Notes: generated from the letters alone by a model not told the origin. DNA of 64,000 bases from Antedon mediterranea (GCF_964355755.1 NC_092673.1:31191001-31255000), one strand, 5' to 3'. Counted from the first letter of the stretch, positions 1-64,000 are shown. Numbers and translations are program-made.

Positions 1-2460
1 TCACCAAATTGGTTCTGTAAAAGTAATAAACTATGTAACTTGTATTTATTATATTATTACATTATATGTATCCTATTCTTTTCATAACGTTTAGATAATA
101 AGATATGTTTAATATAATATTTTGCTATGTAAATAATATCATATAATAAATGTTTCATTATCATTGTGTTTTACTGTAACCAAATTGGCTATAGTAAAAC
201 ACAATACTAAATTTGTATGTAAATGTATCATATTATTATATGTTTCCTATTCTTTATTTGTGTTTTACTGTATCCAGCACAGTGCTAAATATCATTTATC
301 ATAGTTAAAATGTTTTACTCTAACCAAATTGGTTATAGTAAAACACAGTGATAAATTACTATGTAAATGTCATTTATCATATTATTAAATGTTTCCTATT
401 CTTTATCATTGTGCTTTACTCTAATCAAATTGGTTATAGTAAAACACAGTGCTAAATTTCTATGTGAATGTCATTTATCATGTTATTAAATGTTTCCTAT
501 TCTTTATCATTGTGTTTTACTCTAACCAAATTGGTTATAGTAAAACACAGTGCTAAATTGCTATGTAATGACATTTATCGTATTATTAAATGTTTCCTAT
601 TCTATATCATTGTGCTTTACCATAACCAAATTGGTTATAGTAAAACATTGTGCTAAATTGCTAGCTATGTAAATAATCATTATTATTAAATGTTTCCTAT
701 TCTTTGTCATTGTGTTTTACTTTAACCAAATTGGTTATAGTAAAACACAGTGCTAAATTGCTATGTAATGACATTTATCATAATTATTATTAAATGTTTC
801 CTATTCTATATCATTGTGCTTTACCATAACCAAATTGGTTATAGTAAAACATGGTGCTAAATTGCTATGTAAATAATCATTATTATTAAATGTTTCCTAT
901 TCTATATCATTGTGCTTTACCATAACCAAATTGGTTATAGTAAAACACAGTGATAAATTGCTATGTAAATGTCATTTATCATATTATTAAATGTTTCCTA
1001 TTCTATATCATTGTGCTTTACCATAACCAAATTGGTTATAGTAAAACACAGTGCTAAATTGCTATGTGAATGTCATTTATCAAATTATTAAATGTTTCCT
1101 ATTCTTTATCATTATGTTTTACTTTAACCAAATTGGTTATAGTAAAACACAGTGCTAAATTGCTATGTAAATGTCATTTATCATATTATTAAATGTTTCC
1201 TATTCTATATCATTGTGCTTTACCATAACCAAATTGGTTATAGTAAAACACAGTGCTAAATTGCTATGTAAATGTCATATATCATATTATTAAATTCCTA
1301 TTCTTTATCATTCTGCTTTACTTTAACCAAATTGGTTATAGTAAAACACAGTGCTAAATTGCTATGTAAATGTCATTTATCATATTATTAAGTGTTTCCT
1401 ATTCTTTATCATTGTGTTTTACTTTAACCAAATTGGTTATAGTAAAACACAGTGCTAAATTGCTATGTAAATGTCATTTATCAAATTATTAAATGTTTCC
1501 TATTCTATATCATTGTGTTTTACTCTAACCAAATTGGTTATAGTAAAACACAGTGCTAAATTGCTATGTGAATGTCATATATCATATTATTAAATGTTTC
1601 CTATTCTTTATCATTATGTTTTACTATAACCAAATTGGTTATAGTAAAACACAGTGCTAAATTGCTATGTAAATAATCATTATTATTAAATGTTTCCTAT
1701 TCTTTATCATTGTGTTTTACTCTAACCAAATTGGTTATAGTAAAACACAGTGCTAAATTTCTATGTAAATGTCATATATCATTATTATTAAATTCCTATT
1801 CTTTATCATTCTGCTTTACTTTAACCAAATTGGTTATAGTAAAACACAGTGCTAAATTGCTATGTAAATGTCATTTATCATATTATTAAGTGTTTCCTAT
1901 TCTTTATCATTGTGTTTTACTTTAACCAAATTGGTTATAGTAAAACACAGTGCTAAATTGCTATGTAAATGTCATTTATCAAATTATTAAATGTTTCCTA
2001 TTCTATATCATTGTGTTTTACTCTAACCAAATTGGTTATAGTAAAACACAGTGCTAAATTGCTATGTGAATGTCATATATCATATTATTAAATGTTTCCT
2101 ATTCTTTATCATTGTGTTTTACTCTAACCAAATTGGTTATAGTAAAACACAGTGCTAAATTGCTATGTGAATGTCATATATCATATTATTAAATGTTTCC
2201 TATTCTTTATCATTGTGTTTTACTCTAACCAAATTGTTTATAGTAAAACACAGTGCTAAATTGCTATGTAAATGTCATTTATCATATTATTAAATGTTGC
2301 CTCTTCTATATCATTGTGTTTTACTCTAACCAAATTGGTTATAGTAAAACACAGTGATAAATTGCTATGTAATGACATTTATCATATTATTAAATGTTTC
2401 CTATTCTTTATCATTGTGTTTTACTCTAACCAAATTGGTTATTGTAAAACACAGTATATT
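1..2460. repeat. ~100-bp tandem satellite with palindromic core
   Basis: About 24 head-to-tail copies of a unit of roughly 96-105 bp; the first few are less regular. The array is open at the window start, so its true length is unknown. Each unit has a near-perfect 33-nt inverted repeat centred on CCAAATTGG, with arms like GTTTTACTATAACC and GGTTATAGTAAAAC (best copy about 1618-1650). A TTTCCTATTCTTTATCATTG spacer and a CTATGTAAATGTCATTTATC stretch follow. Short ORFs inside (for example 468-656 and 2272-2538) only reflect the repeat and are not genes. The array ends abruptly near 2455 in unrelated sequence. Confidence 0.95.
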
Positions 2461-5069
2461 TTACCTACAAAATCGCCGCAAAATTGTTTATACGTTTATT
2501 TTGATTGGCTAACTAAAGTACGGTCTAATGAATATTGATATCAGAAGATTCCCTAGCTTAGTGAAAAAGTTTTATTACCAAAAATATGCTGATTACGTCA
2601 CTACCGGAAGTTGTAGTCTAGCATGATGCAGACGCAATTGATTATGTACGTTTGTTAAACATATAAAAAGCTGTAAATTACCACAAAACGACAATAGGAA
2701 AGAATTCAAAGAAATGCCCTACGTGTTCAAAATCATTGTTTTAATATAGTTTGTATGTATAACTAACAATTGACCTTGTGGAAGAGCGTATAAATTTAAT
2801 TTAAAGTAAAACATGATTTACTCGCCAATTTGGTATTGGATATATAGCTCCACTAATGGACTACTGTATGCTGGGATAGGATTATACCATTAATTATTAA
2901 GACGGTGTTTTATTTCGTAAATTTGTAAATGTCATGTTAATTTTAACTAAAAATTAGGTTTCAAAATTTATTATAGTTTAGTTGAACAGAAATGATTATG
3001 CACTGAAAAATTAATTTTATCTGTTGTAGTTTTTGCGTTGCACACTTTATTTTCAAATTAATTTACCTATTGCACATTATTTTGGCCTGTTTTGCAGGTA
3101 GGTTCAGCATACCAAATTGGACTTCGCACACGTTCGATGTTTCTACCACGCCGCGTCTGGTGTCGAAATAAATTAGAGGAGCCTTGTTTTATAAAGTAAC
3201 CAGAATGGTAAATAAATTAATTACAGTAATTAATTATGTGATTTATCAATTTGCGTCGGCTCTCTCGAAAGGAAACAATATAATAATTAATATATAAATA
3301 CATATTTTAATTGGTCAAATGAATTTTTACGGATGTTAGTATTGGGTTTACTGTTTCTTAATATTTATTGGTGCATTATGTCTTCTCTTTATATGTATTG
3401 TTTTTATCGTACTTTTTATAATAATCATTACTATGTAAAGTTTTTGATATTAATATTTTTATATATATACATTAATATTTTAATTGTTTTAACTCTGAGA
3501 AAATGAATTTCTCCCTTGGAGGTCAATAACATTATTCTGATTCTAATGTATTTCAATGACATGATGATATGTATGATCTTGAATGTCTTTTTTATCGAAC
3601 TTACACAAATTTAATTATTCAGTTTTGATTGCCTGTAGCCTATTACTTTCAACTAAGTTTAGAAATACAGAATAAATCTATATACTGCATTTATTATTAT
3701 CCTTATAAATTATATGAAAAACATTCACAAATTAGTACGTGCCATTCGGTGAATGGAGGCTATTTATCACGTAACGTAAAACGGTGACTTTATTGCTACG
3801 TATAAAATGAAGTGAAAGAATATACGGTGTTTGTAACGTATCATGCACTTAACGATGATTTCTATTGAGGCATTACCGGTATTTAACATTCACAACAAAT
3901 TCAAATAAGATGCCTCTCATCCTCTCCACAAAGTGATCATAGACCAACTTAATCCAAGTGGTAGATTGAGGCTCCTCAGTGTGAAAACAAATCGATTTGC
4001 TAAATCCTTTATTCCCTCCGGTATCATCCAGTACAACAGGAAGTCAAGAAGATAATTTTATATTGTAATTTTTTAGATGTTTTTATATATATGAATGGTT
4101 TTATGCTATATTTGTTTTTATAGTGTTTTCTTTGTTATTATGACGAGCAATGAATTTCCTTTTTGAGGATCAATAAAAGTTATCTTATCTTATCTTATCT
4201 TATAATATAAAGTCGAACCATGAAGGTAAAAGATAAATAAAAATATATGATGTTTTACCTCCATGGTCGAACTGTACTATTTAGTATTATATGATGTGTT
4301 GCTCATAATCACACATGATTTTCAATTTCAGTAGTGAACGGTAATCCTCGGTTACCGTATTGAATATGTAGGCCTACGTCAAGGCGGGTCTCGTGAAATA
4401 ATTCATTATAATTAATCCACATGCATAAAGTGCATTACTTTAAATCACCTATTTCATGTTCATTAACAGCAGTTGGCCCTGGGGTGTGCTGCCCTGAAAA
4501 GAGGTTGGTTACCGTATATGTTTTAGAGTCACCGAATTTTTGTACCGCGCCTATCCTCGCTTCAACCATTGACTTTTTTTCGTTTTCTTTTTTTTTTCTT
4601 GGAAGTTTTAATTGCTCAATCGATATAATTTACTTCTGGACAAAAATTAACTGAACTCAACTCATCCCATCCGGCATTGCTTAACGAGTTAGTTACCGCA
4701 GAGGCCTAATTAATAGTAGGCATAGTAACAATTTGTTGTTGTTTTTTTTTTTTTCTTTTTTTTTTACGACTACATCTTCTCCGATTTTCTCCATTTGCAG
4801 GGTTTTTTTTTAACTCTTTTTATGAAATGAAATAGACATACAGTCAACCCTTGTATATTTTTTTGCGATCGAACATGTTTCAAGTCCACTTTGGTATACC
4901 GAGTGTAACCCAATGTTTGTTAAACGTCTGGATTACCACGACTAGCCCAATGCCACAACACTGAACTCTGGGATAGCATAAGAAACACACGTAAGTTCAC
5001 ACACGGAAAGAAAATAATAATTCCATATTTTACAGATTTTAATGAAAAAACAACATTTTATCTCCAGAA
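2461..5069. other. Intergenic region upstream of ATF6
   Basis: No coding exon could be supported. The stretch holds a LINE 3' remnant near 3900-4201, another LINE-like tail near 3490-3550 (a 'gaatttctcccttggaggtcaataa'-type 3' end), poly-T tracts at about 4570-4600 and 4740-4770, and otherwise unique AT-rich DNA. The last few hundred bases should include the ATF6 promoter and 5' UTR, but no TATA box or other motif stands out clearly. Confidence 0.6.
3905..4201 (+). mobile_element. LINE 3'-end fragment (CR1/L2-like)
   Basis: The reading frame ending at TAA 4053-4055 gives a reverse-transcriptase C-terminal tail of the type RLRLLSVKTNRF followed by SFIPSGIIQYN, a signature seen at the end of many CR1/L2-like LINE proteins. 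A short 3' UTR with a 'gaggatcaataaaagt' motif follows, then a TTATC microsatellite tail (4180-4201), as is typical of these elements. The 5' part is missing, so this is a 5'-truncated dead copy. Confidence 0.65.
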
Positions 5070-8000
5070 ATGTCTCTGGATTTTGTATCTGAAGCTGATA
5101 CAACTTATCTGACAGACAATTTTTTGCCGTCTGAAGATTGGGGTACGTATAATTAGGCATTCATTCTCGGTTGTATTTTGTTATTTTTTTAGCCCCATTT
5201 TCATTCGGCATCAAATCCAATCAAGCAGAACCGATGCCTTTTAAATTCATTTAATTGGGCCGGGTATCAACCATGGAAACACCACGTACACGTTTACACT
5301 GGCTTAGCCTAAAAACATGACTCTAGCCGACCTAGTATAGCTAGCTAGAGGGCCTAGCTAGGCAGATTAACAATAATATGTTAATTTATATTTAAACTAG
5401 GGCCTAGTTAGATGATTGTTTTTATCTGTAGTGTAGGTCATATATATGTTGATATATATAGTACTGTACTTTAGTAGTAGGCCAACAAAGTAGACTAGAG
5501 GCCTAGTTGTAGTAGTAAGACTAACCCAGTCCTAGCATTATTGTAATTTTATTGTATATAAATAAATACACTGAGCCTATAAAATTTACTGTATTATATT
5601 TTTATTAATTTTACTGTATAATAAATTATTTATATTTAATTTATTAATTAATTTAGATAATGATCTTGGCAAGTTAGACATTTTAGCAGACAGCATATCA
5701 AGTGCCGACCTTCTGAGTGACATTCCACATTTGAAGGTTTGTATAATATTACTTGACAAAATGTAAATTTAGTATCTGTGACAAGTTCTCTTTTTTTCTT
5801 TGCATCCTGTAGTGGGTGAAAGGTAGTGGTGCTTCACTGTCTGTAGGTGATCATGGGTTCAAACTGGCATACCTGATTCTCTGTTGTGATATTTAATGAT
5901 CCCTCTTGCTTACTTTTTCAGTTGAGATTGTGTTGGATGTTACTCTTCTAGTTGTAATGTATTAAAGTCTCTATTTCATTTAATCACTGTTTTAGAATCC
6001 TCTTGGAAATTTTGTGGACTCTAAGGTTACAGACTGGTTTGGTGCTGACCTGGGAAATCCATGGGATCACCTGGATTCAGAAATCAATGAAGTCATTGGA
6101 GGTAAGTATTAAATGTACAATAAAGAAGTGAAATATTTAAGTACCATATTCAAGCTGTTAGTTAAAGGAACTTTATAAAGATATATATGTTTTTGGAAAG
6201 ACCCTACAAAATACAGTACTTCAATGGAGATCCAGCTTTTCAGGAAGTCTGGCTTCATTGATGGCATTCTTCTCATCATAAAGTTGTACTTGCCATAGTA
6301 ATTACATTGTAGTGTTTTTCTCCATGATTGCATATGGGCTAAACATTTGAATGAATAAAAGCATGTTTGATTATTAATATACAGATTATTGTTAGTGATT
6401 AATAACACTTATTTTTTATATTAATAACAGGTATTAATATAAAGGCAGAACCACTGTCGCCTCCACCATCATCTACATGCTCTGAAGATTCTGCCGATAG
6501 TGGTACTCATGTAAGTCAAAGATAAAGAATTTTTTATACAAACCTTATAGTGAAAAATGTAAAACATCCGGGCTACAGCTGAGTAGCATGTAATAAGTGT
6601 ATGACTGGGCTAATAAATCACATAAAAAGGGTGGTCTGAGAGGTTGATCCGTTTGTAATGGGGTATCAAAATGACAAGTATTGTACAGTTTGAAACCACT
6701 CAGAGTGGGATGGAGAGGGAGTACCGCTCTGGGGTGGATATCTAGTATTTTATAATTACTATATAAGCATATAGTTTGTAATGTTAATTTAGACCATCAA
6801 AAGCTTAGTACAGTAATTTCTGAGACTCTGTTCTATTGAAATTTAGAAATTATTACTTAATTTTCGCATTTTCTTTTCATTCAGAGTATTTCAAGTCCAA
6901 CATGTGCACACATAGATTTAAAAATAGAAACACCCCCTCTGAGCCCCCCGCAAGATGAAATGACACCGCTTACTGGTCCAAACTTTGTGCCAACCGTTAA
7001 CGGAGTGAGCGTAGTAAATGAGGTGATAGTCGGGCAGCCAGTGAGGCTGAAGAATGGGAAGCGCATACTACCAAGGCCGCAGACAATACGTCAGGTTATA
7101 ATTCCCAAGACTGATCCAAATATAGTGACGGTATCAACAGCTAATAACATGAAGGTCACTCCAATATCAGGTATGCATTTCTGGGTGTTTTTGTGGGGAG
7201 GGGGTGGGGTTGATTGCGATGCCATTATTAAGGGGATGTATATTGTGTCATCCAATTATTTTAGTAGGTTTCATTTTTTTTTTTTAACTGATAAAATACT
7301 TTTATTGCAACTTTTGAATTTGTTGAATTATACAATATATTATAATATATATTATCCTTTGGGATATCCTCTTTTAGGACACCTTTTATCGCCCTTATTG
7401 GGTGGACACCTTCTTGTGAAGCAAATGTGGAATGATATGTTATGACTTAACACTACAGTCAACCTTTATTTAAAGGAATCTCCTATTAAGACAGGGTATA
7501 ATTTGTTTGGTCCTAGTTGATCTGTAACTTTTAAGTCATGTAAAATATTATTACCACCAGAACTATAAACATTGTGTAGTAAGTATATCATATCTCTGTT
7601 TTAACTTAGAAGTTAATTTTAGAACAAATTTTAATTTCAGTTGCCGGTCAACGTATTGTTCTGGCACCCTCCAACGTGAAACCATTAAGCACAACTTCAG
7701 TGATTACCTCATCTGAGGCTCCGCCAACAAAGCAAGCTAGACTGAGTAATATCAATGTTCCAAAACCTGTTTTAGCCCCAGTTGTTACAGAACCTACATG
7801 TCCCCCCGACATAGATGTAAGTATTTTACGTTTTGGATGTTCTATTACTATTTTTCTCTACTTGTAACTTTTTTATTCAAGAAATCATGTTAGTAGATAA
7901 GTTTGTATATTTAGATTGTGATAAGCTTTGATTAGCTATCTATACCTTATCACCATTTGTCAATTATTTTTTGTTGACAATAAAGAGCAAATTATATTAT

Positions 8001-11000
8001 TTATAAAATTTTCTGACAATAAAAAAATGCTAATTTGATCTGCAACTGCTTTATTTTCAGGTGCGGATATGGAAAAGACAACAAAGAATGATTAAAAATA
8101 GAGAATCTGCTTGTTTGTCTAGGAAAAAGAAAAAAGAGGTAATTTGCAATTGTGAAACAAATATTTCTCTTTTAACACGAATCTTTTAAAAGAACTTATC
8201 TGAGGACACATTAATGCCATGATAGTGTGTCCCTTTAATAAGTGTATTTAATTTACAGGGAATTTTGTACCAACTTATTTTTTAAATGCTAAGAGAAAAC
8301 TTATTTCAGCTACATGAACTAGATGAAAAATAGCATTAAATAACATCAGTATTTATATTTTTTTTCCACAGTATTTAACAAATTTAGAAGTACAGATTCA
8401 TGACATCCAAGAAGAGAATGACGAACTTAGAAGAGAGAATTTATCACTTAAACAACAATTAGAAGCATTAAGACACGACGTAAGTATTCTATGATATCCG
8501 ACTTATCCTAGTTAAGTTGCCTCAACCTTTGGGAGAATAATTAAGCTGTTGGTCCTGTGTAAATTGTTTATTTCTTAACCTATCCTGTTTAAATTTTTAT
8601 ATTAATGGTTTTCTTTTTCAGTATGATCATTTGTCCAAGATGCGATCAATGCTGCCCTCAACGACTAAAACTGCCACATGTTTGTTAGCTGTAGTGTTTA
8701 TTATCGGTTTCAACGTAGCTCCATTAAGGTATGATAAAGTTAATTTTCAAATTGCAAATTGGTTTAATATTGTGTGTACCTTAGTATATTGCATAGATTT
8801 TAGAGAGCTTCTAGTGAAGAAACCCACCCCAGGGCAGGGGATGTCATTTTGGATCCAAACCTTTCATCACCATTGTGGTCATTTTGATACTCCATGTGTA
8901 CCCGGTGTGCAATACCAAAAATGAACAAATGTACTAATGCTCTATATGCATTCCATAGAGCTATAAGTTTCATAGAGTTATAAGTCACATAGAGTATAGT
9001 ATAGAACTATAAGTTGTATAGAGCTATAAGTTGTATAGAGCTGTAAGTTGCATAGAGCTATAAGTTGCATAGAGCTGTAAGTTGCATAGAGCTGTAAGTT
9101 GTATAGAGCTGTAAGTTGTATAGAGCTGTAAGTTGTATAGAGCTGTAAGTTGTATAGAGCTGTAAGTTGTATAGAGCTGTAAGTTGCATAGAGCTGTAAG
9201 TTGCATAGAGCTGTAAGTTGCATAGAGCTGTAAGTTGCATAGAGCTGTAAGTTGCATAGAGCTGTAAGTTGCATAGAGCTGTAAGTTGCATAGAGCTATA
9301 TGTTGCATAGAGCTATAAGTTAATAGAGCTATAAGTTGCATAGAGCTACAGTATATGTTCATTTGAAACCCCGCCCACTGCTCACCCACACTAGTTTTTG
9401 ATATCTTTTTAATGTATTTAATATTTGTGTATTCATTTCAGTGTTTTCAATACGCAGCATGCAGCACCGCAATATATCAAAACCGTTCACAACAGTAGAA
9501 ATTTATTATCTTTTAATGAAAACACTACATCCTTATACAACACCTCCAGCGACCAAGACATAATGGACGTCACGTTCACACAAGAAGAACGCAACCAGCT
9601 TATGTTGTTAAATGATATGAGTAATTATCCGATGTCTAAGGCTCATCCATCATGTCCATTTAATTCTACAGAAGTGTTGAGGTATGTATCTTTATTAATA
9701 TTCCAATCTTAAGGTCCCAGACTCAACCCTAACTGTTTCTACTCTATTTCCTCTTATCAATTAAGAATTTTTCTTAAACAAATCATAAATGGGGGAGAAT
9801 ATTTCTATGAGTTGAAAATATCCTGTCCATTTAACGAGTAAAAAAACTATGGATGACTACAGTATAGCATATATGTAATGTTTGAATGAACAAAATTGGT
9901 TGCTTCTATTTCGAAAAAATATATTGAATATCGAAACATGGCAGGCTATAGGCGCTTGACCTTTGACAAGATCGCCTAAAATTTATAATTTAAATCTACG
10001 ATACTTAGTATGTATATTCAGGAATAGCCGCTCCATAGTCTCTTTGCTTTTCTTCCTTATATCTTATTCTGATTAACTCAAAATTATTTTTACTAACAAA
10101 CATTACTATTTGTATGCCTAGTGTGTAAAAACATTATTGACATAATTTCATAAACATCTTCATGTCGTACAACTACTCGTAACATTTTTTCTCAACTTTC
10201 TATCATCTAAAGTCGTAGTTAGTCATGCCTCGGGTCACATTTTATGGTCTCCGTACAGGTAGGCTACTACATCAGTACTTCTATGAATGGATGACTAGCC
10301 GGTGACAATAACGCTAGTTGGTCATACACAGTACCGTTTTTGATTTTACGATCATTCGGGAAACCACCTCACGACAAGAATTTTAGTCAAAAAACCTTAA
10401 AATTCATTTTTCAACAGTTGTTCTTGTATTTATTTTATTCAAATTTAAAAGAAATTATTGTACTAATAGTTTGCAATATCTAATATATTTCAATTATTTT
10501 ATGTTATTCTGTTTAGGTTAGCAGATAAATTAAAAGGTTGGGTGTTTGGTCACGAACAAGAAAAAAAGAAAAGTGCGCAGAAAAGTAAAAAATCTGTAAG
10601 TATTACATTTATTTTCTAAAATAATTTGTAATAACATTTGTAACTTGTAATGTAACTTTTTATGATTATGATATTAAATGTAAATGTTCACCTGATGTGT
10701 AATCAACACTGTATAAAGCTCTGTCTACACTATCAAACTAGTTTGACAAAAAAGGTTCACCGGTTCTCGTCAGATCACCGAAGTTAAGCAACGTTGGGCC
10801 CGGTTGCGTTCTGGATGGGAAACCGTCTAGAAATCGTGGCGGGTGCTGTATATACTGGAGAGTGATGGTGTAATGGTAATATCGGACTAGCATGTGATAG
10901 GCATGGGTTCGAGGTTATCTGTACCATACTAATTGCATCCTTAGGCAAGATGCTTTACTCTCATTGCCTAATATGGTAGGCGCTGCACTGCTGGCTGCCG

Positions 11001-12096
11001 TGGGTCCGTGGAGGGCCTAATCCGAATTTCCTCACTGAGGACAAATATTAATACAAAATACAAAAATACAAAAATACAAAGGTGTGACGTGCCCAAATAT
11101 GGTAGTGATATGACATCATCATATCCATATATGGGCACATCACATTTTTTTTGTAACATAAAGTTTACCATTTTTGATATAAAAAATTGTATACACATTT
11201 ATAATATTTTATTATTTAAAGAAATCTCTGAAGAGGAGAAAGCGTGACATGGCCCGTAAAATGACTTCTCAAATGGAGAACGTAGATGAGCGTGGCCTGC
11301 AGCTGTATGACAGCCTCTTTGACAGGCGCTACGCGAATCTCCTGAATGCTCTCGACAGGAAAAACGACACATATTATGTTGTGTCCTTTAGAAGAGTAAG
11401 TTGTCAATTAATTCCCATTTACTGATTAAAAAACGTTTTAAATAATATATGTGTTTTTGGCAAGTAAAGGTTTTGAAAACTCTGACAATGTTGACCTGAT
11501 TCAGAGACAACATTTGACATTTAGAACTGTGACTGAACTCAAATATATACATTTACAGTCCATTAGGTGATTACTTTCCTAACAATAAAGTTCTCAATTT
11601 TTTAATTACATATATTCTCCCAACAATTAGGCTGGGGAAAAAACTCTAAACCTGACCTACTCAAAACAAGTGCTCACCATAAAACGACCCTTTGACTAAC
11701 CTATCCCTAATGTATGTAACTTTAATTAATTTGATATATTATAGGATCATCTGTTACTACCAGCACTCCAACATAACAACACTGGAAGACCCAAAATATC
11801 TGTGCTTATGCCAGCCCTAAGATTGAATGGTAAGTGGTGTTTTTTATATCATTTTTAACATACAATGTTTAATGTATATTTTTCGATTATTCTATTTAAA
11901 CACATGTATATCTGTAGATTCAACAGTGGATGATCACATGATGGATCACATGTCCATGATGCAAATAGATTGTGAGGTAATGGATACGCGTGTCATACAA
12001 GTTAAAAATGCTCCAGCGACCTCCACGGCCAAAGATCACATAATGACCGATAACGAACCAATCAAGTTTCATCCAAGAAACATCACAATACCGTGA
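5070..12096 (+). CDS. ATF6: ATF6: ER-membrane bZIP transcription factor
   Basis: Complete 616-aa protein in 14 coding exons: 5070-5142, 5657-5736, 5996-6101, 6431-6510, 6885-7170, 7641-7816, 8061-8138, 8372-8479, 8622-8728, 9442-9681, 10517-10595, 11222-11395, 11745-11829, 11918-12096. All junctions are GT-AG and the phases agree. Human ATF6 has 670 aa, so length is near normal. Order of parts: acidic activation region (residues 1-110), two psi-K-x-E-type sites (IKAE, LKIE) each followed by LSPP or PPLSPP, basic region and zipper (about 268-340; NRESAC then KKKKE), one membrane segment (about 346-364) containing N360-x-x-P363 for S2P cleavage, then an RNLL S1P site at 384-387. The lumenal domain keeps the [15 protein letters not shown] block and both cysteines expected from the family (in HPSCPF and QIDCEV). 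Known role: on ER stress it moves to the Golgi, is cut, and its N-terminal half activates chaperone genes. The start is the first ATG of an exon with a strong donor. Confidence 0.95.
8712..8723 (+). other. S2P helix-breaking motif (N-V-A-P) in ATF6 membrane segment
   Basis: Codons for Asn-Val-Ala-Pro near the lumenal end of the predicted membrane helix of ATF6. In human ATF6 an Asn and a Pro spaced the same way are needed for site-2 protease cleavage. The matching spacing here suggests that regulated intramembrane proteolysis is retained. Confidence 0.8.
8942..9353. repeat. 17-bp minisatellite in ATF6 intron 9
   Basis: About 23 copies of a 17-bp unit, CATAGAGCTGTAAGTTG, with CATAG/TATAG and CTGTAAG/CTATAAG variants. 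It is degenerate at the left edge and most uniform from about 9030 to 9300. Since 17 is not a multiple of three and the antisense unit has no stop, long overlapping antisense ORFs appear in all three frames. These are artefacts of the repeat. Confidence 0.95.
9497..9508 (+). other. Predicted S1P site (R-N-L-L) of ATF6
   Basis: Arg-Asn-Leu-Leu lies 24 residues after the Asn of the NxxP motif; in human ATF6 the RHLL site sits about 25 residues after it. It fits the RxxL rule of site-1 protease. It falls early in exon 10, right after the membrane segment. Confidence 0.8.
10716..11168. mobile_element. MITE family A, copy 1, interrupted by a SINE
   Basis: The left part (10716-10757) matches the family TIR AAGCTCTGTCTACACTATC and the inner AAACTAGTTTGAC arm. 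The right part (about 11080-11168) carries the GTGCCCAAATATGG and ATATGGGCACATCACA core found in the other copies. The outer right TIR is missing. A SINE of about 320 bp separates the two parts. It lies in ATF6 intron 11 (10596-11221). Confidence 0.75.
10757..11079 (+). mobile_element. 5S rRNA-derived composite SINE (SINE3-like)
   Basis: Bases 10762-10855 closely resemble eukaryotic 5S rRNA from about its residue 30 to its end: CACCGGTTCTCGTCAGATCA, GAAGTTAAGCAACG, GGGCCCGGTTGCG, GGATGGGAAACCG and GGGTGCTGTA. This span includes the A-box, intermediate element and C-box of the 5S internal promoter. A tRNA-like stretch follows (A-box-like TGGTGTAATGG, B-box-like GGGTTCGAGG at about 10904), then a body and an ACAAAAAT-rich tail. 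The element splits a family-A MITE, with a short AAAGGT shared at both junctions as a possible target duplication. The first about 30 nt of 5S are absent, so this is not a functional 5S gene. Confidence 0.8.
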
Positions 12097-14442
12097 AATA
12101 GGCATTCGCTGATGCCGAAAAAAGTGCCTTAATGTGATTGGTTGGTATCGATGCTGTTGAGCTCTAATTGGCCAATCGTTATGCATGATTGGTTCTCCAT
12201 GTGAAGTTATGCAAGTTCGGCGCCCCCTGTGAATCAACAACTGTGGAAATTTATTTAGACAAGTATGAAGAAAGTGAAGAATTGGAATTAAATTTAGTTG
12301 TACAGAATGAAGTTGTAAAACATGTGGACCAAACAAATTTGATATTTCTAAAATTCAATGCATTGTTTTGAAAAGGTTGGAATTAAAACGGGTAAGATTG
12401 AAATTAAATCATATAAGATTGAAATTAAAACTGATTAGATTGAAACTAATAAGATTGAAATTAAAACTGATAAGATTGGAATTAAAACTGATTAGATTGA
12501 AACTGATAAGATTGAAATTAAAACTGATAAGATTGAAATTAAAACTGATAAGATTGAAATTAAAACTGATAAAATTGAAATTTAAACTGATGAGATTGAA
12601 GTTTAAACTGATGAGATTGAATTTTAAACTGATGAGATTGAAATGTAAACTGACAAGATTGAAATTTAAACTGAAAAATTTTTAATTAAGATTTAAATTG
12701 AAAGTACAGTATGATGTATAAGGGCCAAACAAATCGATTTAATATATACTTGAAATTTAATACATTTGATTAAAAAGAATAATCTTGATTATACAATTGA
12801 TGAAATAATATTGGATTGAAATAAGATTTTTAAATTTGTTTGAATTGAAAATTTTGATTTCAGTCCACTGATTAAAATTATGTTGGAAATTTTAGTCCAT
12901 GGATTAGAAGAATGAAATATAAGTATTACCTTACTAAATCTTACATGTAAAATTGAGAAAAGTTTTTAGTTATGAAATCACTTATGGTGGTTAAATCAGG
13001 GAGGTATAATTTACCTTCCTGCTTAAAACATTTATATGCTGCCTATTATTTATTTCATTTTGTAAATTAACAATCTGAAAGAGATCAATTACAATGTTAT
13101 GTTATTGATAATTGTAAATATTTAATATTTGTTTTTTTAATAACTTTCTTGACTATTCTTGTTTTTCTTCGGGTACTAGATTGATACATTGTTTTATCTT
13201 TAAACCCCACATTATTGGAGATAAGTTAGATACTGTAGTAGAAGTGTTCTTATAATGATGAAGCATTAGGCATAATGTGATAGCTTCAGCAACTACCCCA
13301 ATTTTTAAATTTGAAATTAGCCTAAACATTTTTGGTCAATGTACTTAATTTTTTTTTCCCTTAACACTTGGTTAAATCTTTTTTAAGAATGGTGTGGGTT
13401 GGTTGTAATTTTTTACTAACTTGAGCACGCGACTGCAGTTGTTTTAGTTGTTTACTTTGAAAATAATCTTATGAAAAACTGGTCAGGATGAAAAAATGTA
13501 GTTGATAGATATTATTCTGAAATTGTATAGTATTAGTATTTATATTGATGTATTAGATTATATTAGTTAACAGATTTTTCACAATACCTGTGCTCTGAAA
13601 AGCCTTCTTCAAAATATTGTTGCAGCCAGACATAACATTAAAGGGCTGTTAAGAGTTCCTATCTTGGCAAGGCGAGCTCAGTGTCCTGTTGTTAGATTTC
13701 CTTGGAATTAGATAGTTTTATTACACTTCTATTGGTAGAGTAGTATGTGGTTGTAAACTAACTTAAGATGAAAAATATGTTTTAATATTAAAAACTGTTA
13801 CAGTATAAAATACTGTAGTTTTGTTTCTATATAGGTAATTCTACAAAAAAGCTTGTCATATGAAAACAGATTTTTTTTTAGCATATTTTTTAATAATTTA
13901 TATTTTACACCATACTGGTGTGAAGGAGGTGAAGGGGATAAACCGTTTCTTGTTAGGTAAAATATGTAGGCATACATGTTATCATTATTTTTTAGAAAAA
14001 TATGTTTTATGATTGATTAAATTTTATATTATATTAAGTCACCAGGAATATTGATTGAATATTTCAGCAAAGGATCTCGCAAAGTTATCATCAATAACTT
14101 GTATTGTGTAGGTGGTTATGTTTACTTTATTTACAATATGTGCATATATAAATTAGCAAGTTTATATAAACCATAAATATAAAAAAAAAATAGTTAATTT
14201 TTGTATGCACATGCAAAGTGTATTTTATAGTAGTGTTTTATATATCCTTTTATTGTCTGTACTTAGTGCAGTTTAAAAACTCAGAAATATTAAAATTTCA
14301 TTATAAAATATATTTTGGATTGTTATTTTTATATATTGTCCAAATGTTAATGAAGAGAAACAAGGTTTTTATGTTTGCCAATTTTTCTGAAAATTAAACA
14401 AAATATTCACTTTTTAAAATTCAATAATTATGCGATAATATT
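12097..14442 (+). other. ATF6 3' UTR and downstream flank
   Basis: No coding exon could be found here. The first part must be the 3' UTR of ATF6. It contains a minisatellite (12375-12685) followed by AT-rich unique DNA. No canonical AATAAA stood out clearly; ATTAAA occurs near 12770, 13638 and 14025. The 3' end of the transcript is therefore not placed. Confidence 0.5.
12375..12685. repeat. 21-bp A/T-rich minisatellite in ATF6 3' UTR
   Basis: About 14 copies of a unit of about 21 bp, GATTGAAATTAAAACTGATAA, with internal short units and progressive change to GATTGAAATTTAAACTGATGA toward the right. It stays open in one frame as a Lys/Leu/Arg/Ile-rich 105-aa ORF (12368-12685). This is a repeat effect; it lies after the ATF6 stop codon and has no support as a gene. 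Confidence 0.9.
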
Positions 14443-14479
14443 GCCATTATATGCGCATATATTGTGTTATCATCTTATA
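14443..14479. repeat. Left flanking direct repeat of the 8.7-kb satellite
   Basis: GCCATTATATGCGCATATAT followed by TGTGTTATCATCTTATA. Nearly the same sequence recurs at the far end of the array (23186-23221). It contains an ATATGCGCATAT palindrome. Confidence 0.85.
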
Positions 14480-17400
14480 GAGCCATAGTAACTAGTTATG
14501 TCAAAAAATAAAAGGGTCAAAATTTGCTGATTTTTCAAAAATTTCCCTGTATTATTACTACAGGGATTTTTTTTCAAAATGGCAAATTTTTGACCTTCGA
14601 ACGCATTATTCGACTCTGCGCATGTTTATTATGCTACAGTAACCATTTATGTCAAAAGTGGTTACTATAGCACAATTGACATGCGCAGAACCCATTATTC
14701 GACTCTGCGCATGTTTATTATGCTATCGTAACCATTTATGTCAAAAAATAAAAGGGTCGAAAATTTGCTTTTTTTCTAAAATTTCCCTGTACAGGGATTT
14801 TTTTTTAAAAATGGCCAATTTTTGACCTTTTTATTTTTCGATAAAACTGGTTACTATAGCACAATTGACATGCGCATGTTTATTATGCTATAGTAACCAT
14901 TTATGTCAAAAGTGGTTACTATAGCAAAATTGACATGTGCAGAACCCATTATTCGACTCTGCGCATGTTTATTATGCTATAGTAACCATTTATGTCAAAA
15001 AATAAAAGGGTCGAAAATCGTCCATTTTTTGAAAATTTCACTGTACTATTATAGTACAGGGATTTTTTTCCAAAAAATGCCTAATTTTCGACCATTTTAT
15101 TTTTCGATAAAACTGGTTACTATAGCACAATTGACATGCGCAGAAACCATTATTCGACTCTGCGCATGTTTATTATGCTATAGTAACCCTTTATGTCAAA
15201 AGTTGTTACTATAGCAAAATTGACATGCTTAGAACCCATTATTCGACTCTGCGCATGTTTATTATGCTATAGTAACCATTTTTGTCAAAAAAATAAAAGG
15301 GTTGAAAATCGGCCATTTTTCGAAAATTTCCCTGTACTATAGTACAGGTATTTTTTCTAAAAATGGCCAATTTTCGACCTACTTATTTTTCGATAAAACT
15401 GGTTACTATAGCACAATTGACATGCGCAGAACCCATTATTCGACTCTGCGCATGTTTATTATGCTATAGTAACCATTTTTGTCAAAAAATAAACGGGTCG
15501 AAAATCGGCAATTTTTCGAAAATTTCCCTGTACTATAGTACAGGGATTTTTTCTAAAAATGGGCGATTTTCGACCCTTTTATTTTTTGACAAAAATGGTT
15601 ACTATAGCACAATTGACATGCGCAGAACCCATTATTCGACTCTGCGCATGTTTATTATGCTATAGTAACCGTTTATGTCAACAAATAAAAGGGTTGAAAA
15701 TCGGCCATTTTTCGAAAATTTCCCTGTACTATAGTACAGGGATTTTTTCTAAAAATGGCAAATTTTCGACCTTTTTATTTTTCGATAAAACTGGTTACTA
15801 TAGCACAATTGACATGCGCAGAACCCATTATTCGACTCTGCGCATGTTTATTATGCTGTAGTAACCCTTTATGTCAAAAGTAGTTACTATAGCACAATTG
15901 ACATGCGCAGAACCCATTATTCGACTCTGCGCATGTTTATTATGCTATAGTAACCATTTTTGACAAAAAATAAAAGGGTCGAAAATCGGCCATTTTTCGA
16001 AAATTTCCCTGTACTATAGTACAGTGATTTTTTCTAAAAATGGCCAATTTTCGACCTTTTTATTTTTCGATAAAACTGGTTACTATAGCACAATTGACAT
16101 GCGCAGAAACCATTATTCGACTCTGCGCATGTTTATTATGCTATAGTAACCATTTTTGACAAAAAACTAAAAGGGTCGAAAATCGGTCATTTTTCGAAAA
16201 TTTCCCTGTACTATAGTACAGTGATTTTTTCTAAAAATGGCCAATTTTCGACCTTTTTATTTTTCGATAAAACTGGTTACTATAGCACAATTGACATGCG
16301 CAGAAACCATTATTCGACTCTGCGCATGTTTATTATGCTATAGTAACCATTTTTGACAAAAAACTAAAAGGGTCGAAAATCGGTCATTTTTCGAAAATTT
16401 CCCTGTACTATAGTACAGGGATTTTTTCTAAAAATGGGCGATTTTCGACCCTTTTATTTTTTCTAAAAATGGCCAATTTTCGACCTTTTTATTTTTCGAT
16501 AAAACTGGTTACTATAGCACAATTGACATGCGCAGAACCCATTATTCGACTCTGCGCATGTTTATTATGCTATAGTAACCCTTTATGTCAAAAGTGGTTA
16601 CTATAGCACAATTGATATGCGCAGAACCCATTATTCGACTCTGCGCATGTTTATTATGCTATAGTAACCATTTTTTGTCAAAAAATAAAAGGGTCGAAAA
16701 TCGGCCATTTTTCGAAAATTTACCTGTACTATAGTACAGGGATTTTTTCTAAAAATGGCCAATTTTCGACCTTTTTATTTTTCGATAAAACTGGTTACTA
16801 TAGCACAAATTGACATGCGCAGAACCCATTATTCGACTCTGCGCATGTTTATTATGCTATAGTAACCCTTTATGTCAAAAGTTGTTACTATAGCACAATT
16901 GACATGCGCAGCACCCATTATTCGACTCTGCGCATGTTTATTATGCTATAGTAACCATTTTTGTCAAAAAAATAAAAGGGTCGAAAATCGGCCATTTTTC
17001 GAAAATTTCCCTGTACTATAGTACAGGGATTTTTTCTAAAAATGGCAAATTTTCGACCTTTTTATTTTTCGATAAAATTGGTTACTATAGCCCAATTGAC
17101 ATGCGCAGAACCCATTATTTGACTCTGCGCATGTTTATTATGCTATAGTAACCATTTATGTAAAAAAATAAAAGGGTCGAAAATCGGCCATTTTTCGAAA
17201 ATTTCCCTGTACTATTAGTACAGGGATTTTTTCTATAAATGGCCGCAATTTTCGACATTTTTATTTTTCGATAAAACTGGTTACTATAGCACAATTGAAA
17301 TGCGCAGAACCCATTATTCGACTCTGCGCATGTTTATTATGCTATAGTAACCCTTTATGTCAAAATTAGTTACTATAGCACAATTGACATGCGCAGAAAC

Positions 17401-20400
17401 CATTATTCGACTCTGCGAATGTTTATTATGCTATAGTAACCATTTTTGTCAAAAAAATAAAAGGGTCGAAAATCGGCCATTTTTCGAAAATTTCCCTGTA
17501 CTATAGTACACGGATTTTTTCTAAAAATTGGCAATTTTCGACCTTTTTATTTTTCGACCAAAACTGGTTACTATAGCCCAATTGACATGCGCAGAACACA
17601 TTATTCGACTCTGCGCATGTTTATTAGGCTATAGTAACCCTTTATGTCAAAAGTGGTTACTACAGTATAGCACAATTGACATGCGCAGAACCCATTATTC
17701 GACTCTGCGCATGTTTATTATGCTATAGTAACCATTTATGTAAAAAAATAAAAGGGTCGAAAATCGACCATTTTTCAAAAATTTCCCTGTACTATTAGTA
17801 CAGGGATTTTATCTATAAATGGCCGCAATTTTCGACCTTTTTATTTTTCGATAAAACTGGTTACTATAGCACAATTGACATGCGCAGAACCCATTATTCG
17901 ACTCTGCGCATGTTTATTATGCTATAGTAACCCTTTATGTCAAAAGTAGTTACTATAGCACAATTGACATGCGCAGAAACCATTATTCGACTCTGCGCAT
18001 GTTTATTATGCTATAGTAACCATTTTTGTCAAAAAAATAAAAGGGTCGAAAATCGGCCATTTTTCGAAAATTTCTCTGTACTATAGTACAGGGATTTTTT
18101 CAAAAAATGGCCAATTTTCGACCTTTTTATTTTTCGATAAAACTGGTTACTATAGCACAATTGACATGCGCAAAACCCATTATTCGACTCTGCGCATGTT
18201 TATTATGCTATAGTAACCCTTTATGTCAAAAGTGGTTACTATAGCACAATTGATATGCGCAGAACCCATTATTCGACTCTGCGCATGTTTATTATGCTAT
18301 AGTAACCATTTTTGTCAAAAAAATAAAAGGGTAAAAAATCGGCCATTTTTCGAAAATTTCCCTGTACTATAGCACAGGGATTTTTTCTAAAAATGGCCAA
18401 TTTTCGACCTTTTATTTTTCGATAAAACTGGTTACTATAGCACAAATTGACATACGCAGAACCCATTATTCGACTCTGCACATGTTTATTATGCTATAGT
18501 AACCCTTTATGTCAAAAGTTGTTACTATAGCACAATTGACATGCGCAGAACCCATTATTCGACTCTGCGCATGTTTATTATGCTATAGTAACCATTTTTG
18601 TCAAAAAATAAAAGGGTCGAAAATCGGCTATTTTTTGAAAATTTCCCTGTATTATAGTACAGGGATTTTTTCTAAAAATGGCAAATTTTCGACCTTTTTA
18701 TTTTTCGGTAAAACTGGTTACTATAGCACAATTGACATGCGCAGAATTCAATATTCGACTCTGCGCATGTTTATTATGCTATAGTAACCCTTTATGTCAA
18801 AAGTGGTTACTATAGCACAATTGACATGCGCAGAACCCATTATTCGACTCTGCGCATGTTTATTATGCTATAGTAACCATTTTTGACAAAAAATAAAAGG
18901 GTCGAAAATCGGCCATTTTTCGAAAATTTCCCTGTACTATAGTACAGTGATTTTTTCTAAAAATGGCCAATTTTCGACCTTTTTATTTTTCGATAAAACT
19001 GGTTACTATAGCACAATTGACATGCGCAGAAACCATTATTCGACTCTGCGCATGTTTATTATGCTATAGTAACCCTTTATGTCAAAAGTTGTTACTATAG
19101 CACAATTGACATGCGCAGAACCAATTATTCGACTCTGCGCATGTTTATTATGCTATAGTAACCATTTTTGTCAAAAAAATAAAAGGGTCGAAAATCGGCC
19201 ATTTTTCGAAAATTTCCCTGTACTATAGTACAGGGATTTTTTCTAAAAATGGCAAATTTTCGACCTTTATATTTTTCGATAAAACTGGTTACTATAGCCC
19301 AATTGACATGCGCAGAACCCATTATTCGACTCTGGGCATGTTTATTATGCTATAGTAACCATTTATGTAAAAAAATAAAAGGGTCGAAAATCGGCCATTT
19401 TTCGAAAATTTCCCTGTACTATTAGTACAGGGATTTTTTCTATAAATGGCCGCAATTTTCGACCTTTTTATTTTTCGATAAAACTGGTTACTATAGCACA
19501 ATTGAAATGCGCAGAGCCCATTATTCGACTCTGCGCATGTTTATTATGCTATAGTACCCCTTTATGTCAAAAGTAGTTACTATAGCACAATTGATATGCG
19601 CAGAACCCATTATTCGACTCTGCGCATGTTTATTATGCTATAGTAACCATTTTTGTCAAAAAATAAAAGGGTCGAAAATCGGCCATTTTTCGAAAATTTC
19701 CCTGTACTATAGTACAGGGATTTTTTCTAAAAATGGCAAATTTTCGACCTTTTTATTTTTCGATAAAACTGGTTACTATAGCCCAATTGACATGCGCAGA
19801 ACCCATTATTCGACTCTGGGCATGTTTATTATGCTATAGTAACCATTTATGTAAAAAAATAAAAGGGTCGAAAATCGGCCATTTTTCGAAAATTTCCTTG
19901 TACTATTAGTACAGGGATTTTTTCTATAAATGGCCAATTTTCGACCTTTTTATTTTTCGATAAAACTGGTTACTATAGCACAAATTGACATGCGCAGAAC
20001 CCATTATTCGACTCTGCGCATGTTTATTATGCTATAGTAACCCTTTATGTCAAAAGTTGTTACTATAGCACAATTGACATGCGCAGAACCCATTATTCGA
20101 CTCTGCGCATGTTTATTATGCTATAGTAACCATTTTTGTCAAAAAAATAAAAGGGTAAAAAATCGGCCATTTTTCGAAAATTTCCCTGTACTATAGCACA
20201 GGGATTTTTTTCTAAAAATGGCCAATTTTCGACCTTTTATTTTTCGATAAAACTGGTTACTATAGCACAAATTGACATACGCAGAACCCATTATTCGACT
20301 CTGCACATGTTTATTATGCTATAGTAACCCTTTATGTCAAAAGTTGTTACTATAGCACAATTGACATGCGCAGAACCCATTATTCGACTCTGCGCATGTT

Positions 20401-23185
20401 TATTATGCTATAGTAACCATTTTTGTCAAAAAATAAAAGGGTCGAAAATCGGCTATTTTTTGAAAATTTCCCTGTATTATAGTACAGGGATTTTTTCTAA
20501 AAATGGCAAATTTTCGACCTTTTTATTTTTCGGTAAAACTGGTTACTATAGCACAATTGACATGCGCAGAATTCAATATTCGACTCTGCGCATGTTTATT
20601 ATGCTATAGTAACCCTTTATGTCAAAAGTGGTTACTATAGCACAATTGACATGCGCAGAACCCATTATTCGACTCTGCGCATGTTTATTATGCTATAGTA
20701 ACCATTTTTGACAAAAAATAAAAGGGTCGAAAATCGGCCATTTTTCGAAAATTTCCCTGTACTATAGTACAGTGATTTTTTCTAAAAATGGCCAATTTTC
20801 GACCTTTTTATTTTTCGATAAAACTGGTTACTATAGCACAATTGACATGCGCAGAAACCATTATTCGACTCTGCGCATGTTTATTATGCTATAGTAACCC
20901 TTTATGTCAAAAGTTGTTACTATAGCACAATTGACATGCGCAGAACCCATTATTCGACTCTGCGCATGTTTATTATGCTATAGTAACCATTTTTGTCAAA
21001 AAAATAAAAGGGTCGAAAATCGGCCATTTTTCGAAAATTTCCCTGTACTATAGTACAGGGATTTTTTCTAAAAATGGCAAATTTTCGACCTTTATATTTT
21101 TCGATAAAACTGGTTACTATAGCCCAATTGACATGCGCAGAACCCATTATTCGACTCTGGGCATGTTTATTATGCTATAGTAACCATTTATGTAAAAAAA
21201 TAAAAGGGTCGAAAATCGGCCATTTTTCGAAAATTTCCCTGTACTATTAGTACAGGGATTTTTTCTATAAATGGCCGCAATTTTCGACCTTTTTATTTTT
21301 CGATAAAACTGGTTACTATAGCACAATTGAAATGCGCAGAGCCCATTATTCGACTCTGCGCATGTTTATTATGCTATAGTACCCCTTTATGTCAAAAGTA
21401 GTTACTATAGCACAATTGATATGCGCAGAACCCATTATTCGACTCTGCGCATGTTTATTATGCTATAGTAACCATTTTTGTCAAAAAATAAAAGGGTCGA
21501 AAATCGGCCATTTTTCGAAAATTTCCCTGTACTATAGTACAGGGATTTTTTCTAAAAATGGCAAATTTTCGACCTTTTTATTTTTCGATAAAACTGGTTA
21601 CTATAGCCCAATTGACATGCGCAGAACCCATTATTCGACTCTGGGCATGTTTATTATGCTATAGTAACCATTTATGTAAAAAAATAAAAGGGTCGAAAAT
21701 CGGCCATTTTTCGAAAATTTCCCTGTACTATTAGTACAGGGATTTTTTCTATAAATGGCCAATTTTCGACCTTTTTATTTTTCGATAAAACTGGTTACTA
21801 TAGCACAAATTGACATGCGCAGAACCCATTATTCGACTCTGCGCATGTTTATTATGCTATAGTAACCCTTTATGTCAAAAGTTGTTACTATAGCACAATT
21901 GACATGCGCAGAACCCATTATTCGACTCTGCGCATGTTTATTAATGCTATAGTAACCATTTTTGTCAAAAAAATAAAAGGGTCGAAAATCGGCCATTTTT
22001 CGAAAATTTCCCTGTACTATTAGTACAGGGATTTTTTCTATAAATGGCCGCAATTTTCGACCTTTTTATTTTTCGATAAAACTGGGGACTATAGCACAAT
22101 TGAAATGCGCAGAACCCATTATTCGACTCTGCGCATGTTTATTATGCTATAGTACCCCTTTATGTCAAAAGTAGTTACTATAGCACAATTGACATGCGCA
22201 GAAACCATTATTCGACTCTGCGAATGTTTATTATGCTATAGTAACCATTTTTGTCAAAAAAATAAAAGGGTCGAAAATCGGCCATTTTTCGAAAATTTCC
22301 CTGTACTATAGTACAGGGATTTTTTCTAAAAATTGGCAATTTTCGACCTTTTTATTTTTCGACCAAAAATGGTTACTATAGCCCAATTGACATGCGCAGA
22401 ACCCATTATTCGACTCTGCGCATGTTTATTATGCTATAGTAACCCTTTATGTCAAAACTGGTTACTACAGTATAGCACAATTGACATGCGCAGAACCCAT
22501 TATTCGACTCTGCGCATGTTTATTATGCTATAGTAACCATTTATGTAAAAAAATAAAAGGGTCGAAAATCGGCCATTTTTCGAAAATTTCCCTGTACTAT
22601 TAGTACAGGGATTTTTTCTATAAATGGCCGCAATTTTCGACCTTTTTATTTTTCGATAAAACTGGTTACTATAGCACAATTGACATGCGCAGAACCCATT
22701 ATTCGACTCTGCGCATGTTTATTATGCTATAGTAACCCTTTATGTCAAAAGTAGTTACTATAGCACAATTGACATGCGCAGAAACCATTATTCGACTCTG
22801 CGCATGTTTATTATGCTATAGTAACCATTTTTGTCAAAAAAATAAAAGGGTCGAAAATCGGCCATTTTTCGAAAATTTCCCTGTACTATAGTACAGGGAT
22901 TTTTTCTAAAAATGGCAAATTTTCGACCTTTTTATTTTTCGGTAAAACTGGTTACTATAGCACAATTGACATGCGCAGAATTCAATATTCGACTCTGCGC
23001 ATGTTTATTATGCTATAGTAACCCTTTATGTCAAAAGTGGTTAATATAGCACAATTGACATGCGCAGAATCCATTATTCGACTCTGCGCATGTTTATTAT
23101 GCTATCGTACCATTTATGACAAAAAATAAAAGGGTCGAAAATCGGCCATTTTTCGAAAATTTCCCTTTTCTTTTTTCAAAAAATG
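14480..23185. repeat. 8.7-kb satellite of nested palindromes
   Basis: Two modules alternate. Module A has a 20-bp perfect palindrome CCCTGTACTATAGTACAGGG (about 33 copies, the first few divergent) inside wider inverted arms, GGTCGAAAATCGGCCATTTT and AAAATGGCCAATTTTCGACC. Module B (about 88 bp) is a foldback: GGTTACTATAGC, then ATGCGCAGA, a CCCATTATTCGAC loop, TCTGCGCAT and GCTATAGTAACC. One or two B modules separate successive A modules, so A-to-A spacing is about 197 or about 285 bp. The left 500 bp is the most degenerate. Repeated ORFs of 65-103 aa on both strands are by-products. It sits between the 3' ends of ATF6 and ATP13A. Confidence 0.95.
18260..21940. repeat. 1,825-bp higher-order tandem duplication in satellite
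   Basis: Positions 18260-20115 and 20087-21940 match almost base for base at a shift of 1,825 bp. Shared private variants mark both copies: GGGTAAAAAATCGG (18334 and 20156), AGAATTCAATATTC (18746 and 20571) and the TATATTTTTCG variant (19267 and 21092). A few differences exist, including one extra T. This points to a recent unequal exchange, or to an assembly duplication. Confidence 0.9.
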
Positions 23186-23221
23186 GCCATATATGCGCAT
23201 ATATTGTGTTATAATCTTATA
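23186..23221. repeat. Right flanking direct repeat of the satellite
   Basis: GCCATATATGCGCATATATT followed by GTGTTATAATCTTATA, a close direct copy of 14443-14479. It marks the right edge of the array. Confidence 0.85.
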
Positions 23222-23792
23222 TTGGTGACGGAAATGTATGTGTGTATAGCATAATTATATTTCTAATTAAATTTGAACACAATATTTGCCAATTTATATA
23301 GCAATTATCACAAACAATGCCTAGTGTATCTAGTAGGCGTAGGGTGCATGTCCGAAATGATAATAGTGAAAGAATGTGATTTGTGCAAAGATGCGTTTAC
23401 ACTATTAGAGAGACAAAATTGGACAATGAATGAATTTCGATATATTTCTATATTTTGAAATAACTTGACTCAATGTCCCCAACATCGCAGATGATATTAT
23501 GTGATTTACAGTATGTGAAAATTCACTAATTATTATACACTAATAATATAATCATTGATGTCAGATAGGTGGATGGCTAGAAATAAAGATACACGAATGT
23601 AACTACGATTATTAGAGCTTACAATATTAATAATATTACTATTATTAGTTTTATAAAGCCTAAGGCAAGCCAAGTTCCACAAAAAAAAGATTGAACTGTA
23701 ATATCAATATAAGAAAAATGTAGGCTGTTATTTACGATGTTATCTTCACTGTAAAATGTTAATAATTTGCATCGATGTCCAATGTTAATTTC
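23222..23792. other. Spacer between satellite and ATP13A stop codon
   Basis: AT-rich DNA that must include the 3' UTR of the minus-strand ATPase gene. An ORF at 23273-23458 has no recognisable similarity and is treated as chance. I see no other feature. Confidence 0.5.
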
Positions 23793-26700
23793 TCATGTTG
23801 TTTCACATTTGATCTCAGTGAGTAGACCGTAAGCTTCAGCATAAGAAAGTTTATGTTTCTTCCTGAAACAACGGCATGCAACAATGTCCATCAACTTCTT
23901 GTTTGTAACAAGAAAACGCTAAAAGGAAAGTTTTTAGAGAAAATATTTTTATTTTGATCTATACTATGACGCAACGTAGCTAAAAAAGTATCTAGCTGTT
24001 GTTTCTTTATACTTAGAGCGTTTCTATTTTTTTCGAAACTACCTAATAGCACATTTTAGTTAAATGACTTTCGCTGTCACGCATCATGCATATTCAACAT
24101 GGTAGAGGAACAAAAATTATGAATAATTCATGTTTTCTGCATCGACAAGCTACGAAAAGAATGCCAGCCGCAGTATATTTATTACATGGAGCAACAAAAT
24201 AAATTGCTTCGACTTCATATTAGTAAAAGATAAATATCTTGGCACATATGGCGTTTCATACGTATACTACTTGAGCTCCCAGACAAAAATTGAAACGCCG
24301 ACTGGTGGACTAACACGAAAAAGACAAATAAAATTAAATACAGACACATTTTATTCGTAACCCTTTATATTAAAAATATTAAAACTTACCTCAAACAGTG
24401 TTGAAACAACAACATTTACAAGAAGTAATGCAAACAATTCCACCTGGAAAATCTTCTTCGGGCTTGGAATTTCAACAAACTAAAAAACGAATAGACCTAC
24501 ATTAATCGAAACTGTGGGACAGAGGGATTGAAGATAAAGATTACTTGAGATGTTGTGACGTCATCAACATAGGCCTAGAGATTTTCCTCAATTAACGTAT
24601 GCGTATAATTCTTCGTGTAACATTCCACAAATGAGTACTTTGGATAGATTTGAAAAACTGCGCATGCGCACTAATCATGATTATAAAGAATAAGACTTAT
24701 TCGACCAATCGTTCAGCAATACAAATTTATTACTGCTATGAATTAAACTTTTTAATCAAGTTTATCGTTTATTACACTATACATTTGAATTATTCCACTT
24801 TTTTAAGTGTGAAGATAATTTAAGTGCCAGCTTCGAGTTTAAAAACACGAATTAATATAGAATTCACTACTCGAGTTCACCCGAGAAGAAAACTTACCTC
24901 GAAAAACGTGTTGAAAGGCTCAGGTGGGAAAAAGAGCATCATAAGGTTGAAAAAGGTTAGAAGCATGAATGATATAGCGTATGGTTCTGTAAATAAAAAT
25001 ACATATTTATATAATTCCAATAAAAAATCAAACTATAATGTAAATTCTCTTCATTAACTTCTCCTTCTCCAGTAATTATATCATCGTCAGTAATGTCAGG
25101 TTTGCGGTACAACATGTTTCCAGTACAACATGTTTCCAAAATGGAAAGTTGCGAACGTTTCGACGTATTAGTTGTTATGCTACAGTCTTCAAGAAAAGTT
25201 GAGAATTTCCGCTGTTCCGCTACAAATATTCTACTTGATTAATTGCTAGGCAAGGAAAGTTGAGAATATGCTACAACCGTCTTTGATGAAACTAACTTAA
25301 AGCTTGGTTCCCACTAGAACGCTACGCAGGGACGCAGACGCAACGTATCTACGTAAAGAGCCGTCTGCTTTGCGTACAAATCGGATGATTCAAGTTGCTG
25401 TAAGAGTGGGATGCGAAATTGATAGAAGAGTAATTTCGCACGTCGTGTCGGAGGTTACGTTGTCGTGTGTTACGTTGCGTTGTGACAGATTTTTTTTTAG
25501 ATTGGGAACCAAACTTTAGTGCTAGTGTTCATTCATTCACGTTATATCCTCATCCTCATTATATCAATTGTAGGCCTAAAAGCGCACAAACCAGTACTCA
25601 CTATTTTTGTATATTGGTGTACGGAATGGCTTTCCTGGGGTGAATAGGTACCCGGTTATAACGTACTGGAAGAAAGAGTAAAGTACAAGCGCTGTTGTTT
25701 CATAACACAGAATGTTCTTAGAATCCAAATCTGGGTCAAGTGGTACGAACCTAAACAACAACAAAATGCATACTATTGTATATAATTAAGATTTACCAAT
25801 ACCTATATACAGAGATATATCATTAGAAATCTTTTGCGAAGACTAAAAACACGTTAGGCCATTTTCATTCATTGTGCGCATGCGGGGAAGTTGAGTCGTG
25901 CCTCCACACAAACTAGTTTCGGTGGTTTCTATATCCAGGTAGGGAAGAGTAAGATTCCTTTTAAAGACACATCAATGCGTAGGTCATAGGTCAGCACAAA
26001 TTGAAAAATCAATATTAATACTTTATTATTTAAATTTATGTTAACAGTAACATTGAATAAATAAACTATTATTGGATTTATTAATTTGTCTCAATAAACT
26101 TTTATTTGGGAAACTTGGCAATGCTACACAACAAAACAAATATAATCAAATTCAAGTTAAACTAAAGGTCAAAGGTTACCTACCAAGGTTGTGCGATAAG
26201 TATATAGTAGCAGATTGTTTGAAAGATCGTCTGAATAACCGTCTGACTGGTAAAACTAAAGATGATTGGCGCCGACATCAAGTTTTTTACCGGTTTTTGC
26301 ACTGAAATTTGATTATATGGTTTGTTGCGGCCCACTGAAAAAAAATAACATTATCGATCTTATGAATTTGTAAATGTGATTTTAATAATAATTATATTAT
26401 AGTATAATTGTAATACTGTAATTGAAGGTTTGCATGGCGAAATCTACACATTAATATGAAGTGTGTGGTAACACCTGAACTTTCTGCATTGCCACTCATG
26501 AGGACGATTAAAGTATATTGACCGAAATGTCTAGAAATGCAACAGTTATTTCAAAACTAAATATTCGTGGTTTACTGCAAACTTTATATCAAAATAATTA
26601 TTATTATATTACATCTGGAAATCGTATTAAATGAAGTAGCAAATAAAATGTTGACTTACTGAAAAGAACTACGGATGTACAGAGAAATATGTCTATGTAT

Positions 26701-29700
26701 AGAAAGTGGATATCGCCAAAATAAGTTCCAAACTGAGAAAAATATATATTAATTAGGTTATTAAAAAAATATTATAAAACTTTAGTGCCTGTGTATGCAC
26801 TACACGCTATATCGGTCATAAACGTCATATCTTTCATAGAAAATAAGTGTTGAAAATAAACTAATTCAAAATGCATAAATAAGTATCAAAGAGATGTACA
26901 TTTAAATAAAATAAAATTGAGGTTTAAGTTATTTTACAATAATTGAGCCGATTTGTTACAAACTTTATTGAAGTGATGAATTACCTCACTCGAATTCATA
27001 TCCGAAAGTTAAAAAGCGTTTATACATCATTCGTATTTGCATAATGGGCGGAGCTTTTATAATGTATGTTTGGCGGATGAATACGTACCGTGTTTAACAT
27101 CATAGCAGTAACGAACTGTATCATGCTATATAGAGCCATGTATTTGAACATTCCAAAAGATGTCGTAAGAGCACAACGTCCTTCCCTGTTGAGAAGCATA
27201 AGTTATACTAAACTTTTTATTTACAAGACGCAACAGCTGAATATTCTGAAACAACTGTTTACAAATCAACCGCCATTTTCGAAAGCAACAAACATCGATC
27301 CCTTGGATTCTACTACTATGTTTTAACCTGGACTTAACTCTCATTGTCATACAACAAGGAATAAAGTCCCGTTTTGTGCATAACTTTCACCGATCCATCA
27401 GTACCAGCAACGAAGTCCACAAACACTAACATGTCCACATCGTATTTTATTACGTAATAAATTATAAATCAATCATGCATAACGAAGTGTAACTAGTGCC
27501 ATCGCAGATATAATGAAATGAATAACTTCATCTAACGTCGTCTAATGTTGATGCATTTCTTTTACTCACTTTATGACTTCTGGAACACAAGATATATCTG
27601 GTGTCTTAGAAGTAAATGGAGACGCTACTGACGCCTCTGCCTCAGATAATGATATACCAATGTGTGCTGTCTTCAAAGCGCCACAGTCATTTGCTCCATC
27701 TCCACACATGCCCACAGTTAGACCTACCTCCATCAACGTTTCAACACATTGGTCCTTTTGTATTGGAGACATTCTCGCAAATACTTTAGCTCCGACCACA
27801 ACCTACAGAAAAAATTTAGGGGAAATTTGAGCATGTACTGTAGGAGGTAATTACTCCATCGTGAGAGAGCATACTCACGATCGATACTTTCCACGACGTG
27901 TTCACAACACAATTTTCAGAATAAACCTAGTAGGTCTACCTTTTTAAACTCTTCTGGGTAGTATTCTCTTAAAATCTCAAACGAACTTCCATCGACTGCA
28001 TAGCACATATTGGGCAATTCTGCTGCTTCATCTGATTGTGAATGTGGTTGAACATTATCATTCTAAAAGAAAATAAAACAATGGTAGTCTTTCTTCTTTT
28101 CCTTTGTCTTGTCTTTCTTTTATTTCTTTTTGCAAAGTTAAAAATTGCGCAAGCAATCGCACAGCTAAAAAGTCAATGTTCGAAATATCATTGAAGAACT
28201 TACTTTTGATTTATGTGACGTCATTTGTTCGACTGCAGCATGTTCAAGCGTTAGGCAGATGTTTGCCACGTCGTCACCTGACACATTTGCATGGACTTGA
28301 TATATCTTTTGGTGCGGCGTTACTAAATTACACTTTTGCGCCACATTGATAGCTGTTAAAATATTATCGCCTGTTATCATGACGGTTTTAATATTAGCGC
28401 TATGAAGTTCAGAAATCACTGGTTCCGTCTGCTGTTTTAATTTGTTCTGCATCACCATGAGGCCTAGGAATATGAGTTCGCTCTCAACATCGTCTCGGTT
28501 CAGTTGCATGTCCTTGTGCCACTTCAAACTGGAGTCCAGTGGTTTGTACGCCAGTGCTAGTACACGAAATCCCTGTTTAGTGTATTCAGATAGAACTTCT
28601 TTGAAATCAGTTGGTACTGAAATTTTAAAAATATATTATTTGCACGGCGAATAACACTAATAAAGTTAGGTCTGTGGTACCATGTGTTTCCATAAAGAAA
28701 TAAAGTATGGTTGAGAAACCCTTGACGTGATGTTTGTTATGATACAACCGTCTTCGTAGACGTGACAGGAATGCAAACGTATTTAAATACTGTAACACAA
28801 TTAGCATAATATCGACTTAGAACAGGTGTGATGTCTTACCTGTTTCTTGTGTACAAAGTGACGTAATCATTTCAGGAGATCCTTTAACAAATGCAACTAA
28901 GTTCTCGTTACCAACAGTTCTGGTGATGACGCTCATGCGTTGCAAACGCGATGAAAATGGAAACTGACGCAAGATTCCAATTTCGTGAACGTCAGCCTAT
29001 TTATGTTACAAGAAAACAACAATAAGATGTTCGTAAACAAACTAATCATTAAAACAATCATGTACAAAAAGCAATATCATAACATTTACTTATAACGCTA
29101 ACCTTATGTACTATACTATGAAATACACTAAAAAATATGTTCCTATTGAGGACGAAAAAAAGTGATTTGATTTATATAATACACATTTATCATAAATTAA
29201 ATTGTTGTTGAAACGATTGATTGATTACCACTAAAGACATGCCGGGTGCTTAAGTATTATCTAATGGCATAAACATAAGTTTGGATTGAAAATGTCATCA
29301 AAACTATAGCAATTGAAATTTTGAATTCTCACCTCATTCGTGTTAGATGACTTGACGGTCGTTGGCGCCATCTGGTCCAAATTTGCGGCATCTTCAACCG
29401 TTGATGCCTCTTCTAATGTCTGGGGGAATGTATAGAAACAGTTATTCTGAATTTACAAACGATAAAAACTCCTTCTAAATAAGAATGCTTCCTTTTTAGC
29501 AGCAAGGTTTATTGACAAAAAGTAAAAAAACAGAAAAAAAAACATGAAATGAGTAACTGATAAGCGTATATGATTCTCTATCTGCTACATAATACTAAGA
29601 ATAGACAACCAATATTGAAAAAAAAACAGTTCCCATTAAGAATCTCTTTAGAATATAATAACTTAGATTACAGCTTACCCATCCAGTGGCTTCAAACATT

Positions 29701-32700
29701 TTTGTATCAATTGGATCGCCAACAAGTTCGGAACCGATCTTTGACAAGGAGTGACAGGTTGCCATACAATATGCAAACAGACCAGTGACACTCTGAAAGT
29801 CTGTCTGAAGTTTATCAAATCTTAAAAACAAACAAATCTAAATAAGGATATTGATTACTTACTGAATGAGACATAACATAGGTCTGCATACAAAATGTTC
29901 TTATTTATACGTTGAATGCCTAAAAGAAGATCATCACAAGACAAGTCTGGATGTATAGCATTTATTAGTCTAGGTTCTAGAGGGAGTTTTGACTTAATAT
30001 TAGTAAAAATATACATATTTTGGCACATATGACGTTTCATACGTATACTACTTGAGCTGGTAATTCAGACAAAAATAAAAAAGCCGACTGGTGGACTAAC
30101 ATTAAAAAGACACTAGGCCTACACACTTGGAGCAAGTTTAAGCATTAGTGTATACATATGTATACTTTATCCATAATTCTTCCAACTATCAGCTTTTGCC
30201 ACTAAGTTTTCAATTTGCCAAAATAGAGGAGAGGAGACGAGAAGGAGAGACAGATCACAGAAAACATAAAGTAACCTAGAGCAAAGGGTTTAAGACTGGA
30301 ACAAAATGGATGTCTGTCACCAAATGTATAAAATCAAACTTTTGATAAGCTTGGAAAAAATTGTAGTTTACTATCTTACCTAGAGTCATTAGACAACTGG
30401 ATTCCCATAAGATCTAAACAGTCTTCTGTCAGTGTTCCAGTCTTAAAAAGACAAAGGGAAAAAAAACAGGTAAAACTTGAACTGTAAAAACTACCTTTAC
30501 TGCCTAACCGAATGATTTGCAAATTCGTGTAGGCCTCACTAACATAGATTACAATTACGGTAGGCCTACTTACTTTATCAAAGCAGACGACATCAATATT
30601 GCCGCCAAAATTAATCCTTTGTGGGCTTATACAATAGATAGACTTCTTTTTAAGCCTGAACTGCGCGTAAACCATCCCTATGGTTAACGCAGCAGGAAGA
30701 GGTGGCGGTACAGCTATAGTGATAATATCCAAACCACGGATGATGATGCGTTCTAAAGAAAACTAAAAAGTAGAAACAGAGAAATAAGTATCTTTGTTAA
30801 TTTATATTATTCTACAATCTAAGTCTGTCCTTTATTTTTTCTAAAGCCTTGTCTGCACTATCAAACTTTATGTTATCTGCTCATATATGGACATGATGAT
30901 GTCATATCACTACTATATTTGGGCATATCACTACCATTATTTGGACACATCACATTTTTTTTGTCAAACTAGTTTTATAGTGCAGACAGAGCTTTACGCA
31001 CTGTACACAGAATGATAGTTGTTATTTTCTTATTCGGATTTTTAGTCTTATGTAATTAATTTTATTTTGTTGGTTTTTCTTTTACTTTTCTGTTCTTGTT
31101 GTTTTTTGTATATTGTATCTGTTCTGCGGTCCCAAATGATCAGCAAATGCTGGATGGATCATCCTCATTAAATATGGTTAAAATAAAAATAAATGTCATG
31201 TGAATTCGTTGCACGCATGCGCGGGGAAGTTGGGAAGTGATTTGACACTCTATTCCTCTCTTCCTTGTTTGTGGTTTCTAGGTCCGCGGCGCCGACCGAC
31301 GACACATGCAATCCTAGATCGTCGGTTGTCGCAAATCGAAATATTTAATGTGGAATGTGGGCCTAACTTACACCAGCAATCACTAATTGGGTAATTGTAA
31401 AGACGAATCCAATGAAAGCTTTAAAAAAAAAGAGAAAACATAATTAGTAGAATATAGTATAAAACTGACTGCAAATAACGAGAGACAAGCCATGATTCGA
31501 TCCTAATTTGATCATCATCAGTGATGATCAAATAAAGATCGAAACGTTGAATCATGGCTTGCAATACAATTGTTAGTAGAAAGTACTAGGCCACTAATTG
31601 CTTCTACGATGATGATGCGATTGAAGTCGTTTGAATTTCCCGCCAAATTAAGAAATACAAAAATATATAAATTAGGACATACCCGGTGGTAGATACACTC
31701 AATAACTAATTATTCCTATTACTATGCAAGTTTTAAATAAAGCTTTACCTACCGACAGACGCCAGAGTTAGAATATATCGGATTGAGTCCTGATATAGTT
31801 TAAATTCAGTCGGTTTTGGATACAGTATTGATCTTACGAGCATACCCTTGGCCGTCGAGAAACCTAGAATTATTGAAATGAGATTTATGTAAAAAGCAAC
31901 CAACTTTAAGTTTGGTCTTAGCCCGAGTGAACACCATTGAACGTCCACGACCGCCAGTCACGCTAATGTTTTGTATATTCTGTGGAATAATCAACATTGG
32001 CCGACGGTAAGCCTTTCATGCGCTTCAACTTTGATTATCTCTAATGCTTGGTTCCCACTAGAGACGCAACACAAGGACGTAACGCAACGTAAGTGATTTG
32101 ACCAATCACAAGCGATGGATTATTCGAACTGTCGCTTGTCATTGGTCAACTCGCTTTCGTTGCCTTTACGTCTTTGGGTTACGTACTAGTGGCTAACGCC
32201 GTGTAGTTTGCTTTTCTTAGAATTACTACTAAAATATTGTTTACCTGTCTGGATAACAACAGCTTTGACATGGTCATTCCCGTAGTATTTCGTTTCTATG
32301 ACCTCTGTCCCACAAAACAGGATGTGCCTCGAGTGTTCAGTTGTTGATAACTGTTGAGATCCTCTATCTGATGTGTTTGGGAGAGGAACTTTAGTTATTG
32401 GAACGCTTTCACCTAAAAAAAAGTTATGAAAATTAAAAGAGCCCATCTATAAGATCGCTTTGGTAGATGCTGCTAAGTGTCTGTTCTGACGCTTCACTAG
32501 CCTGTGTATCAGTTCGAACACTTGCGTTCGCGCAGACGTGTACCGTGTTACTGGTTTGGGAAACAATCCAATGGAGCTGAGACATGATAGATAGTTGGAT
32601 CTTTTGCGCATTTCCGCTCAGGAGGTACTCAAAGCGATTTTTGACGCCTGTCATTTCAGTAGGAAACGTTATTTCAGTCTGCAGATACCCAGTATGTTGA

Positions 32701-35700
32701 AAATATAGCGCATGGATTACTCCATTACTATCATAGGTGATGTTTAAAATGACTCCTATTCAAGTCTTATGCGCAAAAATGAGTATGAACTTTATTTTAC
32801 CTGTAAGCATGCTTTCATTTACAATACAGTTTCCCTGAATAAGAGCGGCATCGCAAGTCATTTTACAACCACGTGATGGTATAAGTATGACGTCACCAGG
32901 AACTAACTCATATTCGGATATCTCTTGAGTACCTTGAATTAAAAAATAATTCGTTGAAATTTTGTAAAAGGTACGGAAGCTTATTATGCATAGATAGCTA
33001 ACACAAGGCAATTAGATGTTAGATTAACATGCCATGTCCACATTTTTAGGAGTAGTGGTGAAATGAAAAGATCGTGATAATGTCATGTCTAGGCCTACAT
33101 CTTTTAGAAGGGATGATCTGATGAAATCGTTGATAATAGCGTTATGTTTACATCAGATGACATGATCATAATGGCAGAAGACATGATCATATGGCAGAAG
33201 ACATGATCATATGGCAAAAGACATGATCATATAGCAGAATCCAGGATCTCTTCATGTCTACATAATTTCAGAAAAGATGAGGAGGCCAGAGATCGTGTCA
33301 TGACAATGTATAGCAATGGCAATGTTATGAAAACCCTTTTAGGCCTAACTGGTATAGGTACACGATTCAGTATGCACCGGCGTAGGAATAACTAGGCTAT
33401 CGATAGACAATCAACAGTTATACTAAGTAATGCAAATACCATTTCAATACACACTTGTACTAATTGTAATATTGTTAATTGTAAAATATTAACGTTTTAC
33501 CTTTAAGTTTTCGCATTACTTTAACTGTACTACAACTGAACACCATATCGCGAAGTGTTTTTGCTTGCTGTAATAAAATGACAATGATACACATGTTGCA
33601 ATGCAATGGATAATGTACATTTTATCTGGTACTACAGTACTATCACAATCTGATATTAGTGTTATAAGCGTATGTTTTTCACAATCAACTCCCAATTCTG
33701 GACACAGTTATAACCTGTGTGCACTTTAAAGAGCACAGTTCATTATTCGAGAAGAGTAGGGGGTTACCCCGGTGAACTGGTTCACAAAATAGCCCCTGTA
33801 TCAGGGGGATTACCAACTATCTGATAGGACAATGATTAATTCACTATTGGTAATCCTTGGCCACATTCATTCATTCATTTATTCATTCATAATAACATTT
33901 ATTTCTTATCATTTCAAAGTAAACAAAATAACAATTTAAATATAAATAATTAAGAGGCAACACCCAGAAAGTAATAACATTTGGAGGTTTCCCTCCAAAA
34001 AAACTTGTGACGGGTAGCCAGTTAAGAAATTGTAATCATATTGGAGTTTAAACAAACAGAAACAAAACAAGACAAACAAACATGTAAAGCAAGACAACGA
34101 CAATAGTTAATATTAATAATATTAATAATATTAATAATAATAAAATACTATGGAAGCACAGAAAACCCAGAATAAACATGTTGTTTTATTACATTGCCTA
34201 AAGACATAAAATAAAAATAAAAATATAATTTGTTAAAACCCCAACCCATTTAAAATGTAACTGTAACGCTATAACTAAAGCTTACTCTACACTGGCTAGT
34301 GTAGACCAGTTGAACCTAGCTTACGTAAGATAAGTCATTGTAACGCGGTGCGTCTGAACATAGTATTAGAAAAGTAGAGATATCGTTACCTTTCGAGTTG
34401 TGTAAAGAGAAAGTAGTATAGAAACAAATGACATCACGACTATACACACAGTATAGTAATAATACGCATCGATACACCACACAATCACGGTAAACACTTG
34501 AAAAACATAAAATGGATTCAGAACCTACAGCAAAAGTACATGAAACCATAACACATTAATAATTGGATATTATTATTATTATAAATAAAAATGAATAATA
34601 AATGAAGTAAATGATAACCTACATAAGTCCTAGGTTGTCGCAAATCGAAAGGTCTATAATTTCTAAAAAGTACATTCAACTTAACCAGCTTATAAGAACT
34701 TTATTAGAGGCTTACCTCTTGAACTAGTAAAGTGAGATACGGTTTAACTGGCACGTCTATAATGTTTTCTCCATACATCTTTTGCCTGTAGATTGCAATA
34801 CGTGATACACTATGTTAGTTACATATTTGGAGGTTAATGCGTTTACAATGGTAATACTTGGATAACTTTTTTTTCGATTACACTACATTTACACATCATT
34901 GCGAATTTGCTCATGTTAAAACATGGAAGAAAGATCTGGCAATATATTGTGATAGTTGTGCGCAGACCATTACAGTATTTCACGTCGGTAACGAGAAGTC
35001 CTTATTATTAAGCTTGGTTCCCACTAGGTTGCAACGCAAGGACGTAATCGAATTGACCAATCACAATAGAAAGTTTGAATAAGCCATTGCATGTGATTGG
35101 TCAAATCACTTACGTTACCAACCAATACTTACAACTGGATTGATATGTGCATCAGCTTTTAGAGAACCGAACAATTAATACTTACAACTGGATTGATATG
35201 TGCATCAGCGAACAAGAAATCTAACTAGAGAGAACGCAGACGACAACTAAATTGTGCCAAAATGACCTACCTTGAGCTTATATCTGAGGTAGATAATCCT
35301 TGTGCGTTATTATAAATATCTGAACATGTTGGAATGTGATTCAAGCGAATAAAGACGTTGTTTTCAGGATGCCAAATGTACTTGAGCTTGTGAAATTTGA
35401 AAACTCGAAGATTGTTTACATTCCTCTTGAGAATTTCACTTATCTCGTTTGAATCTATATCACTATAACATATGAAAAAGAGGACATTTTAAAATATATA
35501 CTTATGTGAGACATCTTCAGTACAAAACTGACCCTATACTCAACACATATGTGCAAATGTACAATGAATGGGATCAACGACTTTACTGCCAATCCAAAGG
35601 ACGAGGCAGTGAGAAAGTAGGTTGCCTGCTTTCTTACTACTAGAACGCAAGAGTTGACCAATCACAAGCGACCGTTCGAATATCCATCGCGTTGTGATTG

Positions 35701-38126
35701 GTCAAATTGGTTGCAGTGTTTTATAAGAAAGACTTACTTTATTTCCTCAATATACGTAACATGTTTCCTCTGGTATGTATCCTAAATAATAAACAGAAAT
35801 CGTAACTAAAAATATTAAGTCTTGCTTATTTTACTTAAAAAATACAATATTCCCATCAGGCCTACTGTTGAATCGCTGTAAAAACCATTGCATGGGAAAA
35901 TATTATTTAGAATATCCAAAATGGAACTCTCGTTAGCAACAAGAACAAATTCTCACACATCAAAATGTGTGATAAATTATAAAAATTAGGTGGTCTAACT
36001 AATAATAATTTTAGCAAACAAATTACATGTTACGTTGACATAAAAAGAGAACATTCAACCCACCTCTAACAAGACGGCACCAGCCTCATTTAACGGACAT
36101 TGAGTGTACATACTCTTCAACCGCCAATCTTTTTTCCAGTAAAAAACTAGTATAAGGAAGCCACACGATAATGCTACCAAAAGGCAGACAATTACTGATT
36201 TACTCCAGTTCAGTTTGTACCCGGTACATTCCTAAAAACAGAAAAAGGGTTATGGTTAACGACAAACAAAATATTGATTTTTGATGGAACTGTACTGCAA
36301 TAACTATTTTTGTACTCTAATAATGTCGATTTTAGGTCACTTGCTATTTACTTTTTATTTAAAGATGTATTGTCCCTCAAAACCATACAAAATGAAAATT
36401 AATTAAATCAGATTTTGAATAGGTTAATTTGTAGTTTTACTAAAGTCATTCACTTTAAAAAAAAAATGTTTTCACTTATAAAATGACAAATATAAATGGT
36501 TAAATTCAACCAAAAAAAAATTGGCTGGCAGATTTTTTGCTTTCAATTAAAGTTTTTTTCAAGTACGTAAATACATTTGTTTTCGATGCCATTTTTTGTC
36601 AAAGTGGTTAACTATTATGAGACATTAAAAACATTTTTTCAGGAGGATAATACATCTTTAAACGACATTATACATTCTAGTATAATTGTTTAAGTTCACT
36701 ATTTATGCTGATGATACAAATAGCCTATACTAGCGTCACATGGTAGGTATCAAACTGGCTAAAAGCTAACATCTTATAAAAAATAAGCATTGCAATTGTA
36801 CATAATTATAATAATATTGGTAACATGTATTGATAAAAGGGCCTACTCTCATCTCTAAAGTTTCAACAACTAAATTGTTAGGTATAATAATCGATGACTA
36901 ACATTAAAACAAAATATGTACTTTACTAACCTTGTTAAAACAACAGAATATGTACCTACTTTACCCTGTTTCAAAATTATACTGGTATCTTTTTTCAGAT
37001 TAAAATTTATGCGAAATCAAATTAGCTTCACTCATCCAAAACTAGATCATCTCAAATGTAAGCCTAGAGTCATGATTTTTGTTACAGCCCTTGCCAAATA
37101 AGTAATTTTTATCTTTTATTTTAAAATGTGTGGAGAAACTAACAAACAAACAAACAAACAAGCCAAGGCCCCGAAATATTGAACGAAATTGTTCCAGATA
37201 GGCCGCCTATTTGAAATTGCCGTTCATTGCACTACATTATTATTATAAAAATTAATTTAAAGATGTTCTTGCATCCTCATATTAAACATAATAGGATATC
37301 TCTCATGTATTGCTTGGTGGTTAACGTGCTTGCCTTCAAATCTCAAGGTTTGGGGTTCAATCCTGACCTAATGCGGGGTTTAATCCTGACCCCGTGCCGT
37401 CGGGGTTCAATCCTGACTTTGTGCCAGGGTTGTAACACACGACTCTGAGCCTCAAATGAGACTTAGTTTATAAGCACGATACATTATTACATTAAATAGT
37501 TTTTCCATCCTGCAATTGGCAGGTTATTCGCTGTATATGAAATAAAAAATTAAAAAATAAATAAATACTTTCAAGAGAAATATTAACTAATTGATTATCA
37601 TGTCTTTCTATACTATATTATGTATGTCATGCATATAAGGTATGCGTTTGTTTATTTTTATTTGCTTTACTTATTTGTGTTTATTTAGGTGACCAACTTA
37701 GTCGAGCTCGGCTCATTTTTGTTTTCTGTTCGTGATACTGACATTTTAAATATTATTTGTGTTGGATAAATAAATGAAATGAAAAAAATGTAATTGTAGG
37801 CCGTAAATGTCCGCAGCGCATATTAAAGTTCTCTACGAAGAAAGGGAGCATTCATTCATCAGTGGAAAATTAAATTCAAAGTGTCACATCACTCTCACAC
37901 AGTATACTGAGAAGCATTCAGTGCCCGAATGGCAGCTGGATAAAAGCTGTTACGAAACCTAGTACGAGACCAGTAACGTCTACCGCTACGTAACACCTCA
38001 AATATACATTATGCATGGGATGAGTTGCAATATAGAATGTTGAGGATACGAAAAACTTTAAGCCACACTTACCAACTCGGTCTCTTGCCCCTTATCAATA
38101 ACAATACTTCGATCCGTTTGCGCCAT
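23793..38126 (-). CDS. ATP13A: P5B-type ATPase (ATP13A2/ATP13A3-like)
   Basis: Complete 1111-aa protein, 26 coding exons (5' to 3', minus strand): 38126-38073, 36231-36064, 35781-35738, 35462-35271, 34785-34716, 34524-34390, 33567-33501, 32932-32801, 32412-32245, 31863-31753, 31418-31372, 30762-30574, 30441-30380, 29820-29679, 29419-29333, 28996-28840, 28616-28204, 28062-27940, 27802-27570, 27185-27089, 26732-26660, 26301-26184, 25750-25602, 24986-24898, 24479-24390, 23918-23793. All are GT-AG with consistent phase. Human ATP13A2/3 are about 1180-1226 aa. The N-terminal hairpin (GYKLNW.., [12 protein letters not shown]) is P5B-type. Motifs: TGES (287-290), DKTGTLTE (D458 is the phosphorylated Asp), KGSPE (594-598), ITGDN, and [13 protein letters not shown] (D822, D826). 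The family pumps polyamines or other cations out of late endosomes and lysosomes. Oddities: the M4 signature is PPPLP (415-419) instead of the usual PPALP, and TEDC replaces TEDG. The M7-M8 exon (26301-26184) is short. Confidence 0.94.
24204..24345. repeat. Dispersed repeat D, copy 1
   Basis: Shares long blocks with 29988-30115, including TTGGCACATATG, GTTTCATACGTATACTACTT and GCCGACTGGTGGACTAACA. It lies in the last introns of ATP13A. No protein signal; probably a non-autonomous element fragment. Confidence 0.6.
25297..25519. mobile_element. MITE family B, copy 1
   Basis: Inverted ends TAAAGCTTGGTTCCCACTAG and ATTGGGAACCAAACTTTA, with ACGCAACG-type subterminal repeats in both orientations (GACGCAACGTA and TTACGTTGCGTTGTG). 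It lies in an ATP13A intron. Related sequences lie at 32041-32205, 35009-35120, 35632-35722, 39932-40170 and 55880-55998. Confidence 0.75.
29988..30115. repeat. Dispersed repeat D, copy 2
   Basis: Second copy of the element at 24204-24345, same orientation, in the intron between the DKTGT exon and the RFDKLQ exon of ATP13A. Confidence 0.6.
30694..30708 (-). other. M4 PPPLP motif of the P5B ATPase
   Basis: Codons CCG CCA CCT CTT CCT on the minus strand. In P5B pumps the M4 substrate-site signature is normally PPALP, and in P5A it is PPELP. The middle residue here is Pro. A single first-base change (GCT to CCT) would account for it. Confidence 0.85.
30842..30996. mobile_element. MITE family A, copy 2
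   Basis: About 155 bp with inverted ends TAAAGCCTTGTCTGCACTAT and ATAGTGCAGACAGAGCTTTA, and the family core of ATATGGACATGATGATGTCA and ATTTGGACACATCACA. It lies in an ATP13A intron and is nearly palindromic over its full length. Confidence 0.85.
31455..31580. repeat. Small inverted repeat, possibly a retroelement end
   Basis: ACAAGCCATGATTCGATC and GATCGAAACGTTGAATCATG GCTTG form an inverted pair around CATCATCAGTGATGATCAA. The phrase GATCGAAACGTTGA is reminiscent of terminal parts of Penelope-like elements; this link is from memory and weak. It lies in an ATP13A intron. Confidence 0.4.
32041..32205. mobile_element. MITE family B, copy 2
   Basis: Starts TGCTTGGTTCCCACTAGAGA and ends TACGTACTAGTGGC. 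The middle is a hairpin with TTGACCAATCACAAGCGA and CGCTTGTCATTGGTCAA arms, so it carries inverted CCAAT boxes. It lies in an ATP13A intron. Confidence 0.75.
33158..33245. repeat. Short 20-bp tandem repeat in an ATP13A intron
   Basis: Four to five copies of ATGGCAGAAGACATGATCAT with small changes. Confidence 0.85.
35009..35120. mobile_element. MITE family B, partial copy 3
   Basis: AAGCTTGGTTCCCACTAGGT, then CAACGCAAGGACGTAA, then a hairpin TTGACCAATCACA with TGTGATTGGTCAAATC. The right terminal repeat is lost. Just downstream, a 33-bp piece beginning AATACTTACAACTGG is directly duplicated (about 35125 and 35176). Confidence 0.65.
35632..35722. mobile_element. MITE family B, partial copy 4
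   Basis: Contains CTACTAGAACGCAAGAGTTG followed by ACCAATCACAAGCGACCG and the inverted partner CGCGTTGTGATTGGTCAAAT. The outer GGTTCCC end is missing. Confidence 0.6.
37307..37560 (+). mobile_element. tRNA-derived SINE, copy 1
   Basis: An A-box-like stretch (GCTTGGTGGTTAACGTGC) is followed by a consensus-like B box (GGGGTTCAATCCTGAC at about 37351). The B-box segment is repeated about three times (GGGTTTAATCCTGACC, GGGGTTCAATCCTGAC). A body with AGCCTCAAATGAGACTTAG and an A-rich end (about 37540-37566) follow. It shares body and head with 46660-46835. It lies in the first long intron of ATP13A, antisense to that gene. Confidence 0.75.
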
Positions 38127-38156
38127 GACACTATCAAATAGAACAGTTAAAGTAGG

Positions 38157-38303
38157 CTTAAGCTCTGTGTACACTATCAAACTAGTTTGACAAAAAAAGT
38201 GTGATGTGCCCAAATATGGTATTATTATGCCCAAATATGTCCATATATGGGCACATCAAATTTTCGTTATCACATCGAGTTTGATAGTGTAGATAGAGCT
38301 TTA
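38157..38303. mobile_element. MITE family A, copy 3
   Basis: TTAAGCTCTGTGTACACTATC ... GATAGTGTAGATAGAGCTTTA ends, with AAAGTGTGATGTGCCCAAAT and ATATGGGCACATCAAA arms. It lies immediately upstream of the first coding exon of ATP13A, so it could affect the promoter or 5' UTR. Confidence 0.85.
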
Positions 38304-39653
38304 TATTGCAATCACATTGACAAACAAACCAGTTTTCAGTTGTGACAGCGAACAGCGGAAAACCGCCACTAACAGATGAATTTCAACATAATAAAACGAT
38401 ATATTCACATTTAATTTTTTAATCAAAGTTAATATTTTATTTATTAGCGGTTTTCTTTTTAAGGAAAATAGATGTCACTTACCGAACTTCTTCTTTTGAT
38501 GGTGGTCTACTTTACAATAGAATGAAATGATTTGTGCAGTAGACCTAAATGTAAATCTATCAGTGTGGGGGTCGACATAGAAATTTGGTAAACCCAATCA
38601 GATCGCTGTAAAACATTAGTCAAGTACCAGTATACCAGCAAGAATATGGGTTTTATTGCCTTTTATTTGGCACATGCTACTATAGACACCTCTTTTTCTT
38701 TTACAGAGGAAATATTTATGAACAAATAAATATTGTACTTGCAGTGTGTTAGAATACAGAATAATAATAATTATGGCCGTTTAATTAAACTGCGGCCGCC
38801 ACTGATGCCGCCAAGAAGCATATGCTCTGCCAAGATAAAGTTTAAATTATCAAGCATAACCAAGCCCTGCCAATACAAAATGTTTATTGTACAAAATAGC
38901 ATATATTTATGAGTGTTAGAAATGCATTTTCACCAATACAATTATAGGCCTACTTTTAGAGCGATTATGTCGTCAAAATTGTTCAAAGAAAAGTTTTAAT
39001 ATCGCGTCAATATTGTATTTGCCGTCACATGTCGACGCAAACATACTCGCTCACACCATACAGACCGCCAGATATAGCTCATACAGGTAACCAGTGGCCT
39101 AAATGGGCTTCCGTAGATAAACTTCAGTATGGACTTTGTTATGCTAACTGGACATTACTTTAGATAAATACTTTTGGTTAAATACATACTGTAGGCCTAG
39201 TGGAGTTACCTCCTTTCGCCATGGGGTTTTTTTTTTGTAGCAGTAGGCCTACACTAAATTAAAATTAAAACACATCCAATAATGTTACCAGGTGGGTGAA
39301 AAACTAATGGATTCTTAGGCACACTATAACAAACACGATTTGGCCTAACTTTTGATTTTTATTTCGTAGTGTGACCTATGTAAACTGGCCTAACTACTGT
39401 GTACTGCACTTTACATAGTAGGCCTATTTGCATAGTATGTAAATAAAGGCACATACTTGAACTTGTTTTCAACTTTATAATAATACTGTGTTGTCCTTTT
39501 GTCGTGTTTTGGTTAACAAGACATTTTAACGATCTTACTGATCGTCTCGGTAGATTACCAACATTTATTTTCAAAATAAAATAAAATAATAGACACAATT
39601 ATTGGGCAGAATGAATTGTGAAATTATAAATTATAAAACGTAAGATTACATAC

Positions 39654-39738
39654 CGTAAGTACGTCGTCGAATACGCTCCACAGTAAGGATGTCGATCCTC
39701 TGAGCAAAGCTATCGGAATGGTCGACGGGCTCATTTGC
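39654..39738 (-). other. Possible upstream (5' UTR or alternative first) exon of ATP13A
   Basis: On the minus strand an ATG-initiated 29-codon frame, starting ATGCAAATGAGCCC, runs into a clean GTATGT donor at 39653. A tiny candidate exon with a GTAAGT donor also lies at about 38483-38509. Joining this frame to the coding exon at 38126 would be out of frame with it, so if it is transcribed it is more likely a 5' UTR exon with an upstream ORF. Evidence is only splice-signal quality. Confidence 0.3.
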
Positions 39739-39931
39739 ATATTATCAGACACTATAAGTTGTCAATTTTTTGGTTTGTCAATACAACTATTGATATTGCT
39801 GTAATCATAACATAGTATGAATCGGTTCAACGGGTATAGTTTATATATGGGGTGTTGTACTTCGTTTAAGGATTGGCATAATTTTCCACCAGAAAATACT
39901 GTATATCATATCCAAAATATATTTATATGAC

Positions 39932-40170
39932 CAATGCTTGGTTCCCACTATCGAGACGCAACACGTAATGCAACGTAATAAGTAAATTGACCAATCATCA
40001 TTAATATTATTCGACGCAACACAAGGACGTAAACATAACGCAAGTAATTTGACCAATCACAAGCGATAGTTCCCACTAGTACGCAACGCAACGACGTAAA
40101 GGCAACGAACGCGAGTTGACCAATAACAAGCGACACTTCAAATAATCCATCGCTTGTGATTTGTCAAGTA
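39932..40170. mobile_element. MITE family B, compound copy 5
   Basis: GCTTGGTTCCCACTATCGAG then several ACGCAACACAAGGACGTAA segments and GACCAATCACAAGCG blocks, with a second GTTCCCACTAGTACGCAACG inside. It looks like one copy inserted in or fused to another. A direct repeat starting TATTGCAACGCGTTATATAA lies at its right side (about 40166) and again at 40358. Confidence 0.6.
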
Positions 40171-41749
40171 TTGCAACGCGTTATATAATTGAAAACCTGG
40201 GAAAACGCAATCTAAAGTAATATTATTTCACATATATTTTTTCAATATTGTGAAAACTCCGTCGAACATCAATACACATTAAAATCTAAATGAATGCACG
40301 AGGTAACTAGACTTTCATTAATCTTTATCACAATATATCCGTCAAACGCAAAACGAAGTATTGCAACGCGTTATATAATTGAAAACCTGGGAAAACGCAA
40401 TTTCAGGTAATATTACATCACATAAGTTTTTTTTCAGTGTTAACACAAAAATACAGTACTTCTTTTCTAAGTTTACATGCATTTTATGCACTTAAAAATA
40501 AGTTTTATTTTATAATCTATGCAATCAGGTTATGCAACATTTTATTAAAAGTTAAAATTTTACCCTTAAATATTAATTACTAAAACTTATGAATGTTTTA
40601 TTTTACTTCGCATCTCAAGAAAAAGTATTCTATTTACTGTATTTGATAAAAATAAAAATTCATAGATAATTATAATTTTCTCATAAATTCAACAAAAATT
40701 AATTATTACTGAAACAATACATGTTTATTAATATGTAATTTTATTTTACTTAATGTTTATTTCCAATAGCACATTTGTAATTATTAAAGTAAATCTATCT
40801 TAAATTCATGTTACACTAAAATAATTATATTTTATCAATAATGGCAGTTTACCTATTTTAAGTTGATCATATTATCTTAATATTAATAACAAATTCATAT
40901 CTTTATACGTTTATGTAAGATTTGATTTAACTTTGCTTACTTAAATTAATATCTTTATTTTCATATTTAAAAAAAATAGTACTTATTGCCTTTAAAATTC
41001 TTATAGGTCCGCTTTTCGAAGTCTGAAACCTCCAAACCAGGACCAATTCTGTGCCCCAACCACCCCCACCCCCAGATGAGTAAACACATTTAACATGTTC
41101 TATTGATTTATAGTTTTTAGTTTAAATTTCAATAATATTTTATTTATTTAAATGAATTATCAAATAAAGTTTTACTTTATAAATTTTAATTTGCATTCTA
41201 TGGTCCTGTAAACCATTAAAGATATATTTTCTCCCTGAATTTTTTTGTGTTAAATTTGCTATTTCAATGTCATATAATAGTTATTTACTTTGACCAAAAA
41301 TTGGGTTAAAAAAAAAAAATTCTTTACCTGAGAAAACTGTAATTTAAAGCAAAAACATATTCAAATAGTCTGTCAGACAATTAATTTTTGGTAAAACGTA
41401 ACTGTTTATGTTGTCTTTTTATAAGTGAAATCATATTTCTTTTCGTATGGAAGTGAATAACTTCATTTATACTGCAAAATGGTCTATACAAAGTAATAAA
41501 ATAATAAATTTTTCATGATTTTAGAGGACAATACATCTTTAATATACTCCATTTGTGTCATGACAACAACACATTTTGTTGTGAATTTATATCTGTATTT
41601 AATTGATTTCTTGGTGCTGTAAAAACAAAAAACAAGAAATTTAAACAGTCAAAACAACAATAACAAACAACATTTTGTCCAGATTTCAAACAAAACACAT
41701 TAATTCTATAAAATAATAATAATAATCATAAGCATACCTTGAATTATGA

Positions 41750-44700
41750 TCAGCTATGCGTGTATAAACTAGCGGCAAACACTATATCACGCTTGATAAG
41801 TTCCGAGGCCTGTCGCATCTTGGCTAATAACGTTGAGCTGCCAATCTTACGGCTTGCGTTGCCAACCTCACGGCACGTCTCGTCTAAACGCTGGATGGTA
41901 CGCACGATAATGCCTTCTGAAACATCTGTTAGGGCCGTGATGTCAGCAAATGGCTAAAAGGAAAATTAAGCTATATATAGCGGGGAAAACCTTTTGTCTC
42001 TTAGACAGTGGTGTAACAGCTATGAGCTCAACATAGAGGTCCCAGAGCATGAGCAGGCCCAATGCAACTACCCATCATTGGAGGTCCCCTAAAGCAGGAG
42101 CTGTTTCCTCCACTGTATCTCTATGAGGTAAGTTAAAGAAAAATGTTTTGGCCTACAGTTGGAAACGTACTTATTCTTTCATAAAAAAATTATTTTGTAC
42201 TGGTGCAAGTAACTGTCTTCATTGACATAAAGTTGGTATTTGGTTTAATGCTACTTTTATTACTTATACGAATCCAACAGTGAGTAACTCATCAATTACA
42301 CGATGGAGAAACTATTTTATAATTGATCATGCTTTTAAACTAAAGCTTTGTCTACGCTATCAAACGTTGCCCAAATATGGACATGTTGATGTCATATCAC
42401 TACCATATTTAAGCATATCACTACCGTATTTGGGCACATCACACTTTTATTGTCAATCTAGTTTAATAGTGTAGACAGAGCTTAAGTCTTATTGAGACTT
42501 AGGGAGTGGAGTTGAAAGAGTCATGAGTTACAACCCTGGCACACCACAAACAATGAAATCACAAAGTAATTTATAATAAAAAAGTTGGCACGTTTTTTTT
42601 AATATTTAACATTTTAGTTAAATATTTTTCCCTTACTGTTCCTTTTGCCCATTCATATACAACTTCTGTGAGTCCAAATTTAAATGTTCGGACAAATTCT
42701 TCAACATCAATATTAAGCCCACACTCTTGCTGTAAGGCGGCTACATTCCTCGCGACAGATTTGATCATTTCCATACCCTGTATATGAAATGGGTACCAAT
42801 ATTTAAATTATAAGCTGGTAGTGATATAAATTTTTGTTAGAAGACCAAAATCTCATACATAACTTAACTCTGTACTGTATATATTTTTGTACAGTACCAT
42901 ATGCAAATACTGAATATGTGATGCCTAATCTAGCCATAATATTAACATAATACACACATCACATGTGATACACATGTGACACTGCATATGATACTGGACA
43001 TATAATGCCATATATGGAAATACAGTACAGACAATCATATGCATAAAAAAAAATTGCTAGGTCGTCAAAAATTTTAAAAACCTTTTCTCAATTGTCTATC
43101 ATCTCTTACCTTCTCCAGACTATCTGTAAGAGTTGGTGAGCTACAGTTCTTCTGCTGAAACACCATGCAAGACAACAGTGCTACGATCTCTTCTGCAGGC
43201 AGCTCTGTCAGAACATTCTCAAAAATCAACTGTGTCAGTATTAACTCATGATGACTTATCTCACACCCGACACGGCCTTTCAGTAGCAGCGACATGTTCT
43301 GATCAATGAAATGTAGCTTTTGTAAAACCTATAAAAAATTCAAATTAACTGTGTCAGAATTAACTTGTGACTTGAATTTCTCGTCTTACACAACCTTTCA
43401 GTAGCAGGGACATGTTCTGATCACCTGATTCCCAGTGCTGTATCTCCACATACTACCTATTTCCGAGGTATCATAGGATTATTTGGTATTACAGCATCTC
43501 ATTCCTATGATAATATACTTTGGAAATACTGCAGATACAGTGCGAAGAATTGGCTGTTCTAAATAAATGTAGTTTTTTTAATAATCTATAATACATTTTA
43601 ATACAAAATTGGTCTCCTTTGCTAATAATTTCAGTTGGATTCAGTTCAATTTATAATAAAGGTGCCTCAGATTGTCCTGTGACAACAAAAACATCAAATA
43701 CATCTAATAACAGAAGTCTTTGAGAAAACTCTAACCATATACATAGTATACCAAAAATTATTCCATTTCAACATATTTATACAATTTTTTTCCCCTAAAT
43801 CTGAAAGAGTAATACTTTGATTCTTTGATGATACTCTGGAAGAAGCAGAAGACTATCTTCTGATAACTGGTAACCCAATTCTTTCACTTTATCCCTTAGC
43901 TCCATGTTGTGATCATGTTCTGCAAACTGTAAAGGAAAACGGAGTAGTAGGTTAGGGGTTGTGGACACTTGCGTGTTATGGCGCATTGTTGTTCTTGACC
44001 GCTTGTGTATAAATAAATGAAAAAACAAAAATTGTGATATGTCATTTAGATGGGATAAGTTCAAGATAAGTGCAATGAAGGAATGAAGTATTTTAATAAA
44101 TACAAAGTGCATTTACATGTTCATCTACAGCTTGGCACATTAAACATTTGTAGTCAAAGACAACCTCCTGTAGACTTTGCATCTTCATATACTTCTCAAC
44201 AAACTCCATGTCTTGGATCTTGAGTTCTTTGACAGGGTTGAGCGCTGGAAGACCATCTGGATTATCTTCTATCAATCGCAGAAGCTCTTGTACGACAACA
44301 CTTGTGAGTTGACTTGGTGGTTTGTCTCTGAAAAAATATGTCAATATGTCAATGGTCATCGCAATATTGGTTGGACTTGTCGAGTAGTAGGGCAATTTTG
44401 GTTTTCATTTTGTGACCCGTTAGCCAATTCTGACATACCATAGTATACAAATAATGAATGTTTATTTAATTTTTTATTTTAATAAAAAAATTAAAAAAGC
44501 CTACCTAAAACGTGGTATCTGCCGCGTGTTCCAATCAGACAATATTTTATCTGCACTGACATCTAAAGTGTTTGATGTAATTTCATACAGATCACAAGCT
44601 ACCAACTCAACCACTTCGTGTCCACATACACCCTCAGGTTGGTATAAATTAGTCTTTTTAATCATTTGAACCCTTAACTTCTTAGAAAAAGCTGTCGACA

Positions 44701-47700
44701 GTTTGCTTTCATATCCTGAACTTTGATCACATATAACAAGTGTTTTAAATTTGCTATGCCGACTTGCGGTGTACAAACTTAATATAACGCCTAACGTATG
44801 TTTATGTTTGTCTGTGTTTACAACGACCACACGGCCAATAGAAAGCACTTTGACCTTTGAGTGTTTTATTGATGCAAGCTGTAAAAAAATCAAGAAAACT
44901 ATTCAATTTAGAATAAACAAATAACAATATTATCATTACAAGTATTTAGAATAAACAAATAACAATATTATCATTACAAGTATCGTCAACACTGGCATCA
45001 TTACAATAATTTAATAAATAAAATACATACATAAAACGAAAAGGAGATAAATCATGGAAAAAAATGTAAATATCTAGGATCGCTAATTGACACAGATAAC
45101 GATATGAAACGCCGAAAAACAACTCGCAATATCAGCCTTCAACAACTACAAAGAAATTCTAACAAGCAAAAACTTATCACTAGAAGTAAGAATGAGACTA
45201 TTCAATGTATACGTCAGAAGCATATTTATGTACAACTCAGAATTATGGACAATAACCAAAAAACAAGAGGACGAAATTGACTGTTTCCATAGGAAATTAT
45301 TAAGAAAAATTATAAAAATGAAGTGGCCGTACACAATCAGAAATATAGAACTATATAGCAGAACGAAAGAACTAAAATGGTCAAACCTAATAAGGACAAG
45401 AAAATACAAATGGACCGGACATATGCTAAGGCTTCCAAATTATCATTAACAGAATCCATTCGAAAAGTTAAAAGACCAGTTGGCAGACCAAAAACTACCT
45501 GGATAGGAAACATAAATAAAGAACTCAAAATTAATGACAGACCATCAGACCACCGAAAGAGAGTGATGGAAACGATTAGCATACGCAATGTCTACCCAAG
45601 CATAACGGATGATGATGATGATACATAAGCAATAATAAAAGCATTGTATATCACTTTCATGTTTTTTGGGTTTTTTTTATGTTCAGGATCCCTTCTGAAA
45701 CAAGATTAAAGGGTCATCCTTTGCCATTCCATTATTGTAACTTTTATTTTACCTAAAAGTTATTGTAATATAATGTATGTACGTTGTTTGATGCTTTGTT
45801 TATATGGATAGAAATAAATATAATTATTATATTAATCATTATCATCACCTCATAATCATTCTCAACACTGTCATCATCATTATCATTCTCAACATTTTCA
45901 TCATCACTGTTATCATTTCCAACACTGTCATCATCATTTTTATCATTCCCAACACTGTCATCATCATTGTTATCATTCTCAACACTGTCATTATCATTCT
46001 CAACACTGTCATCAATACTGTCATCATCATTGTTATCATCATTGTCATCATAAATCTTATCATTATAATCACAATGTCATCATTATTCTTATCATTATAA
46101 TCACAATGTTCATCATTTCACCTGTGTTTCCTGTCGTAATTTATTAAGTGCCGTACAGGTGTCATAATACTTCTCCAAGTCTTCTTGACACAAGTAACAA
46201 TACACTGGCTTGATCGACTCCAGCTGCTTTGTCAGAACTTTCAGTTCCACCTCTTGCTGGTGCGAATCCTTCCGTGTGTGGAACTCTGCGAAGCTTCTCT
46301 TCATGACATCTTGAACACGGATGACGGCAACGGTCAACAGGTTCAGAATCATGGTGTAGGTCAAACGAAATCTTGACTCCAAGTGTGTTGGCTTCCCCTG
46401 ATATGTAACAAAATTAATTTAACAAAATGTCATACAGATACAGTGGAATCCCAAATTTAGGACACCCCTATTCAAGGAAAACTCTATAAGGGGACACCTC
46501 AGTCAAATTAACAAGGGGCAATACATGTTTTAACAATGCTGCAGGGAACCTCTCTTCAGGGAACACTTACGGGGAAATTTTGTTGTTTTTTTTTTTTTTA
46601 TTCATACACACAAAACAGTGAGCACTAACTCGCCAATTAGAGAATGGATTAAGTAAATTAATAATTAATAAACTAATTTATCGTGCTTATATACTAAGTC
46701 TCATTTGAGGCTTAGGGAGTGGAGTTGAAAGAGTCGTGAGTTACAACCCTGGCACTAGGTCATGATTGAACCCTGGACCTTAGGATTGGAAGGCAAGTAT
46801 GTTAACCACCAAGCTACAGCTCCTGAAGATGACCCTTAATTAAGGGTTCTATACCATTATTTCCCCATTGCAGTCAACCCTATATCTATATGTTTTACAT
46901 GATCTATTCAACATACCAGCATCATAGACTGGAGATCTGATATCTCTGGTACATCACCCTTACATAGTATGATCACTAGACCAGTTGTGTCCAGACCTCT
47001 TCTGCCAGCCCTCCCTGCCATCTGAATGTATTCTCCAGGCACAAGATTCCTCATACACGTGCCATCATGCTTACGAATGGAGTCAAAGACTACAGTCCTT
47101 GCTGGCATGTTCACACCCATGGCAAAGGTCTCAGTGGCAAACAAAAGCTGTGTGAAAGTGAAGCATGGGTATAAATATGAATAAATAAATGATACAGGTA
47201 AAGGCCAACTCGGACAGCATCATACGACGAGGCCAGACAAAACTTCTTGACTCGTCGGTGCTGTCCAAGATGAATCCGGACAAGAAAAGTTGTTTTGTCA
47301 TAGTGTCATGCACGGTTTTTAAGTCATCAGGAGAACATTAAACATGTTTCATTTTTTCTCAACGAGATGATTTGTCGGTCCTCGGCGTATGACTCTGTCT
47401 GAGTTGGCTTCAACAGACTGAAGTTTAAATGAATATATAAAACTATTTATCTGTGTTTTCCTAATTACGATGACACATGGTCTGACATTAATGCTTTAAT
47501 GATCTTTGTGCACTGTTGTGATCGCTATTTCCTCTTATGGCTAATAGGAGCATATTACTACTTTGTCAAAGCAACAGTTCCTTACTATTTCAACCTATTA
47601 TTTGAACACCAGTAATTTACCTTAACTAAACCTCTTTGGAACAGCATTTCAACCACCTCTTTTAATATTGGTAGCACACCACTATGATGAACTGCAACTC

Positions 47701-50700
47701 CTTTCTTAAGGAGATCTTTCATGTGGAGAACCTGCCAATAGTATACAAAAGTATTATCATCAGAACAAATACACAGTTTTAACACACATCTTTAAAAATC
47801 TACAATTAACACAAGAATTATTTTAAATATTATTCAATATTACAAAATTAAATTTACATTTCTATGAGAAAATGACCAAAAGGTCACATTTTCAACTTGC
47901 CTGTGGAAGTCTCCTATCAGAGCCTTTTAATCGACTGATGCATTTCTGTAAGAATATTTGTATCTGGCTTTTCTCGCTGCTTGTTGTAAGGTCAACGGTC
48001 GTCAGGGAAGATGAGTTCTCGTCGCATTTCTTTTTTGAGAATGTGAAAACGACAACTGGAAGCTGAGCTTTCTTGCGTAACATTTCAACGAGTGATAAAT
48101 ATACGTTCTTATCCTAAAATAGAGTTCAGAGATGAGTAATGAAAAACAAACATATTTGTGGAAAGGGTATTGAATTGGCTACTACTGTACACAGCTTGTG
48201 AAGAAAAACAAAAACAGTTGTTGTTGTTGTGCTGCATATTCTGTGGTTGGCAAAAAAACAATATGCTCATGGCTGGCTCAACCAAAATTTAAAAAGTTGT
48301 CTCCGGTCTAAATGAGTAGATACATAAATGAACCAACAATAAACAGATGCATTTTTGTTCTACAGTACTTACATTTTTCGAAAATCCGCCTCTTCGATCT
48401 TTAGAACCAAAGCTTTGCGATGATTTAGTCTCCCGATCTTTCTTAGCATTCAAAGCTTTTTTATAACTATACAACGACAGAAAATCTAAAATGTATTCTA
48501 AGCTTTCATTTTCAGCAGTGTTTTTATATAGATTAGGTTATGGTATTTATTAATTAAAGATGGAAAAAAAAAGGGCGAAAGAATTGACAATGAAATCCGA
48601 GTTCACAAGAGGAGTGTGATGGTTGACTATTGTGAGAATGTTATGGCATATAACAATACAACAAGCACTCTCCATTACTCTGGTGGGTGAGGTACAGGAG
48701 AGAAACTCTAGGTCATATATACACCAGTCAACCATATACACAATCCAGTAGAGTATGCCCTGAGGCACTAGTAAACAACATTTATTAATTCAAAAATGGC
48801 AATAACAATGTCATGGAATTGATTTATGGGCAGGTTTTTAAAGTGGCTTCATAGGCATGAACCACATGTAATTTACCTCCGCCAAGGAGGTATATGTAAT
48901 CGGTAGCGTGTGTTTGTTTGTTTGTTTGTTTGTTAGCAAGATTACTCAAAAAGTAATTACAAGATCTTTACCAAAATTAATAGACATATAGATATGTGGT
49001 CAAGGACCATTCCATGGGACCATAGTCCCAATTCTGGACCACTTTTTAGTATACTTTTTTAGACCTGCTAGTGTTAAAAGATAGGACAGAATTTTTCAAA
49101 AGCCGGCGAGCAATCTTAAAGTAACAAGTAAACTGAAATTGCATTTTCTCGAGAACTACTTGTTCAAAAAACTTCATTTTTAAACAAGAGGCAAGAGTTA
49201 TAATTTGTGATTTGTAATTTTAAAACATAATCTGATTTAATGTGCACGTTTTTTGATGCGGGTAGTTTAAAAAACCTATTTCTTTTCAAATTCACTCGTT
49301 TGATTTTCGCGTTGCTGTTCTATTGTTAGCCGACTGAAGCTATTGTTAATTGAAAGGCTTGTTACATAACCATTACACCAAACTCGCATACACATGTTTG
49401 TAATGAAATTAGCCTAAATCACAAACAGCATTAAGACACGCACAAATATATATATATTTTTTTTTTACCGGAGAAATCTTATGTAGGAGAATTTTACAGT
49501 AGGCGGAGGTATGCCCTCTCGGAGTGGCTTTCTAGTTTGAAGATGTATCAGCAACATTTTGATCTTAATGATTGCCTTAGCACCTTACCCTATTGTATCC
49601 ATTTTGTTGTTCTTGTCCACAATCAAGAAAAGTTGGTCACTGGTTTTATTGCTGTTACCAGTGTACAGGTAGTGCTCCAAAGGAACTGGTCGCTTTAATG
49701 TGCTAATTACATAAATATATTTTTGTTTTGTCCTCCTGAAAAAATCAAAATGAAATGGTAATAAATTATAAGAAAAGAAACCAAAATATCTATAAAAATG
49801 GTTTTTTTTTATTTTATTATTTTGTATCATCATTATTTGATTTGGGATTTTAAAAAAAGTTTTTCGACTACATAGATTGGAAATGAAATAAAACTTACCC
49901 AACCCAATTAGCAAATTCCATGGTATTTGGTATCGTGGCACTAAGTAGTATAACATTTACAGTACTGGGTAACATAATGAGAACCTCTTCCCACACAACA
50001 CCTCGCTTTGAAAATAAATAAAATCAGAAAATACAAAAAAATATCCTACAATTTGAAACAAACTCCATAGTGTGAATCATTGGAATTATGGATAAATACG
50101 GTAATTGTAGGTACTAATACTAATGAAAATACAAATATGTAATGCGCCAATTCCAGCAGTAAGTGATCAAAGGCGCGGTGTATGAGAGCTCAATTTGAAA
50201 GAAAAAGATGAGTTTTCAAGGCAGATTTAAAGGCGATAGTAGAAGAACATGATCTAATAGAGGCGGGTAGGTCATTCCACAAGAGAGAGGCAGCAGAAGT
50301 AAAGGTGCTTAGGCCATACGTTTTAGTGTTAAAAGTTGATATGGAAAGGAGATTTTTTGAAGACGAGCGAAGGCGACAGGAAGGTATGTGAAGAGGAAGG
50401 TCAGAGAGATATGAAGGGGATTTGAACGAGAGAGCTTTATAGGTTAAGAGGTTTCCAATAGACATACTTTTGTAAGGACAATCAAAAAATAACTACAATT
50501 TGAAAACAAGCACATGTGAATTATTGAAATCATGTATATATACGGTACATTGTAGGTACTAATAGATATATTTTTTGTAAAGAAAATGAACAAAAATTAC
50601 CTCTGCATCACTAATATAGTGTACTTCATCAAAGATGACCCACTCTAAATCTCTAATAGTATCAGATCCATTGTATAACATTGATCTACAGGAATTATGA

Positions 50701-53700
50701 TAAACAATTTAGTGTGGTAGTAGGAATGAGGTAAGATTATCAGTAAAAATGAAGAGCTTTGTATGTCAAGTAATGGGGTTTAGCCTGGTGTACTAGTTCA
50801 CACAGCCACTGTCACACATTCATTACTTATAGTAGGCCTCATAGTTGCAAAATTAATAAAATGGCTATGTCAACAGTTTATGATTTTACGCTCTAGCGAA
50901 CACAGGATACTCGTCGTCCTCCCCTAACCGTCCTGTTTCGTAAAGTCGCTATTATACAAAATGGTTAAAATCTACAGTACTATATAGCTTGCACAATGAC
51001 TTGCTAACGAAGCTCAAATCCCACTAAAATTATAAAATGTGTATAATAACTAAGACTATTAGAAAACATAATCATTTTATTTGATACCTTAGAATCTCTG
51101 TGGTCATTATGAGACAAGAGGCTTTGTCGTTCAACTGGACATCACCGGTCAGCAGTCCAACATCTTCAAAGGTGTTTCTAAAATCTCTATACTTCTGATT
51201 AGACAATGCCTTGATAGGAGATGTGTATACAGTTCTAAAATGAAGTTATCATTTAATTAAATCATTTATATATATTTAATTTAGGTGTATTGACAAGAAC
51301 AAAATTTGTTTTTGATAACACATGAGATGCTGTATTACCAAATATTCCTATGGTACTGGGAAAATATTGTTGTATGTAGAGATACAGCACTGAGTATCGG
51401 GTAGTAAAATTCAAATGAGTAAAGTTTACACATACTTGGTTCCATGTTTGAGAGATAGAGCAATCGCGTACTCGGCTACAACCGTCTTTCCAGCTGACGT
51501 GTGTGCCGACACAAACACGCTCTCGTGGTTCTCAAGACAAAGAATGGCTTGCTTCTGGAACACATCCAACTCAAATGGCCACTGAAGAGAACAGAAGACA
51601 AAGATATGAAGCAAATCGAACACAATTTTGATGTATAACGTGATAAAGTATAATAAGAATTGTTTTACAGAATAAAGCCTTAAAACCTACTTTTAATATA
51701 TTCACAATTATTATCTAATTCATTGTGTGATAAAATGTATCCAACAAGAATTTGAACGTGCTCAGACACGAAGCCCCTGTGGTCTAATGTTTATGATGCT
51801 CGCTTTGTCAGCATGATGTCACAGGTTTCAGTCCTGTCAGGGAATTTTATGGGATCAATTTATGGGACTATATTATCAATTGCAATGATGTTACAGTGTC
51901 CCAGATTTAAACTTTGTTTAAATCTATTTAACTTCCATGTGTTAACAGTACCCTTGATTTATTAATGAGTATTTTCGTTTTATTTTCAATTTGGCAACTA
52001 CAGGGGCAATGTGCATGTTGGTATGACAAAATCAAATGCTATGCATGAACGAAAGCAAAATGTCTACACTTACCTGGTAAGCCATATTTGGTATCTTTTT
52101 ATAAAAGTCACCAACAGGGGCCGTGACATCCACCTTGATGGCCCATTCCTTTTTAGCAGGTTCTGCTTTTACGGTCTCTGTTGGCCTAGATATTTCATCA
52201 GCCTGTTGGTCAAATAAATCTACAACATTGTAAGAATACTTTACCATGTTGTAAAGATATTTATTTAGATTTATAAATAATTTTATTTACATACACGTTG
52301 GAGGACATCTTCTAATAACTCGGCATCTTTTCCATCATCTTCTGTGGGTGTGTTGTTCTAAGAATTATGGAATATTATTCATATTATAGCAATGTCATAT
52401 CAGGGAAATCTATATTCAGAGAGAGACAGAGGCCTCTTGATATTAATGTTAAAAGAATAGAGAGGGCACGCTATTTAATATCTCATATGGAAGATACAGA
52501 TTTTAATATAATAAGCTTTTGTGACGAGACCAATATCAACCAATACCTGTTCACTTGTTTTTTCATCCTCTTCATCTTCCTCATCCCCAAGGTCAAATTC
52601 ATCATCTAAGGTCATAAGGTCAGTCAGTTTCAAGACTGCTTCAAGCGGTGTTGTTCCATTATCAGTCGCATCTTTAAAACACATTCCATTCTCAAACCCA
52701 GGAGGAACGGTCAGAAGATCTTTATGAAAAAAAACACAATATATTATAACAAACCTAATTATATTCTTGACAATTGATTGGTTGATTTTGTATCATATGG
52801 CAGGGGTCAAAGCTTATCTAGCCCATCATTAATCATTAGTAAAACATTTTTAAAAACAAGCATGAGTATATTCTCAGCGGATTTGTGCCACTTCATCTGA
52901 TTTGACTCAAAAATTTACCATCATCATCAAAATTAACTTGAATTGATTCAGTGATTGCATCAATGGATGGTTCGTCAAGACCTCCAGGCCAGAACGGTTT
53001 GTTAGATGAATGACCTCTTACTGCGTCTACTGGTGCACCAGGCTGCCGGAGCATTGACAAGGAGTTTTGAGCAGTAAATCCTGTGTTTTCTAGTGGCACC
53101 TACATAGAGTAAAATTAGTTCTGATAATATTATGATACAGTCCTATTCTTAAGCTCTGTCTCCACTATCAAACTAGTTTGACAAAAAAGTGTGATGTGCC
53201 CAAATATTGTAGTGATATGACATCATCATGTCAATATACAGTATGGGCACACCACATTTTTTTGTCACATAAAGTTTGATAGTGTAGATAGGGCTTTAGA
53301 GATTAGAAGAATATTTATATTATGGTATCAAACCTCACCTCTTTAAATTCAAGTAGTTCGCCTGTTGTTTGGTTTCTCTCAACTTGCAACTTGTACTGTA
53401 GAGGGCAAGCTTCAACATTGAATAAACTCTCAACATTTTTTTCTCTTTCCCAAAACCTAAAAAGACAATTTAATGATTAAAGAACTTGAACTGCAGTGTT
53501 ACCTGTAAGGGGCCAAATGTACCTGGGGTGCAATAGTAGTATACAACTGATCTCACTTTTGAGCACGCTCCACCTTATGTATGGGTAAACGTTCTGGAGT
53601 GTTAAGGTATTCTGCTATCTGGGATTCCAGGCTTTTGAGAACGGGAGGTGGTCCAACAGGAAGCTGGAAAAAATAATTTATTACATTTACAAAATGTAAT

Positions 53701-54350
53701 TTTTAATATATAAACACCCAGCAATTAACAATACCAAATTAATCTTTCGGAGTATAATAATATAATAATACATTTTTTTTTATATAGCGCATTTTAAGTA
53801 AAACAAATCAATCCCAGTTTTCAAAAAAGACTTACTGTTGTTATTGTGGGCATGAAGTCCTCATTATTTACTTCAACTGTCTGCACATTGTTACCCAACC
53901 CACACTGTACCAATCGGAACTTCATCTTTTCTATTTCATTTATATCTAAATTAGAATTAAATTTTTTTAAATATATTAATAAAGCAAAATCAAATTCAAG
54001 GTTTTATTTCTGACAAGAGGTATATAATGGAAGATTCATTATTCTAATTTTGAGATATTACTTGTGTGTAGGCTACCTGTACCTTTTCACATTTGAGTAC
54101 TAGGCCCACACATAGCCCGATTGGGAAATTCCCATATGTAACGCAACTCTAGCAGGCGGGGACGCAGCTGCTTGTGGACAGGATACCAGCCTAGTAGGCT
54201 TAGGCTTAGCACCTACATTTTTCATCCATTCAAAGGCCTCATTTTAAAAATCAACATGGATTAATTAATATTTTATCATATGTTCATACGATTAAAACGA
54301 AGTTATAATAGCTATTCACCTGTACATTGCTTATTTTCCTGATAAGCCAT
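41750..54350 (-). CDS. SKIV2L: SKI2 RNA helicase (SKIV2L)
   Basis: Complete 1242-aa protein (human 1246), 24 coding exons (minus strand, 5' to 3'): 54350-54320, 53945-53836, 53663-53557, 53456-53339, 53099-52919, 52719-52547, 52357-52295, 52202-52074, 51581-51436, 51234-51088, 50685-50601, 50005-49899, 49735-49589, 48466-48373, 48113-47901, 47731-47621, 47147-46917, 46397-46122, 44878-44505, 44327-44117, 43926-43816, 43328-43110, 42777-42637, 41953-41750. All are GT-AG except a GC donor after 47901. N-terminal SKI3/SKI8-binding arm; AHTSAGKT (330-337, ATP binding); DEVH box (421-424); SAT (452-454); [32 protein letters not shown] (696-705); arch insertion; C-terminal DSHCT-type domain ending [18 protein letters not shown]. 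As the helicase of the cytosolic SKI complex it unwinds and threads mRNA into the exosome for 3'-5' decay. Nothing is broken. Confidence 0.96.
42340..42485. mobile_element. MITE family A, copy 4
   Basis: CTAAAGCTTTGTCTACGCTAT and ATAGTGTAGACAGAGCTTAAG ends. It lies in the last intron of SKI2 and abuts a tRNA-SINE fragment (42486-42550). Confidence 0.85.
42486..42552 (-). mobile_element. tRNA-SINE body fragment, copy 3
   Basis: Bases reading TTGAGACTTAGGGAGTGGAG then TCATGAGTTACAACCCTGGC match the body of the SINE at 46690-46755 without the tRNA head. It sits directly beside a family-A MITE. Confidence 0.65.
43342..43425 (-). pseudogene. Partial duplicate of a SKI2 exon inside the next intron
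   Basis: Blocks CTGTGTCAGAATTAACT and CCTTTCAGTAGCAGGGACATG repeat parts of the exon at 43110-43328 (CTGTGTCAGTATTAACT and CCTTTCAGTAGCAGCGACATG at about 43226-43305). The order is the same but the segments between are shortened, so it cannot code for the full segment. It lies between exons 43816-43926 and 43110-43328. Confidence 0.7.
45050..45630 (+). mobile_element. Degenerate LINE reverse-transcriptase 3' fragment
   Basis: Pieces of a non-LTR RT C-terminus: [14 protein letters not shown] (frame 1), [15 protein letters not shown] into [20 protein letters not shown] (frame 2), then [15 protein letters not shown] (frame 3), ending in a GAT microsatellite (45607-45623). At least two frameshifts kill it. 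It is antisense to SKI2, in a large intron. The YNSELW and GRPKTTW motifs and the microsatellite tail suggest an RTE/Daphne-like clade, but the clade is a guess. Confidence 0.75.
45825..46112. repeat. ATCATC/ATTATC-type minisatellite
   Basis: Many copies of TCATCATCATTGTTATCATT plus CTCAACACTG in variable order, ending only a few bases before the splice donor of the 46122-46397 exon of SKI2. ORFs on both strands (Ile/Val and Met/Thr runs) are low-complexity artefacts. Confidence 0.9.
46660..46835 (-). mobile_element. tRNA-derived SINE, copy 2
   Basis: Read on the minus strand: AGCTTGGTGGTTAACATACT, B box GGGTTCAATCATGAC, TGCCAGGGTTGTAACTCACG and AGCCTCAAATGAGACTTAG. This is the same family as 37307-37560, inserted in the sense orientation of SKI2. 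Confidence 0.75.
47203..47410. mobile_element. MITE-like element with ~38-bp inverted ends
   Basis: The left end GCCAACTCGGACAGCATCAT (continuing ACGACGAGGCCAGACAAA) is the inverted complement, with about seven mismatches, of the right end TTTGTCGGTCCTCGGCGTAT (continuing GACTCTGTCTGAGTTGGC). The inside shows no coding. It lies in an SKI2 intron. Confidence 0.7.
47897..47904 (-). other. Non-canonical GC-AG splice donor in SKI2
   Basis: The exon ends CAG and the intron begins GCAAGT. Protein similarity (RLPQ then VLHMKDLL) fixes the junction, no GT fits the phase, and read-through meets a stop two codons later. AG|GCAAGT is the strong-consensus form of natural GC-AG introns. Confidence 0.85.
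48880..49540. mobile_element. Dispersed element with CCTCCGCC ends
   Basis: Starts TTACCTCCGCCAAGGAGGTA, then a GTTT microsatellite (48909-48934) and TTAGCAAGATTACTCAAAAA. It ends GTAGGCGGAGGTATGCCCTC TCGGAGTGGCTTTCTAGTTT. The ends are partly inverted (CCTCCGCC / GGCGGAGG). I recognise this as the style of a widespread invertebrate repeat, but I cannot name the family. It lies in an SKI2 intron; no coding was seen. Confidence 0.6.
50175..50470 (-). mobile_element. LINE reverse-transcriptase C-terminal fragment
   Basis: A 91-aa minus-strand frame (50190-50465) carries the typical LINE tail pattern: [18 protein letters not shown], then [37 protein letters not shown]. This is the end of the RT-containing ORF2 of CR1/L2-like elements. 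It is 5'-truncated, has no adjoining RT core, and lies in an intron of SKI2 in sense orientation. Confidence 0.8.
51770..51862 (+). mobile_element. tRNA-like SINE fragment of another type
   Basis: CCCTGTGGTCTAATGTTTAT resembles a tRNA A-box region, and ACAGGTTTCAGTCCTGTCAG resembles a B box. No clear tail is visible. It lies in an intron of SKI2. Evidence is weak. Confidence 0.4.
53151..53298. mobile_element. MITE family A, copy 5
   Basis: AAGCTCTGTCTCCACTATCA and TGATAGTGTAGATAGGGCTTT ends around the conserved GTGATGTGCCCAAATA core. It lies in a 5' intron of SKI2. Confidence 0.85.
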
Positions 54351-55234
54351 CGTCTTTCTTTATACTTTCTTTGAAACATGCCACCGAACAAACCCACCCC
54401 ACACGTACACACTGTGTACTCTCAACTAGCGATACAATTGCCGGAAGACAAAGCGTCAGCTAGACGTCGTATTCTGATTTGACGCGTTACAATAAATCCA
54501 CTCCGAGTTTTTTTAATACATTATTTTTTTTCTACCATAAATGCGGCAAAAGCAGCAAATTTTCCCATATAATGCTGCAGTTCTTCTGCTTTACAATCAA
54601 ACACATTTCTTGTATTACGTTTTTAACTTGATACTGTACCGCATCATTGTTTTACATTTTGCCCTGTTCACCTTTTTATTTGTCAGGAAAAATAAAAATG
54701 ATGTATAATGTATTTTTTGTTTAATTTTATTTGTCAATCAGACGAAAGAAGAATTGTTTTTCTCTCACTTAAATTATAAATAATAATAATATATATTTAT
54801 TTATCTGGATGACCAAACTTAAAGCCTTGGCTTAATGCGTCCTCCTCACACAATAATTTTTAATAATTATGTTCTGTATCAATGTAATTAGTGAAACAAT
54901 AAACTTGAATACTAGATATTAATATTATCAGGGAAGAGTGAAATTGATTTCACTCTTCTCTGATATTATTTAGTTTTTAAAGGTTTTCCAGCATGCACAG
55001 CCCATTTTTTTTTTATTACGAGCACAATCAAATGCCTAGAAAATATCTAATTAACAAACAAAAATCTCAAAAAAACTTTATCCTATTCATCATCCTATTT
55101 ATTAAATCCTCCATGATATTTATTGACAATATTACTACACTGCATGATCAAATTTACACATAAAGTTAGTTTGGTTATCGTTTTTACAATTTTTTTTACA
55201 TTATTTACATTTAATATATAAAAAATTCAATATT
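54351..55234. other. Spacer between SKI2 start and MORN5 stop
   Basis: The SKI2 promoter and 5' UTR and the MORN5 3' UTR must lie here. AT-rich; an inverted pair AGTGAAATTGATTTCACT occurs near 54931-54948. On the minus strand ATTAAA at about 55209-55214, just after the MORN5 stop, could be a polyadenylation signal. No coding was seen. Confidence 0.5.
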
Positions 55235-57109
<1,875 letters not shown>

Positions 57110-58197
57110 GTTTAAAGTTCCTATGACTACGGCAAAGGTTGGCGGAATATCAGATTATTTTTTACCCAATTTAATTTATAAACAAGAATTAAAAGCGCGT
57201 TATACACAACAGACAAATCATTATTGTACAGTTTCTGTGCAACAATTTATTATGACATTTGAATCAATTGAATTCATATTACAATTTTAAAAACAGGTGG
57301 CTTAAATTAAAATACAAATATACAAACAATTTTGAATATTAAAAAAAAATCTTTCAAAATACATTTCCTTGTCTTTTCAGTACAGGTGAACTATTTACAT
57401 AACAGTTATGTGTTTTAAAGCTAAAACATACACATATTTAATATGTATATTAAAATAAAATATGAATGAATTCTCAATCGCAAATATTGGCTCATATTAC
57501 CATTTCATTTCTCGGCAGTTTAGAGTCTCTGCTCCCACATTTAAAAATTAATCGTACAAACATTTTTTTCAGTTAAAAAAGTCAAATATCAAGGTAAATT
57601 TTTCTCTAATAACTGTAAATTTGTAAAAACACTTTTTCAAGCTATTTATAGGCTATGTATACAAAATATTGTAAAATACAAGTTTTAACTTAAAAGGGCC
57701 TCTTTTGCAGTTCCACATCATACCAAGATAAACTGAATAACTTTATAGAACTATTTATCCCATATAAACAAACAGCATCTCACCTCTAATAATATAAAAA
57801 AAATAAATGTTGTACCAAAACGTTGTGCCTCTTTTTCTTGTAGTTACAAGTTTACCCTATTACATTAAGGTGAATAATAATTGCATGACTATTACACAAA
57901 TAATTTAAAGTACTAATTAAAACTATATTTATACAAATAAATGTAAACGTTTTGCCTCTTTTTAGTTACATGGTTTCCCTATTAATTTTCAATGTCATTA
58001 CATCAAGGTGAATCACACATATAAAATTATTACACAAATAATTAAAGTGACTATTCATACAATATACAGTCAACTCTTCAAAAACTTTCAGAAAACCAGA
58101 AACTCCCCCAATACCAGACTTTTCTTGAGGTCAAAAGCCTCGTCCCAAATTCTTTTTTTACCATTAAAAACACATTTGGAATACCAGACTTTCCTGA

Positions 58198-58338
58198 AAA
58201 CCATCAAACTGTATGTGAATGTGATGTGCTCATATGGACATGATGTCATATTACTACCATATTTGGGTATATCATTACCATATTTGGGCACATCACACAT
58301 GTTTTTCAAACTAGTTTGATAGTGTAGACAGAGCTTTA
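58198..58338. mobile_element. MITE family A, copy 6 (left end degraded)
   Basis: The right end TTTGATAGTGTAGACAGAGC is intact and the core GTGATGTGCTCATATGGAC is clear, but the left TIR is reduced to CATCAAACTG. It is intergenic, between MORN5 and SLC44A. Confidence 0.75.
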
Positions 58339-58639
58339 GGCTATCTGAAGAATCAAAACCATGAGTATTGGGATAGTTGACTTATACAAAATAAATGTTG
58401 TACTGTGAACGTATAAGTAACAAGGTGAATAATGACTGCTATATACATATTATTACAAAGAAATACTTATTATAGAACTACCCATACCTTTTATAAATGT
58501 CCTACAGAACTTATGCCTCTTTTTTACAAGGTAACCCTAGTCAAAGGTGATTAATATTGCATTGTATATATTTACAAAACTATAACTCACATAACTATAA
58601 CACTCTGTGTATGGAAGGACATTTGTATTAAAAATTTAA

Positions 58640-59490
58640 AATATTACTGTATTTGAGTAACTATTATCCCAAGCTCGGGTATAATATCACCCCACAATTT
58701 AGGCTATTTTTAGATACAATTGTCTAGTAACTTTTAATGAATGCAATTCAAGTATAACCCCACCCCATAATTTAGGCTATTTTCAGACACAAGTGCCTGG
58801 TAACTTTTAATGAATGCAATTCAAGTATAACCCCACCCCACAATTTAGGCTATTTTTAGATACAATTGCCTAGTAACATTTAATGAATGCAATTCAAGTA
58901 TAACCCCACCCCATAATTTAGGCTATTTTCAGACACAAGTGCCTGGTAACTTTTAATGAATGCAATTCAAGTATAACCCCACCCCACAATTTAGGCTATT
59001 TTCAGACACAAGTGCCTGGTAACTTTTAATGAATGCAATTCAAGTATAACCCCACCCCATAATTTAGGCTATTTTCAGACACAAGTGCCTGGTAACTTTT
59101 AATGAATGCAATTCAAGTATAACCCCACCCCATAATTTAGGCTATTTTCAGACACAAGTGCCTGGTAACTTTTAATGAATGCAATTCAAGTATAACCCCA
59201 CCCCACAATTTAGGCTATTTTCAGACACAAGTGCCTGGTAACTTTTAATGAATTCAATTCAAGTATAACCCCACCGCATAATTTTGGCTATTTTCAGACA
59301 CAAGTGTCTAGTAACTTTTAATGAATGCAATTCAAGTATAACCCCACCCCATAATTTAGGCTATTTTCAGACACAAGTGTCTAGTAACTTTTAATGAATG
59401 CAATTCAAGTATAACCCAACCCATAATTTAGGATATTTTCAGACACAAGTGCCTGGTAACTTTTAATTCAAGTATAATCCCATCCCTGCT
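58640..59490. repeat. 74-bp tandem satellite
   Basis: About 11 copies of a 74-bp unit reading CATAATTTAGGCTATTTTCA GACACAAGTGCCTGGTAACT TTTAATGAATGCAATTCAAG TATAACCCCACCCC. CACAATTT and CATAATTT forms partly alternate. It is degenerate at both ends. Confidence 0.95.
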
Positions 59491-60307
59491 TTCCTCCAAA
59501 ATGTTATACTCAAGACAAGACAAATTATTTACAAACTAACTATTTCCAGCCTCTTTTTGGTTTCTTCATTCAATGGTCATTATATAAACATTATACAAAT
59601 ATAATTATATAGACTGTATTATAATTAATAATATTATTATACAGGAGCATGTTTTGTTTCTTAACAGTTAATTTTGAGGTAGAATTCCATAACGAAAACA
59701 CCAATATGATAAGAAATATTTTTCCTGTTTAGTTTTTAATGATTGTTAGCACACAAACTTTATTCTCTGATATTATCTGATTGGATAAAACCATCTTCAT
59801 AATTATTTTAATTAAAACAAAAAGGAATTTAGAAATGGTCCTACAATCAAGAAATGGACTAACTACAGCATCTGGGTTCAAACCTGAATAAGGTACAATT
59901 TCTTATTTATCTTTTTTTACATACTTATCTTACAGTACATTTTTTCAAATAACAAATCTACCCTAATGTGGATAAAATATTAAAAACAATTTCAATTCTT
60001 CTTTAAATATATTATATTAAATCAAAACAATATTTAAACATAAAGTGCTATTCCTTTATAAACTTTATTGGACGGTCATATAATTACACATTATAGGTTT
60101 TGCACACATCTACTACTATTGTTATACCTACTGTAAATGAAATATTCTAACAATTCAACATTTTCATTAATATATTAAATTAAAACAATACTTAAAAATT
60201 ATATTCCTCTTTTTATAAACTTATTTTATTAGCGTCGGATGTTTCAAATTTATTATCTTTTTTTTGGACGGTGGTAAATTTTTGGAGCACAATACAATAT
60301 ACATCTT

Positions 60308-63300
60308 CTAACTTTTATCATCTTCAAACTTATTTTTCTTGCCAACGATTTTCATCAGTTCTTTGCTCATGAAGTACGGTTTCTCGGCGGACCCGTCGTG
60401 TCTTTCTAAATCTTCAACTATAAGACACAAAAAGAAATTATATTATAAATTATATTATTATTATGACTGGAACACCAACAAAACTTATTGAACTGACATC
60501 AATAATTGTGTGATTAATTAATCCAATTACTCAAAATTAGTCCATATGTCATCTGACAACAGTACAATTGAAAAGCATAATCAGGGGAGCAAAAGAAAAG
60601 AACAAAATAGGGAGGAGTGCAGTGGCTGGTAATTGGCTGATGATTTTAATCAATTCAATGAATGAGTATTTAGCTTACAGTATAGGAGCGACAGCATATC
60701 TTTAAAATTTCAAAATCACAAAATACTAAGTTTCATCATCAAAAATACTTACGAAAACAGAGAAAGAGTGTGTCTACAGCCATGTCATAAACACCAAAGA
60801 AAATCTTGGCAACGAAAAAAGAACCAATTCCAATTATCTGAAACAAAACACGATTATTGTTTAGTTACCATTAAATACAAGTCACCATTTCATAATAGGA
60901 AATATAATTTGTTAATATACTGAAATAGAGATAGTACTAGTTGTCAATGAATAAAATTAAAATGCACTCTATTTTGCATGTTATACAGAACAATGAAGGG
61001 GTAGTATCGGTACTACAGCTCTGTCTACACTATCAAACAAGTTTGACAAAAAAAGTGTGATATGCCCAATTATGGTAGTGATATGCTCAAATATGGTAGT
61101 GATATGCTCAAATATGGTAGTGATATGACATCATCATGTCTATATATGGGCACATCATATTTTTTTGTTAAATAAAGTTTGATAGTATAGACAGAGCTTT
61201 AAATTAAAATTCAAGATGTCTACTTACTATGACTGGCGTCCAATAATAATTTAATTCTGGAACAGGCAGAACGTCTGATACCCAGGAGAGATTGTTTGTG
61301 AAATAGTAGAACGATCCGATGGACATTGCTGCCATGACCGTCAATATCCCAAAGGAAAGTAAGAAATCTGTAACCTTATTAATCACAGCAACTCTACAAA
61401 ATAAAAATTCAGATTTAGTGTAAATCATTAAAATATAGTTGTGACTAGTTTTGACAAAGCTGACTAGTTTTGACAAGTTCTAGTTTTGACTAAGTTGACA
61501 AGTTGTGACTAGTTGACAAGTTGTGACTAGTTGACTAGATTTGACAAGTTGACTAGATTTGACAAGTTGACTAGATTTGACAAGTTGACTAGTTTTGACA
61601 AGTTATGACTAGTTGACTAGTTTTGACAAGTTGACTAGTTTTGACAAGTTTTGACTAGTTTTGACAAGTTGACTAGATTTGACAAGTTGACTAGTTTTGA
61701 CAAGTTATGACTAGTTGACTAGTTTTGACAAGTTGACTAGTTTTGACAAGTTATGACTAGTTGACTAGTTTTGACAAGTTGACTAGTTTTGACAAGTTGT
61801 GACTAGTTGACTAGTTTTGACAAGTTGACTAGTTTTGAAAAGTTGACTAGTTTTGACCAAACCAGTTATTATCATTTGACTTGATTCAAAGAAATAAATT
61901 AATCAGTTGTTGTAAAATCTATGCTGTATAAACTATCTTTACCTCACAATATTCCTAAGAAGGAGAAAGAATGCATTCTTTGCTGAAGTACAAAAGTTCT
62001 TCCCATAGACAGCAATCTGTTGAAAATAATATGAAGAAAAGAATATGAAGAAAAGAATGTTTAATTATTGTGAGTTGGGTTAACGCTTTTAATGCACTTC
62101 TAAAATTCACTCATTCACTGTGAAAGTCAGACCTACTGTACCAAAACCATCACTGCTTCCCTCACTTCAATATAAATTTCTGTGCTAGAACTATCATAAT
62201 GTATTATGTTTAAATATTATATTTGTACAGAAAGTAAACGAAAAATTACACTATACAAAATCTTACCAGAATATAAGCATTTTTGTTTAAGAATCTCATG
62301 AATTTTTCAAGGCACCAGAAACAGCACTTGAGGCATTTGATAAGGAATTTGACAAAGGCATTCTCATAGCCTTTCAGCTTGTGATCAATGTACTCCAACA
62401 CGACCCTGATCATTTGGATGACTGCAATGATGAAAGATCCAAATGCTAACGACCCAAGATGGTATCTATACAGAAAAAATATTGTTTATTTCATCTATTG
62501 GCAAATGCACAAAATAAATTGAAACCGGATACTTTAACCATGTAACAGATGGAATACATTGCAATGTTTCTCATTAAGTTCTGTCTACACTATCAAACTT
62601 TATGTGACAAAAAAATGTGATGTGCTAATATATGGACACGATGATGTCAATTCACTACCATATTTGGGCACATCACACTTTTTTCGTCAAACTAGTTTGG
62701 TAGTTTAAACAGAGTTTATGAAGTTCATTTTCACAAACGCGCCATTTACTACAAGTAAAAACATGATTCTGAGAATGCACGAAATAATCTTTTTATGTGC
62801 CATCTGCATAAAACGAAATCTCCCTTTTGTCTGAGTGAACAATATTTCTCAGATATACTGTATCACCACGGCCACGGCTCAATTCTACCTTGAGAATCGT
62901 ATTGATTTTATTCTTAATGTCAAAGATAATTTTAAAGATTTAAGGAACCCTCTACCGCATCATCACACACAAAACATATGCTAACAATTTTATATTTTCG
63001 GATTGAGGATAATGATTATGACTAAATAAAGGGCATTGACCTGGATTTTTTGAGAATAAGAATATTATTACAACGTTTAAGAGAGGCTTACAACTCTAGT
63101 TGAATGCTAAACTTACCTTATTGCTCTGTATAATGACTTAACAATTGGGAAGGCTGGTATGTCACTAGGCTTGGTGAAAGCCCAGTAGTAAGAAGCAAAC
63201 GCACCAGCTAAGCAGACTTGGTCAAGTGCGGAGACAAACGCCAGCAGCCAAAACAAACCGAACAAATTGTAGATTTGCAGGTACAGATAGAAGTTGTCCA

Positions 63301-64000
63301 GGCCATAATGTTCAAACAAACACAAGGCTGTGGTGTTTGGATAGTCTGTCTCAAACGTCTAGAAAAAAAGACATCAATATTTCAACTGACTATAATTTGA
63401 CAAATTGAGTTTAATATATTTTGTTTTAGGAAGCTATGTTAAAATTGAACTTAATGCATACCAAGGTGGTCACGTATTCACGTATTCAATTGAACACTAG
63501 TCAGGGCCGTAGCCACCAGTATGGTTGGTATAGGTTTCAACATGATCACTTTTTGACAGAGGCCATTGACAACCCAGTGGCTTGAACAGAGATTGTTCCT
63601 TTTTCTTGCAAAAACTGCACAAAAACCTTTATTTCTTGTGGCTACATCATTGCTAGTGGGTGGAGTGACAGTAGTGGCTTGTAATGGCCAATATGGGGTT
63701 GTGGAAACAAATTTTGGGATTGCAGGGGGATACAAAAAAAAACCACAGCTACACATAAAAAACAATTTGGAGAATCGCCTGTTCTATTCTATTTAATATA
63801 TTAATTTTCTTAATTGTACAGTAGTTTAATTTGTTTAATTTTCTAGGGAGCTAAAGACAACTGTTTTTTTTCTGGACTTTTACTAGTGGTTGTGTTGAAC
63901 TTTGACATTACTTACGTCCTTTGTACAGTCAGACCCATTTGTCAGGTTATAGGCATCATCATCCGGAACAGCAGCCGTGATGTAGGTGGCAGCACCAGCG
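60308..64000 (-). CDS. SLC44A: Choline transporter-like protein (SLC44A2/4/5 type), 3' part
   Basis: Last seven exons of a minus-strand gene that runs off the right edge: 64000-63916 (partial), 63358-63117, 62465-62267, 62016-61943, 61393-61228, 60837-60753, 60417-60308, all GT-AG with agreeing phase. About 320 C-terminal residues are present out of roughly 700 in the family. Recognisable CTL blocks: [83 protein letters not shown], and the end [32 protein letters not shown]. Several membrane spans are visible, and two sequons (NLT, NGS) lie in an extracellular loop. Human members transport choline (CTL1, CTL2) or thiamine pyrophosphate (CTL4). The tail is closest to the CTL2/CTL4 branch. Substrate cannot be told from sequence. 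Confidence 0.93.
61015..61202. mobile_element. MITE family A, copy 7 with inner triplication
   Basis: AGCTCTGTCTACACTATCAA and TTTGATAGTATAGACAGAGC ends. The inner AAATATGGTAGTGATATGCT unit is repeated, which makes this copy about 40 bp longer. It lies in an SLC44A intron. Confidence 0.85.
61440..61865. repeat. GACTAGTTTTGACAAGTT minisatellite in SLC44A intron
   Basis: About 23 copies of an 18-bp unit TTGACTAGTTTTGACAAG with GATTTGAC and TTATGACTAG variants and changing higher-order arrangement. It begins about 45 bp beyond the splice acceptor of the 61228-61393 exon. Confidence 0.95.
62577..62719. mobile_element. MITE family A, copy 8
   Basis: TTCTGTCTACACTATCAAAC left end; the right end is mutated (TTGGTAGTTTAAACAGAG). 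The core TGTGATGTGCTAATATATGG and TTTGGGCACATCACAC is clear. It lies in an SLC44A intron. Confidence 0.8.
63480..63790. mobile_element. Intronic dispersed repeat (GGGCCGTAGCCACC type)
   Basis: CAGGGCCGTAGCCACCAGTA at the left and GGGGGATACAAAAAAAAACC at the right bracket about 300 bp in an SLC44A intron. The opening phrase recalls ends of repeats common in invertebrates and fish, but I cannot assign a family. ORFs on both strands show no similarity I recognise. Confidence 0.35.

Follow-up and report, generated by a model that had tools for sequence, protein, structure and literature searches.

ATF6, SKI2 and SLC44A genes lie on a single contig (C4) of the crinoid Antedon mediterranea along with unduplicated relatives of about 20 genes from the human MHC and its sister regions, complement among them, and this grouping probably predates the vertebrates. 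The stretch of DNA analysed here, referred to below as the window, is 64 kb long (contig C4:31,191,001-31,255,000) and belongs to a genome of 354 Mb in 18 contigs. We read it as part of an ancestral chromosome segment, conserved in the crinoid, which never went through a duplication there and has been held together by inertia, a reading to which we give a probability of about 0.86. Contig C4 represents a proto-MHC chromosome on which the class III set is dispersed and does not form a compact block: megabases separate the window from the other class III genes, and the DXO-STK19 pair is on another chromosome.

The crinoid identity of the genome is established by a neuropeptide marker. An L-type SALMFamide precursor peptide ending in GLRFHKGAPF-amide is encoded in all three crinoids studied (PMC9793003), and a degenerate DNA pattern search of the genome gave one exact match to this crinoid-diagnostic peptide, in frame as ...RGLRFHKGAPFGKR, for which we estimate a chance probability of the order of 1e-5; the genome is therefore taken to be that of a crinoid. 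The presence of ~11 large contigs suggests that it comprises about 11 chromosomes. A secreted peptide pair upstream was also considered as PDF-type, for which no backing was found, either as a Pfam match or in PMC9793003.

Genes of the window and their neighbours

Five genes were read in the window, and the identities given to them in an earlier note on this DNA were all correct. ATF6 (5070..12093, + strand) was delimited by frame reading, with its first coding exon at 5070, bZIP exons at ~8069-8143 and ~8369-8479 and a luminal part at ~11231-12046. Its bZIP (Pfam bZIP_1, 8e-12) and the luminal YVVSFRRDHLLLPA block both resemble human ATF6. A satellite of the 300-bp class occupies ~8.5 kb between ATF6 and the next gene, a P5B ATPase of the ATP13A2/3/4/5 type (24880..36231, - strand), whose catalytic exons lie at 27.0-33.0 kb and whose outer exons (25-26 kb and 36 kb) were assigned by eye and are less sure. 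In a PDB comparison the ATPase scored 547 bits against ATP13A2 and 278 against P5A. SKI2 (SKIC2/SKIV2L; 41750..54003, - strand) extends from an N-terminal exon at ~53.9 kb to a last exon ending at ~41.75 kb, carries the Pfam domains Ski2_N (2e-32) and DSHCT (9e-55), and matches human SKI2W at 992 bits vs 595 for MTR4. MORN5 (55238..56648, - strand; Pfam MORN, 1e-11) shares 72% of its residues with human MORN5 over 144 aa. The 3' exons of a choline transporter-like gene of the SLC44A2/4/5 type, recognised from PF04515 matches, exon alignment and a tree, fill 60311..64000 (- strand), and the gene crosses the window end to reach C4:31,267,690 (window coordinate ~76,690), ~12.7 kb beyond. ATF6, SKI2 and SLC44A all fall inside 5,070-64,000, that is, within 59 kb.

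The gene cluster extends past the window (loci outside it are given here by position on the contig, without strand). Upstream are EXOSC2/RRP4 (C4:31,166,786-31,171,302), which is ~20 kb from the window, about 25 kb from ATF6 and about 61-73 kb from SKI2, and the P5A ATPase ATP13A1 (C4:~31,082,000-31,096,400), ~95 kb from the window, which scores 235 bits against the PDB P5A vs 74 against P5B; further SLC44A copies lie downstream. The SLC44A2/4/5 type has seven copies in the genome, three in tandem on contig C4 (31.25-31.37 Mb, the two beyond the window gene starting at ~31.345 and ~31.36 Mb) and four on contig C10, which are tandem, intronless and presumably retro-derived. In a tree of 12 rows, with SLC44A3 and SLC44A5 left out, the C4 and C10 copies form a single clade with human SLC44A2 and A4 (support 100/100), and genes on contigs C6 and C11 group with SLC44A1. 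Because human A2 and A4 are sisters (100/99) to the exclusion of the window gene inside this fully supported clade, the window gene is, as the tree places it, a pro-orthologue of at least SLC44A2 and A4; the earlier note had proposed an SLC44A phylogeny as a test of this. The same note described the genes as single-copy and pro-orthologue-like. On copy number this holds for ATF6, SKI2 and MORN5, each of which, like EXOSC2, occurs at one locus only, and on pro-orthology it holds for SLC44A; it fails on copy number for SLC44A2/4/5, with its seven copies, and for the P5B ATPase, which has three further copies, all on contig C3, and hence four in the genome.

We take the human positions to be 9q34 for EXOSC2, 9q33 for MORN5, 19p13 for ATP13A1 and SLC44A2, and 1q23 for ATF6. 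ATP13A1, EXOSC2, ATF6, SKI2, MORN5 and SLC44A are together in ~0.29 Mb on contig C4, and their relatives are split over four human regions, SKI2 being on 6p, the ATF6 family on 1q and 6p, and the SLC44A family on 6p, 19p and 1p. Human class III holds, in order, SLC44A4 (C6orf29), EHMT2 (BAT8), NELFE (RDBP), SKIV2L, DXO (DOM3Z), STK19, C4B and ATF6B (CREBL1) (PMC1309616). The four paralogous regions are 6p21.3, 9q33-34, 1q21-25/1p11-32 and 19p13 (PMC1309616).

Markers along the chromosome and the complement-type array

The genome was searched in batches with human proteins, the matches being exon fragments that are mostly 45-95% identical. Thirty markers from the human MHC plus the paralogons on 1, 9 and 19 were placed, 20 of them MHC-proper, and 17 genes served as controls (PCNA, TPI, TBP, HPRT, RPS3, SOD, NME, CTNNB1 and nine ribosomal proteins). 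Contig C4, which makes up 10.2% of the genome, carries 21 of the 30 markers (binomial 9e-15) and none of the 17 controls (Fisher 1.1e-6), and this enrichment supports the proposal that the linkage is older than the vertebrate duplications.

Around the window at 31.2 Mb, the human-protein queries placed NEU1 (26.60 Mb), DDAH (27.08), GTF2H4 (27.46), RPS18 (28.17), RPL7A (28.24), LSM2 (28.29), FLOT1 (28.39), RPL35 (28.80), CSNK2B (28.93), PPP1R11 (29.04), RXR (29.36), AIF1 (32.32), SURF4 (33.25) and EHMT (33.40), and a Pfam family search placed WDR46 (35.21). STXBP1 (7.27 Mb), PBX (7.65-7.72), AK1 (9.36), NOTCH (9.81) and a PSMB7-type gene (11.57) make up a second group on the contig at 7.3-11.6 Mb, and BET/BRD is at 23.03 Mb, all likewise from human-protein queries. 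Twelve of the 20 MHC-proper markers are inside 26.6-35.3 Mb, an interval of 8.7 Mb or 2.5% of the genome; an earlier count had put 11 of 14 MHC-type genes of contig C4 in one 6.8-Mb stretch (scan P 4e-5). The framework genes that define the proto-MHC region are RXR, BRD, PBX, NOTCH, psmb5,6,7-like and C3-like genes (PMC10751288). RXR, BRD, PBX and NOTCH are all on contig C4 at one top-scoring locus each, copy number being judged by match identity.

The markers found off contig C4 are DXO (copies on C1, C2, C8 and C11), STK19 (on C1, beside one DXO), RING1/2 and RPL12 (on C7, 0.33 Mb apart), a PSMB5/8-type gene (C8:7.09), RNF5 (C3), NDUFA8 (C2), RPL10A and RPS10. NDUFA8 is a neighbour of MORN5 in human. 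Genome-wide human-protein queries for CLIC1, PFDN6, NELFE and AGPAT1 gave nothing; at the level of single exons the human sequences may have diverged too far, and these genes were left out of the tally, counting neither for nor against. As regards the compactness of class III, DXO and STK19 do not adjoin SKI2 as they do in human (both are on C1), and EHMT, CSNK2B, NEU1, DDAH, LSM2 and AIF1 are 1-5 Mb off in the same chromosome segment instead of within ~0.5 Mb.

A Pfam thioester-domain (TED) search located a run of four TED genes in tandem, at C4:30.417-30.518 Mb and thus 0.67 Mb away from the window, and further TED genes at C4:8.38 and on C1, C2, C3, C8 and C11. The first gene of the run has a TED, an A2M_recep domain and a downstream NTR/C345C module (E 1e-4, just above the curated cut-off), the module having the cysteine pattern of complement factors. 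Its tail is similar (E 1e-7) to the gamma chain of human complement C4, which has no counterpart in A2M and CD109, and its TED alone is about equally close to CD109 and complement C3. On these domain features we call this gene C3/C4/C5-type, a class read for one gene of the four in the run at 30.42-30.52 Mb. A linked C3-like complement gene, as expected of a proto-MHC region, is thus present on the contig; the absence of complement-type genes from it had been suggested by a complement C3 TED query alone and was overturned by the Pfam TED search. In human, complement C4 lies between SKIV2L and ATF6B (PMC1309616).

The observations of the earlier note are partly confirmed and its interpretation is supported. 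An SLC44A copy that is a lineage-specific paralogue was one of the outcomes that it said would refute it, and the tree does not show this. It had also named beforehand, as evidence against its proposal, a scaffold devoid of other proto-MHC genes, and this is not what was found, RXR and BRD also being on the contig. From its list of genes to look for on the scaffold, EHMT, PBX, NOTCH and a C3/C4/C5-type gene are there, DXO and STK19 are elsewhere, and NELFE is unmatched genome-wide. Its class III 'block' survives as the trio within 59 kb and not beyond, the rest being 0.7-5 Mb apart and DXO, STK19 and RNF5 on other chromosomes.

Origin of the linkage

The explanation that we favour begins with an ancestral chromosome segment, which two vertebrate whole-genome duplications would have quadrupled into the MHC at 6p21 and the paralogons on 1, 9q and 19p, with reciprocal gene loss afterwards, and which in the crinoid lineage would never have been duplicated. 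Inertia would have kept the genes on one chromosome by descent as their order was slowly shuffled within it; ATF6, SKI2 and SLC44A would have stayed close, most class III genes would have drifted 1-5 Mb, and DXO-STK19 and RNF5 would have left the chromosome. Reciprocal loss predicts that genes kept only on 6p (SKI2, CSNK2B, LSM2, GTF2H4) should be interleaved in the crinoid with genes kept only on 9q (EXOSC2, MORN5, RPL7A, RPL35, SURF4), and such interleaving is seen. We infer that the linkage is one of common descent and of deuterostome or older age, the age being read from the comparison of crinoid and human.

How much of this extends to the 59 kb of the window is a separate matter. Ordinary macrosynteny, in which contig C4 represents the ancestral MHC linkage group with its order randomised, the trio is juxtaposed by chance and nothing is conserved at the scale of 60 kb, is a serious contender that we place somewhat short of even odds. 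Any three of 14 MHC genes would fall within 59 kb of the 6.8-Mb block in 7% of random placements (chance ~0.07), and because of this the micro-cluster is weak evidence by itself; the distances of 1-5 Mb to NEU1, DDAH, LSM2, CSNK2B, AIF1 and EHMT, and the location of DXO-STK19 off the contig, also fit a randomised order. On the other hand, the members of this trio are also only a few hundred kb apart in the human class III region (gene order from PMC1309616), and ATF6, SKI2 and SLC44A as a specific triple would come within 59 kb of each other in the block with a chance of ~2e-4, though this triple was picked out after the fact, so that their proximity may be a surviving micro-linkage. A different doubt concerns the chromosome as a whole, since contig C4 may have arisen through the joining of several ancestral linkage groups, at least two of which (the MHC-proper set at 26.6-35.2 Mb and the STXBP1, PBX, AK1, NOTCH and PSMB7 set at 7.3-11.6 Mb) would have been joined independently in crinoids and vertebrates. 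Twenty-three linkage groups are assigned to the ancestor of echinoderms (PMC11175523), and because the crinoid has about 11 chromosomes, or ~11 large contigs, against those 23, many fusions are implied and the chromosome is likely to be a fusion. For vertebrates, Nakatani et al. regarded the larger proto-MHC chromosome, in which the NKC and LRC are added to the MHC, as a fusion artefact (PMC8302630). The two gene sets are indeed spatially apart on the contig, and RING1/2 and RPL12 sit 0.33 Mb apart on contig C7. Such a history would leave the MHC-proper block around the window unaffected, and within that right-hand block RXR, EHMT and AIF1, each represented at both 6p21 and 9q34 in human, share the segment with the 9q-only genes RPL7A, RPL35, SURF4 and EXOSC2. 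We hold independent fusion to be possible, at slightly longer odds than chance juxtaposition, and because the sets at 7-12 Mb and 26-35 Mb are separate, as two joined groups would be, it is for the right-hand block, the one around the window, that the claim of an ancestral segment is strongest.

Co-regulation of genes for stress responses, RNA decay or immunity (ATF6, EXOSC2 with SKI2 in the cytoplasmic exosome pathway, complement) could in principle be under selection that holds such a cluster together, and EXOSC2, a cap subunit of the exosome, does lie within ~61-73 kb of SKI2, the exosome helicase. Yet there is no bidirectional promoter, EXOSC2 and ATF6 being ~25 kb apart; SKI2, MORN5 and SLC44A share one orientation; and the ~8.5-kb satellite separates ATF6 from the ATPase. 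We find no shared promoters of the sort that would point to an operon-like role, consider selection of this kind improbable, and infer that the cluster has no functional cause.

Relation to known proto-MHC regions and significance

Proto-MHC linkage is a known kind of arrangement, described in amphioxus (Abi-Rached 2002 and Castro 2004, as cited in PMC10751288); what is new is the crinoid, the class III breadth and the linked complement-type array. The amphioxus region is alike in being one unduplicated region with a single RXR, NOTCH, PBX and BRD and a C3-like gene; it also has PSMB, of which the crinoid contig carries the PSMB7 type, the PSMB5/8 type being on contig C8. The crinoid, an ambulacrarian, adds SKI2, ATF6, SLC44A, EHMT, CSNK2B, NEU1, DDAH, LSM2 and AIF1 and a tandem complement-type array within ~7 Mb, and differs in having NOTCH and PBX 20 Mb off on the same chromosome. 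The human class III region (6p21.3) likewise holds SLC44A4, SKIC2, ATF6B, EHMT2, C4, NEU1, DDAH2, LSM2, CSNK2B and AIF1 in one segment, represented in the crinoid by pro-orthologues or family members. In the crinoid, by contrast, the order is scrambled over ~7 Mb, the DXO-STK19 pair and RNF5 lie off the contig, and EXOSC2, MORN5 and ATP13A1 (human 9q, 9q and 19p) are interspersed. The human paralogons on 1, 9q33-34 and 19p13 each keep a subset of the RXR, EHMT, AIF1, PBX, NOTCH, BRD, ATF6 and SLC44A families (PMC1309616), whereas the crinoid set is single and unduplicated, with genes kept by one paralogon interleaved with those of another. In the open-access papers searched, none was found that describes an echinoderm proto-MHC. 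A proto-MHC, with MHC-region genes linked since ancient times, has reportedly also been claimed for another invertebrate, the placozoan Trichoplax.

Among living echinoderms, crinoids are sister to all the rest. The case for a proto-MHC before the vertebrate duplications, and for what it contained, has been built mainly on amphioxus, and also on a placozoan, and it has been disputed on the ground that the linkage is a fusion artefact (PMC8302630). In the crinoid, one contig has a single locus each for RXR, BET, PBX and NOTCH, at least nine class III families and a tandem complement-type array. On the evidence of crinoid and human, this would make the linkage no younger than the deuterostome ancestor, and it renders the question directly testable in existing chromosome-level genomes. 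Whether that ancestor already had a class III-like neighbourhood, with C3/C4/C5-type genes, SKI2, ATF6, SLC44A and EHMT within a few Mb of RXR and CSNK2B, we judge to be evenly balanced. If this is true, the innate-immune and stress part of the MHC would predate the chordates, with the antigen-presenting genes added later, and crinoids would offer a living reference for a class III-like neighbourhood.

Repeat arrays and putative peptide precursors

Within the window, a satellite array of ~8.5 kb (14,617-23,166; periods of 89, 196 and 286 bp) lies between ATF6 and the P5B ATPase, and shorter arrays of 101 bp and 73 bp repeats occupy 311-2,455 and 58,688-59,467. Upstream of the window, two small secreted precursors are encoded in tandem on the minus strand of its chromosome, C4 (31,154,152-31,154,736 and 31,159,715-31,160,113). 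They carry the sequence MSSFQLILVIVCIVAIASIDAG...SLRRALDELYQKLELPGLRV/IGRK with a C-terminal amidation site, and by appearance look like neuropeptide precursors; a family search with the pair returned no match, and they are perhaps PDF-like candidates. The L-type SALMFamide precursor exon on C5 (L032; 24,566,751-24,566,782; GLRFHKGAPFGKR) marks the genome as that of a crinoid.

Additional gene copies

Four intronless SLC44A2/4/5-type genes (L001-L004), encoding proteins of 725-742 aa, stand in tandem at C10:15.795-15.819 Mb, a set apparently expanded and retro-derived. NEU1-like sialidases, intron-poor with long open frames, occur at C5:1.19, 3.48 and 24.33 Mb, additional to the intron-containing NEU1 at C4:26.6. 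Further thioester domain (TED) genes, named at domain level, which may be of either complement or alpha-2-macroglobulin type and of which some form tandem arrays, lie at C11:5.49-5.55, C8:15.55-15.63, C2:37.01, C11:2.03, C1:37.17, C3:2.65 and C4:8.38 Mb.

Class III and paralogon genes on other chromosomes

DXO and STK19 are neighbours on C1 (L031; 18,983,400-18,990,900), an adjacency shared with human class III, and SKI2 is on a different chromosome from this pair; DXO-like genes are also present on C2, C8 and C11. On C7, RING1/RNF2 (13.986 Mb) and RPL12 (14.312 Mb) are 0.33 Mb apart. The human counterparts of both fall within MHC paralogon regions, and the two genes possibly represent a second ancestral piece.
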